Shown here: one piece after another, positions 1-64,000 of the stretch
Layout: the number at the start of each line of letters is the position of its first letter
How positions within the stretch are numbered: the stretch's first letter is position 1
Source of the DNA: an uncultured Verrucomicrobiota bacterium
GTDB taxonomy: Bacteria > Verrucomicrobiota > Verrucomicrobiia > Opitutales > Seribacteraceae
Direction: 5' to 3'
DNA length: 64,000 bases
NCBI GenBank assembly: GCA_902615835.1
Contig: CACMQL010000005.1
Coordinates: 1-64,000 of the forward strand
Program-made: the position numbers and the translations under genes
Notes under the pieces: generated by a model
Told to the model about the DNA's origin: nothing
Database searches by the model: none
The model's input: only the letters and a program-made list of their open reading frames with translations

Positions 1-247
1 AGAGGGTGTTCCTCCCATTTGCATATCCTTGCGTGTAAGCGAACCCTTTTGATTCGATGATGGATGAGAAACCAAGACCAACCTCCAATTCCCAAAGTTT
101 CTGCGGTACTTTTTTTTCCCAGGTTTTCTTTAGATTATCTTCATAACTCTTAAATGTGCCCTCCATACCACCAAATCCTGGCCAATCGTCAGAAAAAACT
201 GGAAGCATTGCCCAGAAGAATATCAAGAAACATTTGCTAATCTGCAT
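1..247 (-). CDS. PQQ-binding-like beta-propeller repeat protein, N-terminal part only (runs off window start)
   Basis: Not in ORF track. Minus-strand translation from ATG at 247: MQISKCFLIFFWAMLPVFSDDWPGFGGMEGTFKSYEDNLKKTWEKKVPQKLWELEVGLGFSSIIESKGFAYTQGYANGRNTL; signal peptide followed by typical 'W..xxP..LWE..vG.G.SS....g.aYTqGya.g..tL' PQQ-propeller start. Confidence 0.75.
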   Translation of the reverse strand, partial: MQISKCFLIFFWAMLPVFSDDWPGFGGMEGTFKSYEDNLKKTWEKKVPQKLWELEVGLGFSSIIESKGFAYTQGYANGRNTL

Positions 248-354
248 CTGTCTTTTTCAAAGACAAAGTATCCAAAAATTCAACCGATTAATTATCAGAT
301 TAACTATGGTTTCATGAAAATTGCATCGTCCAAAAAGTATGTTTGTTAAAAACC

Positions 355-1353
355 TTAAATCCCAACAAAGGATACTTCTAGTTCATCACCAAAAAACTCG
401 TGGAGATGGGAATTGAGTGCACCCAAACCTGACCTTCTGGCAGACAAGGCAACCACGAGATAATCTGTTCCATCAGGTAGCGAAATCGCGGTATCAAGCC
501 TTTCCCAAGTAGATTGATCATTGTCGCTGAATAGGGATTGCTCAGAAGAGTCAAGTTGTATGATAGAATCCTCTTCGAGTGTGGATAAAGCATGGAGTGA
601 TAAAATAAATTCGGTCGATTCACTCAGTTCAGAAAAGCCCTGGTTGATGTGGATAACAGCATCAACAGCTTTGTAGTTCCCAGACTTGCGTTTCACATCA
701 TACACCCGAAGCGTTTCTACAATTTCGGCGGTACGAGAAACCGGATCTATCTCCATCGAACCCAGCTTGATCATTTCTCCGTCAACCATCGGCAATACAC
801 CACTAGAAGAAGGGGTGGACAGCATGGATTCAGAACTCATCATAGTGAGACCATTTTCATGTCCGAATGTAAATTTGGACGCGTCCAAATTCTTGGAGGT
901 AATCCCTCTCGAATACTCCGCTGCCATTTGGAGTATTTTTCCTCGTGAATCAGGATTAACCGATAAAGGATTACGATTGATTTGTAGAAAATTAGCAGTT
1001 AACTCCTCGGCAACTTGATCAATGGAAGGAGCAATGCGGACTTCGGTGGGGGAGGGAGGTTGTGTGAGAAAATTGTGCAGCAACCATGCAGAAAACAAGC
1101 AAACAAATACAGCTGCGAGTGAAAAGGCATAATTCAAAATAGGGAAATGGATGATTTTCGGCTCCAAACGGTCGATATTTTCATTTTCTTCCCAATGAAA
1201 GAGTGATTCCAGTAAGATCGTCTTACAGTATCTTCTTTGTAAATTCGGATTTTGATCGAGAAGGGCGGACAATTGGTTTGCTTCAATCTCAGTAATGGTC
1301 AAGTCCAGTGCTTTGCTGACAAGCTTGTCAAAGTGCTGAGTGTTTGTTTTCAT
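355..1353 (-). CDS. Membrane protein encoded next to ECF sigma factor; putative anti-sigma/regulatory protein
   Basis: 332 aa, cytoplasmic N-terminal ~85 aa, one TM helix (FPILNYAFSLAAVFVCLFSAWLLHNFL), extracytoplasmic C-terminal region; directly downstream of sigma gene on the same strand. Confidence 0.55.
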   Translation of the reverse strand: MKTNTQHFDKLVSKALDLTITEIEANQLSALLDQNPNLQRRYCKTILLESLFHWEENENIDRLEPKIIHFPILNYAFSLAAVFVCLFSAWLLHNFLTQPPSPTEVRIAPSIDQVAEELTANFLQINRNPLSVNPDSRGKILQMAAEYSRGITSKNLDASKFTFGHENGLTMMSSESMLSTPSSSGVLPMVDGEMIKLGSMEIDPVSRTAEIVETLRVYDVKRKSGNYKAVDAVIHINQGFSELSESTEFILSLHALSTLEEDSIIQLDSSEQSLFSDNDQSTWERLDTAISLPDGTDYLVVALSARRSGLGALNSHLHEFFGDELEVSFVGI

Positions 1354-1405
1354 AATGGAGGTACATCTATATTTAGCACTTCTATCTATGATGTTACGTA
1401 AAAGA

Positions 1406-1942
1406 TTAAGATTTTTTAAAATCCATTTCGGCTTCCACTAGAACTAATTTATCGGTTACACATTCAAATAGTTTTTGTCGAATCCGATATAGGGTAGATG
1501 AAATCGCACCCATTGGCCGATTAACTTTTTCTGAAATATCTCTGATACTTTTTTCATCCTTGAATCTAAGCTTGGCAATAAATCTCATTTTCAGTGGTAA
1601 GAGATCGTAGCATAACGACAGAACTTTTTGCACTGCCTGCACTCTTCTTGTGTCAAACTCTTCTGCCGCAACATCTTCCACTATATCAGTTGAAAAGCAT
1701 AATTTACTGCGTTTCTTCTTGGTAATGTGCTTCATTACCTGATATCTAGCTATATTAAAAGCCCATCCTTGAAAATGACCTTCCGGGTTATACTCGCTGG
1801 CCTTTTGACAAAGTATTAGATTGGTCTCCTGTAATATATCTTCGGCTTCCGTCCGATTTGGTAAAAGGGACAGAATGAAAGCATACAAAGATTTTTGTAT
1901 GGCAGTAACCATCTGAGAATACTCTATGGGTACAGAAGTCAT
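1406..1942 (-). CDS. ECF-type RNA polymerase sigma-70 factor
   Basis: Region 2 motif (NRTEAEDILQETNLILCQKASEYNPEGHFQGWAFNIARYQVMKHI) and region 4 (LPLKMRFIAKLRFKDEKSIRDISEKVNRPMGAISSTLYRIRQKL). Confidence 0.9.
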   Translation of the reverse strand: MTSVPIEYSQMVTAIQKSLYAFILSLLPNRTEAEDILQETNLILCQKASEYNPEGHFQGWAFNIARYQVMKHITKKKRSKLCFSTDIVEDVAAEEFDTRRVQAVQKVLSLCYDLLPLKMRFIAKLRFKDEKSIRDISEKVNRPMGAISSTLYRIRQKLFECVTDKLVLVEAEMDFKKS

Positions 1943-2019
1943 CTCACTTTACAAAAACACTATTCAGCTATTATGTTAAGCGGAATTACATGTGTAACTG
2001 AATTTGATAATACTGACAT

Positions 2020-3168
2020 ATGAGAGTACACCCATTAATCTGCATTCTTGTAATTTCATTATCCATAGTAGTCTTCTACTATCTAACTTACCGAAGTGAA
2101 ATCAACTCAGAATTCAGCATGGTGACAAAAGTTGTTAAAATAGATGCCGACAGGAATGTGGGTGATCTATTTATACAAAAAGATAACGAGGATGATAGCT
2201 GGGAAACTCTCAAAATAACTATAAAATACAGTAAAGAAATCGGTCTGCTGCGTACATTTAATGATAAAATAATAAACAGTAAAAAATTTTCCTTTTTTTT
2301 ACTTGAATTTCTCAACCGTAGCCTTCAAGCCAAAAATGTAATTCTTTCACAAAATAATTTTGGCTCGAAGGATTTTAACTCTACTACTTTTTTATCCACC
2401 TTATTTTATACAAAGTATGAGCAAGAAAATCATAACAATCATTCCATCGTTATTAAAGGAAGAACGAAAAAAGCCGCTAAAATTCTTCAAATTGCTGTAA
2501 GTAAAGCTCTCAACAAATTTTATGAAAATTCTGAAGACTCAATTCTTTCAATTTCTGAAGTAAAATTACTCAAAGAAAAAATTGAGCTTTTTGAAAATAA
2601 ATCCGTCGAATTAGCTGCAAGAATCAATTCAATAAAGCAAAATCAAAACGACAATTTTGCCGCAATATCTGTTACATCGGAAATCAATATCCTAGAGGAC
2701 GAATTAAGTCATTTACAAAACACGCTTGAAGATATTCGGTCAACGAATTCCCTAAAGCTGAGCGAAGGTTTATTGACGAATGAATTTCTTAAAGGTTTTG
2801 GTAGAATTGAAGAGTATGTTACTTTAATTCAACAACTCAAAAGAGCTTTAAATACCAATTCCAATTCACCCGCTTCTGAAGAAATTCGTTCAAATAAAAG
2901 CAAACTTACTACTCTTTTACTTAAAGAATTTGACAAATCTATTGCGGAACTCACCGAAAAAATTCTAACCAAACAACAACGGATTATCCATCTTACCCAG
3001 AAAAGCATGAAAAGCTCTTCTCCACTTTCTAGCCATGTTTCGATCATTCCTGAAATATCATTATACGACAAGGTCAATGCGTCCTTACAAAAGATGAAGA
3101 AAGAATACTACGAGAAAGTTAAGTTTTGGAATGATTCTAAGGAGTTTCTGACCTTTCATTCAGACTGA
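2020..3168 (+). CDS. Membrane-anchored coiled-coil protein of unknown function
   Basis: N-terminal TM (ICILVISLSIVVFYYLTY) followed by long K/E/Q/N-rich predicted coiled coil; no family recognised. Confidence 0.5.
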   Translation: MRVHPLICILVISLSIVVFYYLTYRSEINSEFSMVTKVVKIDADRNVGDLFIQKDNEDDSWETLKITIKYSKEIGLLRTFNDKIINSKKFSFFLLEFLNRSLQAKNVILSQNNFGSKDFNSTTFLSTLFYTKYEQENHNNHSIVIKGRTKKAAKILQIAVSKALNKFYENSEDSILSISEVKLLKEKIELFENKSVELAARINSIKQNQNDNFAAISVTSEINILEDELSHLQNTLEDIRSTNSLKLSEGLLTNEFLKGFGRIEEYVTLIQQLKRALNTNSNSPASEEIRSNKSKLTTLLLKEFDKSIAELTEKILTKQQRIIHLTQKSMKSSSPLSSHVSIIPEISLYDKVNASLQKMKKEYYEKVKFWNDSKEFLTFHSD

Positions 3169-3202
3169 TGATTATTTATAATATGTGTAAGTAACCTATA
3201 TA

Positions 3203-4927
3203 ATGCCAAGGCTTTCTCATTTGTATCAAGATAGTAAGGCGGGAGTAAATGTTGCCTTACTTGCAATTCCCCAAGGCATGGCTTACGCACTGATTGCTGG
3301 TTTACCCCTCCACTTTGGTCTCCTTGCTTCTGGAGTATCAGCTCTGGTTGGCGGTATCTTTGGTGGCGGAAAGTTCATCACACTAGGACCCACCAACGCC
3401 ACGGCAGTACTTCTTCTTGGCGTCTTTCTCCAACTAAAAATGGTATCAACAAATGGTGAAGTCACCCATAGTGCTCTTTTGGTTTTACCAAGCATTTTAG
3501 TATGCACGGGAATATGGCTAATTCTTGCAAGCTTTTTTCGAATATCATTTCTGATAAAATTTATTTCTAGAACGGTTATTACAGGTTACATAACCGCCGC
3601 TTCATTTTTGATCATTATCAATCAAATGGATACTGTTTTCGGCTTACAAGATCCTCTTCCACTTGGGACCAATTTTTTTGAGTCTATATTTTTCATAATT
3701 AAAGCTTTTCATTCTTTTTCTATTTCTTCTCTTTTACTCAGTATAATTACATTATTTTTCTTTTTAATTTTAAAAAAGCAATTTAATAACTTGCCTAATA
3801 TTGCTATAAGCTTGATCTTAGGCTCCTTCATTGGACAATTTCTAATCTTTCAGGATTATAAAGTGTTATGCTTGAAGCCATTTTCTGTAAATATTTTTCC
3901 CTTGTCTGGTCCTGATTTTTCAATGTTTGTTATTCATTGGCAAGTTATTTTACAATCCTCTTTTGCCATTGCTTTACTTTGTTTGATTGAAGGTCTATCA
4001 ATTGGGAAATCGCTTGCCTCCAGAAATGGAAAACGGATTCAAAGTGATAGGGAGTCGTTTTCTTTTGGGATAGCAAACCTGAGCTGTGGTTTCTTCTCAG
4101 GTATGCCAGCCTCCGGGTCTCTTACTCGGTCTAGTTTAAATGTAAACTCGGGAGCAAAGTCTGGATTTTCAAATATTTTTACTGGTTTTTTGGTCCTGCT
4201 CGGATACTTTTTTTTAGGTGATGCAGTTCAATGGATACCAGTCTCCGTGCTTTCGACCCTAGTTGTAATTATCGGGTTTTCTCTGATCAAGAAAAATCAA
4301 TTGGTAACTGCGATCAAATCTTCGCGCTCGGATGCCTTAACTTTTGTTGTAACTTTTACCTTGGGACTAGTCTTCTCTTTGCAAATTGCAATATTTGTTG
4401 GGGTGGTAACTTCACTGTTCCTTTTCCTTAAAAAAGTCGCTGAACCAGAAATGACCGAACATGGTTACAATGCGGATGGTGAACTCACTTACATCGTTAG
4501 CAAAACAAAATCTTCACAACCAGAAGTTTCCATAGTGCATGTTGAAGGGGAGCTCTTTTTCGCTGCCGCTGATTTGTTTTACGAACAAATAAGGCGGGTT
4601 GGCGAAAATAGAAACATAAAGGTACTGGTTCTCAAACTTCTTAATGCACATCACCTGGACGCTACATCTGTGCTTGCTCTGGAAGAATTGCTTGATTACT
4701 ACAAGGAAAAAAAATGCCATGTTTTGCTTTGCGAAGTAAGAAAGGATGCTATCAAAATTCTTAAGAATTCCGGAGTATTGAGTCGAATTAATCGTAAAAA
4801 TATTTTTCCGCACATCCGTTCAAACCCTACACTTTCAACCGCTAAGGCGATAAAGCGTGCCAAGTACTTGCTTAGCCATCACGAGGCGAAAGTAACGATC
4901 TATTCGAACGAGAAAAGGGGGAAATAA
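3203..4927 (+). CDS. SulP family inorganic anion transporter with C-terminal STAS domain
   Basis: N-terminal 'VALLAIPQGMAYALIAGLPLHFGL', 'GMPASGSLTRSSLNVNSGAKSGFSNI' and C-terminal STAS-like 'VSIVHVEGELFFAAADLFYEQI...LVLKLLNAHHLDATSVLALEEL'. Confidence 0.92.
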   Translation: MPRLSHLYQDSKAGVNVALLAIPQGMAYALIAGLPLHFGLLASGVSALVGGIFGGGKFITLGPTNATAVLLLGVFLQLKMVSTNGEVTHSALLVLPSILVCTGIWLILASFFRISFLIKFISRTVITGYITAASFLIIINQMDTVFGLQDPLPLGTNFFESIFFIIKAFHSFSISSLLLSIITLFFFLILKKQFNNLPNIAISLILGSFIGQFLIFQDYKVLCLKPFSVNIFPLSGPDFSMFVIHWQVILQSSFAIALLCLIEGLSIGKSLASRNGKRIQSDRESFSFGIANLSCGFFSGMPASGSLTRSSLNVNSGAKSGFSNIFTGFLVLLGYFFLGDAVQWIPVSVLSTLVVIIGFSLIKKNQLVTAIKSSRSDALTFVVTFTLGLVFSLQIAIFVGVVTSLFLFLKKVAEPEMTEHGYNADGELTYIVSKTKSSQPEVSIVHVEGELFFAAADLFYEQIRRVGENRNIKVLVLKLLNAHHLDATSVLALEELLDYYKEKKCHVLLCEVRKDAIKILKNSGVLSRINRKNIFPHIRSNPTLSTAKAIKRAKYLLSHHEAKVTIYSNEKRGK

Positions 4928-4937
4928 ATTTTAAGAA

Positions 4938-5693
4938 CTACCTTTCCAAGAATGGATCAGTTGTGTCGTCATCGAATTGCTCAAGAAAAACATCCTCTTC
5001 CGGTTTGTCTAGGTTCTTTATTTCGCTTTCCAGATCTGAAATTTTTGCAAGCAACTGGTTGGCTACATTTAAATCGGCACGATGGTTGGCTTCGTAAAGT
5101 TCTTTTCTAAGACTATCGAGTTCGGCTTCCAAATTTTGTTCCTTTTCAGCACGCCGCATCTGCTCTCTGGTTTCTTCTCTAGCTTCAACAAAACGGGTGT
5201 GGTTAAATTGGAGCAAAGCATTCATTTCCTCAGACAAGTCATCCTGCTCTTTCTTTAATTTAGAAATTTCAACGATGGTCTTATCTCTTGTAAGATCAGG
5301 CAAATTAGGTTGATAAAGAGATTCTTCCAGTTCATGAATTTCTTTCTTTATCTGTTTTATCTTATCTTTCAGGTGCTCCTTTTTCTCAGCATAATTCATT
5401 TTGGGGGCAATGACTTCTTTCGCCTCCAGAAATGTGGTATGTCCACCCTCTTCGATTGATTGCATCTCCTTGTAAAGCAGTTCTATCTGCCCTTGACAGG
5501 CCTCGATATCACCAGTCAAATTTTCACCGTTTTTTAACCTTCTCCTCAACTCTTTTAAGAGTTGCCTCTGTTCACGAAGTTCTTTTCTTACCGATGATCT
5601 AGACTCACGGTCTTTCTGTTTAGATGATGGAACAACTGGTGAATTGTCGGGTGTCTTTTCTTCAACATTTTCTATTTGCTCTTGCTTGTCCAT
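4938..5693 (-). CDS. Coiled-coil protein with internal repeats
   Basis: Charged heptad-rich 251 aa protein; repeated motif 'HTTFLEAKEVIAPKMNYAEKKEHL' / 'HTRFVEAREETREQMRRAEKEQNL'. Confidence 0.55.
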   Translation of the reverse strand: MDKQEQIENVEEKTPDNSPVVPSSKQKDRESRSSVRKELREQRQLLKELRRRLKNGENLTGDIEACQGQIELLYKEMQSIEEGGHTTFLEAKEVIAPKMNYAEKKEHLKDKIKQIKKEIHELEESLYQPNLPDLTRDKTIVEISKLKKEQDDLSEEMNALLQFNHTRFVEAREETREQMRRAEKEQNLEAELDSLRKELYEANHRADLNVANQLLAKISDLESEIKNLDKPEEDVFLEQFDDDTTDPFLER

Positions 5694-5788
5694 TGCAACA
5701 ATTGATCAAATTTAAATAGATTGCGTAAGTAACGAATTCGAAGTAAAATAATAAACTTACGAAACTTTTATCGAACTGCAAGGTTGAA

Positions 5789-6586
5789 TCAGCCAGATAA
5801 TTTGAAAAATTTTTCCGTATTGACTTTAATTAATTCCTCAAGGGTGTGCAATTTTTCATCAAAATAGGAGTTTAGAAATATAAGGATTTCCCTAAGCCTA
5901 AAAGGTTCATTTTTAGATTTTCTATTGGGTTCCGGACATAAATAAGGGCTGTCTGTTTCTAACATTAGCTTTTCAATACCTTGGTATCTTATAGCATCTA
6001 AGATTGGTTCATTATCTGCAAAAGTAATATTTCCTGTAAAAGATGCCCGTCCACCCCTATCCCCTAATTTTTGAATTTGAGGTTTTCCTTCCGAAAAGCA
6101 ATGAAACACGACCCTTTGCCAATCCAAGCCACTTTGGTCAATTAGGCTTACACAATCCTCAAAAGAATTCCTCGAATGGATGATAATCGGACAACACAGG
6201 GAACTCGCAAATTCCAACTGGTTTGAAAAGCATTTTTTTTGTTGATTAACTATTTCTGCCGCTTTGATTTTGTCCTTAGGCAAATGAAAGTAATCTAGAC
6301 CGATTTCTCCAAAAGCAACGGGTTGAGTCGACTCATCCCAATATTCGGGAATTTTTTCAACATCTTTGGACCAATTTCTCCCGACATAACACGGGTGCAA
6401 ACCAACCGAATAAAAAATGTCTCGATTACTATGAGCCAAAGATTGATAAGACTTCCAGTCATCGAGGTTTGTTCCAACCGTAATAAATCGATTTACCCCG
6501 GCACTTCTTGCCCGAGACAATACCCCATCCAAAGACTTTTTTTGCACAAAGGATTGAAGGTGACAGTGGCTATCAATTAAAGACAT
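5789..6586 (-). CDS. tatD: TatD family metal-dependent hydrolase (DNase)
   Basis: 'LIDSHCHLQ', 'GLHPCY', 'GEIGLDYF', 'PIIIHSRN', 'HCFSEG', 'LETDSPYLCPEPNR' motifs. Confidence 0.92.
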   Translation of the reverse strand: MSLIDSHCHLQSFVQKKSLDGVLSRARSAGVNRFITVGTNLDDWKSYQSLAHSNRDIFYSVGLHPCYVGRNWSKDVEKIPEYWDESTQPVAFGEIGLDYFHLPKDKIKAAEIVNQQKKCFSNQLEFASSLCCPIIIHSRNSFEDCVSLIDQSGLDWQRVVFHCFSEGKPQIQKLGDRGGRASFTGNITFADNEPILDAIRYQGIEKLMLETDSPYLCPEPNRKSKNEPFRLREILIFLNSYFDEKLHTLEELIKVNTEKFFKLSG

Positions 6587-6614
6587 CTCGACATTCTAAA
6601 AATTTAAATCAATT

Positions 6615-7577
6615 ATGGAAACTACCTCTATAAAAGTTGATCTACAAAAATTCATGGAAAATATTATCATTATAGGCACAGGTTGTGCCGGCTTCACAGC
6701 AGGGATTTACGCTGCTCGAGCAAATCTTAATCCCCTTATTCTGGAGGGCAAGCAACCAGGTGGACAGTTAACCACCACCTCGGAAGTGGAAAACTTTCCC
6801 GGCTTCCCGGAAGGAATTGATGGATTCATGCTCATGGATAACTTACGCAAACAAGCCCTCAAATTTGGGGCAAGAATCAAACATGCATTGGTAGACTCAG
6901 TTATTTTCAGAGATGAGAAAAAAACACTTAGATTGGGTGATGAGTTCATTGAAACAAAGGCAGTAATTATTGCCACAGGAGCGGCACCTAGGCTTCTCGG
7001 AATACCTGGTGAAAAGGAAATGTATGGAGGTAAAGGAGTTACCACTTGTGCGACATGCGATGGTGCGTTTTACCGAAACATGGATGTTGTCGTTGTTGGA
7101 GGGGGGGACTCGGCATGTGAAGAAGCGTTATTTTTAACCCGTTTTTGCTCATCAGTCACCATTCTGCACCGACGGGGCGAATTTCGAGCATCAAAGATTA
7201 TGGCTCAACGAGTGTTGGAGCATCCGAAAATAAAAGTCTTATGGGAAACAAAGCCAGAAAAAATTATTCCCGATGAAGATGGTAAAGCCAAAAGTGTAAT
7301 GATTTCGAGCACGAGAGACGGAAAAACTTCAGAAGTCCTCTGCAAGGGAATTTTTGTAGCGATTGGTCACATTCCAAACACAGAATGCTTTAAAGATGAA
7401 TTGGATCTGGATGAAAACGGATATTTGATACCGCAAAAAGGAAGCAGCGTACTAACTAAAATACCAGGAGTTTACATTGCAGGAGATTGTGCAGATCATG
7501 TCTACAGACAGGCTATCACTGCCTCAGGCATGGGTTGCCAAGCTGCGATTGAAGCGGAGCGATGGCTCGCAGAGTAA
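6615..7577 (+). CDS. trxB: Thioredoxin-disulfide reductase (start probably ATG at 6654)
   Basis: FAD-binding '[22 protein letters not shown]', redox motif '[11 protein letters not shown]', NADPH motif '[16 protein letters not shown]', '[27 protein letters not shown]'. Confidence 0.93.
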
Positions 7578-7591
7578 ATTAAATAACCGAA

Positions 7592-9238
7592 ATGGCCGAC
7601 AGAAAATTCTCTGGAAATTTAGTAAGACACCTTGAGAAAAACGCCACCGAAATTCCCAGTGATATAGCGATTATTTCTACAGGCGGATCACCTTTCAAAA
7701 AAACCTTTAATCAATTGCATGAAGATGTAATTTTGTGTAGCATATTTTTTAAAAAAAAAGGTGTACAAAGAAATGACCGTGTACTACTCATGGTCAAACC
7801 AGGTTACGAACTAATAATATGTTGTTTTGCTCTTTTATTTATTGGTGCAATACCAATTATTATAGATCCCGGAATGGGATTAAAATCACTATTAAAGTGT
7901 ATTAAACGAAGCAAGCCACAAACTCTTATTGCAAGTGATATAGGTATCTGGATTTCCACACTCTTTCGGACAACCTTTTCTAGTCTAAGATTAAAAATTC
8001 GCATAACCAAAAATCTTTTGGGAGAGGCAAAAAGGAAATTTATAATCAATCCAACGCAAATGCATTATTCCCAAGATAAAGACTTGGCTGCAATTGTTTT
8101 TACATCCGGGTCAACCGGTTCACCCAAAGGAGTTCGATATCTTCATAGAAACTTCAATGCACAGATCCAAACTTTAGAAAGAGAATTTGGAATACAAAAA
8201 GGAGAAGTCGACATGGTAACACTTCCCATTTTCTCGCTTTTTAATCCTGCATTGGGTGTTACCTCTGTAATCCCAGAAATGAACCCTAGGAAGCCTGCAA
8301 AAGCCAATGCCGAAAAACTCGTACAAACAATCTTGGACCATCAGGTTACATCCGCTTTTTGTTCGCCTGTTATTGGAAAAAAAATCAGTGATTATTGCCA
8401 GAAACACGGCGTTCGCTTAAAAAGCGTCCAACGTATCATGCTAGCTGGTGCACCAGTTACACCGAAGGTCGTTCATAGATTAGCAAGCTATCTTCCGTCG
8501 GGGAAAATCTTCATTCCGTATGGAGCAACGGAAGCACTTCCGGTCAGTTACTCCAATCATAATCAAATTTCCCGACTTAGTCAGTCCATAATAAATGGAG
8601 AAGGATCATGCCTTGGAAAGCCAATTAATAATATATCTATTCAACTCATGCCAGTAAAAAAATCTCCCATTCCTAACCAAGATGAAGACGAGATTATTCC
8701 TATGACTAAAAAATTTGAAACTGGGGAAATATGTGTTTCAGGAATTTGCGTAACCGACGGATATGACCAAATGCCAGGTGCCACCAGAGATGCGCGTTTT
8801 AAATTTAATTCCAAAACATATCATCGAATGGGTGACTTGGGATATTGGGATGACGAAGGCAATCTGCGCTTCCTGGGCAGGAAAGCGGAATGTGTCCAAA
8901 CGAAATTTGGCCCACTTGAAACAGAGAAATGTGAACCCATCATAAATAATCTTAGTGGGGTGCATAGATGTGCCCTGATCGGGATTGGAACGGAAAGAAT
9001 ACAAGAGCCATGCTTGGTGGTTGAGGCATCCAATGTCAAATCGAATATAACGAATCTTTCAAAACAAATTTATTCGATCATTGAAGAGAATTTTGTACAG
9101 TTTGGAATGCGAAGGCTTTTCTTTCAGCGAAGGCTTCCTGTTGATGCTAGACATAACGCCAAAATTCATCGCCTTGCCCTATCTCAAAAATGGTCAAAAA
9201 AGGTATTAAAGGATCAGACAATTGGCATTAAAAAGTGA
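7592..9238 (+). CDS. oleC: OleC-like AMP-dependent ligase (olefin-biosynthesis type beta-lactone synthetase family)
   Basis: AMP-binding core 'IVFTSGSTGSPKGVRY'; OleC-type segments 'LPIFSLFNPALGVTSVIPEMNPRKPAKA' and 'IPYGATEALPVS'. Followed by OleD-like gene. Confidence 0.8.
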   Translation: MADRKFSGNLVRHLEKNATEIPSDIAIISTGGSPFKKTFNQLHEDVILCSIFFKKKGVQRNDRVLLMVKPGYELIICCFALLFIGAIPIIIDPGMGLKSLLKCIKRSKPQTLIASDIGIWISTLFRTTFSSLRLKIRITKNLLGEAKRKFIINPTQMHYSQDKDLAAIVFTSGSTGSPKGVRYLHRNFNAQIQTLEREFGIQKGEVDMVTLPIFSLFNPALGVTSVIPEMNPRKPAKANAEKLVQTILDHQVTSAFCSPVIGKKISDYCQKHGVRLKSVQRIMLAGAPVTPKVVHRLASYLPSGKIFIPYGATEALPVSYSNHNQISRLSQSIINGEGSCLGKPINNISIQLMPVKKSPIPNQDEDEIIPMTKKFETGEICVSGICVTDGYDQMPGATRDARFKFNSKTYHRMGDLGYWDDEGNLRFLGRKAECVQTKFGPLETEKCEPIINNLSGVHRCALIGIGTERIQEPCLVVEASNVKSNITNLSKQIYSIIEENFVQFGMRRLFFQRRLPVDARHNAKIHRLALSQKWSKKVLKDQTIGIKK

Positions 9239-10221
9239 AAATTATAGTAACAGGTGGCCTCGGCTTCTTAGGAAGTAAAATTTCCAAAAAACTATCTGAA
9301 CTTGGTCATGAGGTTGAAACCTTGAGCCGTACAAATTCTGTAAATGAGAAAAATCAAATTAAACACCACCAAGTAGATCTCTCTCAAAAAATTGATGATA
9401 CCAGAATATTTGAAGGGGTTGACTGTATTTTTCACACTGCAGCAAAAGCTGGTATTGATGGAAAGTATAACGATTTTTATGCAGCTAATTTCTTCGCGAC
9501 GAAAAATCTTTTAGAAGTAGCTAAAACCAGTGGTGTCAAATTTTTCATTTACACAAGTTCACCAAGTGTCGTTTTCTCCGGCAATGCAATAAAAGACGGA
9601 AAAGAAGATATGCCGTACATTTCTTCGCGTATATCCCCTTATTCTTACACTAAATCAATCGCTGAAAAGAATGTGCTCTCATCGAATAGCGAAACTTTTG
9701 CTTCAGTTGCCCTCCGGCCACACTTAATTTGGGGAGAGAATGACCCACATCTCTTACCTAAAGTAATTTGCCGACACCGCAGCGGAAAACTGAAAATTGT
9801 TGGTGACGGCTTAAACCAAGTGGATTTAACTCATGTTGACAATGTAGTGCATGCCCACATCTTGGCCCTCAAATGTCTCATAACGGGAAAACCAATTGGT
9901 GGTCATGCCTATTTCATCTCACAAAACGAACCAGTGCAATTATGGTCTTGGCTTAACTTTATTTTTACAGAGCTTGATCTTCATCCAGTCAAAGAGAAAA
10001 TTAGTCTTAAGAAAGCATATTCCATTGGACTTGCCGCAGAACTGTTGTGGAAAATTTTCCCCATGAAGTCAGATTTGCCAATGACTCGTTTTGTTGCCTG
10101 CCAATTAGCGCATGATCATTGGTTTTCAAGCGACGCTGCCAAGCGGGATCTTGGATATGAGCCCATTCTTTCGATGAAAGAAGCACTGGATAAAACAATG
10201 CCTTGGCTAAAGAGTCTTTGA
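9235..10221 (+). CDS. oleD: OleD-like NAD(P)-dependent epimerase/dehydrogenase (3-beta-HSD type SDR), GTG start overlapping oleC stop
   Basis: 'MKIIVTGGLGFLGSKISKKL', 'FIYTSSPSVVFSG', 'YSYTKSIAEKNVL'; GTGA overlap with upstream oleC. Confidence 0.78.
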   Translation: MKIIVTGGLGFLGSKISKKLSELGHEVETLSRTNSVNEKNQIKHHQVDLSQKIDDTRIFEGVDCIFHTAAKAGIDGKYNDFYAANFFATKNLLEVAKTSGVKFFIYTSSPSVVFSGNAIKDGKEDMPYISSRISPYSYTKSIAEKNVLSSNSETFASVALRPHLIWGENDPHLLPKVICRHRSGKLKIVGDGLNQVDLTHVDNVVHAHILALKCLITGKPIGGHAYFISQNEPVQLWSWLNFIFTELDLHPVKEKISLKKAYSIGLAAELLWKIFPMKSDLPMTRFVACQLAHDHWFSSDAAKRDLGYEPILSMKEALDKTMPWLKSL

Positions 10222-11073
10222 AATCATCTTCCTGCGGTTAATTTCCATGAGTACTCCAGCAGTTGCGCAATTCAAGTTTAAGGAACTCCCGTGGCCCTGC
10301 ATAGGAATCGAGACCATCGCATCCGCATTCGTTTCCCAAAACTGGCCCAGTCCCTTCTTTTCACTGCCCATAAGCAGTGCGGTTTTCGGGCAGAAATTAT
10401 ACTCATAAATCGATTTTTGTGCCCGTGAACTTGTACCTACAACCAAAAAGCCCTTTTTATGAATCCAATCCATAACCTCCGCTTTTGTTCCCCAAGATAC
10501 CTTCAAACTGGCAAATAATCCCATCGAAGACCTAATTACATTCGGATTATAAAAGTCTACATTTGGGTCCGATAATAGAACAGACTCAACTCCCATGGCT
10601 TCTGCAGTTCTGAGAATGGCACCTAAATTTCCTGGTTTTTCAATTTCATCCAGAATAAGAACCAAGTCATGATTTTTTATTTCATGATTTTTTAAGTTAA
10701 TTTCCCAAGTTTTGGCAACCCCGACCAATTTACTCGTCTGCCCCCGGTAGGAAATCTTCCTCATCGGTTCTTCGGCCAGTTCAAAACAGGCAACCTGCTT
10801 CCTAGTTTGTATTTCTAGGATTGATCCTACTTCTTCTTCAGAGTTCTGAAGAAAATAAAGTTCTTTCAAAGAGCGTCCTGCTGCGTTCAGGGCTTCGATC
10901 TCCCTTTTTCCCTCCACCAGAAATAATCCCGTATCTTTTCGGTAGTTACTGGATTTTCTGAGACGAACCAAATGTTTAATCTTCTGATTCGAAGGGCTTT
11001 CTATTCTTATCTGCAAGGTTGTAAAAAAACGATTTTGCCTGAAAATAGCGAGTCCGTTAAAAGAATTCATCAT
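10207..11073 (-). CDS. TrmH/SpoU family RNA 2'-O-methyltransferase (exact start uncertain)
   Basis: 'LVEGKREIEAL', 'LVLILDEIEKPGNLGAILRTAEAMGVESVLL', 'LLMGSEKKGLGQFW', 'IPMQGHGSSLNLNCATAGVLMEI'. Confidence 0.9.
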   Translation of the reverse strand: MMNSFNGLAIFRQNRFFTTLQIRIESPSNQKIKHLVRLRKSSNYRKDTGLFLVEGKREIEALNAAGRSLKELYFLQNSEEEVGSILEIQTRKQVACFELAEEPMRKISYRGQTSKLVGVAKTWEINLKNHEIKNHDLVLILDEIEKPGNLGAILRTAEAMGVESVLLSDPNVDFYNPNVIRSSMGLFASLKVSWGTKAEVMDWIHKKGFLVVGTSSRAQKSIYEYNFCPKTALLMGSEKKGLGQFWETNADAMVSIPMQGHGSSLNLNCATAGVLMEINRRKMISKTL

Positions 11074-12292
11074 GAATAATTCCCCAAAAGGATTTACACC
11101 ACACCCCTACCCCTATCACCACCTGCTTGATTTAGAAATTGAGTCTTTAACTAACTTGGGTCTTGGCTTGGGCAGAGACAAAGGCTGGGTTATTCAAGTG
11201 CCCTATGTTTTACCTGGTGAGAAAATCCAAGCTCGGATTTACCGTAACCATAAAAATTACTCATCCGCAGACTGTGTATTTGTGTACCAAAGATCTCCGG
11301 ACCGGGTTGAGCCGGTGTGCGATCTTTTTGGGGAGTGCGGTGGTTGTCAGTACCAACATATGGATTATGCAAGCCAGTTAAAATGGAAGCGGAAACAGGT
11401 CGAAAATTCTTTTGCACGGATCGGAAGAATTGAATTTCCAGTTAACCGACCAATCCCATCTCCTCAGAAATATGGCTACCGTTCCAAGCTTACTCCTCAT
11501 TACGAAAGACCTCATCCTTCACATTTTTTTAAAGTGGGGTTTTTAAAACAAGGGACCCGCAGGTCCTTGATTGATATTCACCAGTGCCCGATAGCCACTA
11601 AAGAAATTAACCAGGTCTTGCCGTTGGCGAGAAAAAACCTGGAAGGAAGAAAATTCGGACTAAAAAAAGGGGGCACCTTACTTTTGCGAGACACCAACGG
11701 ACATATAACCACAGATCCAAATGAATTGGTGCAGGAAAGAGTTGGCGACCTTACTTTTCAGTTTCGGGCAGGAGATTTTTTTCAAAATAATCCCTCTATA
11801 CTTCCTGAGCTAGTAAATTATGTAATCAAACAATCTCAGCCCCAGAAGACATCTTTTTTAATAGATGCCTACTGTGGAAGCGGCATTTTTGGAATATCTG
11901 CCTCACCCCACTTTAAAAAAGTAATTGGAATTGAAATTAGTCGTGAAGGATTTCATGGAGCACAAGCGAATGCCAAACTAAATAGGATGGTGAATGCGGA
12001 ATTTATTTTAGGAGATGCATTTTCTATTTTTGATGCGATCGACTCAACTTTTCGACCATGCACACTGCTTGTAGACCCCCCACGAAGAGGATGTGATCAA
12101 AACTTTCTCTCCCAAGCCTTATCCTTTAGCCCGGATTTCATTGTCTATATTTCCTGCGATCCTGCCACGCAAGCCCGTGATGCAAAAGTTTTAGTGGAGG
12201 GCGGTTATTCTGTTTTGGAAATTCAGCCTTTTGATCTTTTCCCCCAAACTCGTCATATTGAATCCGTGATGACCTTAGAAAAGGTTCCTTAA
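11072..12292 (+). CDS. RumA/TrmA-type class I SAM-dependent RNA (uracil-5-)methyltransferase with Fe-S cysteines
   Basis: TRAM-like N-terminus, 'CDLFGECGGCQYQHM', 'LIDAYCGSGIFGISAS', 'LLVDPPRRGCDQNFLSQAL', 'VYISCDPATQARD'. Confidence 0.9.
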   Translation: MNNSPKGFTPHPYPYHHLLDLEIESLTNLGLGLGRDKGWVIQVPYVLPGEKIQARIYRNHKNYSSADCVFVYQRSPDRVEPVCDLFGECGGCQYQHMDYASQLKWKRKQVENSFARIGRIEFPVNRPIPSPQKYGYRSKLTPHYERPHPSHFFKVGFLKQGTRRSLIDIHQCPIATKEINQVLPLARKNLEGRKFGLKKGGTLLLRDTNGHITTDPNELVQERVGDLTFQFRAGDFFQNNPSILPELVNYVIKQSQPQKTSFLIDAYCGSGIFGISASPHFKKVIGIEISREGFHGAQANAKLNRMVNAEFILGDAFSIFDAIDSTFRPCTLLVDPPRRGCDQNFLSQALSFSPDFIVYISCDPATQARDAKVLVEGGYSVLEIQPFDLFPQTRHIESVMTLEKVP

Positions 12293-12984
12293 CTGCGGAT
12301 TCTCTTTTTCTTCCAATCAAGAGAGGAAAATTGCTGGTGCAATTTTTCCATCTGGTTAGAAAATTTTGAGGTCCAGTTTGCCCGCTCAATTTTCTCCTCG
12401 ACCATATCTGCGAGGCAATGTGTGAGGCTTTCTTGAAATTTTTGTTTATTGAGCGCCCATGTCTTATCCATAAGAATGGTTCCTTGTAGTAACAGACCCT
12501 TTCTGGATTTTTTCATCGCCGCACCAGCTACCTTTTTTGAAAAATCAACATTCATAAGATCCCATCCCACCGGTTCTTGAAAGCAGTCGCCCGGGATCAT
12601 TTTTTCTTTATTAGTTGGGCAGGGTTGCAAGGTTGTAACTATATGCTGGCGGGCAAATGCCGATGCAATACAAAGGTGAACCTCTTTGTAAAAATCAAGG
12701 GGTTGTATGAAGAATGATTGATGAGTCCTGGGAATGACTAGACAATAGGTCCAATCTTTACCGTGCTTCACAATTCCACCACCAGTAGGTCTGCGAATTA
12801 ATTGATCAACTGAAATACCGGTTATTTCCTCAACCCATTCCCAGTCTTGACCGTATCCAAAGCTTGTTTCCATGGAAGACCACTGATAATGACGAAAGGA
12901 CGGCGAATCTGCCTGATCGAAAAGTAGCCAGTCTCTCGCCATATTCGTCAGACCGTCTTCTATTGCGTTGGGATAAACGAACAT
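12289..12984 (-). CDS. Lipoate-protein ligase A / biotin-lipoate ligase fold protein
   Basis: 'RRPTGGGIVKHGKDWTYCLVIPR' motif and 'KVAGAAMKKSRKGLLLQGTIL' characteristic of LplA/LipM-type proteins. Confidence 0.82.
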   Translation of the reverse strand: MFVYPNAIEDGLTNMARDWLLFDQADSPSFRHYQWSSMETSFGYGQDWEWVEEITGISVDQLIRRPTGGGIVKHGKDWTYCLVIPRTHQSFFIQPLDFYKEVHLCIASAFARQHIVTTLQPCPTNKEKMIPGDCFQEPVGWDLMNVDFSKKVAGAAMKKSRKGLLLQGTILMDKTWALNKQKFQESLTHCLADMVEEKIERANWTSKFSNQMEKLHQQFSSLDWKKKRIRS

Positions 12985-12990
12985 TATTAT

Positions 12991-13950
12991 TTAAATTCGT
13001 ATAGTATATTTCGACGGGTCATTCGCATTTTCCCTATACCACTTGAAAAGACCGTCAGGAACTTTTAATCCCTCAAGTTGCTCGCTTATGTTCTGTGGTT
13101 TTGTTTTGATTTTGCCCATCAAGGGTGATAGCTCAAAGGTAAGTTTGGCTGGGCGTTTCCCCACCCGCTTGAAAGATTCATTGATAGAACCGCGATTGAG
13201 TAAGCTTGCTGAAAAACCGAACCTTTCGAGGATTCTTTTTCCCAATTCGAAACGAGATATAACTTCAGTTCCTGCCCAGTGAAACAACCCGGTCAGGTTT
13301 GGTCTCTCAAGCAGTTCCACCACAACCGACGCCACATTATCTGCTGAACAGGGTTGCCTGTATTCGTCGTCAAAAAGGGTAAGAGTTTGCCCCTTTTGGA
13401 TGGATTCAAAAATTCTTTCATGCGGACTACGATTGGCCCGCGGGCTATTTCCATTAATCAGCGTAAGTCGTAAAACGACTACATTTTCATCGATTGCGGA
13501 AAGAACTTTTTTTTCGGCCTCCAGCTTTTGATTTCCATATTCGCTTACTGGCTTGGGCAAATCAGTTGAGCGGTAAGGCTCCTCCCGTCCCTCAAAAACC
13601 ATATCACTCGAAATATGGATAAACCTCGCACCCAGATGAGAGGATATCTCCGCCAGTTTTTGGGCGCCATCAACATTTATTTTTGCTGCACCCCTTGGAT
13701 CCTGATTTACGGAATCAGGCGAAGAAACAGCCGCACAATTTATAATTGCATCAGGCCATTGGTCGAGAAGCTCGCGCGTAAGTTGCATCTCATCAACCAA
13801 ACTCAAGCCCCTGAAGGAAGGTAACGGACCTTTATCTGATGGTTTTTGGCAATATTGAATACTTTCAAAACCTCTTCGATTCAATTCTTGATAAACGGAC
13901 CATCCCAGTAGCCCAGAAGCTCCAAACAGCACAACTCTCACAATTGCCAC
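12991..13950 (-). CDS. NAD(P)-binding sugar reductase of the dTDP-4-dehydrorhamnose reductase (RmlD) type
   Basis: 'VVLFGASGLLGWSVYQELNRRGF', 'DAIINCAAVSSPDSVNQDPRGAAKINVDGAQKLAEISSHLGARFIHISSDMVFEG'. Confidence 0.82.
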   Translation of the reverse strand: MAIVRVVLFGASGLLGWSVYQELNRRGFESIQYCQKPSDKGPLPSFRGLSLVDEMQLTRELLDQWPDAIINCAAVSSPDSVNQDPRGAAKINVDGAQKLAEISSHLGARFIHISSDMVFEGREEPYRSTDLPKPVSEYGNQKLEAEKKVLSAIDENVVVLRLTLINGNSPRANRSPHERIFESIQKGQTLTLFDDEYRQPCSADNVASVVVELLERPNLTGLFHWAGTEVISRFELGKRILERFGFSASLLNRGSINESFKRVGKRPAKLTFELSPLMGKIKTKPQNISEQLEGLKVPDGLFKWYRENANDPSKYTIRI

Positions 13951-14011
13951 TATTACAAAAGTGTTTCAAGCGCACAATACGCGAATTCAAGGAAAAGCTT
14001 TTCCTTGAAGT

Positions 14012-15148
14012 ATGATTAGCATGAGGATACCTTACTCTTTGCCAATGAATTTTACGCAACTTGCGAATCCCCGCATCCTCGATCAACCTATTTATACCCC
14101 TGGGAAACCAATTGAAAAAGTTGCTGAACAATTTGGTTTAGCCGAGCATGAAATCGTAAAACTTGCCTCCAATGAAAACCCTTGGGGTGCCTCACCACAT
14201 GCTCTGGAAAAAGCAAAGGGTGCACTTGATCAAGTGCATCTATATCCGGATGGGAGTGGTACTTTTCTGTTGGAAAGACTGGCTTCCAAGTTTTCACTCT
14301 CAAACGAACACTTTATCCTAGGTAATGGGTCCAATGAAATCATTGAATTACTCGGACATGTCTTTATTGGCGAAAATGATGAAATCATTTTTGGTGAACA
14401 TGCTTTTGCAGTATACAAGTTGGTAACTCTTTTGATGGGAGGGCAACCCGTGTCCGCCCGCATGCCTAATCTTACGCATAACCTAACCCTGATAAGGGAA
14501 TCCATTAACTCAAAAACCAAAATCATTTTTCTGCCGAGTCCTAACAACCCAACCGGTACTGCTAATTCCAAGGACGAAATCTACTCGTTTATTGAAACGA
14601 TGCCTGAACATGTCATTCTCTGCCTAGATGAAGCTTATTCGGAATACCTTGACGACCCTCCCGATATCCGCCCTTTTATCCAGTCAGGCAAGAAAGTGAT
14701 CGGGCTTCGTACCTTTTCCAAAATCCATGGACTGGCTGGATTAAGGATTGGATATGGATACGGATCAAAGGAAATGATATCTCTTCTTCAAAAGGCTAGA
14801 CAACCATTCAATGCCAACTCCATCGCCCAAGCCGCTGCGATTGCAGCCCTGGAGGATGAAGACTGGGTTCTTCAGTGTCGGAGAAGAAATGAAAACGGTC
14901 TTAGGCAAGTGGAGCAAGGCCTGCAGAACCTCGATCTTGAATATATTCCAAGTCAGGCCAACTTCATCCTTGTCAATCTAGGAAATGGCAGGAAAGCATT
15001 TGAGGCCTTGCAACGAAAAGGGGTCATAACCCGGCCCATGCCCGGTGAATTGGCAAGGTATCTTCGCCTTTCCATAGGCACGGAAATTGAAAACGAAAAA
15101 GCACTGGCAGCATTGGAGGAAATCGTTCCATTACTTGATCATCCATGA
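14012..15148 (+). CDS. hisC: Histidinol-phosphate aminotransferase (start may be ATG at 14045)
   Basis: 'KLASNENPWGASPHALEKA', 'PSPNNPTGT', 'LDEAYSEY', 'LRTFSKIHGLAGLRIGYG', C-terminal 'LRLSIGTEIENEKAL'. Confidence 0.93.
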   Translation: MISMRIPYSLPMNFTQLANPRILDQPIYTPGKPIEKVAEQFGLAEHEIVKLASNENPWGASPHALEKAKGALDQVHLYPDGSGTFLLERLASKFSLSNEHFILGNGSNEIIELLGHVFIGENDEIIFGEHAFAVYKLVTLLMGGQPVSARMPNLTHNLTLIRESINSKTKIIFLPSPNNPTGTANSKDEIYSFIETMPEHVILCLDEAYSEYLDDPPDIRPFIQSGKKVIGLRTFSKIHGLAGLRIGYGYGSKEMISLLQKARQPFNANSIAQAAAIAALEDEDWVLQCRRRNENGLRQVEQGLQNLDLEYIPSQANFILVNLGNGRKAFEALQRKGVITRPMPGELARYLRLSIGTEIENEKALAALEEIVPLLDHP

Positions 15149-16455
15149 TTCCTGGTAGTTTTCCATGGCCGCAGATTTTGGTAATTTGGCTCATTTTTAT
15201 TTTTTGGGCAATCGCTCTTGGTATATATCGTACTTTGATTGACCGGATTCGCTCCGGTTTGGTTGCCAGCCCCAGTTCTGGAAACCAAATAGACCGTTTG
15301 TTGTCAGACAGTTTGCAACTACCCAACCATGAGCGTCCTTTCCATGTGGAAGCATCCACACTTTCTTCCCTGCAAATTTTATTTGGCTTTTTGGTGTTTT
15401 CTGTCTTTTCCAATCTTTATGTCGAAGGCCCGGAAAATAAGCCCGGGCTACTGGCATTTTGTTTTGTTGCCTCTCTATCCGTAGAAAGAATTGCCTCCTG
15501 GATGCTGCCGAAGAAAATAAGCCAAAGTCCAAACATTGAGTTATATTTAAAGCCCGCTTTTTTCCCAGTGTTTTTAATCAGACTTATCTGCAAACCTTTG
15601 TCTCTTCTAATTTTAATTGTGGAAAAAGGTATGGAATCATCCAGTCAAAAGATGGTAATGGAACAGGACGAAGAAAGTGAGGTTGCTGACCATATCCGCG
15701 TCGTCGGTCGGGAGGGAGCAAATCTTGATCCGGAAATTCTCGAAATTATGGGAAATACAATCGAAATGAGCCAGCTAAAGGTAAACGATGTCATGATCCC
15801 CCGGAATCAGGTTCAAATTCTTGATGTAAATGATTCCTTCTCCACCAACTTAGAAATTGCTAAATCCTGTGGACATACCAGGTTGCCCCTCTGTGACCAT
15901 GATCTTGATCAATGTCTTGGGATTGTCCATGTAAAGTATGCCTTTCGGGCACTTTCAGAAAAGAGCCAAAATTTTGATTTACGAAAAATAACCAAAGCCC
16001 CGGCCCTGCTATCGAGGGAAGAGCCGTTGCCTGCGGCACTCAAGAGGATGATGAAGTTAAAAGTTCATATGGCCTTAGTTCGAGATCAATTTGGAGGAAT
16101 CGACGGTGTAATCACCCTTGAAGATATTTTGGAGGAGGTTGTAGGCGAGATTCAGGACGAATTTGATTCAGATGAAAAAGCCGTGGAGAAAATCGATGAA
16201 AACAAATGGAGAATTTCCGGTCTTGTACCCGTTCATGATCTTCCAGATCAAATTAATCTGTTCGAAGACGAGGATGATACCGCAACAGTTGGGGGAGTGA
16301 TAACCAAAGAACTTGGAAGAATTCCTGAAAATCAGGAAGTCCATGAAATTGCGGGTTTGCAAATTAAGGTTTTGGAAGCGGATGATACCCGCGTGCTTTC
16401 CCTGGAAATCGAATGGCTGGAAAAAGAGGGGACTACTTCCGAGGAAACAGAATAA
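15145..16455 (+). CDS. CNNM/HlyC-CorC family CBS-domain membrane protein
   Basis: CBS pair ('NDVMIPRNQVQILDVNDSF...', 'ALVRDQFGGIDGVITLEDILEEVVGEIQDEFDSDE') and CorC_HlyC C-terminal domain ('WRISGLVPVHDLPDQINL...TVGGVITKELGRIPE'); N-terminal TM region divergent. ATGA overlap with hisC. Confidence 0.85.
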   Translation: MIPGSFPWPQILVIWLIFIFWAIALGIYRTLIDRIRSGLVASPSSGNQIDRLLSDSLQLPNHERPFHVEASTLSSLQILFGFLVFSVFSNLYVEGPENKPGLLAFCFVASLSVERIASWMLPKKISQSPNIELYLKPAFFPVFLIRLICKPLSLLILIVEKGMESSSQKMVMEQDEESEVADHIRVVGREGANLDPEILEIMGNTIEMSQLKVNDVMIPRNQVQILDVNDSFSTNLEIAKSCGHTRLPLCDHDLDQCLGIVHVKYAFRALSEKSQNFDLRKITKAPALLSREEPLPAALKRMMKLKVHMALVRDQFGGIDGVITLEDILEEVVGEIQDEFDSDEKAVEKIDENKWRISGLVPVHDLPDQINLFEDEDDTATVGGVITKELGRIPENQEVHEIAGLQIKVLEADDTRVLSLEIEWLEKEGTTSEETE

Positions 16456-17956
16456 TTTTTTCTTTTATCGTTTTTCCATTTAAACGATGATCCCAGATAA
16501 GATCTTGTTGCCATGACTTACAGGCAGGCAGACCAAGTCTCTCATTTATTTTTGCATGAATTTCCGGCATAACGGCCACGAGCAAAGAATTGGCAAGGCG
16601 AAGAGCCTCCACCATATTTGAAAGACAGGTCTGCAGGTTTTTTTGGTCACCCTCTTCAGCAGACTTGGCAAGTTTCCATGGAACTCTATCATCCGCGTAT
16701 TTATTAATTGCCCGAATAAAGCCTGAAACCTGTTCCAGTCCCAGACTGAATTGAAATTCCTCGAAAAATGCCTTCGAAATTTTTTGGGTGCTTTTCCACT
16801 TCTTTTGAAGTTCCAATTCTGGTTTTTCAGGCTCGTGATGTTCCGGAACCACTGAATCAAAATAATTTACACACATATGCAGTAGCCTGCTTACTAAATT
16901 TCCAAGATCATTTCCCAAGTCTGCCCGGTATCTTGAGTCAAATCTAGAGAGAGAGAATTCGGCATCCTGACCTACTTTCATTTCTCTCATAACAAAAAAG
17001 CGGAAAGCATCAGCTCCGTACTCATCGGCCAGTTCCAGGGGATTTATGCTTTCCCCTGTACTCTTGGACATTTTCTCTCCTGAACTGGTCCACCATCCAT
17101 GGGCTAAAATCTTCTTGGGAAGTTCGAGATTGCACGCTTCAAGCATAATGGGCCAATAGACCGCATGCGGGGGAGCCAGGATATCCTTGCCTATAACATG
17201 GAGATCTGCGGGCCAAAGTTTCGTGAATTCTTTCCCTCCATACCCAGCTGCGGTTACATAATTAACCAGTGCATCAAACCAAACATAAGTGACATACTCC
17301 TGGTCAAAAGGGAGAGGGATACCCCAAGATAACCGTTCTTTTGGTCGGGAAATACAGAGATCATTGAGAGGTTCCTTAAGAAATTCAATCACTTGGGATT
17401 GGCGATGTGCGGGAAGAATAAAATTCTTATTTTCCTTTAAAAATTGAAGCAGCCATTCCTGGTATTTTCCTAGTTTAAAAAAATAATTTTTTTCGGTTAT
17501 TTCAGTAACCTCGCCAAAAATCTCTGGCCATACCCCGTCCACTTTATCTTTTTCCTGAAGAAATTGTTCGGCTCTCATCGAGTAAAAACCGCTGTATTCT
17601 GCCTGATAAATTTCTCCTCTTTCGAACAGGTCTTTCAACAAACTTGTAACAACCTGTTGGTGTCGAGATTCAGTGGTTCTTACATAATCATCATTTGCAA
17701 TGCCTAAACTGACCAACATTTTTTTAAATTCATCAGCAATCCGGTCACAACGCGCTTGTGGCTCTACCCCTTCCTTTTCTGCTCCTTGTTGGACTTTTTG
17801 ACCGTGCTCATCCAAGCCGGTTACAAAATGTGTAGGTTGTCCCGTCACTTTTTTCGTCCTGCTGATAACATCCGCTAAAATTTTTTCATATGCGTGCCCC
17901 AAATGTGGAGATCCATTGGCATAATCGATTGCAGTGGTTAAATAAAAAGGCTTCAT
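16433..17956 (-). CDS. metG: Methionyl-tRNA synthetase
   Basis: 'FYLTTAIDYANGSPHLGHAYEKILADVISR' and KMSKS motif 'GEKMSKSTGESINPLELADEYGADAFRFF'. Confidence 0.96.
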   Translation of the reverse strand: MKPFYLTTAIDYANGSPHLGHAYEKILADVISRTKKVTGQPTHFVTGLDEHGQKVQQGAEKEGVEPQARCDRIADEFKKMLVSLGIANDDYVRTTESRHQQVVTSLLKDLFERGEIYQAEYSGFYSMRAEQFLQEKDKVDGVWPEIFGEVTEITEKNYFFKLGKYQEWLLQFLKENKNFILPAHRQSQVIEFLKEPLNDLCISRPKERLSWGIPLPFDQEYVTYVWFDALVNYVTAAGYGGKEFTKLWPADLHVIGKDILAPPHAVYWPIMLEACNLELPKKILAHGWWTSSGEKMSKSTGESINPLELADEYGADAFRFFVMREMKVGQDAEFSLSRFDSRYRADLGNDLGNLVSRLLHMCVNYFDSVVPEHHEPEKPELELQKKWKSTQKISKAFFEEFQFSLGLEQVSGFIRAINKYADDRVPWKLAKSAEEGDQKNLQTCLSNMVEALRLANSLLVAVMPEIHAKINERLGLPACKSWQQDLIWDHRLNGKTIKEKIILFPRK

Positions 17957-18127
17957 TCAAATTATCTTTAATGGAATAAGGGTAAAAGAACCATCTCATT
18001 TACATATTTTCGTTTTACATGGTTGACGTATTGATTATGAAATTTTGAATAGCTAGATTATAGTCCGCATTTGGAACTAACTTAGCTTCGGACCCCCTAA
18101 TACTGCCTAGATTTTGGCTGATTCAAT

Positions 18128-19273
18128 TTGCATCTTATGAGCGAAGAACAAGATAGCGCTCCTGACCCTAAACAGGTTGAGGGCATGCTCGACTTGGTCG
18201 AGAACAAAGCAGGTGTTTTGCTAAACCCAAGCCGGGGAGGTAAAACCACCCCTCATGATCCCTTTGTGCCCAAGGAGCTCGTGCGAAGATTTAAGCTCAA
18301 GCGAGGCTCAATTATCCATGCGGATGCCTCCTTTGATCAAAGAAGACCAAATCCCAAAGTACAATATGTGCATTCCGTGGACGGTTTACCAATACATGAA
18401 CGCAAAAAACTTTTTCGATTCGATCAACTGACCACCATCCAGCCAAAGGAAAAATTAAACCTGGAAACTAGTGATGGACGGATGACCACCCGTGTTCTGG
18501 ATCTTTTTTGCCCAATTGGAAAAGGACAAAGGGCATTAATAGTCGCACCTCCTAGAGCAGGAAAAACTACGATCCTTCACGACATTGCAAAAGGGATTGA
18601 AGAAAATCACCCGGAGTGTCACCTCATGGTGATGCTCATCGATGAACGCCCCGAAGAGGTGACAGATTTTAAACGCACGGTGGATGCAGAAATTTATGCT
18701 TCCTCTAATGACGAAGAAGTGAAAAGTCATCTCCGGGTCGCGGAATTGGCCATCGAACGGGCAAAACGACTGGTTGAATCCAAAAAAGATGTCGTCCTTT
18801 TAATGGATTCCATAACCAGGTTGTCAAGAGCCTATAACGCCAATTCTGGAAAGAGTGGACGGACCATGACTGGTGGATTGGATGTGCGTGCACTCGAAAA
18901 GCCAAGACAAATCTTTTCTTCTGCCAGAAATTCGGAAGAATCAGGCTCCCTGACCATCGTTGCAACTGCCTTGATCGAAACAGGTTCTAAAATGGATGAG
19001 TTAATTTTTCAGGAATTCAAAGGCACTGGAAATAGTGAAATTATTCTGGATCGTAAAGTTGCTGAGCTCAGACTTTGGCCTGCAATCAACCTGGCATCTT
19101 CAGGAACGAGAAAAGAAGAAGATCTTGTCGATCGAAATATTTTGGAGAAAACATCATTCTTACGTCGGGCCATGTCCCCAATGAAAGTCATTGACGCAGC
19201 GGAAACCCTTTTGGAAAGGCTTGCCAAAACTTCTACAAACAAAGAGTTTCTCGAACTTATTCAAACTCCATAA
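18128..19273 (+). CDS. rho: Transcription termination factor Rho, short form (likely start ATG at 18137)
   Basis: 'PIGKGQRALIVAPPRAGKTTILHDIAKGI' (Walker A), 'VMLIDERPEEVTDF', 'VVLLMDSITRLSRAYN', 'EFKGTGNSEIILDRKVAELRLWPAI'. ORF 18128 starts at TTG. Confidence 0.95.
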   Translation: MHLMSEEQDSAPDPKQVEGMLDLVENKAGVLLNPSRGGKTTPHDPFVPKELVRRFKLKRGSIIHADASFDQRRPNPKVQYVHSVDGLPIHERKKLFRFDQLTTIQPKEKLNLETSDGRMTTRVLDLFCPIGKGQRALIVAPPRAGKTTILHDIAKGIEENHPECHLMVMLIDERPEEVTDFKRTVDAEIYASSNDEEVKSHLRVAELAIERAKRLVESKKDVVLLMDSITRLSRAYNANSGKSGRTMTGGLDVRALEKPRQIFSSARNSEESGSLTIVATALIETGSKMDELIFQEFKGTGNSEIILDRKVAELRLWPAINLASSGTRKEEDLVDRNILEKTSFLRRAMSPMKVIDAAETLLERLAKTSTNKEFLELIQTP

Positions 19274-19341
19274 CACATTGACAAACCTTCTTTTTCAAGG
19301 CACCGTAATCGATTTGCGTTGAATATCCCTTTCGGCCTTTT

Positions 19342-21102
19342 ATGCACAACTTTTCCGAACAATGCTTGGATCTTGCCCGCTCTTTGCTTGGCAACAATCT
19401 CAAACATATAAACGAAGACGGCAGCGTTTCCTCTGCTACCGGGGAAGGTTCCCGGGTTGATGAACCAGGGCACGCCGCCTTGGCAATTGGGGAGTTTTTC
19501 CGAGCTTCAGGCGAAGTGGAACTGGAGGGGTTCGACCTGTTTGATCTATCTGCCCGGTGTGTTACCCAGCAGGCTTTCACTCCAGATGCCTCAGAAAATG
19601 GCCTCGCTTATGCGGCCCTTGGCCTTCTCTCTTTTGGTGCATCCAAAGAAAGAAATTCGGTTTGGGAAAGATTGCAGGATCAAACAAGAGAACAATTAGA
19701 CACATCCCTGATGTCACGTTCGGACCACAAAGATCATTTTCAAGCTTTCAATGTGGCTAAATCGGTTGCCCGATTCAGTTTTGGCTTAACCAAGAAAGAT
19801 GATACCGGAAAAGTTATTGATCGTTTTGTGGAACGAATCGAAGCAAACAGCTCAAGTGGTTACTGTAATGATTTTCCAGATGGAACATGCGGCGTTTATG
19901 ATTTGTACGGTCCCTTGTCGTTTATCTTTATCCGACAGGCTCTTCAGCTGCATGCAAACGTTCACCTTAAGGATCGTAAGCTCCCTAAACTCAGAACCTT
20001 TGCAGAAAAATACCTCCGTATGTTGCCCGACATGACCAGGCAGGATGGGCTTGGCTGGAGTTACGGTAGGTCGGTTGGAGCCTATGGCCAGCTTCATTGC
20101 ATAAGCATGATCCTGCAGTCGATGCGCGACCATTGGGTATCAGCAGAAAAAATGCCCCTCTATTTAGAAACATTGCGAAAACTTTTTCAGTATTTCTTCG
20201 TTACCTACCTGGATCAGGAAAAAGGTGATTTGGTTATTCGGGATGACGAAAGGAATACAGTATCAAATCACACCACAAGAATGGCCAATTTTGATGCCGC
20301 AAGATATCTCTGCCAATGGTCCAGGCTTGCAAGGGTTATTGGCGGTTCCCTTGGGGTTGCACCTCCTCAGCGGTCCAAGGTAGCAGGACGATTTGTTACT
20401 TTTGATAAGTCCCATAAAAAAGAGCATGGCCTTTTTCTTTACCGGGACGAAAACAATGGCCTACAATTTCAACTTCCTTTGATCGGTCCTGGTGCCAAAC
20501 CCAATTGCGATAATTTGGCATTTCCCCATTGTCCCGGTCTTTTTGATTGGCCGGTAAATCAATATTTACCCGTGATGTTACCCGAGCTAACCTTTGGTGA
20601 CACCCAGGTGATACCCGCATATTATGGAAAAAACTGTGTTACCGGAGTTGGACTGAGAAAATCATTCTACTTAAGATTTGATCAGCCTGATTTAGTCAAA
20701 ACCAATGGTGAATATTCCCATGGCTTGGGAAGTTGTCAGGTGCAATGGACATTTGGTGATGGGAAAATCAAGTCAGAATTTAGTTTTAAGGTTAAAAACC
20801 AAGCCACGCTGGATAAGATGAAGTTAGCCCTGATTATCGGATCACCTCACACGACTTACCGTCTCGGCACAACCTTGACGCAAGGTTCAGACGGTTTGCG
20901 GGCCAATGTAGAAACGGACGATTTCCAAGCAAAATGGAGTTCTTTTGAAACTGTTTCGGACAATCCAGAGTTTCGCGGATATTCCGGAAATATTCATTAT
21001 GTTCAATTTTTGGTTCGCGACCATCCACTCGTCATGCGTCCAGGCCAGCAATACAAACTTGTTCTCTCCTACCAACCGGATGTTGCGTTTGCAGGCGAGT
21101 AA
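19342..21102 (+). CDS. Hypothetical protein, possible (alpha/alpha)-toroid + beta-sandwich glycan-active protein
   Basis: 586 aa; helical N-terminal part with repeated 'GLGWSYGRSVGAYGQ', 'FDAARYLCQWSRLARV' style segments, beta-rich C-terminal part; family not identified. Confidence 0.45.
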   Translation: MHNFSEQCLDLARSLLGNNLKHINEDGSVSSATGEGSRVDEPGHAALAIGEFFRASGEVELEGFDLFDLSARCVTQQAFTPDASENGLAYAALGLLSFGASKERNSVWERLQDQTREQLDTSLMSRSDHKDHFQAFNVAKSVARFSFGLTKKDDTGKVIDRFVERIEANSSSGYCNDFPDGTCGVYDLYGPLSFIFIRQALQLHANVHLKDRKLPKLRTFAEKYLRMLPDMTRQDGLGWSYGRSVGAYGQLHCISMILQSMRDHWVSAEKMPLYLETLRKLFQYFFVTYLDQEKGDLVIRDDERNTVSNHTTRMANFDAARYLCQWSRLARVIGGSLGVAPPQRSKVAGRFVTFDKSHKKEHGLFLYRDENNGLQFQLPLIGPGAKPNCDNLAFPHCPGLFDWPVNQYLPVMLPELTFGDTQVIPAYYGKNCVTGVGLRKSFYLRFDQPDLVKTNGEYSHGLGSCQVQWTFGDGKIKSEFSFKVKNQATLDKMKLALIIGSPHTTYRLGTTLTQGSDGLRANVETDDFQAKWSSFETVSDNPEFRGYSGNIHYVQFLVRDHPLVMRPGQQYKLVLSYQPDVAFAGE

Positions 21103-21153
21103 AGCTACCTGCTATTAATTTGAGGATCTAAGCTTCCTTTAATTCAAAAATCT

Positions 21154-21915
21154 ATGCTCTGTTCACGAGTTATCCCCTGTCTCGATGTCGATGGCGGCAG
21201 AGTGGTAAAAGGAGTGCAGTTTAAAAAACTTATGGATGCAGGGGATCCGGTGGAAGTTGCCAAAGCCTACCAGGAACAAGGTGCCGATGAATTAGTTTTT
21301 TTAGATATCACCGCATCCAGTGATGAAAGACAAACCATGCATGAGGTGGTGGAGGAAACCGTTGCGTCCTGCTTCATGCCGGTAACCGTTGGAGGAGGTA
21401 TCCGCGAGCTCAAAGACATCCGGCAAATGCTACTGTGCGGAGCGGACAAGATAAGCTTAAATACCGCGGCCATAACAAATCCCGGACTGATCAACCAAGC
21501 CTCTTCACAATTCGGAAATCAATGCATTGTCGTAGCCATTGACGCAAAACGGATTCCGGGAAAAGATCAATGGGTTGTTTATACCCACGGGGGGAGAAAA
21601 GAAACTTCCTTGGATGCCATTGCATGGGCTGAGGAAGTGGTGAACAGGGGAGCTGGAGAAATTTTGCTTACCAGCATGGATCGAGATGGAACCAAAGATG
21701 GTTATGATCTTAAATTAACTCGCACATTGAGTGATGCCGTAGAGGTTCCTGTAATTGCTTCCGGGGGCGTGGGGAAGCCCCAGCACATGGCAGAAGGGAT
21801 TTTGGAGGGTCATGCCAGTGCGGTTCTGGCTGCCAGCATTTTCCATTTTGGGGAGTTTTCTATAAAAGAAACCAAGAGAGTAATGCAGGAACACGGTGTG
21901 ACCGTTCGCCTTTAA
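21154..21915 (+). CDS. hisF: Imidazole glycerol phosphate synthase cyclase subunit
   Basis: '[20 protein letters not shown]', '[14 protein letters not shown]', '[31 protein letters not shown]', '[25 protein letters not shown]', 'PVIASGGVG'. Confidence 0.97.
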
Positions 21916-21925
21916 TACTCTGTAT

Positions 21926-22465
21926 CTACAAATCTTTCCAATAATCCAGGGATTCGTCACCCCACTTAGCCAAGTCTTTCTTTCCATTTTTCGTAACGAT
22001 GTTGCCCTTTTGATCAAGCACCACGAGAAAGGGAATAAACTCCACACCCGTTACCTTGCTTGCATGTTTTGCCTCTTGGGATTGATTTTCCATAGCTAGC
22101 CAAGGCATTCCGTATTTTTTCATGTAGTTCGCTTGTGCTTTCGCACTACCATCTCCCCCGACCAAAATTACTTCAAACTCTGATTCATGCTTATTCCTGA
22201 ATTCTATAAGTTTAGGTGTGAACTTTCTGCAAGGACCGCACCAACTTGCAGAAAAATAAAGGCCCACATATTTTTCTGTAATTTTTTCATAAGGTACTTT
22301 TTCACCTGAAAGATTCAGGAATGTTTCTGGAAAAACAATTTGACCATCTGGCAAGTTTTTTTCTTCCCCAACAAGAATGAAACTTATTGAAAGGAAACCA
22401 AGCACTATTACAAAAGTAATAGAAGTATTATAATTATTTAACATAGGTATATGATAGATTGCCAA
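21926..22465 (-). CDS. Thioredoxin-like (tryparedoxin/nucleoredoxin type) exported protein
   Basis: N-terminal hydrophobic segment, 'YVGLYFSASWCGPCRKFTPKLIEF' WCGPC active site, 'PFLVVLDQKGNIVTKNGKKDL'. Confidence 0.88.
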   Translation of the reverse strand: MAIYHIPMLNNYNTSITFVIVLGFLSISFILVGEEKNLPDGQIVFPETFLNLSGEKVPYEKITEKYVGLYFSASWCGPCRKFTPKLIEFRNKHESEFEVILVGGDGSAKAQANYMKKYGMPWLAMENQSQEAKHASKVTGVEFIPFLVVLDQKGNIVTKNGKKDLAKWGDESLDYWKDL

Positions 22466-22503
22466 ACCCTGCAGTCCAAGGGTTTAAATTCATTAAAGGG
22501 AAT

Positions 22504-23634
22504 TTATTCTTCCTGAAGGAGGGTTAAGAAATCATCCAAATAAGCCCGGGCTACTCTCTCCAGTTCGTACTCCTTAGAACGATTCCATGCCGCAATTCCG
22601 GTTTCCCTTTTTTGGCATTCCTCGAGGGTAATGACTTTAGCTAAAGCCGCACTTATGGCATCTTCCATGTTTATATTTTTACTCTCGTTCAGACAAAACC
22701 CTTCGTTCCCAAAAGAAATAAAATCCGTAAAACATGGAAGCTCGGAAACGACGGGGATACATCCGCAACTCATGGCCTCTAAAACTGCCAAACCAAAAGT
22801 CTCGCCATCTTTGGCTTCGGATGGATAAAAAAAGAAGGTCGCTCTCTCCATTTCTTTTTTCAGCTCGTCTCGATCAAAAAGAGGTTCAATGAAATCAACT
22901 TTATTATGACCTGTTTTCAAAATACTCCCCAAACGGTCCCTAAATCTTTTCCCTCCTCCACCCTGCTCTTCTTTCCAGGGTCCGACTATTCGAAGAGTCC
23001 ATCCTCTCGCAATTTCTTTTGGTAATTTTCCCCAAGCTTGCAAAAGAGATTCCACCCCTTTTTCAGGGTGTATCCGACCGGCGTATAAAATTACTTTTTC
23101 CTTATGATTAAGATTTTCTTTTTGAGACGGCTGCCAAGTCAAGGGGTAGGGTAAGGTCTTTACTTTACATGCTTGTGCAGGTATCTGTCCTTTGGAAATA
23201 TCTTCAATAGATTTACTTGGCACCTGGAAACGACTGGCTTTTTGATATAGCCTAAGCTGCCCCTTTGGATACCGACCGACATGAACATACAACTTACCAC
23301 AGTTTTCTTTTGGAAATAGGATCGGCGCCCAAAAAGCATGAGTTACCAAAATGTCAGCACTGGCCATGACTTTCCTTGCTCGCAATACATAAGGAAACTC
23401 AAGCAACTTCAATAAATAACGATTAGATACTGCATTGGCACCCCGGACTCTTGTATATTTTACATCTCCGACCGTCTCTTCATTTGGTAAATCCGGAGCC
23501 ATGCTAGAGACATGTGTTACTTCATGCCCTCTCCTGGCAAATTCTCTACCCAGAGAATGCCAAGCTGCTTCAATCGCTCCGCCTTTACTGGGAGGCACGG
23601 GGAGAAACGCACCCTGCAAAATATTAATTTTCAT
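22504..23634 (-). CDS. Glycosyltransferase family 4-type (GT-B)
   Basis: 'GGAIEAAWHSLGREFARRGHEVTHVSS', 'VILYAGRIHPEKGVESLLQAW', 'FFYPSEAKDGETFGLAVLEAMSCGCIPVVSELP'. Confidence 0.9.
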   Translation of the reverse strand: MKINILQGAFLPVPPSKGGAIEAAWHSLGREFARRGHEVTHVSSMAPDLPNEETVGDVKYTRVRGANAVSNRYLLKLLEFPYVLRARKVMASADILVTHAFWAPILFPKENCGKLYVHVGRYPKGQLRLYQKASRFQVPSKSIEDISKGQIPAQACKVKTLPYPLTWQPSQKENLNHKEKVILYAGRIHPEKGVESLLQAWGKLPKEIARGWTLRIVGPWKEEQGGGGKRFRDRLGSILKTGHNKVDFIEPLFDRDELKKEMERATFFFYPSEAKDGETFGLAVLEAMSCGCIPVVSELPCFTDFISFGNEGFCLNESKNINMEDAISAALAKVITLEECQKRETGIAAWNRSKEYELERVARAYLDDFLTLLQEE

Positions 23635-24677
23635 GAATCGGTGCTGCTAGTCGCTTCCTCAAAAAGCCCAATAATTTTCTCGGCCGTTTTGGAAATATGC
23701 AGTTTATCACGAAAACACTTTCTTGCATTTTGAGACTTTCCTTGTGTGCTTCCCCTAACCCAATGATCCACCAGTTGGTCAATACCCCTTTGCGTATTAT
23801 CTTCGACCATGCCTGCGTCATATTCCAAAATTTCATGATACAGGTTTACTTTATTTGAGATAAGAACTGGGGTACCCACCGAACATGCTTCCGCCACCAC
23901 CATACCGTAGTTTTCCTGATGGGACGGAAGGATCAAACAATCAGCTGCCCGTAAGGCACCCCACTTCAAATCGCCCTCCAGCATATCTGTCCAAAGAACT
24001 TGCTTCTCTATGTGCTTAAAATCTTTACGAAGCGTTTTATAAAAAGCGTCATCTTCAGAAATCGGTGCGGCGATTACTAGTAAATCATTCGTATTTTTTT
24101 GTCTGGCAAAAGCTTTCAATAGAAGATCCAGCCCTTTCTTAGGATGGATACGACCCATATACAAAAGAAACTTTTTCCCTCTAGTTTGGGGAAATTTAGT
24201 GTTAAAATTAGATACCTGATTTCTGTCATTTCCGGGAGGATCTCCAACTCCGAGACCGGTGACAATTTCCCTGCACCGATATGGCCAGAATGTTTTTTGT
24301 GCGAGCTTTCTTTCCTCTTCGGTGGTGAAGCAGACTGCGTGAGCATGCTCCAAAATTTTCCCCTGTTTCCACCACCAGTAAAGTTGCTTTTTGATATGCT
24401 TAAGCGGGTAAGCTTTTTTAAACCACGGATCCAGCATACCATGAGGAAAGATGATGTAAGGTATCTGTTTTTTTTTCCAGTTGTTGTATGCTGAAACTCC
24501 TGGCCATTGCCATAGTCCGTGAGCAATTATAACACCACCGGAAACTTCGGGGTTAGTTTTTTCTGATGTTTGAGAACTGATGCCTAAATTAAAAAAAGCT
24601 TCTGATAAATCGTGGGTTGATTTTGCAACTCCCCCTGTTTGTAAACTGGTAGAGTGAACCAACTGATGTATATTCAA
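23631..24677 (-). CDS. Glycosyltransferase family 4-type (GT-B), TTG start in this ORF
   Basis: 'LLYMGRIHPKKGLDLLLKAF', 'ADCLILPSHQENYGMVVAEACSVGTPVLIS'; overlaps next GT gene by 4 nt. Confidence 0.9.
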   Translation of the reverse strand: MNIHQLVHSTSLQTGGVAKSTHDLSEAFFNLGISSQTSEKTNPEVSGGVIIAHGLWQWPGVSAYNNWKKKQIPYIIFPHGMLDPWFKKAYPLKHIKKQLYWWWKQGKILEHAHAVCFTTEEERKLAQKTFWPYRCREIVTGLGVGDPPGNDRNQVSNFNTKFPQTRGKKFLLYMGRIHPKKGLDLLLKAFARQKNTNDLLVIAAPISEDDAFYKTLRKDFKHIEKQVLWTDMLEGDLKWGALRAADCLILPSHQENYGMVVAEACSVGTPVLISNKVNLYHEILEYDAGMVEDNTQRGIDQLVDHWVRGSTQGKSQNARKCFRDKLHISKTAEKIIGLFEEATSSTDS

Positions 24678-24689
24678 CGCAAAGAGGAA

Positions 24690-27600
24690 TTATTCGTAGA
24701 CAAAATCTCTTTGACTTTGAGGGTTCCAAAAAGTTTTCCCTTCCGAGAGGAGTGTTTTGCCAACTGGCTCGTAAATATAATACCCTACCCATCTAGAGTT
24801 TTCTTGCTCATAAAGCCATAAAAGCCAATCGGGCTTGCGATTGCTCCATATTTCTTCCGTGGTCCAAAACCACCCAAGTCCTGTTATATATAACCATACT
24901 TCATCCTCCTTAGGACCATGGACATAAATCCAACCTAAATCCGAATGATAGATCCAAGGAAAGTTGTCGTCATTAAAATATCCCAACCATTCTAAGAATT
25001 TCCAACTTGGGGATGCTTCCAATGTCTGAGCATTTCTGGTTATGGATACTCCTCCGAAACGATCGAAATAACGGGAATCTCTCATAAGTTGAGATATGAT
25101 TTGCTCGGTGCTCTGACCGTGAAATTGAAGAATAAGGTCATCTGAAATTACCCCTGAGTTTTCCTGCCAAAAACTTGAAATCAAAGCGGCTGTTTTGAAA
25201 TAATCTCTTTTGGGGGCTGCCCCCCAAATCATATCCATATTATTTATTGTTTCTTCAGCTATCATGTTTACCACAAACAACACGGCTGGTTCCCCATTCC
25301 TAAAGGTAGGAGGCACTTGTTGAGTATTTTGATTGTTTGTATTTCCAAGTAAGGAAGCAAAAGGATTTATATTACCTCCTCCGCCACGCCCACCGGTGTT
25401 TCCTCCACCAAAACCGAAGTTGGAATACATGGACAACTGTTGCATCATCATTAACTGTTGGTCTCTCTGGGCTTCCTGCGAATTGGGATCGAAGACAGAA
25501 ATTCTATAGGAACCTTGTGTTTCCTGCTGAATAGTGGGGTTCTTGCCGTATTTATTTTGGTAGATGATGCGGACAAAATCTCGGCGGTTCTTTTCATAAT
25601 TGGTAAAGCGGTCAGGTGAATTAGAAGGCGGAGTGAGAGGCGGTACTTTTCCATGAATATCCGTGTATTCGCTTGACGATAACATGTCATCCACAAAGGA
25701 GCCCATACTGAAGGCACTGCTAGGAAAATCGGATGGATCCTGATCATTTGTCAGGAACAAATTCTCTTGGCGCAGGGAAAAACCGTCTCCATCTTCGTCG
25801 ATGCTTCCATCTTGTCCGTAATTGGGAATTGCGGAATAAGTGTCCATGATTTCACGTATTTTTAAGTAATCAGGATACTGGCCAATCATAATTTGGTATC
25901 CGGCAATTGCATCTATCATATTCTGAAATATCTCTCGCTCGGAGAGGTATGACGCCCAGCGTAGAAAATCATCGTTTTCGAAAAGATAGGTGGACTGAGC
26001 TTCCATGTTTTCGGTTATTGCGGTATTAACCTCCTGTTCGTTAGCACTTTTTCCAAGTAAATCTTTGTATGTTTGATTAACCGTCGCTTTGGGGTCACCT
26101 CCAAGATTAGGTTCAGTCACCTTTATTGTGACAACATCTGACAAAACAGTAGGCGTGAAGGCTTGACCGTTCACTAAGTTGTCTTCCATAACAATCGCCC
26201 CCAATATCTCGATTTGTCGAGAGTCACCCGCAAGGTTTTGATCGCACACCCAATCTGCGAGGAAAATCCCAGTTCCCCAAGCCGTCTCCTGAGCAACACA
26301 TATAAATTCTCCGTTGCCCAAAACATTCATTTGCCTCGGAGTAAGGTTTAAATTGGGGTTTGTAATGCTAGAATCTCTTCCGAGTAGACTTTCTACATTG
26401 CTCCCTGTGATATCTATTCTGATCTTAATGCTTTGTTCATGGGCATACTCAGCATTATTAACCGGCACTTTAATGGTTGCTTCCGGGAGTAGAACACTGG
26501 ACTGAACATTTCCGGTCTCGGATAATGCAATTCTATTCTCATCCTTGTCGACTCCCACAGCAAGAACTTCCCATTCTCGGTTGACCTGAGTGATCGTTGC
26601 GTCCGAGTAGGGCTTAAATTTAAAATAATAAGGCTTTTCTCGGTCAATGTAGGCAAGTTTACCATTTAAGAAAAACTCAACTCGATTCATTCCTCCGTCG
26701 GGATCATCGTAGTTGGCCAGAACCACGAGTTCAGATCCAATAGTTGTGGAGCCATGTCTGGTAAGGTCAGGATAGATCATGGTCGATCCGTCAGGCAAAA
26801 GACCAATTTTTGGCAGGACTTCCAATCTTTCAGTGTAAAGGGTTTGTGAACCGTTAAAATTTTCAGCAATTACAGCAATGGTGTAATTTCCTTCTGAAGT
26901 AGGTTCAAAAGAGCTTGAGAATGGCCATGTCGTATCACGTTCAATTAAAATGGCATTCACATAAAAAGACACCGCTGTGAATTCATCATCATTTACATTT
27001 GATTCAAGATGGAGCGGAATAAGAGAACCGGAACGGTAAACATTCACCACTTGTAGCTCTGACCAAACGCTCAGAAGATTTTTATCAATATCACTTAACA
27101 ACCCCTTTAAATGCAATTCGTCTTCATTGGTTATACTGAAGACCTGATAGTTTTGCGTGGTAGTCTGCACCCCATTAGAAAATCTCACAAATTGTCCCGG
27201 AGAGAGTTGTTGCAAAAATATTGTGCTTAATCCTTTGATTACGGTGAATAGCTCGGCTTGGTTATTGGAGGCATTTCTCCTTTGGGAAAAAGAGGTTTCA
27301 ATCATTGACACTTCTTCATAAAATTGGACCTCCCCGGTAACACTCGGGAAAATTGAGCCTAAGGTTGGTTCTTGGGAATTTATTTGGGTATCAAATCCCA
27401 CCAATGTTTTTTCGATCTGTGACACGGCAACATTCCCCTCATTATCCCTTGCACTGACAAAAATGTTGTAGGCTCCAGATTCCATTGGGTCCCAAATCCA
27501 GAAATAAGGCGGTTGCGTGAAAGTTTGCTCTACCACGCCATTAATTACAAATAAAACCTCTTCGACCACCCCTCTTCCACTGATTGAATCGGAAAAATCT

Positions 27601-30600
27601 GAAACGGTGGCACTCAGAAAGAGGCTTTGTTCTTCACTGTAAGATTCATTTACCGGATCTAAATTGATTACCGGTATGTTATTATCTCCCGGTGAAATCT
27701 TCACCACAATTGCAGGTGAAAATGTTTCATTACCACTAGTGTCTATAGCACTAGCTGTCACAAAATTAACATCTTGCAGGAAAGGCGGGTTAAAATCCGC
27801 AATATAATAGCTGCTATCCTTTGGCTTACTCTTGTCATAAGGGATCACATCTCCATATTTGTAGCCGTTAAGGTAGAACTGCACACCAACCAGTGAACCG
27901 TCAGCATGATTCGCACTTGCCACAAATCTAGTCGAAGAAAACTTGCTTATGGTAATGTCTCCCAGAGGATAAATAACATTGATGGTCGGTGCTGAAGTTG
28001 CATTTTCAACCACCTTCATGTTAATTGTCTCGGTAGAAAACTTTTGCACCCCAAAATTATCGATAACCATCGGTAATAGTGTGTAATTACCCTCGCTCTG
28101 GGGGATAAATTCGAAACTAAATATTCCATTCTGGTGGAGGGTTGAGTTCTCATCGTATTGCACAAAATATTCGCCATCCGTTGTAGTTAGCATCTCTCCA
28201 TTTGAGAACAGATAAACTTTTTCTGGATATCCATCGGCATCCGAATAAGCAGCCAAATTAATGGTTGAAGCTTCTCCGCGCTTAAAGGTCACGATTGATG
28301 GAGTTCCATTGTCTGTTCTTGGTATAGGAAATATGGATGGGGGGTCTTTTTCCGAGGAAGCCACCAGTGTAATGGTTTTATGCTTAAATTCTTCAATGTT
28401 GGTAAGACTGGGATGGTGGGTGCCTGACTCATTACCCATTTTATCTCTGGCAACAAACGCTAGATAATGATCGCCCTGGTTATACCCCCTGAAATCAGCA
28501 ACATAAGTGAAACGGCCATTACCGTAATCTTCACCGAAACCCACCGATTCCTGATCTATAAAGAACTCGACCTCTTTGATTCCATACTCAGAAGTTGCTA
28601 AAACACTGAACATCGAATCCGAACCAATTTGCATCTCTGTTGAGATGTCACCGGAAAATCTAGATATAATTCCACTACCATAAAACTCTTCAATTCCAAG
28701 AACGGCAGGCTCGGTAAAGAAAATATTTCCATCGAAATCTTTAACCGCAAAAGAAACATTCATTCTTCTTGGGTTATCAGCAATTAGCTGAAATGTGTAG
28801 GGTGAGTTGTATCTAACATCGTTCACCAACCCGTCTACAACCAACGAGATATTTTCAATATTCTCAGAATTAACGGAAGGGGTGGCCGTTAGGTAAATAG
28901 GTGCCCGGGTGAAGCCTCCACTCAGGGTCGCTTTATGATAAATTCCTTCTATGTCAAAATTAATGTCTTCGACTCGGCTGGTGCCAAAATTTGCGGGAGC
29001 TAGGGGCAATCTATCTAAAGTGATTGTTTGCCCATCAGGATCATCTATGTCTAATGGCGGATTGAAAAGAGGTGCTATTACATAACCCTCCCCTGACATG
29101 GGGGTGCCATCAAATCTCTTTTTCAGGGAATAAAAAGTTTGAGTACCACTAGTAATCCCAATGTTGGCATAGATGGAAGATGCATTGAATTGAGCAATCC
29201 CGGTTTGATTGGATTCTTCATCAACCAAAAGTCTTTCAACTTGAGATGCGGTAATCTCAGAGTCTGCTTCCAAAGTTTGCAGGAAAGGAGTCACTACAAC
29301 TTCGGGCACCCAGATTCGCCAAGGCCTGTCATACCATCGGGTTGTTACTTGGGCAGGGGTACCAATCCGAACGACCCTTCTAACCGGAGTAATTTCAAGC
29401 GTTAAATTAGCACTACTGTAGCCAACCCCCCCATCATTCACGAATATATTTGGATTAAGTCTGCCATTTTCATCAATTTCAGCCACTAACACAGCACCGG
29501 ACCCATCTCCAGATATGCGAATTTCAGGAGTGCCGACGAATGTGTGATCCAAAGAATCTTGTAAGGTTAATGACTTGATTGTTCCATCCTGAATAACCGA
29601 TGAAATCTGAGAATCTTTAAATCTTAAACTTTTCAATTCTGCGGGAACGCTCGCCTTGGAGACTTCGCTTCCGTCGGTTACAGTGAAAGTTTTCGGCACC
29701 GTTGCAACAATGTTTCCGCTATTATCTCTTCCCTCCGCATGCACGGTGAATTGACCGGTTTGGTTGGCTTGATGGTAATAAATATAATTAACATCTGATT
29801 GCAAAATACCCTGAGTTCGAAGAATTTCTTCCCCCAGCATTTCTCCATTTAAATAAAATTTGATTCCTTCAAAACTTGCATCCAAATCACGACCGGTTGC
29901 AGAAAAAATTAAATGGGAAGTATCCGTGATATTCTGAAAGGGAAGATCATTAAGGGAAATATCGGGAGATAATTCCTTGTAGTCGGACACTTCAATTTCG
30001 ACAATTTCACTCAGAGCTACAGGTGTTCGAGTGCCGGAATTAAAAAATACCACCTGAAGCCTGTGCTTTCCAACTGATGTAAAGCCAGGGCCCATGGAAA
30101 ATGTAAAGCGGTGACTTAAGTACTCTCCATCCAGGGGATCGAGTGGATTTTGCACGCCATGATGATTCATGGCTCCAATCATTTCTCCGTCTAGCATGAC
30201 TAAGGCATAAGTCTTACCAATTACTTCGGAAGAAACATTCAAATCCACAATTAAGGGAATAAAAGAAAGAGGAGAGAAAGGGGTACTGTGGCTGGACTTC
30301 GGGAAACGGATGATTATGTCTTCGGTCTTTACATTGTTTGACGCTGGAAAAATATTTAGAGTTTGAGATTGCTTGCCTAAGGAATTTGTAAAACCTTTAT
30401 CAAATGTTCCAGCCTGATTGCCTTGAAAATCTCTGGCGATGAAGGAGATGGTATGTTGTCCACTGGAAATACCGGTTAGATCAAGATATTTACTAAATTC
30501 ATTGCTTCCATAATTGGGAAACGCCTTACCTTGAGATTTTCCGTCGATAAAAAATTCAACCTCAGCTATGCCAAACTCTGAAATTGCTTCGCCAGAAACA

Positions 30601-33185
30601 AAAATCGTCGAATTGACAATGGCACTGGTGGAATTGCTATCCGAGTTAAAGGATGCAGTTATGCCTCCTCCGCTAAAAGAATCTACCTTTACATAATTGG
30701 GCTGACTCATCACCACATTTCCTGAAAAATCTCTAGCAGCGGCATACACCGTATAAATTTTGGCTTCATCGGGGATCCAGCTAAAGGTAAAAGGCTCCTG
30801 GGTGACCAGACCCTCTTCTTGTCCGTCCACAACTAGGATCAAGGATTCGAGTTCTTGGGGATTTGATACCGTAAAATTAAAATGAATGGGTGATTGATTG
30901 AATCCCCCAACCAGAAAAACATCTTGAATGGGAGGATTGATTCCAGTAGTCAAGATAGGAAAAGTTGCTGGGTCAATGGTTCCGTCTGCAAGTAATGGAG
31001 CTCTTGGTATTTGAACGAATCCACTGTAAGGAGGTATCACTATTCTTGGACTAGTAATGTACCCAAATCCTGTTTTTAAAGTTTGGTCAGCATTTCTTGA
31101 AATCACTATTGAATCTGGATTACTTGCCAATTCTAGTTCGGCAGGGACACCCTCTCCAATCGATCTTATCACAGGAACAATTCTTAAAGATGTGTTGTTT
31201 TCATCATACCCAAGGCCACCGCTGATTAGTGTGAGTCCTTTAACCATGCCATAGGTGATGGAGGATTGATTCTGATCGACCACTGCGGTTATCGTTGCAC
31301 CAGATCCATTACCTAAAATTTCAACATCAGGTGGACTGACGAAATTACTTCCCACAGGTATGGCGAGGTCTATGGAAGTAATTTCACCTGAGCCTGTGTC
31401 GGTCAGTTTTAGCTGGATTTGGGATGGGTCCAAGGACAGGCTGGTGGGCCCATCGATAAATGATACGCTAAGATTCGGAGTTCCTGAAGAAACGGAAATA
31501 CTCTCCACTGTGGAAGAAACATAATTCCCGGCAGCATCCCTTCCAATCGCGAAAATACTTTTTACGCCCGTACTGTTAAAGCTGAGGGCAGAGGCAAAGC
31601 TATTGAGGAGGGCGGAGGATCTTGCATCCCTTAAAATTTCGTCTCCATACGGAAGTCCGTCCACATAGTATTGCACCCCAACTATGGCGTCATCCTCATC
31701 CGTTCCCGTTATCGAAATTGGAATACTTGAGCTAATCGTAGCAGAATCAAAAAGAAGGGCATCCAGTCCAACCACCGGTGGCAAAGAGTTGGTTGAACTA
31801 TCTATAGAAATTTCGACAGGTGCACTGGCTCCAATCGCAAGACCATCTGAATTAAATGCGATTACCTGATAAGTATGGGTTCCTTGTTTTGGCGCCTGTT
31901 GGGCTCCGGTATAGCGATTGGTTCCAATGGTTGGGGCAAATTCATCCAATACGAGGGAAGCATTTCCATCCACCAAAAGTTCCACTCGATCAAGATCATT
32001 TCCCGAATAGTTGACCTGTGCCACAATCGGAATCTGGGCATTGGGAGCAAATTTATGAGCTATGGAATTATTCGGATAGAGGAGACTTACACTAAGAATT
32101 GGGGTGGGTAGGGTTTTCGTTTTTCTGTCAAAGTGATAAATATCTCTTCCATTGTTATTATCGGTTGGTCGCTGATTGCTGTAATCAAAAGCCAGACCGC
32201 CGGCATCGGATGCATCCGAGCTGAAATAAACATGTCTTCCATCCCCGCTAATTGTCGGAAATCGATTACTTGGCATGGTCAGTAATGTGGACGGCCGGTA
32301 ATTAACCGGGAGTCCAAAGCTGCTTTTACTTATTCGTTCCCTGACTATTTCTCCCGTTGCAAACTCTTCATAAAGATAAATATCATCAGTTTCCTGATCA
32401 TCAGGAGAGGCAAGCATTTTCCTGCCATTTGCGAGATCCACCACATTTGTTTGTGAGACAATTTCCGAATAGCCATGAATCACAGGAGTAGTGATAAAGA
32501 CTGGTGTAGCTCTGGTGAACCCGGAACCGCTAAAGAGCATATTGCTCTTCTGCACAATCTTAAATGCAGAACGGCTCGATGTGCTTACTCTTCCCTTCAA
32601 TGCTGCTATGGAAAATGAATTACCACCGGAAGCGTTATCCTCTATCTGAGGACCATCAAAGATGGGGGTTGGATGATTCCATTGTGTGGAATTCCATTGA
32701 CTCATTATACCGTCTGTAATTTCAGATCGTATATCTGATAGCGATCCGCTAGTGCCAATTACAAAAGGCGGGTTACTAGAATTGGAAAAAGAGAAGGTCA
32801 CGGAATGATTTGCATCTGCCACGGTCAGGGTACTTCCTAATAGGCTGGATTTTGAAAGGAGTTCGATTTCGAACTTTTGTTCAAGTTGAATGGCTCCGGT
32901 TGAATCAACGTGAATTTTACTGGGATCCATTTTGGCATCAGCTATGCCATCTATGTTTGTATCGATTCCATCCCCTTCCAGCATGATGATTGATTCTCGA
33001 TCACTGGTCGAAAGCGGATTACCGTATCCAATTCCGTGTTCGATCATCTCCACGCGATGGATTTTTCCACCCCCTACCCTGGCACCTTCCAGTCCGTAAA
33101 CCTGGTTCATCCTGATGGCTCCTGCCTGAAAACCAGAGCCCCCCCCCGGGGTTGTCGACGGAAATGAAGGTGTTTTCAAGATCAT
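24690..33185 (-). CDS. Giant exported protein 2, C-terminal part (downstream of frameshift): propeller blade, GxGY repeats, many Ig-like domains, DUF4214-like segment, W/Y-rich C-terminus
   Basis: Ends with 'LEWLGYFNDDNFPWIYHSDLGWIYVHGPKEDEVWLYITGLGWFWTTEEIW'. Repeated Ig-like 'EVEFFIDGKSQG...GQHTISFIARDFQGN'. N-terminus of this ORF is not a plausible secretion signal; it continues the 33019-36249 ORF after a single-nt shift. Confidence 0.85.
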   Translation of the reverse strand: MILKTPSFPSTTPGGGSGFQAGAIRMNQVYGLEGARVGGGKIHRVEMIEHGIGYGNPLSTSDRESIIMLEGDGIDTNIDGIADAKMDPSKIHVDSTGAIQLEQKFEIELLSKSSLLGSTLTVADANHSVTFSFSNSSNPPFVIGTSGSLSDIRSEITDGIMSQWNSTQWNHPTPIFDGPQIEDNASGGNSFSIAALKGRVSTSSRSAFKIVQKSNMLFSGSGFTRATPVFITTPVIHGYSEIVSQTNVVDLANGRKMLASPDDQETDDIYLYEEFATGEIVRERISKSSFGLPVNYRPSTLLTMPSNRFPTISGDGRHVYFSSDASDAGGLAFDYSNQRPTDNNNGRDIYHFDRKTKTLPTPILSVSLLYPNNSIAHKFAPNAQIPIVAQVNYSGNDLDRVELLVDGNASLVLDEFAPTIGTNRYTGAQQAPKQGTHTYQVIAFNSDGLAIGASAPVEISIDSSTNSLPPVVGLDALLFDSATISSSIPISITGTDEDDAIVGVQYYVDGLPYGDEILRDARSSALLNSFASALSFNSTGVKSIFAIGRDAAGNYVSSTVESISVSSGTPNLSVSFIDGPTSLSLDPSQIQLKLTDTGSGEITSIDLAIPVGSNFVSPPDVEILGNGSGATITAVVDQNQSSITYGMVKGLTLISGGLGYDENNTSLRIVPVIRSIGEGVPAELELASNPDSIVISRNADQTLKTGFGYITSPRIVIPPYSGFVQIPRAPLLADGTIDPATFPILTTGINPPIQDVFLVGGFNQSPIHFNFTVSNPQELESLILVVDGQEEGLVTQEPFTFSWIPDEAKIYTVYAAARDFSGNVVMSQPNYVKVDSFSGGGITASFNSDSNSTSAIVNSTIFVSGEAISEFGIAEVEFFIDGKSQGKAFPNYGSNEFSKYLDLTGISSGQHTISFIARDFQGNQAGTFDKGFTNSLGKQSQTLNIFPASNNVKTEDIIIRFPKSSHSTPFSPLSFIPLIVDLNVSSEVIGKTYALVMLDGEMIGAMNHHGVQNPLDPLDGEYLSHRFTFSMGPGFTSVGKHRLQVVFFNSGTRTPVALSEIVEIEVSDYKELSPDISLNDLPFQNITDTSHLIFSATGRDLDASFEGIKFYLNGEMLGEEILRTQGILQSDVNYIYYHQANQTGQFTVHAEGRDNSGNIVATVPKTFTVTDGSEVSKASVPAELKSLRFKDSQISSVIQDGTIKSLTLQDSLDHTFVGTPEIRISGDGSGAVLVAEIDENGRLNPNIFVNDGGVGYSSANLTLEITPVRRVVRIGTPAQVTTRWYDRPWRIWVPEVVVTPFLQTLEADSEITASQVERLLVDEESNQTGIAQFNASSIYANIGITSGTQTFYSLKKRFDGTPMSGEGYVIAPLFNPPLDIDDPDGQTITLDRLPLAPANFGTSRVEDINFDIEGIYHKATLSGGFTRAPIYLTATPSVNSENIENISLVVDGLVNDVRYNSPYTFQLIADNPRRMNVSFAVKDFDGNIFFTEPAVLGIEEFYGSGIISRFSGDISTEMQIGSDSMFSVLATSEYGIKEVEFFIDQESVGFGEDYGNGRFTYVADFRGYNQGDHYLAFVARDKMGNESGTHHPSLTNIEEFKHKTITLVASSEKDPPSIFPIPRTDNGTPSIVTFKRGEASTINLAAYSDADGYPEKVYLFSNGEMLTTTDGEYFVQYDENSTLHQNGIFSFEFIPQSEGNYTLLPMVIDNFGVQKFSTETINMKVVENATSAPTINVIYPLGDITISKFSSTRFVASANHADGSLVGVQFYLNGYKYGDVIPYDKSKPKDSSYYIADFNPPFLQDVNFVTASAIDTSGNETFSPAIVVKISPGDNNIPVINLDPVNESYSEEQSLFLSATVSDFSDSISGRGVVEEVLFVINGVVEQTFTQPPYFWIWDPMESGAYNIFVSARDNEGNVAVSQIEKTLVGFDTQINSQEPTLGSIFPSVTGEVQFYEEVSMIETSFSQRRNASNNQAELFTVIKGLSTIFLQQLSPGQFVRFSNGVQTTTQNYQVFSITNEDELHLKGLLSDIDKNLLSVWSELQVVNVYRSGSLIPLHLESNVNDDEFTAVSFYVNAILIERDTTWPFSSSFEPTSEGNYTIAVIAENFNGSQTLYTERLEVLPKIGLLPDGSTMIYPDLTRHGSTTIGSELVVLANYDDPDGGMNRVEFFLNGKLAYIDREKPYYFKFKPYSDATITQVNREWEVLAVGVDKDENRIALSETGNVQSSVLLPEATIKVPVNNAEYAHEQSIKIRIDITGSNVESLLGRDSSITNPNLNLTPRQMNVLGNGEFICVAQETAWGTGIFLADWVCDQNLAGDSRQIEILGAIVMEDNLVNGQAFTPTVLSDVVTIKVTEPNLGGDPKATVNQTYKDLLGKSANEQEVNTAITENMEAQSTYLFENDDFLRWASYLSEREIFQNMIDAIAGYQIMIGQYPDYLKIREIMDTYSAIPNYGQDGSIDEDGDGFSLRQENLFLTNDQDPSDFPSSAFSMGSFVDDMLSSSEYTDIHGKVPPLTPPSNSPDRFTNYEKNRRDFVRIIYQNKYGKNPTIQQETQGSYRISVFDPNSQEAQRDQQLMMMQQLSMYSNFGFGGGNTGGRGGGGNINPFASLLGNTNNQNTQQVPPTFRNGEPAVLFVVNMIAEETINNMDMIWGAAPKRDYFKTAALISSFWQENSGVISDDLILQFHGQSTEQIISQLMRDSRYFDRFGGVSITRNAQTLEASPSWKFLEWLGYFNDDNFPWIYHSDLGWIYVHGPKEDEVWLYITGLGWFWTTEEIWSNRKPDWLLWLYEQENSRWVGYYIYEPVGKTLLSEGKTFWNPQSQRDFVYE

Positions 33186-36100
33186 AATCTGATCCGCCTG
33201 ATATCATGGTAATCGACGATATCCTGCCTAAAGTATCGACCTCATAGCTCGCAATTGCTCCATTACCCGACCCTGTGTAGTCCGTGATTTGCAAAAAGCC
33301 GTTATTGTAACCTGTCCCTGACTGCAATATTTCAATTTCTCCGATGCCTCCAATCAGAAAAGCTTTGGCCTTGGCCATTTGCATGGGTCTGTTTTGAAGA
33401 ACGGCTCCATCTTCTCGGCTAATTTCATGCTCAAGCAAGTTGGATGATTTGGTTGAAAAAACAATACTCATGCCATCCGAACTGATGGCGGGTTCCCTGC
33501 TTGGCATATTCCCTCCCACCCCGTCTTGACTCTGGCTAACCCTGATGATGGATGTATGAGGATTCACGGTTCCGGTTCTGTATATCTCCCCTTCAGGATT
33601 GACTAAATGTGCCTTCAGAACCGCAACTTGCAGGGGAGAAGGATAAGAAGGATCAGCCACCAAGACTACGGTTGGATTCTGATAGTTTTTCCCGGGACTG
33701 ACAATTTCTATGGCATCCGGAATTAATTGTCCGTAAGGATCAAGCCCGCCTTCGCGGATTGTCAAAATTGCTCCTTCGCCCACCCCCTGGGTGTCCAGAA
33801 TCTGAATGGATGGGTTGCCAAAGTATCCGACTCCTCCGCTTTCCACAACAATGTTCGCAATACCAGCCTGCCCGACAAGGTTTGTGGCCTTGGATCTAAA
33901 GACCACATAGTTACCATCTCCGCTGATTTGTACCTGATCAGACGGGCCACCCTCCGTCGTTTTATTCATGTCAGTCACGCTCATAAGGGTAATTTTATTG
34001 GCATTTGTGCTCCCTTCATCATAGAGGAAAACATCTCTCAGTAAGTTGTTGTCCGTATTCACCAAATTTGTGGCGTCTGAAGAAAATGCGATCTTGTCAC
34101 CCAGATCACTCACGGATGGCTGATAACTATCCAAATTACCTGCAGTGACCGTGTAAATCTCGTCAACCTGGCCCGACACCCTTTTCCAGAGATGAATTTG
34201 TTTGTAATTGCCGGGGGCTATTCCCTTGGTGGTAAGATTACTAGCCCTTGACTCGAAAGCGATGATTGAACCGTCCGAATTGAGGTTTGGATAAAAACTG
34301 GCTCCATTTGCTTCCATCCCACTAACCGGGTTGATCAAACGGACCAGCCTGTCCTCATTCACAAAATAGACAAATATATCTTCCACTCCATTCTTATCGG
34401 ATGGTACAAGATCACTAGCTCGAGAATGAAAAACAATCGTGGTGCCATCCGCACTTATCCTGGGACGCAGGCTGCTACCATTTCCTCCTCCATCTTCAGT
34501 CAATGATTTACTTATCAGCAACGCACTCCGGTTGGAAATTCCTTGGTCAAAAACATTGGCCAGGTAAACCTGCTGGTTTCCTTGCTCGTCAGTTAGTTCA
34601 TATGTTACCCACCTGCCATCGGCACTGGTATCCGGTCTTTGCCTTGGTGGAGATTTTCTCGCATAGGCAAGTTGGAGTCCAAGTTCTTCTCGTGCTTGAT
34701 TTAAAGTATTAATTTCGTTGAGAATACCAGGTACATTAAATTCCAAGGCCGTGTCTATAATCACATTTATCTGCTCTTCGAGGTCAAACATCTGGTTGAT
34801 GATCGACGAGGATTCATTATTCTCATCGTAATCAATGATGTTAATTTGACCCTTGTTCTTTGACTTCAGGGTAATGCTCGGGGTGTTGTTGAGCACGAAT
34901 ACCTCAGCCGTCGCACCCGTTTCTAGAATACGTACTAGAAGATAATAGTCCCCCTCCAGGTTGTCAGGCATCTGTTGAATCCAATTAAGGTTGATTGTTT
35001 CATTGGGACGCAAATTGGCCCCCAACGCTCCGCCCCCCAAATCGAATTCCCGGAGAATAAAATCTTCGGTATTAAAGCTGTCATCTTCGGAAAGGGCGAC
35101 GACAACCGTGCAGTTATCTTCTTCACGAACGGGAACATTACCATAATTTCTCAGGGAGAATCCCAGTTTTACGGGGTCAAGGCCCGAGAAGGCACCCGTC
35201 TCGCCACTGAAGCTATTCTGAACCACTCTTAGATCCACCGTCCCGGGATTTACGATGAAGGAAAATAGGTGACGATTGTTGGACTCGTCCAGTTCTTCAA
35301 TTAAATCACCTTGTGGATTTATGAGGATTTCATCCTCTGGAGTATCGGCAATAATTTGTATGGAATAAGTTCCACTTGCATCATCAGGTAGTTGGAGATT
35401 GGAGATTTCAAATGGAATTGACGCACCTTGCATAATTGTGGGTTCCGTTACTCCATCGGACCCCGGTAAGAGAATTCTCTCCGTATCCAGACTCAGTGCT
35501 TTGGAGATTAAGTTGTTAGACCCAGGTTCGGTCAGGTCACCTGCAAACAGCCTCGCTTCCACTGGGAACCTTACACCTGGCTGGGTCATTGCCTGTCCAA
35601 CATTGGAAAGGATTCCGTCCACTCGGATTCGGTCGCCTGGTAAAAATGTAGTGTTTAGTTGCCCGGTGAGAGGATCCCGCGAGCGAATTTGAGGATTACT
35701 CTCTATAGTTAGATCGGGCACATGAAGATAAATCGAATGGGGGCTGGTGGTATTATTCGTCAAATTTATTTCCAGGGAAGGGCTGGATACGGTTGCCACC
35801 AAACTCCATGTGTTGTCGTCGTTGCTGTATGGTGTATTGTCACCCCCAATGAACCATTTTTGAGATTCGGACCAGGGCATTTGAATATTTACCTGTCCAA
35901 TATTAGTTGAAGTATTATCCAATCTATTTTCTGCAGGAGCCGGATTCGTGAAGCCATCCCAACTTTGGACATGCTTGAAGATGATGTTTCCATAAGGATC
36001 GATGAGTTCAAGTGTGGCCGTGACTGTTTCCCCCACCACCGCTGAAGAATTTCCTTCGTGATTTACAATTGCCTGCACAGAAAACACATCGCCAATTTCA

Positions 36101-36249
36101 ACAAAAGTTGGGGGAGTTACCACAAAGCTGATTGATAAATCCGTAGTGTTTTGTCCAAGGGAATGTCTGCAAAGACCGCATATGGCTATCAAAACCAACA
36201 GGAAATTTTTAAGAAGAATTGAGGTTTTCGGAATCATCTTATTTTCCAT
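33019..36249 (-). CDS. Giant exported protein 2, N-terminal part: signal peptide, CARDB-like domains, TolB/PD40-type beta-propeller, GxGY repeats (true start probably ATG at 36237, ATGA overlap with upstream stop)
   Basis: 'MIPKTSILLKNFLLVLIAICGLCRHSLGQ' signal peptide; CARDB-like 'VDLRVVQNSFSG...LGFSLRNYGNVPV'; propeller 'LRPRISADGTTIVFHSRASDLVP', 'QPSVSDLGDKIAFSSDATNLV'. Residues after 'DNPGGG' (LWFSGRSHQDEPGLRTGRCQGRGWKNPSRGDDRTRNWIR) look like out-of-frame translation. Confidence 0.88.
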   Translation of the reverse strand: MENKMIPKTSILLKNFLLVLIAICGLCRHSLGQNTTDLSISFVVTPPTFVEIGDVFSVQAIVNHEGNSSAVVGETVTATLELIDPYGNIIFKHVQSWDGFTNPAPAENRLDNTSTNIGQVNIQMPWSESQKWFIGGDNTPYSNDDNTWSLVATVSSPSLEINLTNNTTSPHSIYLHVPDLTIESNPQIRSRDPLTGQLNTTFLPGDRIRVDGILSNVGQAMTQPGVRFPVEARLFAGDLTEPGSNNLISKALSLDTERILLPGSDGVTEPTIMQGASIPFEISNLQLPDDASGTYSIQIIADTPEDEILINPQGDLIEELDESNNRHLFSFIVNPGTVDLRVVQNSFSGETGAFSGLDPVKLGFSLRNYGNVPVREEDNCTVVVALSEDDSFNTEDFILREFDLGGGALGANLRPNETINLNWIQQMPDNLEGDYYLLVRILETGATAEVFVLNNTPSITLKSKNKGQINIIDYDENNESSSIINQMFDLEEQINVIIDTALEFNVPGILNEINTLNQAREELGLQLAYARKSPPRQRPDTSADGRWVTYELTDEQGNQQVYLANVFDQGISNRSALLISKSLTEDGGGNGSSLRPRISADGTTIVFHSRASDLVPSDKNGVEDIFVYFVNEDRLVRLINPVSGMEANGASFYPNLNSDGSIIAFESRASNLTTKGIAPGNYKQIHLWKRVSGQVDEIYTVTAGNLDSYQPSVSDLGDKIAFSSDATNLVNTDNNLLRDVFLYDEGSTNANKITLMSVTDMNKTTEGGPSDQVQISGDGNYVVFRSKATNLVGQAGIANIVVESGGVGYFGNPSIQILDTQGVGEGAILTIREGGLDPYGQLIPDAIEIVSPGKNYQNPTVVLVADPSYPSPLQVAVLKAHLVNPEGEIYRTGTVNPHTSIIRVSQSQDGVGGNMPSREPAISSDGMSIVFSTKSSNLLEHEISREDGAVLQNRPMQMAKAKAFLIGGIGEIEILQSGTGYNNGFLQITDYTGSGNGAIASYEVDTLGRISSITMISGGSDYDLENTFISVDNPGGGLWFSGRSHQDEPGLRTGRCQGRGWKNPSRGDDRTRNWIR
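33139..33147 (-). repeat. Homopolymer G9 tract (C9 on + strand) at the junction of two overlapping ORFs
   Basis: Minus strand ...GAC AAC CCC GGG GGG GGG CTC TGG...; with eight G it reads AAC CCC GGG GGG GGC TCT GGT TTT CAG = NPGGGSGFQ, continuing into the 24690-33185 ORF. Confidence 0.95.
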
Positions 36250-39200
36250 TCATTATTAAAAAATTCATAGACCCGCGTACTGGGGTTATCCATGTCAAAT
36301 TTTCCCCAACCTGATTTCTGGAAATCCTGAAAATGGATGAAAAAGTAGGGAAAGGTGTTGTTTTCTTTGGTAGACCACCACCAGGTATTGTAATGAGGAT
36401 CCCAGGCCCAGAATCCACTCCCTTCGGAAAACTCAATATAAAGCCATCCAAGTTTTGCATGAAAAATCCAGTTCTTACTACCGGCGTAAAAATCGCCAAA
36501 CCATGAAGATTGATACCAATGAGTGGATTGATTGTAAACGGCGTCGAAATTCGAATAATCCATGATGCCCGCTTCTTGTGTGGAAAGTTCCTTGCTCGTA
36601 CGGTTGGGTCCTGAGGAAGAAGAGGCTTGCTCGCTTTCAAAAAACTCATATTCACGGACACCCGTATCATTCAAATTGAATTTTCCCCATCTGGAATTTT
36701 GGTCATCTTGGCCATGTAGAAAAAAGTAAGGGAATAGTTGATCCTGCTTGGTTGACCACCACCAGGATTCGAAATGAGGATCCCAGGCCCAAAAGCCGCT
36801 TTTTTCAGAATGCTCAATATAGAGCCAGCCGAGATTTTGATGATAGAGCCAGCCATCGTTACCCGGAAAAAATTCACCAAACCATTCCGATTTATACCAT
36901 GAAGTACCTGTGTCCAGAACAGCGTCCAAAAGGTAATAATTAGGGGAAGACATTCTTTGAATGGCATCATCTGTGGAAATATTATCGAAATTGTCAGCAC
37001 TGGTAAGGAGTCCATTCAAAAAGTCAGTCTTACCATTGTTATCATCCAGTTTGAAGATCAGGGTTAGGGCATTGTTTTCACTCAATAATATTTCAACATC
37101 AGATGCATCAAGCACCACGAGTTGATAATCCGAGTTTATGCCAAATGCAGAAAGTTGATCGCCGTCAATGTCTAATTGATCTGTTTCATCAACCAGGGAA
37201 ACCGTCACCAAGTCTCCATCTGCATCAGTGATAATAAGTTGTTCTAAAATTTCGCCCATCTGGAATTCAGTCTTCCCGAGTGCGGTACGGAAATCTATTC
37301 CTTCCGGCCCAAAATTGTTTACAGTGGAAATTTCCCCGGCAATTGCCTGTAAAGTATTTAGATCACTGTAATTTTGAAGGGTGTCTAAACTAATAATTCC
37401 TTGATTAAACATATCATACCCTGCCAGAACTTCTTCTTCGATGGCAATCTGCTTCTGAGATAATTCCTTTAATATTACACCTGGCGTTACAGATTGGAGT
37501 GAGCTATCCGCAAGTAAAAGATTAGAATTTTTCAGGACTTCCGTGTAGGAGGACAAATTTTCACTTTTTACAACCGCTGACGGGTCCAGTTTTCCGATCG
37601 AGCCCACAATCAAATTCTCGAGCGTGTCTGACAATTGCATTTCGGTCTCGAGGGAAACCCCGCTGGTCACGAATTCACTTAGTTGTTCAGCCACCTTCGA
37701 GGAGATATCTGATGGGTTGGCGTTCAAATTGGTAGACTGCGTGATTGCGGTCACTTGTTTTAATGTATTGGCAACAATGGCATTGGCACGGAGGACGGCT
37801 GTCGTATTCATGTCACCGTTTTTGGCCGCTAGGATGGGGTCGTAATTTGTAACATCTATAGACGTTGAATAACCAAAAGAATTCGCCAGTTTACCTTGAG
37901 CGTTTGTCTTCGAATGACCATCTTTGATCAGCTGATGTAGAATCGTGGTTAAGGGACTGATAACCGTAGAATTTGCATCTGATACCAGGGAGCTTGTAAA
38001 TGGCTGGTTGGTGGTTGTGTCCGTTCCGCCGGAAACAAAAATGGAACCCTCCTCCGGGTCGATAACTCGATTTCCGTTTGAATCAATCAACGAAAAATCT
38101 TCCTCTAAAAAGAATAAATCGAAGCTTCCGTTTTGATCAGTGGTTCCGGTTACACTTAAGTAGTTTAAACTGGGATCGGTGGGAAAAAATTCCACCGAAG
38201 AACCACTTAAATATCCATCAATTGCAACACCCGCAATTTTGTACGCCGACTTTTCAAATGAGATGGTTAACGGTTGATTCTCTACCCTATTGCCTGCAGT
38301 GTCGGTAACGGCAAAATAAATCGTCTGATTGGACTCCGTGTTTTCATCCAGAAGATTCATTCCCGTAACCTCTATCTTAGCGGATAAATCCCCATCCACA
38401 TTGTCGGTTGCAGTCACATAATTGTCGGGCAGTTGAAAAGGCACTCCAAGTAACCAACTAATACTTGCGTCATCCTTATGAAAATGAAGCGTGGGTGGGG
38501 AAAGATCTGCCACTCTAATGGTAACATATTCTGTGGTTGATCTACCGAAATCATCCTTCACATACAGGGAAATCGGGTAGTCATTAGACATTAGATAATC
38601 GACTGCACCGGTGACTTCTACTTTGGAAGTTATATTTCCGTCAGGATCATCCGTTGCACTGAAAAATCCGGTGGGGTTCCATACCGTTCCCAATGGCCAT
38701 GGATAGGGATTACTTTGTATGGTGATAACCGGATCAGCATCATCAATTAACTCAATTTTGCGCGACACTGGCTCAGAGATGAGTCCTCCGGAATCGATAG
38801 CCAAAAAGCTAAGGTCGTAAGTTCCATAATTTGCATTCGCATTTACCAAAAAACCATTACTTGTCTGAGTTAGGATGCTTAATGCACTCCCGCTGACATA
38901 AATGCTCGTTGGCGTTTCCGAATTAGTAGTGAGAAGCGGGCCAGTCCAATTGGAATCTATGTCATCAAGTGCAATCACGGAGGGAAGATAGAGGTCCCCC
39001 CTCTTCAAATTAATGACATCGTCATACGCATCAAAGAAGTAAAGGTCGGGAGGATTATCGCGAAAAGTAAGATTGGCTCCTGCCTTATTTTCAGATAACA
39101 AACCTGTCCATTCTGCAAGCACTTCATTTTGGTCATGAATACCATTTTTTACGCCCGAATCAATAAACGCACAAACCCGATAATAAAGGCCCGCCTGAAG

Positions 39201-42200
39201 ATTTTTGAAAAGAAAGGATTGTGGAAATTCGCTTGGCTTCAAGCTGTAGGAAACATTCCTGGTGTTTGGCAAACCAAAGGTGGTGCCTGTTTCAATTCCA
39301 AGATACAGGTCGCCAGATCGGGGGGTTGAATTATAAATGATTCCATAAATTGCCACCCCGCTATCGCCTGTGCCGCCCAAAAGCGGATTACTATTGAGCA
39401 CCTGCGTTTCATTGTAGTCTGAGATTCCATCCCCATCAGTATCCACAAGCGTAGGATTCGTCTTGTAGGTCTGTGTTTCATTATAATCCGACAAACCATC
39501 CACATCCGTGTCATTTGTGTCAGGGCTTGTCGAGTAGACAAACTCTTGGTTATTCGAAAGTCCATCGCCGTCCATGTCCGATGACCACCACTGGTCAGTT
39601 TGAGGGTAAAAACTGTCACGATACTGATTGAGCCATTTTTCCCGCGGAGTGAGAGAATTTCGCCCGGAGGCTAAAATTCGTACTTTGTCTTTCAAAACAA
39701 CACCACCTCCTGTCGTGTAATTTGCTTCCAGGGTAAGCATGCCCCCGACAATTGGCTTGAGTGCCGCTCCATTGCCTAGAGTGTCCTCGATTACAACCAA
39801 TTCATTCCCATTATACCCCGTGCCTTTATTCACAATAGAAATGCCTGTAAGATTGCCGTCGGCATTTGTATTTATGGTGCCTCTGAACCCGTCTCCTGCT
39901 CCAACCAGGGTAACCGATGATCCGTATACATATTTTGTCCCCGAGTCCAAAATTTTAAAGTCGATAATACCACCACTACGCATCGTTGAAAAAAGTGTTA
40001 CCTGAGTATCTTGTCCGGTTTGGGTGCTCAAATGAGCAAGCCTGCTGGAATTGGTTTCATAGGAGTCGTTAAAATCAAAGGTGAGATTCCACTGAACATT
40101 TGCCAGGTTCGCCCCTAAGTCGATGCCATTCACGTCAAAAACTGTTGCACGAAAAGTCTGGTTGGCGTCCGAGTTTGCCTTGTTGGAGATGGAATAAAGA
40201 GGAACTTCAACAAAGTTTGTCCCATTTCCATCGCCCGGGGTAATTGTCAATCTTGGCTGTCCTTTGTTCGGTGAATTTAAACTTCCCCCCCAGGAGGAAT
40301 GGGCACTCAGGGAGGCGGAGTAATCCTCCTTGAAGTCAATTCCACTTATGCTGGAAGAATAATAGACCGTGAATTCATCATTGGGGTTGAAAGTGGACGA
40401 ATTTTCATCATCCAAAATCGTAAGATTCAGTGATCCATCTGTGTTGGCGACAGCGACAATGTTGGGCGTGCCGAATCCCGTGTTGGAAAGGCCGGGAAGA
40501 ATTATCATTTCCGGCTGGTCTCCCTGCTTAAAACCCGTGCCAATCCCTTCCAATACCTTGTTTGCTTGATTTTCCCGTTCAGCCGCATTTAAAGTTCCAA
40601 GTGGGCGAGACAAACTGCGTGAATTCACGGACCATTCCAACTTGCTCCTTCCCATCCCTTTGTTATCTGTAATCACATGAAGATTTGGCATACCCGGGAC
40701 ATGGATGATTTGAGACACCATTTCTGGACTGGAAACGGGACGGAAGGTTGATTCCTGAAAGTTTTTGTCTTCGAGAAAAACTGCCACATTGTACATGCCC
40801 GGTTCCAGGTTAGGCATCACATAGTATCCATTTTGATCGGTGAAAACCGACATGTTTCTCTCCTGCGGTTCATTTTTTCCCCATGACATACCCGGAACGG
40901 GATCGGAAATCTCGATTTTCCCGCCCATTGCCGGAAAGTATGCATTCCCCCGTCCGAATCCATAATAAAAATCATCGGGTATACGGTCGTCCACATACAG
41001 ATCAAAGTATCTTCCCTTCGTTGAGTTCAAAAAGTTTCCGTTTCCATTTGCCCGAAAAAAGCTACTTGCGTTTTGTTCAACCGTATCGATGAGCGTGCCT
41101 GCCTCATCAATGAGATAAAGATTCGGTCTTGCCGAGAAAAGACTCCGCCAGCGCCATTGACTCTGATCGTTGGCTGGTGTTCTATCATAGTAGGTTGCGT
41201 TCTTGTCAAAGTTCATTTTGGTAAGCCTGTAGGTGGTGCGTGCCGTTATGTTGGCTTCCTTAAATCCGGAAATACCCGAGCCATTGTAATCAACTTTTAT
41301 TTGAAAGGAAGATCTGGCTGAATCAAAAAGGCCAAAGTCATCAATCCGGATGGTTTCGATCCTGTCGCCAAATCCATTCGAACTAAGGTTAAAATCTCCA
41401 TATTGCCACTCGTATCCCGGGCCTCTTTTCACCTCCGGACCATAGTTTCCATCATTATCATCATCGTAGCTCCCGGTCATTATTTTTAAGCTCTCCAAAC
41501 CATTTGCATCATCCCATGACCATGGTCGCTCAACGAAGCCCATCCCTGCACCGGATGGATTTGTGATATTGTCAGTAGCCAGGTTTTTCCTTTTCGGGTC
41601 ATCAAAAATGAAACCCGTGTTTAATCCGTCGTTATCAATTAGGGGTATTGCTTCCACACCGGATCCGCTACCCACCACCGCTACTTCATCCCCGATGTAC
41701 ATATCACCCCCGTAATCCACCCGAATTTCGGAAATTTTGCCCCGGTCAGAAACTACCGTAAGATTAGCATCCCATTTTTTCCAATTATCATAAGGAGCAC
41801 GATAACTGTTGTTGGTCAGGACAAAATTGGCCTTTTTGCCACTGCAAACCCGACTCTTGAAGCCTGCATTGTAGTGAGTGTGTGATGCATTACTTTCTGC
41901 ATTTTCATTGGGACCACACCGGTTTAGCGTTTCAAAAACTAAAAGCTCGCTGGTATGCGAGTCTTGCCAATTCTCCAAAGTCGATGTTCCATTATAGTCT
42001 TCCTCTCCCGGACATTCTTCAGGGGGGAATGCACCGACCTGGGTATGTCCGCAAGGAATCAGTTTTCCCTCCTTGGTTTCTCTCAGATTGGTGCATCTCC
42101 AAACTCTTTCATTATGTCCATAGCCCCATGAATAAAAGTAGCCACTCATATGATCACGATGACTCGGCGAAACCGCATGCACTCTTGCCACCGGATCGAC

Positions 42201-45200
42201 ATATCCATTACCCGGATCCACCACAATGACCTTTTCTATTTTTCCGTTTTTTACCTTTGGAACCGCATAGGCACGTTGAGAAACGCTGTTCTCTGTCCTG
42301 TTCCTGTCCCAAATTTCAATCCATGGATAAATATGGTCATGGACATCCCATAGTGTACTCCTTTCAGTTCCCTTTATACTTGTGCACAGCTGACAGGGTT
42401 CGATCCCGGTTATATGTCCGCCACCCAAATTCAATTGAAGCGATGCATTTTTTTCAGAGGAGCTAAGGGTGGAATCAGAGACCAGGAACGCCTTGGGATA
42501 ATTGTCGGGAACCACATTTTGATAGCCTCTGCCCCCTTGGGTCACGGATAGGTGACGGATTGAGTGGAGCGATAAAAAATCACTCCCATTGACTTCATTT
42601 AAGAGGCTTGTGCCATCTCCTTGCAAAAGAACAGCACCTCCACCAAGATCAGGATCGAAAAGGGTGGTGGTGGCATTAAGCTCGGTCAAAAGGTCAATGA
42701 CGGAACTCCCGGTTTTAAAGCGGATGGTTACATTACCATCAAAGGTGGCACTGCTCGCAAAAGGGGTAACTTCAATTTGTTGGGTGATGGTCTCGTCCTG
42801 TTTAAAGTATACTCGTGCATATTGAGAGCTGCGGTTCAGGTCAGCTACGGTGGGACTGCGCAATAGATTGGGATTAAGCAGCCCGATATTGACCGCGTCC
42901 TTGCCTATGGTGAGGATAAATCTTTCCCCCAATGTAGCGTTCGCCTCCGCCCCATTTCCTCCCCCTCCGGTGATGACAATTTGAGGATAGGTATGATATC
43001 CGTACCCCCCATCGATTACACTTACAGAATTATTACCTTCAGTGATACTTCCATTCACATCGGTCATTCCTTGGGCTATTTGCAGTTGTGCGATTTGAAA
43101 GTTAGGTACCAGATTATTGTTTCTTACCCAGGATGAAAGATTACTTCTGCTTGGTGATGCCCCCAGCGTATAGATTTCAAGGGGCATGTAATATCCAAAA
43201 CCGGAATCCCCTATCTCAAGATGAGAAATAGTTTGGTTGACATCAATCAAGTTGTTCGCAGTTGGATCGTAAAATGGCAATTCAACGGATGTGCCGGACG
43301 CGGATAACGGAATGCTTGGCACGAATTCGTGGGACTTTGAAATGGGGTTATCCAGATTTCCGTTGGTCGGTGTTACTTGAATAGTGACCAGATTTTCCAA
43401 AATGTAATCATAATCCGTGTCCAGTGCTTGTAAATCAAAGAAATCGAGTCCTCCTTGAGTAGATGAAATGGTAGTTGAGGATTCATTCCTGATGATTATT
43501 TTCTGGTCATCTATTACATCGCTCACAATATAACTGGCTGTGCTTTGGAGCTGAGTTCCCAGAGTGTAGAACTGTCCAAAGCTAAGCCTGTCGCCCACAC
43601 GAACTTCTTGGGTGAAACGGGTTGAGGGATTCCCAAGAATGGTGTCAAAAATAGTGAATTCTCTCATCGTTGTGTTGTCCGGATTTCGTGTCCACAAGCT
43701 CATGAGGATGTCTTTATTTTGCCACAAGGTTGGCATTGCTATGGGATTATCAAAGAATGTTCCTCCATAGCTGGTAATTCTCGGGGTAATTTCTTTTCCC
43801 ACAAGGAAACCCTTTGGCTGAAAATGAGTATTCGTATAACCAAAATTTCCGTCAATTTTCAAAGTGGATGCTAGGTTTAGCGTAATGGGTAGAGTGGGAT
43901 TAAATGTGGCCTGTCCTGCATGTTCTTCCTCTTGGTTGATAGGCACGCTGATGGTGGTTGGATTTCCAAAAACATCGGTCCCTCCAACGATTTGATTTTG
44001 CTTGGGCTGAAATCCCCTGCCGTTTACGTGGGCAACACTGGATGGATCGGTGCCTAAACCGTTGGAAGTAAGCCCTTGGCCAGGGTTGATAATATTTGCG
44101 GTATCATCACTTGCCGGGTCTAAAAAGAACAGGCTGTACGCGGTAGCATTCTGATCAGTGGGAGAACCTCCCACTTTGAGGGAAGGTGGCGTTGCGTAAC
44201 CAAACAACCCTGGTGAGGGCACTGCATTCGTTCCATTATATTCAACATATTCCAGAAATTTGCGGGTAACATTTCGATCATCCGGTAGCTTGATTTGGGT
44301 CAAGGTATCCATTTGTTTGGTCCATATAATCTTTTCAACCTGGGTCGCATTCATTTCAGGCGTGCCCACTGCTCTTTGATAAAGACGCCAGGCACTGTTG
44401 TTTTGGTCATCTCTCCATGTGGTGTCCGAGTCGGGGCGTGAGAAATGAAAACTGTAAACCAACGACTCATCTTCGACGAAACGCAACTGTCCATGCGAAG
44501 ATTGTCCAAGGGAATCATTGAGGTCCGCTCGGGTTGCAACTGACTTACCAGTATCAATCAAGTCCTGAGTAAGGTTCCCATCCAATCCATAGGAAAATTC
44601 CGCCGTTGGTTGCTCCTTATATCCATTACCACTCGAAGAAAGCTTGACGGTTCCAATCGCATCCACCACTGCTTCCAGCCTGGGAACCAGTTCTCGTCCC
44701 TGGTTCAAATTGTATAGAAAGGAGACATCATCCTGCGAAAAATTACTCTCGGCATAGATGTGAATATCATCGAGATTTCCATTCAAGAAAGAGGTCCTAT
44801 TGCTGTCAAGATGCTTACCGAATGCAAGATGATCCATTCCCTGTACATCGGCTAGGAAACCGGGCTGTGCTCCACTACCACCGGCATATCCCTGGGTTGT
44901 TTTAGCCTGCCCATCAATCCAAATATTTTGGGATGTGGCACTGGTTGTGAGAAATATATGATGCCATGCATTGTCGTTGATGGGGTCCTGTGCGTAGTAT
45001 CTGGTGACTTCGGTTCCATCATTGATCAGGACCGTTTCCAAATTCCCATTCGCATTTACGAGAATCTGAAAATAAGTGTCATTGTCATCACTCTTGGAAC
45101 CACTTAATATAACTGCGTCTGTGCTTGACGTTTTTATCCAAAACCCCACGGCTCCCGCTGAAAGTGCAGAAAACTCCGATGAAATATGACTCAGGTCAAG

Positions 45201-48200
45201 ATAATCGTCTCCGTCTAATTTTGCCGAACGCCCATGGTCCTCATTATTAAAACTGTCTCCCAGTCTACCAACCCTGCCATTTTGCACGTTGTTGGGCACG
45301 GGCACATTTGAATCACTTCCATTCATATTGGGAGTGGACATGTTGAAATCATTACCTATTGGAGCGATGTGTCTCTTATTGCCTGAAAGATCAAGATATT
45401 GCCGTCCAGCCAAGACTTTTATTTCCGTTGATGTAAGAGCGGTATCGTAAATATATAATTCGTCAATCACACCATTGAAGGCATTAATTGTGAGATCTGT
45501 ATCTTTCGTGATTGGACTTTGGGCGGCACCTGTAGTGTATCCATCTACATAAAGCGTATAATTATTATCGTCAACTGCCACAACTGCAAGGTGTCCCCAC
45601 TGATGCAGAGTTGTGGTTCGAGCTTTTTCGTCATCTTTGAGAAAGTATTTACGTGCCATGCCTGTGCTTTGAGTGGAAGTTACGGGACTGGAAGCGAAAG
45701 ATAAGCTTATTGGAGCTTCAGGGTCGGGTAATATCCATGCTGCAAAAGTGAAAGGATAAGCGGATGGAATTACTCCTGTAGCAGATGTCGCGTTATTGTC
45801 AGTAGCGTGAAGTCTTAAAGCCCTTCCCTTTATCCCCCATGTCGAGCGATTAAGGTCTGATAAGTCTGCATTTGCATTCCATGTGCTTAAACTAAAGGGA
45901 GTGCCATTGCCACTAGTCGGCTGGTCTGCAAGGACAGTCCCATTTTCTTCATCGAAGCTCCAATAGTGAATTATATTATTGGGCAGCAGTGGCTTATTCC
46001 AGGCAGGAGATGGAGAATATCTGGCATAAGTGGGATCATCATAAAGGGTTTCATGTCGGTCAAAAGTCCACACAGCAAAGGGTATAAAAGGATAATGAAG
46101 AACCGCCATGGTGGCATTGGGCTCAAAACCGATCCCTTGATTAGAAATATCTATTGAACGATAATAACGGCTAGGGTTGCTTGTGCTGCTAGAACTAACG
46201 GTAGCATTTGCTTCTGTGCCCGTCCCCCAAATGACTAAGTTTGGTATTGGGTCATTCTGTGCAAAGACTTGCCAACGATTGCTCAGGAAACCATTATCGG
46301 CATTGGAGGGAGAAATCGTTCCCACTCCATCCACATACGCTACCGCGGTGGCATTTGCGTTGGTGTAATCCTCCCACAGGCTTTCCCGCATTATTTTTAC
46401 ACTTGGCGGATTATTACGGTCATGACCCTGCCCTCCATAGACAATGTAGTTTCCGAATTCATCGGCCTCAACCGGACGGATACGCACGCCGGTAATGTTC
46501 GTATCTGCAAGCAAAGATTTGGCGAATGGTCTCGTAATCTGGAATTCCTGATCTTGTTGACCGAGAACATATCCTGAAGTTTCGAGGTCTTGTAGTTCTT
46601 TAATGGTGGAGGTTTCCTTGCTAAAATAGGAGGAATGTAATCCGGTTTCGGTGGAATTGACCTCCGGGTTGGTTGTATATCCGTCACCCTGATCATCCAC
46701 CATGGGCGTAATTTTCATTCTTATTTCAACACGGGGAGCTTCCGTTTCCGGTTGATCAAAAAAAGTCAGACCATATTGTGCTGCCGTATCATCAAAATAA
46801 AAACGATGAATTTGTCCCCGATAAAAATTCAATTGTGGGGCTGTTTCCCCGTCAATTTTATAGACCGTGGGTGAGTTTGATCCAGTTGGCAAAAACCAAT
46901 CCCGTTCACTGCCTTCCATGGAAATGCTATGCTCAATAAGATCCGCTTTTGAAAATGCTACCCTAGCTCCCTGAATGCTTCCATGACCTGAAAAAACCGT
47001 TCCCGATACAGATGATGTTTCACTGTGTTGGTAGTCGCCCACATTAAAGACTACATTCTTGGAGGCAATTGCTCCTTTCATGTCAGAAACCACCAACCGG
47101 ACGACATGCTGCCCCGCGGTCTCAAAGACCTTGGTTACGGATTGCCGGTTGAGATAATATCTTTGATTTTCCTGGACTGCTTTGGGGGATGGGTATTCAA
47201 TCACAAAGGTAAGCCTTTCAGACTGATTCAAATCGTTCCATTCCCCGGCATATCCATAGGGCCAATCCTCAAGAGCAACGGCAAGACCAACTTGATCTTC
47301 GACGCCGTCATTGAAATTATCAGGTTCAACAAAGCCTTTTGATCCCCATTTTTGAAAAGAGAAAGGTTCCCCGTTTTCCCATGTCCAGACACGCTCGGTT
47401 TTGCTTCCTCCTATCCAAAAATAGGCTGTCCCATCAACTGCCAGGTTCTGGTTCTCCCCATGTAGAACTTTACCCAAGGATAAAGGAATTGCTCGGCTGT
47501 TCATGTCCTTCGAGACCAAAGCATAGATTTCATTAAGTTCTTCTAAGGAAGATATACAGGCTAAATGCCCACCCCTTGATTGGGCGAAGGAAACCGCTTC
47601 GTGGTAGGACAGTCTTTGATTTACCCATTCGTAGCGGGCATTACTGTTATTTTCCGGATCCACCTCCATCTTTTCATTGGTAAACCAACCATAAGCATAA
47701 TCCGTGTTTGAGTTGTTAAACTCGACTGTTATTTCAACTTCTTCTCCGACTTGTGGCATTCTTGTAGAAGTTTCAACTGTGAAATCCTCTACATTGGCGG
47801 TATCAGCCGTACCCACATTTACCACTACATCCAAATATTCCATCGGTGAAATCCCTCCCTTGGCGATCGGTGTAATGTGAACATCACTGTCATAGTCTGA
47901 AAAAGTATGCCCCAGCATCAAAAAACAGTCCGTAAAATCACCGGGTGTATTGGGAGTCATGTCAAGCAAGCCATGTTCTATTGTGGAATAGTTGTAATCA
48001 TAGACACTTGAGATGTGGGCATCTGATTTATATCCATTGATTACAGTCAGGCCTTTTTCCTTTGCTGAACGACGATAGGAAATCCAATAGGACTGGAAAG
48101 AAATATCTTGAGGATTATTCAAATCCAAATCAGGGTACTGAACGGTTTTGGGAGATAATTTTGATGCATTGACCTCCAGTCCCCTGATTCCACGGGAGGC

Positions 48201-51197
48201 CCCGATGGACCGGTTTCTCAATTCCGCCTGTCCGAAGCTGTCCATTCCCGTCCCATTTTTAACCATAATTTCACTTGGATTTAGATCCATAAGCTTTTGT
48301 CCATTTGTATCGATTATGCTAAGGGTTGGTTCTTCCGAATAGCCCTCTCCCGGAGTGACAATCGTAAGCGTGGGTGAGGATTGGGATAAGTCCAGGGTTG
48401 CTTCCGCTCCTTCCCCGGTTCCGCTGATCAATAGGTCGTTTGAATAAAGTTGATTTTGCAGCCAGGCAAGTAATGTATCGTCCATTTTGAGGTGATATTC
48501 TCCTTCCCTTAAAGGATACGGCCCATTACCATGATCGTGCCTGTAAATACGAAAGGTGTTAGTTGGTAAGCTCGAATTTCCAGGCATTGAAAGATCTGTT
48601 GTTAACAGATCCGCAGCTGAGTCAATTTTCGCCACATCCACTCCTTTTTGTTTTCCTACCGACAGGCCAAATCCCATATTATCTTTCATTTTTACTTTGG
48701 CTGGGATGGTGAGGTCTCCTGCACTTACTGGGGCAAGGTTACCCATGATAGAATATGGATTGGCATCTTCCACAATCTCACCGTCATCACTATTCGGCTT
48801 TTCACTTCTGGAAACATACAGATTGGCATGATGAAGACCAAAATTATGGCCCAGTTCATGGGCAATGGTTGATGAAAACATTGGGTTTCCGGGTACACCC
48901 CCGGGCGCATAGAGAGGATCGTAAATTCCACCATTTTGTTTCCATTTTGCCGGGTACCAAGGATTTGGATTGGGAGACATCACATGAGACCCAGGTGCCC
49001 CTATTCTTCCAAGTCCCCAACTGTTGCGTCCATCACCTGCATAAGAGGTAACAATCACCCAGCTTACGCAAATTCTCCCTACATTTATTTTCGCCACCCC
49101 GTTGAACACTTTTCCATCGAGTAGTAATGAAACCGGGTTGTTGCTATCAATCGGGTAGTAATACGCACCCGGATCGGTAACCTTGAAACTGGTTACTTGT
49201 CCCGCTTCATTGACTATTGCCTTGACTGTAGCCGCTTTAAATTCGGGATCGGGATTTCCATCGTTGTTGAGATTTCCACCTGATATGGTTACCTCAGGTG
49301 GTGTGGAAAAGTTTCCTTCAATCATACCGCTTGATGAATTGATGTCTATAGATGACACTCCCATGAAAGCGGGGCCGTAGAAGTCCCATTTTCTGTCAGC
49401 CATGGATGCTTTCAATAGTGCATTTACCCCGAGGTCGTCGATTAGATCGTAAGCATTTTCACTGGTTACAAATTCCGTAACATTGCTGTCGTACTGCGTA
49501 CTCGTGGCGGATGACGGGCTACCAGTGAAAGGAATATAGCTGTATTTGTCATAGTCCAATGTAACAGTCGGTGAAATAACTGCATCCAGATAGAAAGAGC
49601 CATCCGAATTACGAAGATAGAATTGTTTGACTTCTTCCATAGCTGCCTCCAATGCGGCCTGAGATACGGGTTCATAGGAATCTTTGGCGGTTCCGGAGAA
49701 AATGGGCCTTCCCAGATTATCCAACTTTATTTCTCCTGCACCATCATAGAAGATTCCTTCATCTTTAAAACGGGCAGGGATAACCAAGACTTTCCTGTAT
49801 CCATCAACGGAAACTATGGAGTTGGTCGGGTCCAACCCATTGTCATATTCGATTATATAAGGCAGCCGCACCGCAGCATTTATTTCATTCCACTTTCCTG
49901 TTCCAGATAAAATAGATGCGTAGGAATTGGTTGAATTAGGTTCTTGTACATTCCAGTTGCTGTATCCATCGGAAACATCGTCTCCACTCAACCACTTCCA
50001 GTCTCCCTTTTTTGCTTCAATCAATATTTGCTCAGTCAAGTTGGTATCCCTATTCAAGGTCGTACCTGACTGAAGTGGATTGTCTGTCAATCCAAGCCAT
50101 GCCTGAGCAACATTTGACTGTGAAAGTAAGTTTTGAATGTAGGCATTTTCAGATGCTGATCCGATGCAAACAAGCCTTCCCTTATTCAATGATGCTGTGT
50201 TATTGGCTTCTGCCCAAGTTGCTAGCGTTGGTACTAACTCGTACCTTTTTTCAAGGTATTTTGTAACCCCGTTACTGCCAGCTGCGTATGGATATTTAAA
50301 AGTCGAAAAAGATCTTGATGCCCGCCTCATGGTCATACTTGATTCATCCTCAAGTCTTGATTCCTTTAGGTCCTCGGAGAGGGCAAATTTGTTTCCGGCT
50401 AACTCAATATTATCAGCTGCTGAAATTTCTTTTTCTTGATGAATGGGTTGGCTGGCAATTTCTATGCTTTTCTCGATAGCAACTCCATAACTGGACAGTC
50501 TTTCTACTTTGACAAGATTTTCTCTCTCTCCATTTAGGTAAGCATTAAATTCTCTTTCCTTTGTCTTTTGTTTGGTGCTTACCCTGGAAATTGAATGGTC
50601 GTTACCCTTACGCCCAAATACACTTTCGAGATCTCCAGGCCCCTCATGCAAAACTTCTCGACTTTTCTGTGTGTCAGTTAGTGGGTTCTGTGTGATTGAA
50701 GCTAAGAAATCAGGCTTGAGATCACTTTTTGAATCCTTCATAGCCAAGATTTCAGGTTCGCTCGCGCGCGTGCGAGGAAGCATACTTCCTATTTGATTGA
50801 ATTGCTTGAACCTGCCTAGATCTTTTCTCTGGCTGTTTTGTGTATTTGCATAAGTTATTTCTTGAACTGAAAATGCCCAGCCATCAATGGCATCCAATTT
50901 TTGCTTGGAATCTTTTGGGGGAATTGATTGCGTAGTAGAATCTATCGGTTCTTTTTCAGCCTCACTCGCTAATAAATTAGTCTTGGTCTTAATATTTTGT
51001 GAAATAAATTCGTTAGGTTTGGTTCCTTTTGGTGGTTCTTCTTTGGATGAATAAGTGGTAATCCTGTTTGAGGTTTCTGTGAGGATTAGAGCAATAAAAA
51101 AGGCGAATGCGAGAAAATATCCGCAAAAACTAATCCCAAAATCCCTGCTTCCACTCAAAGTGGTCTTGAGTTTATTAAATTTCAAGGGGAAGGGCAT
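36234..51197 (-). CDS. Giant exported/anchored mosaic protein 1 (4987 aa): C-type-lectin-like domains, HExxHxxGxxH metalloprotease, two LamG domains, GxGY repeats, TSP3-like Ca repeats, DUF5011/Ig-like domains, two W/Y-rich C-terminal modules
   Basis: 'STIAHELGHNFGLHHANLY' with 'YSIMGN' Met-turn; 'NQRLSYHEAVSFAQSRGGHLACISS...WTWENGEPFSFQKW' CTL; 'DGDGLSNNQEFVYSTSPDTNDTDVDGLSDYNETQTYKTNPTLVDTDGDGISDYNETQ'; 'VTATDNVDGDLSAKIEVTG'. Uninterrupted 15 kb ORF. Confidence 0.9.
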   Translation of the reverse strand: MPFPLKFNKLKTTLSGSRDFGISFCGYFLAFAFFIALILTETSNRITTYSSKEEPPKGTKPNEFISQNIKTKTNLLASEAEKEPIDSTTQSIPPKDSKQKLDAIDGWAFSVQEITYANTQNSQRKDLGRFKQFNQIGSMLPRTRASEPEILAMKDSKSDLKPDFLASITQNPLTDTQKSREVLHEGPGDLESVFGRKGNDHSISRVSTKQKTKEREFNAYLNGERENLVKVERLSSYGVAIEKSIEIASQPIHQEKEISAADNIELAGNKFALSEDLKESRLEDESSMTMRRASRSFSTFKYPYAAGSNGVTKYLEKRYELVPTLATWAEANNTASLNKGRLVCIGSASENAYIQNLLSQSNVAQAWLGLTDNPLQSGTTLNRDTNLTEQILIEAKKGDWKWLSGDDVSDGYSNWNVQEPNSTNSYASILSGTGKWNEINAAVRLPYIIEYDNGLDPTNSIVSVDGYRKVLVIPARFKDEGIFYDGAGEIKLDNLGRPIFSGTAKDSYEPVSQAALEAAMEEVKQFYLRNSDGSFYLDAVISPTVTLDYDKYSYIPFTGSPSSATSTQYDSNVTEFVTSENAYDLIDDLGVNALLKASMADRKWDFYGPAFMGVSSIDINSSSGMIEGNFSTPPEVTISGGNLNNDGNPDPEFKAATVKAIVNEAGQVTSFKVTDPGAYYYPIDSNNPVSLLLDGKVFNGVAKINVGRICVSWVIVTSYAGDGRNSWGLGRIGAPGSHVMSPNPNPWYPAKWKQNGGIYDPLYAPGGVPGNPMFSSTIAHELGHNFGLHHANLYVSRSEKPNSDDGEIVEDANPYSIMGNLAPVSAGDLTIPAKVKMKDNMGFGLSVGKQKGVDVAKIDSAADLLTTDLSMPGNSSLPTNTFRIYRHDHGNGPYPLREGEYHLKMDDTLLAWLQNQLYSNDLLISGTGEGAEATLDLSQSSPTLTIVTPGEGYSEEPTLSIIDTNGQKLMDLNPSEIMVKNGTGMDSFGQAELRNRSIGASRGIRGLEVNASKLSPKTVQYPDLDLNNPQDISFQSYWISYRRSAKEKGLTVINGYKSDAHISSVYDYNYSTIEHGLLDMTPNTPGDFTDCFLMLGHTFSDYDSDVHITPIAKGGISPMEYLDVVVNVGTADTANVEDFTVETSTRMPQVGEEVEITVEFNNSNTDYAYGWFTNEKMEVDPENNSNARYEWVNQRLSYHEAVSFAQSRGGHLACISSLEELNEIYALVSKDMNSRAIPLSLGKVLHGENQNLAVDGTAYFWIGGSKTERVWTWENGEPFSFQKWGSKGFVEPDNFNDGVEDQVGLAVALEDWPYGYAGEWNDLNQSERLTFVIEYPSPKAVQENQRYYLNRQSVTKVFETAGQHVVRLVVSDMKGAIASKNVVFNVGDYQHSETSSVSGTVFSGHGSIQGARVAFSKADLIEHSISMEGSERDWFLPTGSNSPTVYKIDGETAPQLNFYRGQIHRFYFDDTAAQYGLTFFDQPETEAPRVEIRMKITPMVDDQGDGYTTNPEVNSTETGLHSSYFSKETSTIKELQDLETSGYVLGQQDQEFQITRPFAKSLLADTNITGVRIRPVEADEFGNYIVYGGQGHDRNNPPSVKIMRESLWEDYTNANATAVAYVDGVGTISPSNADNGFLSNRWQVFAQNDPIPNLVIWGTGTEANATVSSSSTSNPSRYYRSIDISNQGIGFEPNATMAVLHYPFIPFAVWTFDRHETLYDDPTYARYSPSPAWNKPLLPNNIIHYWSFDEENGTVLADQPTSGNGTPFSLSTWNANADLSDLNRSTWGIKGRALRLHATDNNATSATGVIPSAYPFTFAAWILPDPEAPISLSFASSPVTSTQSTGMARKYFLKDDEKARTTTLHQWGHLAVVAVDDNNYTLYVDGYTTGAAQSPITKDTDLTINAFNGVIDELYIYDTALTSTEIKVLAGRQYLDLSGNKRHIAPIGNDFNMSTPNMNGSDSNVPVPNNVQNGRVGRLGDSFNNEDHGRSAKLDGDDYLDLSHISSEFSALSAGAVGFWIKTSSTDAVILSGSKSDDNDTYFQILVNANGNLETVLINDGTEVTRYYAQDPINDNAWHHIFLTTSATSQNIWIDGQAKTTQGYAGGSGAQPGFLADVQGMDHLAFGKHLDSNRTSFLNGNLDDIHIYAESNFSQDDVSFLYNLNQGRELVPRLEAVVDAIGTVKLSSSGNGYKEQPTAEFSYGLDGNLTQDLIDTGKSVATRADLNDSLGQSSHGQLRFVEDESLVYSFHFSRPDSDTTWRDDQNNSAWRLYQRAVGTPEMNATQVEKIIWTKQMDTLTQIKLPDDRNVTRKFLEYVEYNGTNAVPSPGLFGYATPPSLKVGGSPTDQNATAYSLFFLDPASDDTANIINPGQGLTSNGLGTDPSSVAHVNGRGFQPKQNQIVGGTDVFGNPTTISVPINQEEEHAGQATFNPTLPITLNLASTLKIDGNFGYTNTHFQPKGFLVGKEITPRITSYGGTFFDNPIAMPTLWQNKDILMSLWTRNPDNTTMREFTIFDTILGNPSTRFTQEVRVGDRLSFGQFYTLGTQLQSTASYIVSDVIDDQKIIIRNESSTTISSTQGGLDFFDLQALDTDYDYILENLVTIQVTPTNGNLDNPISKSHEFVPSIPLSASGTSVELPFYDPTANNLIDVNQTISHLEIGDSGFGYYMPLEIYTLGASPSRSNLSSWVRNNNLVPNFQIAQLQIAQGMTDVNGSITEGNNSVSVIDGGYGYHTYPQIVITGGGGNGAEANATLGERFILTIGKDAVNIGLLNPNLLRSPTVADLNRSSQYARVYFKQDETITQQIEVTPFASSATFDGNVTIRFKTGSSVIDLLTELNATTTLFDPDLGGGAVLLQGDGTSLLNEVNGSDFLSLHSIRHLSVTQGGRGYQNVVPDNYPKAFLVSDSTLSSSEKNASLQLNLGGGHITGIEPCQLCTSIKGTERSTLWDVHDHIYPWIEIWDRNRTENSVSQRAYAVPKVKNGKIEKVIVVDPGNGYVDPVARVHAVSPSHRDHMSGYFYSWGYGHNERVWRCTNLRETKEGKLIPCGHTQVGAFPPEECPGEEDYNGTSTLENWQDSHTSELLVFETLNRCGPNENAESNASHTHYNAGFKSRVCSGKKANFVLTNNSYRAPYDNWKKWDANLTVVSDRGKISEIRVDYGGDMYIGDEVAVVGSGSGVEAIPLIDNDGLNTGFIFDDPKRKNLATDNITNPSGAGMGFVERPWSWDDANGLESLKIMTGSYDDDNDGNYGPEVKRGPGYEWQYGDFNLSSNGFGDRIETIRIDDFGLFDSARSSFQIKVDYNGSGISGFKEANITARTTYRLTKMNFDKNATYYDRTPANDQSQWRWRSLFSARPNLYLIDEAGTLIDTVEQNASSFFRANGNGNFLNSTKGRYFDLYVDDRIPDDFYYGFGRGNAYFPAMGGKIEISDPVPGMSWGKNEPQERNMSVFTDQNGYYVMPNLEPGMYNVAVFLEDKNFQESTFRPVSSPEMVSQIIHVPGMPNLHVITDNKGMGRSKLEWSVNSRSLSRPLGTLNAAERENQANKVLEGIGTGFKQGDQPEMIILPGLSNTGFGTPNIVAVANTDGSLNLTILDDENSSTFNPNDEFTVYYSSSISGIDFKEDYSASLSAHSSWGGSLNSPNKGQPRLTITPGDGNGTNFVEVPLYSISNKANSDANQTFRATVFDVNGIDLGANLANVQWNLTFDFNDSYETNSSRLAHLSTQTGQDTQVTLFSTMRSGGIIDFKILDSGTKYVYGSSVTLVGAGDGFRGTINTNADGNLTGISIVNKGTGYNGNELVVIEDTLGNGAALKPIVGGMLTLEANYTTGGGVVLKDKVRILASGRNSLTPREKWLNQYRDSFYPQTDQWWSSDMDGDGLSNNQEFVYSTSPDTNDTDVDGLSDYNETQTYKTNPTLVDTDGDGISDYNETQVLNSNPLLGGTGDSGVAIYGIIYNSTPRSGDLYLGIETGTTFGLPNTRNVSYSLKPSEFPQSFLFKNLQAGLYYRVCAFIDSGVKNGIHDQNEVLAEWTGLLSENKAGANLTFRDNPPDLYFFDAYDDVINLKRGDLYLPSVIALDDIDSNWTGPLLTTNSETPTSIYVSGSALSILTQTSNGFLVNANANYGTYDLSFLAIDSGGLISEPVSRKIELIDDADPVITIQSNPYPWPLGTVWNPTGFFSATDDPDGNITSKVEVTGAVDYLMSNDYPISLYVKDDFGRSTTEYVTIRVADLSPPTLHFHKDDASISWLLGVPFQLPDNYVTATDNVDGDLSAKIEVTGMNLLDENTESNQTIYFAVTDTAGNRVENQPLTISFEKSAYKIAGVAIDGYLSGSSVEFFPTDPSLNYLSVTGTTDQNGSFDLFFLEEDFSLIDSNGNRVIDPEEGSIFVSGGTDTTTNQPFTSSLVSDANSTVISPLTTILHQLIKDGHSKTNAQGKLANSFGYSTSIDVTNYDPILAAKNGDMNTTAVLRANAIVANTLKQVTAITQSTNLNANPSDISSKVAEQLSEFVTSGVSLETEMQLSDTLENLIVGSIGKLDPSAVVKSENLSSYTEVLKNSNLLLADSSLQSVTPGVILKELSQKQIAIEEEVLAGYDMFNQGIISLDTLQNYSDLNTLQAIAGEISTVNNFGPEGIDFRTALGKTEFQMGEILEQLIITDADGDLVTVSLVDETDQLDIDGDQLSAFGINSDYQLVVLDASDVEILLSENNALTLIFKLDDNNGKTDFLNGLLTSADNFDNISTDDAIQRMSSPNYYLLDAVLDTGTSWYKSEWFGEFFPGNDGWLYHQNLGWLYIEHSEKSGFWAWDPHFESWWWSTKQDQLFPYFFLHGQDDQNSRWGKFNLNDTGVREYEFFESEQASSSSGPNRTSKELSTQEAGIMDYSNFDAVYNQSTHWYQSSWFGDFYAGSKNWIFHAKLGWLYIEFSEGSGFWAWDPHYNTWWWSTKENNTFPYFFIHFQDFQKSGWGKFDMDNPSTRVYEFFNNEWKIR
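36237..36555 (-). repeat. W/Y-rich C-terminal module, copy 2 of giant protein 1
   Basis: Encodes 'FDAVYNQSTHWYQSSWFGDFYAGSKNWIFHAKLGWLYIEFSEGSGFWAWDPHYNTWWWSTKENNTFPYFFIHFQDFQKSGWGKFDMDNPSTRVYEFF'. Confidence 0.9.
36640..36955 (-). repeat. W/Y-rich module, copy 1 of giant protein 1 (tandem with copy 2)
   Basis: Encodes 'LLDAVLDTGTSWYKSEWFGEFFPGNDGWLYHQNLGWLYIEHSEKSGFWAWDPHFESWWWSTKQDQLFPYFFLHGQDDQNSRWGKFNLNDTGVREYEFF'. Also conserved at DNA level (gaccaccaccagg...atgaggatcccaggccca in both). Confidence 0.9.
39370..39590 (-). repeat. Thrombospondin type 3-like / calcium-binding DxDGDGLSD repeats
   Basis: 'DMDGDGLSNNQEFVYSTSPDTNDTDVDGLSDYNETQTYKTNPTLVDTDGDGISDYNETQVLNSNP'. Confidence 0.85.
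44700..45985 (-). other. Two tandem LamG/concanavalin-like domains within giant protein 1
   Basis: 'IIHYWSFDEENGTVLAD...FTFAAWILPDPEAP...GVIDELYIYDTALTSTEI' and 'RSAKLDGDDYLDLSHI...AVGFWIKTSSTDAVIL...WHHIFLTTSATSQNIWIDGQ...NLDDIHIYAESNFSQDDV'. Confidence 0.88.
47190..47635 (-). other. C-type-lectin-like domain 2 in giant protein 1
   Basis: 'YEWVNQRLSYHEAVSFAQSRGGHLACISSLEELNEIYAL...AYFWIGGSKTERVWTWENGEPFSFQKW...GEWNDLNQSERLTFVIEY'. Confidence 0.85.
48730..48870 (-). other. Metzincin-like zinc metalloprotease active site in giant protein 1
   Basis: HELGHNFGLHH encoded at 48828-48860 (minus) followed by 'NPYSIMGN' Met-turn-like sequence near 48740-48765; gametolysin/M11-like spacing. Confidence 0.8.
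49835..50245 (-). other. C-type-lectin-like domain 1 in giant protein 1
   Basis: 'YELVPTLATWAEANNTASLNKGRLVCIGSASENAYIQNLL...AWLGLTDNPL...WKWLSGDDVSDGYSNWNVQEPNS...GKWNEINAAVRLPYIIEY'. Confidence 0.75.
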
Positions 51198-51239
51198 TCT
51201 CGAATATAAGTGAATTACAGATTCATTGCAAAAAAATCA

Positions 51240-54200
51240 TTATTCACCAAGACCATCCCCATCCTTGAAGTTTCTCCTAATGGTACCTGTGGGTGTTAAG
51301 ATTACGGGATCCTTGAATATAGATTGGGGGCTTATGTTTTGGATAGTTTCTCGGACCGGGGATCCACCCCGGGATACTATGCTTGCACTCACAAAAATGA
51401 GTAGATTTCTTTTGTGATAACTTTCAGCAGAGGACTGAAATAATCTTCCCAAAAGAGGAATATTTCCAAGAACCGGAACCTTATCATTAACCGTCTTGAC
51501 TTCTTCGCGGGTTAATCCACCAATAATTACGGTAGCACCATCAAAGATGGTTACCTGTGTTTGGACTTTCCTAACCGAGAAAATAGGCATTAAAATACCC
51601 GAGGGAGCTAGAACCGTAGCCGTAGAAAAACCTGTGCCAATGGTCCCGGAGGGTCCACCATACTCAACAAACCCGTCAAATTCGGTAACCTTTGGTTTTA
51701 AATCTAAATTAATCGAATTGTATTTTTCGATGGTTGGGGTGACTTCCAATACCACACCCACTTCGCGAAACCCGGGGTTTTCATCTTCTGGAGCCACGGT
51801 ATCAAAGGACGGAGTCGCAGATTGAATGGTTATTCCACCCCCTACTCCACCACCAAGGCCTCCCAGTCCTCCGCCACCCCCACCTGCCGCTCCGGGTGCT
51901 TGGGCGGGCTGATAGTCCGTTGGGTAGATAAACTCCTGGGCCACAGTTATCGTGGCAAGCTGACCATCCATGACCGTTACGCGGGGAGCACTAAGAAGAT
52001 CGGTTCCCTGTTTTCTTTTGAGTGCATTAATTAAAATACCTGCCTGAAAGTCAGGGAGGATGGATTGGCCGCCTATTGAAAGACCATTAAAATTTTTCTG
52101 AACATCCAACAAGGGTGAAACCCCTGATCCGATCCCTATTTTACCAGGCAAGGTTGGTGTGGGGTTTGGAATAACCCTGTCAGCATCCGGGTTGTCCGGA
52201 TAACTGATGGTAATGTCACGGGCAATTCCACTGGGTGAATGGGCTTCAGCAAGGGTGCGGGTATTACCTCCCATATTTTTTTCATAGACTGCCTTGGGCC
52301 TTCCTCGGGAGTCTAGAACCGGCATTCCAGTGGTTGGATCCACTTCAGGTACGGGATTATCGAAGCTGTATTTCCAGTCAAATGTAATCTCGTCCAAAGC
52401 TCCTTCCTGCACTTCCAAAAATTTGGTTTCAATTTCAACCTGCCGGCTGGAGTCTTGGTCTAATTTAGCCAGGATACGCTCGATCAAATCAAGAGATCTT
52501 CGATCATGCGTAACAATCATTTGAAAACCGTCAAAGACAAATTTATGGCCTTTGCTATCATCGAAAGGAATTCCTGCTCCCTCAAGAAATGCTTTAATCT
52601 TGAGACCCGTATCATCTGCCCCCCCGCCACCTCCTGCGGGTGGTGGGGCAAACGGATCCGCTGCTCCGCCACCCATGCCACCGCCACCACCGCCTGTCAT
52701 CCGGTTAATGGTGCCTTGAGTAACTTCGTAAAATTCAGTTTCCAAGGGTCTGCCCTTAAAGCTTCCTCCCGTTTTGGAAATAACCACTGCATCTGCTCTT
52801 ATGTCGTAAGTCCAGCTTACCATTTCCGTTATCCACTGAATCATCTTTCCCAGTTCCATACTATTTAAGGTAATTGTAACTAAGGGAAACGGCTCGTCAT
52901 CGGGTGGCTGTTTGACGATTATTTGCACTCCCTTCTTCGCAGGATCCTGTTCCGTAAGATCAAATTGCTTAGATTTAAGCATCAATTCTTGCATTGCCTC
53001 GTCTAAAGGGGATTCAAAGAAAGGTACTTCGGGGATTTTGATAAGGGAGAGTTTATCCTCCAGTTCAGATGTCTCATTCCGGGCTTCCTGCACATCTTCA
53101 ATTTGACGGTCAAATACCTTGGGCCGTTCCCATTCCCGTTCAATTTCCTCCAACATTTCCTGCCTTGTTTTTAGGTAACCCAGATAGCTTTCCTGCTGAC
53201 GCATCATGGAAATACGCTTCAACATGTTTTTGGCCTCCAAGTTATCTGAAAAACGAGTTTCTATCGCCCGGTAAGTTTCTGTGGCTCCGGTAAGATCTCC
53301 GTTGATAAACTGAACTTTTGCACGCATCAGGTAGTCCTCGAGTTCGGTTTTTCTATCTTTCCAGTCTGGCGTGTATTCAGTGATATCCCGTCTGTATGGG
53401 TCCTGTTGGTCATCACGGATTCTGTCCGCCATTTTATCTGCTCGCTCTAATTCTTTTTCAACTGCCTTTTCGCCTCTTGATTGTTTAAGCCCCGGCCTTC
53501 CGAAAGTAAGGGTATCTCCCTGTATATCACGGTCCTGATAAAAGCCTGTTTTGAACTCTTCAAGATGTTTTTTGGCAGCGTCCCAGTCTTTAATCTCTCG
53601 AGCATCTTCGGCTTTTTCCAGGTGGATTCTGTTTTTTATGAGGGAGGCTTCGAGAATGATTGGCCAAGTCATGGTACTTGGTTCTAAAAAGTTTTTTATC
53701 TTGTAAAGAATTCCGTCTGCCTTTGCATATTCTTTATTTTTAATTTCTTTAGTAGCTTCTTCGAGCATTTCTTCTGCTAACATTGCCTGTTCAATGTTTT
53801 TGGCCTGTGCTTTTTGCATCTCTTCGTCGAAATTTATTTCATCACCTTCCCCCAATGTTTCCGTTTCTGCCTTTCTACGAGATTCTTCTATTTCCTTATA
53901 ATCAAGGACAAGTTTTTGAACATCAGGCACTTTACCCTTCAGCATGGCTTCCCCCATTTGATACCAAATGACCTGTTGTTTGGCCTGATAAAGATCACTT
54001 ACGAGTGCAATCGTCGCGGTATTGGCAGGTAACAAAGACAAACCTTCGTCGATCTGTTGAATCGCCTGATCATAATTTCCCTGGGCACTATTTCTCCTTG
54101 CTCGTAAAAGAAGTCTTTCTGCTTCTTTGGTTGTGGATGCTATTTTAGCACGCTCCTCTTCCATGAGCCTTTCTAAATCAGGCTTGGCGTCGTCATCCGG

Positions 54201-54761
54201 CAAACCTGATTTTGCTCTTATTTCTGAGAGGTCTTTTTTTGCCTGATCCAGTTCTTCAATCAGTTTACCAACCAAGGATGCGTCCTTGGGGCCATCTTTT
54301 GAAAGCACCACTTCTCTCTGGATTTTTCTTTCAGCCAATTCTTGGGCCACATTTTCACGATATTTTTCAAGAAGTTTACTGGCCAAAGAGTACTCTTCCT
54401 GAGACATAGCCAACTTCGCCTGTTCGTAATAAATTTTAGTTTCTTCCTTACGAATCTGATTTAAATAAAACTTGTTCTGCTCCGTTTGCTGGATGTTCTG
54501 CAAAGCGGCGATGGCGATCCTCTCTGCTTTGTCAAGTTCCTTCGATGCGACTAATCTTCGAATATTGCCTAGCAGGCTGACCAAATTAGTTTGTGAGTTG
54601 AAGTTGTAAACAGCCTCACCATCTGAAACAGGACTTGGGGGCGGTGACTGCTCAGGAAAGGCAATGGAAACAGATTTTTCCTGGGACCCTTGTTGCCCAA
54701 AAATTTCCACAAAATTGGTGGAAATAACTAATGCAAACGCTAAAACAGAACCATTGGACAT
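51240..54761 (-). CDS. Type II/IV secretion-type secretin (Amuc_1098-like) with long TPR/coiled-coil N-terminal region
   Basis: C-terminal secretin domain 'QVEIETKFLEVQEGALDEITFDW...FQAGILINALKRKQGTDLLSAPRVTVMDGQLATITVAQEFIYPTDY...VGVVLEVTPTIEKYNSINLDLKPKVTEFDGF...TVIIGGLTREEVKTVNDKVPVLGNIPLLGRLFQSSAESYHKRNLLIFVSASIV'. Confidence 0.93.
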   Translation of the reverse strand: MSNGSVLAFALVISTNFVEIFGQQGSQEKSVSIAFPEQSPPPSPVSDGEAVYNFNSQTNLVSLLGNIRRLVASKELDKAERIAIAALQNIQQTEQNKFYLNQIRKEETKIYYEQAKLAMSQEEYSLASKLLEKYRENVAQELAERKIQREVVLSKDGPKDASLVGKLIEELDQAKKDLSEIRAKSGLPDDDAKPDLERLMEEERAKIASTTKEAERLLLRARRNSAQGNYDQAIQQIDEGLSLLPANTATIALVSDLYQAKQQVIWYQMGEAMLKGKVPDVQKLVLDYKEIEESRRKAETETLGEGDEINFDEEMQKAQAKNIEQAMLAEEMLEEATKEIKNKEYAKADGILYKIKNFLEPSTMTWPIILEASLIKNRIHLEKAEDAREIKDWDAAKKHLEEFKTGFYQDRDIQGDTLTFGRPGLKQSRGEKAVEKELERADKMADRIRDDQQDPYRRDITEYTPDWKDRKTELEDYLMRAKVQFINGDLTGATETYRAIETRFSDNLEAKNMLKRISMMRQQESYLGYLKTRQEMLEEIEREWERPKVFDRQIEDVQEARNETSELEDKLSLIKIPEVPFFESPLDEAMQELMLKSKQFDLTEQDPAKKGVQIIVKQPPDDEPFPLVTITLNSMELGKMIQWITEMVSWTYDIRADAVVISKTGGSFKGRPLETEFYEVTQGTINRMTGGGGGGMGGGAADPFAPPPAGGGGGADDTGLKIKAFLEGAGIPFDDSKGHKFVFDGFQMIVTHDRRSLDLIERILAKLDQDSSRQVEIETKFLEVQEGALDEITFDWKYSFDNPVPEVDPTTGMPVLDSRGRPKAVYEKNMGGNTRTLAEAHSPSGIARDITISYPDNPDADRVIPNPTPTLPGKIGIGSGVSPLLDVQKNFNGLSIGGQSILPDFQAGILINALKRKQGTDLLSAPRVTVMDGQLATITVAQEFIYPTDYQPAQAPGAAGGGGGGLGGLGGGVGGGITIQSATPSFDTVAPEDENPGFREVGVVLEVTPTIEKYNSINLDLKPKVTEFDGFVEYGGPSGTIGTGFSTATVLAPSGILMPIFSVRKVQTQVTIFDGATVIIGGLTREEVKTVNDKVPVLGNIPLLGRLFQSSAESYHKRNLLIFVSASIVSRGGSPVRETIQNISPQSIFKDPVILTPTGTIRRNFKDGDGLGE

Positions 54762-54844
54762 TTTCGGATACGAAGGGGCAGAATAATGAATAAATAACTA
54801 AGTATTTCTCTCATGAATGTTCGCATATGGTCAACTTAGAAAAT

Positions 54845-56119
54845 TTATGGTGAAACTAGTTCAATCTCCTCAAACTGATTTGGAATCGAGTTCGCTTTTC
54901 TTAACTTTACTGATTTTCTATTTATATCGAAATCAAGAATTGTGTAATTTCTGCCGTTGTATGTAATCTCTTTACCGGTGTCGGTTTGAGAAAGAGTAAT
55001 TTGATATGGATCTTCCTTGCCTATTTTAAAGTATAGTTCCACCTCGAACTGACCTAAAAATACATTTTCCATAATGCTATTTATTTCAAAGGGTTTTAAG
55101 CCCAAGGCATGATCCTCAATGAGAGCCCTGCCCACTGGTTTTACTCCGCCATTTTTCTGAGTCACATTTTGTACCGTAAAATATTTGAGTGATAGCAACT
55201 TTTCTGAGCTATTGTTATCTACTTCTGTCAATGACGGTCTTCCGGGCTTTGGGTCTTCGATTAACTTGTATGATTTATTAACCTCCAATCTGTTCCTTAT
55301 CGGGCGACCAAACTCTTCAGTTAATTTACTATCTTCAATGTAGGGAGAGTTTCCAATCCAGCTGGTTAGCCTGAACCGATAAGGCTTTTCTGAAAAGCTT
55401 ATGATTGAAGCTCCAAAAGGCTCTTTTTCTTCCTCTTCGATTGGGGCTTCTGGTAATGTTGTGGTTAGTTCATTGTCTATTAAATATATAAGTGGAGGAG
55501 TAAAAAGCTCGTAAACCGTATTATTTCTATCGGATGAAATTTTCTTCCAATCTGGTCTTTTCCTGCTTTTTGATGAAAAATTTTTATCTGTTATTCTTTG
55601 ATAAAAATGGGGTTGCTTTGTCCGTAATATGGTTAGATCGGCATTATCATCTAAAACATAAATTGGTGCTCCGATAATTTTTTTTATTGTACGCATCTGC
55701 ACGGGAGCAACCCGACCATCAATGTCGAGTAAGAGTGGTGTAGTGGAATTACTCCAATTTTGTGAAATTACGACACCCTCTTTAGGTTTAATTTTACCAT
55801 TTAAAATTTTCCCGTCTTTTAATTGAATTGTAACTTCAGCCTTTCGCTTAAAAATTAACTTGGATATCTCAATTCTACTAAAATTTTCTTCAGATGTTTT
55901 ATAGAATATAAAATTACCGGGCATCAGATTATTTTTTAATTTCGTCTCCAGGACGACCCCGTTTGAGGATCTTGCCCAAGCGGATTCGCTTTCCTTAGGG
56001 TTATGTTCGACACCGAAATCCGTAACTTGAGTTAATTGAAAGCCAAAAACCACACCAAGTACAAGAAGTGCAGTTAACAATAATAACTTATCGTAATGTT
56101 TAGCGAACACCTGCTTCAT
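54845..56119 (-). CDS. Membrane-anchored protein of pilus-like cluster (Amuc_1099-like by position)
   Basis: 424 aa, N-terminal TM 'KLLLLTALLVLGVVFGFQL'; lies between the Amuc_1100-like gene and the secretin, overlapping the former by 20 nt. Confidence 0.6.
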   Translation of the reverse strand: MKQVFAKHYDKLLLLTALLVLGVVFGFQLTQVTDFGVEHNPKESESAWARSSNGVVLETKLKNNLMPGNFIFYKTSEENFSRIEISKLIFKRKAEVTIQLKDGKILNGKIKPKEGVVISQNWSNSTTPLLLDIDGRVAPVQMRTIKKIIGAPIYVLDDNADLTILRTKQPHFYQRITDKNFSSKSRKRPDWKKISSDRNNTVYELFTPPLIYLIDNELTTTLPEAPIEEEEKEPFGASIISFSEKPYRFRLTSWIGNSPYIEDSKLTEEFGRPIRNRLEVNKSYKLIEDPKPGRPSLTEVDNNSSEKLLSLKYFTVQNVTQKNGGVKPVGRALIEDHALGLKPFEINSIMENVFLGQFEVELYFKIGKEDPYQITLSQTDTGKEITYNGRNYTILDFDINRKSVKLRKANSIPNQFEEIELVSP

Positions 56120-57230
56120 TTAAAATTATCTGTGCTTCCTTTAACAAATTTTGATGACCTGACTTCTCCAGCCAATCATACAAAACTTCAGGATGAGGAT
56201 CTTCGTGCTTTGCAAGAAGAGAAATAATATCTGTTAGGTCTCGTTTTGATTCAAGAATGTATTCGAGTACCAAATCGATGCGTGAATCAACTTTGCTGAC
56301 AATGGGCACGAATTTATTTTCAGGTTTAACATTGGTGGCAAAAGGGTCGGGGGAAAAAGTAGATTGGTCGAAATTGTTGGACTGGTTTTCCTCCGCTGGA
56401 TAAATAAGTATTTCGCGCAATAAGAAAGGGGGACGTAATTTGTTTAATAGTTTTCTTAAGGGAATTGTCTGAGTTTTTAGACTGATTTTAAAAGCATAAC
56501 TTTCAATTTCTTTAAGATTCCGAAGAAGAAGGGGAGATATTCCAGAAAGATCCAAAGCATCTGAACCAATATTAGCCTTATCAACTTCACCTACAATTTC
56601 TCTTTTAATTGATATAATATCAATTGAATGGTTTGCATCAGTACAAACGGACAAATGATCAATCAACTCGTTAATTATTTCCGATTGTGTCCCAAGTTTT
56701 CTTGCTTCGGTAACTGAGAAACTAGGCCAAATACCATCATAGGAAGTGAACGAAAATCCAAATGTTTCATCAGGATTTTCCTGTTTTTCAGATTGAAAAA
56801 TACTGGAGGATGGAGAAGCAGCTGTGGATGAAGGAAGTGTGATAAATGAGTCTCTACACTTTTTTCTCAACCTGGAAAAAAGCCTGGTTATAGCAGCATT
56901 TACGGATTCTGCAGATTTTGTCATCCATTTCTTACTGACATTCTCCTTCTCATTTACTAAATAATTGGCAAAATTAGACAGATCTTTCTCTGTAGATGAT
57001 AAATGAGTTAAGTCAGATTTTATTATATCATAATCTGAAGGAACATATGCGTAGTCAGTTTTATCAGCATTCAAATCCTGTATATCGTTTTCTACTTGAT
57101 CTATCTTTTTTAGTAGTTCTTCCGTCCGAGATGAAAATTGTAAAGAGAAATAGATTAAAACAAAAAAGGAGATTATCGCAATTATTGTAGTGACAAGAAA
57201 TAAAGAATTCTGCTTTGCAAAAGATTTCAT
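56100..57230 (-). CDS. PilN/PilO-like membrane protein, Amuc_1100-like
   Basis: N-terminal TM + coiled coil ('LFLVTTIIAIISFFVLIYFSL...RTEELLKKIDQVENDI'), middle 'WPSFSVTEARKLGTQSEIINELIDHLSVC', C-terminal 'YAFKISLKTQTIPLRKLLNKLRPPFLLREILIYP'; same architecture and position as Amuc_1100 (from memory). Confidence 0.7.
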   Translation of the reverse strand: MKSFAKQNSLFLVTTIIAIISFFVLIYFSLQFSSRTEELLKKIDQVENDIQDLNADKTDYAYVPSDYDIIKSDLTHLSSTEKDLSNFANYLVNEKENVSKKWMTKSAESVNAAITRLFSRLRKKCRDSFITLPSSTAASPSSSIFQSEKQENPDETFGFSFTSYDGIWPSFSVTEARKLGTQSEIINELIDHLSVCTDANHSIDIISIKREIVGEVDKANIGSDALDLSGISPLLLRNLKEIESYAFKISLKTQTIPLRKLLNKLRPPFLLREILIYPAEENQSNNFDQSTFSPDPFATNVKPENKFVPIVSKVDSRIDLVLEYILESKRDLTDIISLLAKHEDPHPEVLYDWLEKSGHQNLLKEAQIILNEAGVR

Positions 57231-58981
57231 TTTAAGTCCAAGACTATTTCGTATTCATAATGAGAAAAAAACCGATTAAATAAGTCTCCTTTTCCTTCGA
57301 TTGAAAATGTTTTTCTTTGAATTTTACTCAAAAGGGGAATTTCACTGAAATAAGCCGTAAGTTTTTCCTTCTTTGTACGGTCTAATTCAATCAATTGATC
57401 TCTTATTTCATCTTGCTTTGTCTCTTTATTTAGGCGAACCAAGTACCTTCCAGACAGAGTTAGAATAAAGTTTTCATTCTCTCCTTCCTTGCTTATCCCA
57501 TATGGCTTATTAAGTGGTTTTGCCAGTGAAAATGAATCTAGCCAAATATCTCCAATCTCTTCATTCGTGATTATGCCTTGAATATAATTAATTACATCTT
57601 GAATGACCCAGCATCCCTCAATCTTTCCTTTTAGTGGGGCTTGTGATGTTTGTATTTCTGAAATAAAGTTCTGTGTAAATAACAACTCACTATGAAGGAG
57701 TTTTTGCTCCGCAATTTCTTCTTCTAGAATTGATAATTTATTGCTTATCTTATCCTCATATTTACGCAGCTCCGCTTGATAATTGTGGTTTTTTATAATT
57801 GAAGGCAAAGGAATAAGACTAATTATAAACAAGGCGAAGGAAATAAAAGGAAGCTTTTGTTTCAAACCCAATGATTTAATTTTGGACTCAGGTAGTAAAT
57901 TAATGGTGGACGAAGAGCCACCCGCATCAGTTGGATTTTCATTAAATATAGTTCTTGCTAAACCTACTGCTTCGCTAGTCATAAATGGGAGTAAAGGCTT
58001 AATTTTATCCTTAATTTCACTTCCTACGGTAACGCTGCTTAGTGGATCAAAATACTCCACTTGTAATTGTTGACTTTCAATTAAATATTGGGCGAGGTTG
58101 GGCAATAAGGCTCCCCTCCCAGTAAGGAAAATTTTCTGGGGAGACTTTCCTTTTTTAAGTCGCTTATATGTAACAATCGATCGTGTTATTTCTTGACTCG
58201 CACGTGCTAAAAACTGATTACTGGCATTCTGTATCACCTCGATCGAAGGATCATCTTCTGCCAGGAGGATTTCCTGTGAAAAATAACCTTTTTTAAGATT
58301 TTCCGCCTTTTCAAAGGTTATACCCAATGCATCAGAGATATTTTGAGAAAGGGCGTTTCCCCCGATAGTGATTGTCCGGATAAGAAAACCGGTTGGGTTG
58401 ATGAATAATAGGGTGGTCGATTTTGCACCGATATTGATGGTCAAAACTTCAGATCGGTCGTCTGCATCTCCCAACAAACCCCTGATCGCACTGTAATCCA
58501 AAACTTGGGCAGGTGTAATTTGCCTGGGAATAAGTCCGAGATTTAGCATTTTTTCCGAAAAATTTTCTGCCATTTCTGGCTTCACGGCAAAGGCAAGCAC
58601 TTCTTCCTCCACGCCGTCATCATCTATAATCTGATAATCCCATATGAGTTCCGACAAGGGGAAAGGCATTTTTTGAGATAGCTCAAAAGCGACAATTTTT
58701 CGTTGTTTTTCCTCATCAACATGAGGTACTCGAATGGTTTTTGTGAGCAACAGGTTACCTGGAAAAATAAACCTGACTTCTCCCTTAAGAGACATTTTTT
58801 CAGATAGTTTCTCCAACCCAGTAACCAACGAATCTAGCCATGCATCCTCCTTGGTTAAATCATGATATAGGGTTTCAAGACCTGATGATTTAAGTAGCAA
58901 CCCTTCCGGGGTTGAGACAAAAATATTTGCGGAAACATGAGAGTTTCCGCAATTGACTATAATTTCGTCCGCTTGTGCCAC
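57227..58981 (-). CDS. PilM-like actin-fold ATPase fused to a PilN-like membrane segment (Amuc_1101-like)
   Basis: 'EIIVNCGNSHVSANIF', 'RKIVAFELSQKMPFPLSELIWDYQII', 'VLTINIGAKSTTLLFINPTGFLIRTITIGGNALSQNISDALGITFEKAENLK', 'KIFLTGRGALLPNLAQYL'; C-terminal TM 'LPFISFALFIISLIPLPSI' and periplasmic part. Confidence 0.85.
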   Translation of the reverse strand: MAQADEIIVNCGNSHVSANIFVSTPEGLLLKSSGLETLYHDLTKEDAWLDSLVTGLEKLSEKMSLKGEVRFIFPGNLLLTKTIRVPHVDEEKQRKIVAFELSQKMPFPLSELIWDYQIIDDDGVEEEVLAFAVKPEMAENFSEKMLNLGLIPRQITPAQVLDYSAIRGLLGDADDRSEVLTINIGAKSTTLLFINPTGFLIRTITIGGNALSQNISDALGITFEKAENLKKGYFSQEILLAEDDPSIEVIQNASNQFLARASQEITRSIVTYKRLKKGKSPQKIFLTGRGALLPNLAQYLIESQQLQVEYFDPLSSVTVGSEIKDKIKPLLPFMTSEAVGLARTIFNENPTDAGGSSSTINLLPESKIKSLGLKQKLPFISFALFIISLIPLPSIIKNHNYQAELRKYEDKISNKLSILEEEIAEQKLLHSELLFTQNFISEIQTSQAPLKGKIEGCWVIQDVINYIQGIITNEEIGDIWLDSFSLAKPLNKPYGISKEGENENFILTLSGRYLVRLNKETKQDEIRDQLIELDRTKKEKLTAYFSEIPLLSKIQRKTFSIEGKGDLFNRFFSHYEYEIVLDLK

Positions 58982-59017
58982 TAAAATTTACAAATAGTCG
59001 TACTGTCTTTGTAAGAT

Positions 59018-59758
59018 TTAATTTCCTGAAGTGGCGGGCAACAGGTAGGCACCTTTCTGAAAATAAGATGGGAATATATGGTGAGCTGGCACCAAGACTC
59101 CACTATTTCCAGAGCTCTTTTCCTCTGCCTGTTGTTTAAATTTGAGCAAGGTTACTTCATCGCGATATTTGTCAAATACTATCGAATTTGATAATTCCAC
59201 AGGAACACCTTCTAAGTGTATTTCTATGGCATAGCCAACGGGGGTTATGTAGCCTGATCCAAACTCATCTTTCTCCGCTACAGCCGCAGGGAACATAAAA
59301 TTTGCATACTTAGTATTCCTGTCTACCTTTATTGTCTTAAACTCTACTTCTGCCCGATAATACTGATAGAACTGCGAGTCCATCAACTGACTTGACCTAA
59401 GGACCTTCTTTTTAAATCCATTACTAAAACATATGTATAGCCTTATTTTCACATCTTCGACAAATTCCGGGTTGAAAGCCTCCTCAATCGTAGTAGGTCT
59501 ATTCCCCTTGAGATTTTCAATCCTTGGATGAGTGATGATATTAAATGGTACTGATATCTTTAACCAGCTATCTGTCTCGGATGTAATCGTAACTTTATTG
59601 GCAATCTTTGCATATTGATCACTTTGTGCATGGAGGCCTACAAAAACGAATTTTAAAAGTAGGCACAGGATTGTAAGAAATGCTATGTTGCTCATTTGGA
59701 TTTCGGGGTTATGGGTTTTGTAATTCTTATCCTTTCTAAACTTGCTACCGAATAACAA
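59018..59758 (-). CDS. Small exported protein at head of pilus-like operon (Amuc_1102-like by position); start probably ATG at 59695
   Basis: Internal Met 22 begins a signal peptide 'MSNIAFLTILCLLLKFVFVGLHAQS', leaving a ~75 bp divergent promoter region before the NUDIX gene. Confidence 0.6.
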   Translation of the reverse strand: MLFGSKFRKDKNYKTHNPEIQMSNIAFLTILCLLLKFVFVGLHAQSDQYAKIANKVTITSETDSWLKISVPFNIITHPRIENLKGNRPTTIEEAFNPEFVEDVKIRLYICFSNGFKKKVLRSSQLMDSQFYQYYRAEVEFKTIKVDRNTKYANFMFPAAVAEKDEFGSGYITPVGYAIEIHLEGVPVELSNSIVFDKYRDEVTLLKFKQQAEEKSSGNSGVLVPAHHIFPSYFQKGAYLLPATSGN

Positions 59759-59769
59759 GCAAAATCGCC

Positions 59770-60276
59770 ATGTCTTTCAAGATATCCTGTTTACTTTTTG
59801 TTAGGGACCTGGATTCCAGGCTGCTACTTATGCAAAGAAATAAATCCCCGAACAAAGGTCTTTGGAGTCCCCCTGGCGGCAAGCTTGAAATGATATCCGG
59901 AGAATCCCCCTTTGAATGTGCAAGGCGAGAGGCCTATGAGGAATTGAAGTTAAATCTGAATGACCATGATCTTCATATGTTTGGCTATGTTTCGGAAAAA
60001 AACTATGAAGGGAAAAATCATTGGTTGATGTTTCTATTCGAGATTTTTCCTCGTTTGACCGAATTACCGGAAGAAATTGATGAGGGCCAATTTAAATTCT
60101 TCATTCGAGATGAAATTAATAGCCTTGAAATCCCTTCCATGGATCATGAACTGATCTGGCCTTTTTATGATAAGCGATTGGAAGGATTTTGGGGCATCCG
60201 GGCTAATTTTGACAAAAGATGTACTAAGATTAAGATTGAAGCTGACCCCAATTCAACGAATAATAGAAATTTCTAA
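59770..60276 (+). CDS. NUDIX hydrolase
   Basis: Nudix box-like 'GGKLEMISGESPFECARREAYEELKL' (GX5EX7REUXEEXGU-type). Confidence 0.9.
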   Translation: MSFKISCLLFVRDLDSRLLLMQRNKSPNKGLWSPPGGKLEMISGESPFECARREAYEELKLNLNDHDLHMFGYVSEKNYEGKNHWLMFLFEIFPRLTELPEEIDEGQFKFFIRDEINSLEIPSMDHELIWPFYDKRLEGFWGIRANFDKRCTKIKIEADPNSTNNRNF

Positions 60277-61451
60277 TGGAAGGACTTCACCACGATACAA
60301 ACCTGGAACCCACAACGGCCATTCCTGATGCTAAGCTTGATGGAAAAGAAGATAATATCATTGATGAGCAAGAGTCAGACTTAATTCCTACTGACAAAGA
60401 TGTGGATTTTGCATTGCTCCCTGTGAACCAAGACTTATCTGATAATGACAAAATTGATTTATATGACCAAATGGTCCGAATCCGCAGGTTTGAGGAGAGG
60501 TCCTTGCGAGCTTACCAACAAGGCAAGATAGGTGGCTTTCTTCATCTCTACATTGGACAAGAGGCTGTTGCTGTTGGGTCTGTATCTGTCTTAGGCAAAG
60601 ATGATCATGTTATTACAGCCTATCGGGACCATGGCCATGCCATAGCCGTGGGCATGAACATGGATGAATGTATGGCCGAACTATATGGAAAAAAAACTGG
60701 TTGCTCCAAAGGAAAAGGAGGCTCGATGCATTTTTTCGCTCCCGATAAAAATTTTTGGGGAGGGCATGGAATCGTAGGTGGTCAGACTCCTTTAGGTCTC
60801 GGTATTGCCTATGCTCTGAAGAATTTTAACAAGCAGGGTTCTTGTCTCTGCTTTATGGGAGACGGAGCAACCAACCAAGGTCCATTTTACGAATCCCTGA
60901 ATCTGGCGGCTCTCTGGGAATTGCCTGTCATCTATATTATCGAAAACAACGGATATTCCATGGGAACCGCGGAAGGAAGACACTCTGCTGGAGATCCTCT
61001 TGCCCGCAGGGGTGAATCCTTCGATATTTCGTGGAAGGTTGCTCATGGTCACGATTTATACGAAGTAAGAAGTGTAGTACAAGAAGCCGTTGAAAGAGCA
61101 CACCAAGAATGCAAGCCAACCGTTTTAGAAATAATAACTTACCGCTATCGAGGACATTCCGTTGCTGATCCTGACCAAACTTATCGAACCAAAGAAGAGA
61201 TCGAGGAGTATAAGACAAATAAAGACCCTCTTAATTTATTTAAGAGAAAACTGATTGAAGAAAATGTGTTATCAGAAGAACGGGCCTTGGAAATAGACAA
61301 GTCGGCGAAAGATGAGGCAAACGCCTCTGCTGAGTTTGCATCTGAAAGTCCATTTCCCGATGCAGATGAATTAATGGATGATATTTATTGGGAAACTGAT
61401 AACCCAGAAAAAAGATCTTCTGAAGGTAGAATTTTCTTCGAGGTACCGTAA
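60276..61451 (+). CDS. pdhA: Pyruvate dehydrogenase E1 component, alpha subunit
   Basis: 'MVRIRRFEERSLRAYQQGKIGGFLHLYIGQEAVAVG', TPP motif 'GDGATNQGPFYESLNLAALWELPVIYIIENNGYSMGT', 'YRYRGHSVADPDQTYRTKEE'. TAATG overlap with NUDIX gene. Confidence 0.95.
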   Translation: MEGLHHDTNLEPTTAIPDAKLDGKEDNIIDEQESDLIPTDKDVDFALLPVNQDLSDNDKIDLYDQMVRIRRFEERSLRAYQQGKIGGFLHLYIGQEAVAVGSVSVLGKDDHVITAYRDHGHAIAVGMNMDECMAELYGKKTGCSKGKGGSMHFFAPDKNFWGGHGIVGGQTPLGLGIAYALKNFNKQGSCLCFMGDGATNQGPFYESLNLAALWELPVIYIIENNGYSMGTAEGRHSAGDPLARRGESFDISWKVAHGHDLYEVRSVVQEAVERAHQECKPTVLEIITYRYRGHSVADPDQTYRTKEEIEEYKTNKDPLNLFKRKLIEENVLSEERALEIDKSAKDEANASAEFASESPFPDADELMDDIYWETDNPEKRSSEGRIFFEVP

Positions 61452-61460
61452 TTTCATATT

Positions 61461-62438
61461 ATGTCAATTATTTCATACAGAGATGCATTGAACCAAGGTC
61501 TTGCTGAAGAACTTCAACGAGATTCTAATGTAGTTCTTATGGGTGAAGAGGTTGCACAGTTCAAAGGTTCCTACAAGGTATCGGAGGGATTGTTGGAAAA
61601 GTTTGGACCATCAAGAATAATAGACACCCCAATAAGTGAAGCTGCTTTTTCAGGGCTTGCCGTAGGTGCTTCCATGATGGGCATGAGACCAGTCGTTGAG
61701 TTTATGTTTTGGAGCTTCTGCTATGTGGCATTTGATCAAATTTTTAACAATGCTGCCAATGTCAGATATATGTCAGGAGGTTTAATCAATGTTCCAGTGG
61801 TTTTCCGGGGACCTGCAAATGGTGGTACGAATGTTGGAGCTACCCATTCACATACGCCAGAAAATTTTGCCGCCAACACCCCTGGCATGAAAGTCGTGTG
61901 CCCCGCTACTCCTGCTGACGCCAAGGGCCTTATAAAATCTTCTATTCGTGATAATGATCCCGTTTGTTTTATGGAAAATACCATTCTTTACAACCTTAAG
62001 GATGAAGTTCCTGAAGGGGAAGACTTCATCATTCCTCTTGGAAAGGCGAAGATTGTTACCGAAGGAAATGACATTTCTATTATTGCTCATGGAAAAGCTG
62101 TTCATACTGCTATCGAAGTAGCGGAAGAACTTTCTGACAAACACAATGTATCGGCAGAAATTTTGGATCTAAGATCCATTCGACCGCTGGATCAAGAAGC
62201 CATTATTGCCTCTGTTAAGAAAACGAACCGGGCTCTCTTAGTTGAAGAAAATAAACCTTTTTGCGGAGTGGATGCTCAAATATGTTTTCTAATCCAAGAT
62301 CAGGCGTTCGATTATCTTGATGCTCCTATCGCTAGGGTTTCTGCTGTTGATGCTCCTCAAGCCTACAGCAAGTCATTAGAAAGTGTACAATTGCCAGGTA
62401 GGGAAAAAGTCTTAAAGGCTGCTCTGAACATACTTTAG
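61461..62438 (+). CDS. pdhB: Pyruvate dehydrogenase E1 component, beta subunit
   Basis: 'LMGEEVAQFKGSYKVSEGLLEKFGPSRIIDTPISEAAFSGLAVGASMMGMRPVVEFMFWSF', 'ILDLRSIRPLDQEAI'. Confidence 0.95.
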   Translation: MSIISYRDALNQGLAEELQRDSNVVLMGEEVAQFKGSYKVSEGLLEKFGPSRIIDTPISEAAFSGLAVGASMMGMRPVVEFMFWSFCYVAFDQIFNNAANVRYMSGGLINVPVVFRGPANGGTNVGATHSHTPENFAANTPGMKVVCPATPADAKGLIKSSIRDNDPVCFMENTILYNLKDEVPEGEDFIIPLGKAKIVTEGNDISIIAHGKAVHTAIEVAEELSDKHNVSAEILDLRSIRPLDQEAIIASVKKTNRALLVEENKPFCGVDAQICFLIQDQAFDYLDAPIARVSAVDAPQAYSKSLESVQLPGREKVLKAALNIL

Positions 62439-62446
62439 GTTAAATC

Positions 62447-63826
62447 ATGCCCGTTTCCATCGAAATGCCTAAACTAAGCGACACCATGTCCGTGGGAACT
62501 GTCGTTAAATGGCACAAAAATGTGGGAGACAAGGTTGCTAATGGTGATACGCTAGCTGAAATCGAGACAGACAAAGCGACTATGGAGCTAGAGAACTTTG
62601 ATGACGGTGTACTTCTCAAAATTCTCGTAAAGGAAGGGGAGGAAGCACCAATTGGTAGTCCATTGGCTATTGTTGGGGAAGAAGGCGAGGAGGTTGCAGA
62701 AAACGAAGATACTCGCCAGCCCACCCAGGAGCACAGTACAACTTCGCCAAAGGAAGGCTCCATAATAAAAGATATTGAAGATCATGAAATGCTTGACCCG
62801 ATTGATGATCATCCCGTTGATAATATTGATACTCTTTTAAATTCTGAACCTGAGGAAACTGTTGCTGCACCTTCCAGCAAAACTGAGAAAAGAATTTTTG
62901 CCTCACCCCTTGCCAGGAAAATTGCCAGCGACCAAAATATTGATTTATCATCCATCAAAGGAACTGGTCCCTCCGGTAGAATTATTAAAAAAGATATTTT
63001 GGGAAATGAAACCACTGCATCGGTTTTAGGAACCCAAGATCAAACCCAAATTAATCCGGCGGTAGATGAGCCTGAGCCATCTGTATCTCCCCCTCCTCAA
63101 TCCAACAGCCTGCTTGTTTCCAAGACTGTTCCACTTAGTGGAATGCGTTCAGTTATTGCCAAGCGCCTTACTGAATCTAAAACGACCATTCCACACTTTT
63201 ATCTGCAGAAAGAAATAAATATTGACTCACTTTTGGATGCAAGAGCGGCAATTAATTTAACCTCTGAAATGCAGTCAAAACGTTCCAATTCTGAATTCAT
63301 TAAAATAAGTGTCAATGACTTGATCCTAAAGGCTTGTGCTGAAGCTATAAAATGGCATCCTGAAATTAATACTAGCTGGGGCAATGACGGGGTGGTTTAT
63401 CATCATAAAGTTGATGTTGCTTTCGGGGTTGCTGTTGATGGGGGGCTCCTTACTCCGGTAATTCGTAATGCTGAGACTCTTTCGCTTACGGAAATTTCTA
63501 AGGAAGCAAAATCACTCATCAATCTGGCAAGGGATAAAAAGCTTGCACCAGATGCTATGTTGGGTTCGACATTTACGGTCACTAACTTGGGAATGTACGG
63601 AATTGATTTTTTTAGTGGTATTATCAATCCGCCCAATGCTGCGATCCTTTCTGTTGGCTCTGCGATCGAAAAGCCGATTGTAAATAAAAATGGAATAATT
63701 GTTGTTGGGAAAACCCTGACCCTTGGACTAAGCTGTGATCACAGGTTAGTCGACGGAGCCATCGGTGCCGGCTTTCTTTCTACTCTTGCCAACAACCTGG
63801 AGAATCCTTCGTGTATGTTTCTTTAG
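62447..63826 (+). CDS. pdhC: Dihydrolipoamide acetyltransferase (E2) of pyruvate dehydrogenase
   Basis: Single lipoyl domain 'LAEIETDKATMELENFDDGVL', E3-binding 'FASPLARKIASDQNIDLSSIKGTGPSGRIIKKDI', catalytic 'LSCDHRLVDGAIGAGFL'. Confidence 0.95.
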   Translation: MPVSIEMPKLSDTMSVGTVVKWHKNVGDKVANGDTLAEIETDKATMELENFDDGVLLKILVKEGEEAPIGSPLAIVGEEGEEVAENEDTRQPTQEHSTTSPKEGSIIKDIEDHEMLDPIDDHPVDNIDTLLNSEPEETVAAPSSKTEKRIFASPLARKIASDQNIDLSSIKGTGPSGRIIKKDILGNETTASVLGTQDQTQINPAVDEPEPSVSPPPQSNSLLVSKTVPLSGMRSVIAKRLTESKTTIPHFYLQKEINIDSLLDARAAINLTSEMQSKRSNSEFIKISVNDLILKACAEAIKWHPEINTSWGNDGVVYHHKVDVAFGVAVDGGLLTPVIRNAETLSLTEISKEAKSLINLARDKKLAPDAMLGSTFTVTNLGMYGIDFFSGIINPPNAAILSVGSAIEKPIVNKNGIIVVGKTLTLGLSCDHRLVDGAIGAGFLSTLANNLENPSCMFL

Positions 63827-64000
63827 GGGTCTCGGGAAATTTTTTTACTTGCTCTTCGGTTTGCTTCATCGCTCAGGAATGTACCTATTTCCTCAACCTC
63901 CTTAATAATCTTTTCTTTTGTTAACTCTAGGTTGCTTGAGTTCGGTGTGCTTTCGCCAAATATGTAAAATTTTATTTTGGGCTCCGTTCCACTGGGTCTA
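63823..64000 (-). CDS. Phosphoglucomutase/phosphomannomutase family protein, C-terminal end only (runs off window end)
   Basis: Not in ORF track. Minus-strand frame reads RPSGTEPKIKFYIFGESTPNSSNLELTKEKIIKEVEEIGTFLSDEANRRASKKISRDP*; RPSGTEPKIKxY is the diagnostic phosphate-binding loop of the alpha-D-phosphohexomutase family. Confidence 0.88.
   Translation of the reverse strand, partial: RPSGTEPKIKFYIFGESTPNSSNLELTKEKIIKEVEEIGTFLSDEANRRASKKISRDP

Follow-up and report, generated by a model that had tools for sequence, protein, structure and literature searches.

A MUL2-type secretin cluster adjoins two giant proteins with a shared C-terminal domain in a marine Opitutales genome

A single cluster in an uncultured member of the Opitutales places two giant proteins directly after an outer-membrane secretin and its partner genes, which by sequence form a type-IV-pilus-like machine of the Amuc_1098–1102 (MUL2) type, a relative of the mucin-use locus of Akkermansia. 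Both giants evolve fast, and both end in a W-rich C-terminal domain (CTD) of ~90 aa that is undescribed and new in this analysis. At a probability of about one half, we favor the reading that a MUL2-type machine is coupled here to Sec-exported giants, as an ancient partnership between secretin and CTD protein for surface display that was enlarged in the host family. In Akkermansia, the Amuc_1098–1102 machine is both abundant and important and, to our knowledge, the cargo that it exports or displays is not settled; its physical tie to large predicted surface proteins sharing a CTD would supply a definite substrate candidate, together with a signal that can be tested.

The cluster (21926–59758) comprises eleven genes of the window, the 64,000 nt stretch analyzed here, and all of them are on the minus strand, as the first-pass annotation had read it. 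Its features are:

59018..59758, minus strand, P1, small exported protein (ORF of 246 aa, start uncertain), positional counterpart of Amuc_1102/MUL2A
57227..58981, minus strand, PilM-like protein, relative of the Amuc_1101 family (PF11104, E=1.4e-17)
56100..57230, minus strand, P3, Amuc_1100-family-like inner-membrane protein (NF038287)
54845..56119, minus strand, P4, positional counterpart of Amuc_1099, with an N-terminal TM helix and then beta domains
51240..54761, minus strand, outer-membrane secretin, relative of the Amuc_1098 family, 1173 aa with a long N-terminal extension (PF00263, E=1.2e-34)
36234..51197, minus strand, giant 1, 4987 aa, 549 kDa
48828..48860, minus strand, metzincin zinc-binding motif HELGHNFGLHH (giant 1 residues 780–790), with a SIMG Met-turn after it
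36633..36902, minus strand, first of the two W-rich CTDs in giant 1 (profile A2, E=8.5e-24)
36240..36521, minus strand, second of the two W-rich CTDs in giant 1, forming the extreme C-terminus (profile A2, E=2.1e-26)
33019..36249, minus strand, giant 2 N-terminal part, 1076 aa, with signal peptide and PD40 propeller repeats
33139..33147, minus strand, G9 run, a one-base anomaly where the frame of giant 2 switches
24690..33185, minus strand, giant 2 C-terminal part, 2831 aa, with five Big_7 Ig domains and the W-rich CTD
24720..25010, minus strand, W-rich CTD of giant 2 (profile A2, E=9.2e-24)
23631..24677, minus strand, GT1, GT4-type glycosyltransferase (PF00534, E=7e-22), found after giant 2 in family relatives
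22504..23634, minus strand, GT2, GT4-type glycosyltransferase (PF00534, E=7.5e-25), found after GT1 in family relatives
21926..22465, minus strand, thioredoxin/redoxin-like exported protein, an optional member (PF13905, E=5e-20)

Most of the junctions proposed in the first-pass annotation were confirmed: an ATGA overlap between the PilM-like gene and P3 (57227–57230), 20 nt shared by P3 and P4 (56100–56119), gaps of 42 nt before giant 1 (51198–51239), 12 nt from giant 2 to GT1 and 38 nt before the thioredoxin-like gene, and a 4-nt overlap of the glycosyltransferases (23631–23634). The ATGA proposed to join both giants is present provided that translation of giant 2 begins at the second Met (36237). 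Tight packing is also usual in relatives from giant 1 through giant 2 and GT1 to GT2, but the 42-nt gap between secretin and giant 1 is atypical, since it ranges from 42 to 436 nt among them. The thioredoxin-like gene is missing from the corresponding place in G018 and G019. The Rfam scan of the window returned no RNA families, and promoter and terminator scans gave no excess over shuffled sequences.

As far as its members are recognizable, the series P1-PilM-P3-P4-secretin is collinear with the 1102-1101-1100-1099-1098 order of the Akkermansia MUL2 locus (PMC13174399), and it is conserved through the host family. Pfam agrees with the earlier assignment of PilM and secretin. The best NCBIfam model for the PilM-like protein is NF045709 (Amuc_1101_fam; E=7e-67, 227 bits, below the cut-off of 650), and that for the secretin, which also matched PDB secretins, is NF042912 (Amuc_1098_fam; E=2e-118, 396 bits, below the cut-off of 750). 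The secretin is, by sequence, a clear relative of the Amuc_1098 family and not an equivalog. The proposed Amuc_1100-like protein is present as P3, although it is not necessarily the direct neighbor of the secretin; NF038287 matches 12 of 21 orthologs, below its cut-off (best E=2.2e-6), and the position next to PilM agrees. P4 had no PDB match by sequence, and its structural model (pLDDT 82, pTM 0.43) returned only a weak, partial Sm-like match in Foldseek (best E=0.05). The P1 gene always heads the cluster in relatives; sequence and profile searches of P1 against PDB and NCBIfam gave no match, homology to the archaeal-pilin-like Amuc_1102/MUL2A being undetected. The host locus differs from MUL2 in that all its scores fall below the NCBIfam cut-offs, its relation to Amuc_1102 is undetectable by sequence, its secretin is longer, and genes for two giants and a pair of glycosyltransferases come after that secretin. 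The Akkermansia secretin is an abundant outer-membrane protein (PMC4960237), and a role in attachment has been proposed for the MUL2 locus (PMC13174399).

Giant 1 contains an N-terminal membrane anchor, two C-type lectin domains, a metzincin, PKD, two LamG, TSP3 and two Ig-like domains, and two tandem W-rich CTDs. The anchor looks uncleaved, in contrast to the apparent signal peptide of giant 2. Pfam Reprolysin models were weak and below cut-off; the protein carries the HExxHxxGxxH motif and Met-turn of metzincins, and HELGHN occurs in all ten long giant-1 proteins (10/10), even though the giants diverge to ~30 % identity. The first-pass annotation overstated the giants as megadalton-scale: with giant 1 at 549 kDa, and giant 2 totaling ~3,850 aa, neither reaches that size.

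The W-rich CTD matched no Pfam or NCBIfam model, and it is hereby named as an undescribed domain family. AlphaFold modeled the three copies of the window as all-beta with a pLDDT of 48, too poor for a fold search. The domain closes 18 proteins of the host genome, the two giants and 16 others, and in these genomes it ends many further proteins predicted to be secreted; in all of the 16 (16/16) it lies 0–6 aa from the stop, and several of them have visible signal peptides. Given these 16 proteins, the earlier idea of a system dedicated to the two giants is not supported. Genomes hold up to ~50 copies, and the genes for CTD proteins are dispersed throughout the genome.

Four other families have a CTD-bearing gene as the first, second or third gene downstream of this secretin. 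Among 19 informative CTD-bearing outgroup genomes, this arrangement occurred in nine, against 0.29 expected (P~1e-12 under independence), and counted by family outside the host family it occurred in four of six (P~9e-6); the count includes G039 and G059, which had helped to suggest the hypothesis, and both P values overstate independence because the genomes are related. Two genomes of family f27, G081 and G062, hold a single CTD each, and it lies in this place after the secretin, within a homolog of giant 2 (E 1e-34 to 1e-38), and in some other families the secretin-adjacent CTD protein also has the propeller region of giant 2. The remaining 10 of the 19 outgroup genomes have no CTD protein beside the secretin which, together with the scattering of CTD genes, indicates that export of CTD proteins cannot depend on adjacency.

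Within the host family, the order secretin-giant 1-giant 2-GT1-(GT2) recurs in every marine Opitutales locus with a long enough contig, and the adjacency of secretin and giants holds in at least four genera, so the giants are not random neighbors in this genome only. We found no description of such a pairing in the literature on giant genes in Verrucomicrobiota. A seeming joint absence of secretin and giants from G032, G035, G003 and G014 was rejected as a loss and judged to be due to contig breaks: G032, G035 and G014 keep GT2 and the thioredoxin-like gene beside w15–w16, G032 and G014 also the CTD end of giant 2, and the G003 contig ends at w16. The flanks (w0–w3 and w15–w28) are likewise syntenic within the genus, as expected if unrelated giants were held beside the secretin by general synteny alone. 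That explanation is already disfavored and very improbable: the secretin-giant 1-giant 2-GT1 unit is intact in the genus of G033, where downstream synteny is broken and w15–w16 are on another contig; a giant is not routinely present on the contigs of other families; and four of those families have a CTD gene beside the secretin. The earlier proposal of one functional unit is supported both by the family-wide adjacency and by the CTD protein that follows the secretin in these four families.

Under the favored reading, we infer that the giants would cross the inner membrane by Sec and that the PilM/P3/P4/secretin complex would carry them through the outer membrane or assemble them on it, with the CTD as a putative element for recognition or anchoring. 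On the cell surface the giants may bind particles or glycoproteins and then cut them, and either the giants themselves or a partner glycan might be modified by the two glycosyltransferases. For marine Opitutales, of which many are uncultured, the locus would be a candidate organ for attachment and proteolysis. Giant 2 would be the older partner of the secretin and giant 1 an addition of the host family, because it is a large CTD-ended protein, in some cases with the propeller region of giant 2, that follows the secretin elsewhere. A bolder version, which we consider unlikely, is that the CTD is a new bacterial sorting domain read by MUL2-type secretin complexes, in a hitherto unrecognized pathway of outer-membrane export and display whose ancestral cargo or anchor is the adjacent giant and which serves dozens of proteins in trans.

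As noted earlier, no PilB, PilC or PilT is encoded at the locus, and no pilin was identified within the cluster. More complete relatives have a PilB1-PilB2-PilC locus and PilT-like ATPases away from it, and a complete T2SS (pilin-like GspG–K, L, M, D, E, F) at a separate locus; PilB, PilC and PilT occur in most relatives, and in the host genome (a MAG, 61 % complete) only PilT-like and GspE/F genes were found. The cluster could supply a true type IV pilus with its alignment and outer-membrane components, PilB/PilC/PilT from other loci providing the power, with the giants as PilY1-like tip or collar adhesins. The PilB1-PilB2-PilC locus and PilT-like ATPases of the relatives, the propeller repeats of giant 2 and the failure to find a second PilM-like copy in the host genome would agree with this, but neither giant matched the Pfam Neisseria_PilC (PilY1 beta-propeller) model at E<=0.1, 400–550 kDa is large for tip proteins, the cluster has yielded no pilin, and PilB/PilC of the relatives' type were not found in the 61 %-complete host genome, so that we regard this alternative as quite unlikely. 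The cluster also shares a secretin and PilM homology with canonical T2SS and type IV pili, but it lacks ATPase, PilC/GspF and prepilins; with no GspE, GspF or pseudopilins found in it, its gene content is not that of a T2SS.

The T2SS at its separate locus, or another general route reading the CTD, might instead export the giants, with the secretin cluster as a merely co-regulated module for surface attachment. The 16 CTD proteins unlinked to the cluster and the many CTD-rich genomes without a CTD gene beside the secretin fit such a route, and a T2SS capable of exporting CTD proteins counts against the coupled machine that we favor, as do the many families whose secretin cluster goes without any CTD and the secretin-giant gap of up to 436 nt. 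By itself, however, a general route leaves unexplained the CTD protein beside the secretin in five families and the sole CTD in that place in both f27 genomes, and we consider it rather doubtful.

The T9SS of Bacteroidota offers a parallel, with its giant repetitive surface adhesin SprB and a C-terminal domain common to many secreted proteins. The host genome likewise encodes giant predicted surface proteins and a C-terminal domain common to many predicted secreted proteins; nevertheless, its machine is a secretin complex, and its W-rich CTD matches no T9SS or other C-terminal model of NCBIfam, those for the type A and B domains having no match in giants or CTDs. GlyGly-CTERM and PEP-CTERM are also C-terminal homology regions marking many exported proteins per genome (PMC3237569, PMC1569441). 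The host CTD resembles them as a C-terminal mark on many predicted exported proteins of one genome, but is a folded-looking domain of ~90 aa without TM helix and basic tail, and has no NCBIfam match.

Giant 2 appears in the window as two overlapping ORFs rather than one open frame. A phase-variable poly-G contingency locus was considered and rejected: giant 2 of relatives is uninterrupted and has no G run at this site, which makes an assembly slip or a recent mutation likelier than phase variation. The N-terminal part is ~48 % identical to the intact giant 2 of G012, and the C-terminal part 69 %.

The source genome (G000, Verrucomicrobiota; the window is its contig C5) is a 1.8 Mb, 61%-complete assembly, and the relatives compared with it, retrieved through secretin similarity, are single-cell and metagenome genomes of marine Opitutales/Opitutia. 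The minus-strand array of eleven genes described in the first-pass annotation, with its listed overlaps, was confirmed in the sequence. It starts with P1, a PilM-like protein, an Amuc_1100-like protein (P3), P4 and the secretin, followed by giant 1, giant 2, two GT4-type glycosyltransferases (GT1 and GT2) and a thioredoxin-like protein.

Features of the locus in the window
59758–21926 (−), eleven-gene array
54845–56119 (−), P4
51240–54761 (−), secretin
36633–36902, W-rich C-terminal domain (CTD)
36240–36521, CTD
33139–33147, G9 run at the frame change in giant 2
24720–25010, CTD

Giant 1 has 4987 aa and a mass of 549 kDa, and the giants, previously called megadalton-scale, in fact measure 0.4–0.55 MDa. 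Giant 2 appears in the window as two ORFs in different frames that meet at the G9 run, the longest G or C run of the window; since the gene is uninterrupted and lacks this run in genomes G012 and G024, the split is put down to either misassembly or slippage of recent date.

Within the family, the order secretin, giant 1, giant 2, GT1, GT2 is shared by the window genus and genera g2, g3 and g4 wherever contigs allow, the thioredoxin gene being optional (missing in G018 and G019). Contigs of the family relatives frequently end just past the secretin or within the giants, as expected from the length and repetitiveness of these genes. True absence of the giants from G032, G035, G003 and G014 was considered and rejected, these absences being contig breaks. 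Adjacency alone is weak evidence within the genus, because the flanking genes are syntenic too; in G033 the downstream flank (genes w15–w16) lies on a separate contig, yet the unit from secretin to GT1 is intact. The giants diverge much faster than their neighbours, with about 30–69% identity versus 54–93% for the secretin.

Giant 1 contains C-type lectin, LamG, PKD, TSP3 and Ig-like domains, as well as the metzincin signature HELGHNFGLHH and its Met-turn, SIMG; each of the ten long giant-1 sequences contains HELGHN. Giant 2 contains PD40 propeller repeats and five Big_7 Ig domains. Both end in the CTD, of ca. 90 aa, which forms a tandem pair in giant 1. As judged by eye, the N-terminus of giant 1 shows a basic stretch and a single hydrophobic segment that lacks a clear signal-peptidase site, which holds for every relative inspected. 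By the same criterion, the N-termini of giant 2 proteins resemble ordinary signal peptides, with mostly AQ- or GQ-type sites.

The CTD is an undescribed domain: neither Pfam nor NCBIfam has a corresponding family, and sequence comparison with the PDB gave no match either; a structure model built from three copies was too poor for use. A profile search found 19 copies in G000 (outside the window on contigs C1, C4, C9, C10, C12, C13, C17, C21, C29, C37, C48 and C91) and up to about 50 in other genomes; every family member searched carries the domain, as do 39 of 145 genomes across the order. It closes 18 proteins of G000, three of which, beyond the window, exceed 3,000 aa (3157, 3103 and 3232 aa). 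In all 16 carriers outside the window it lies 0–6 residues from the stop, and several of these have clear signal peptides. A giant open frame of 5451 aa with a CTD was also seen in another family (G055, contig C155, near 69519).

Outside the family, five families gave informative and suggestive DNA 3′ of a secretin of this type.

Genes following the secretin in outside families
f24 (G059, G094, G133): CTD protein directly after; CTD weak in G133
f4 (G039, G100): CTD protein directly after
f23 (G165, G132): CTD protein directly after
f27 (G081, G062): CTD protein three genes past, the sole CTD of each genome
f2 (G037): giant-2-like start, then contig end

The secretin-adjacent proteins of G165, G081 and G062 share the propeller region of giant 2 (E 1e-32 to 1e-38); others match its Ig domains, some with DUF4214. 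Ten other CTD-bearing genomes have no CTD neighbour at the secretin. Adjacency was found in 9 of 19 informative CTD-bearing genomes versus 0.29 expected (P~1e-12 under independence) and in 4 of 6 families (P~9e-6). Both P values err on the optimistic side, since the genomes are not independent by descent and the test was itself prompted by two of them.

The best informative NCBIfam models were Amuc_1101 for PilM, Amuc_1100 for P3 and Amuc_1098 for the secretin, all with scores under the curated cut-offs. Gene order is the same as in the MUL2 locus of Akkermansia (PMC13174399). The secretin of that locus counts among the major proteins of the outer membrane (PMC4960237), and an envelope fraction is enriched in the locus products (PMC5332112). 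P1 occupies the position of Amuc_1102, with no detectable sequence relation to it. The predicted structure of P4 includes a small barrel weakly resembling the Sm/Hfq fold (Foldseek E=0.05). The secretin carries a long N-terminal extension (secretins of 1170–1265 aa in the family versus mostly 580–970 aa elsewhere), and this long form co-occurs with the giants. Two full-length Amuc_1098-type secretins occur in G013 (contigs C8 and C55; contamination estimate 1%), from duplication or a mixed bin. No full secretin of this type was found in G036, a 90%-complete genome with 25 CTDs, which has short secretin-like fragments apart from any PilM cluster (L202:10261–11218 (−)).

The most economical explanation is that a MUL2-type secretin complex and a large surface protein with the CTD became partners long ago and that several families have kept this pairing; in the window family it would have been enlarged by growth of giant 2 and addition of giant 1 and the glycosyltransferases. 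The likeliest function of the giants would be display through or on this complex (probability about 0.5). As to the ATPases reported missing from the locus, more complete relatives have PilB1-PilB2-PilC, PilT and a complete T2SS at other sites; the incomplete G000 yields only GspE, GspF and PilT. Export of the giants by the T2SS, with the secretin cluster co-regulated, is a less probable alternative, and a role as pilus adhesins is somewhat less probable again.

In f27, the gene directly before the giant-2-like one encodes, at L210:12832–16107 (−), a subtilase that has Ig domains according to Pfam, and at L211:3243–6668 (+) a gene of similar size holds this position; the family may offer another example of protease coupling to a MUL2-type secretin locus.
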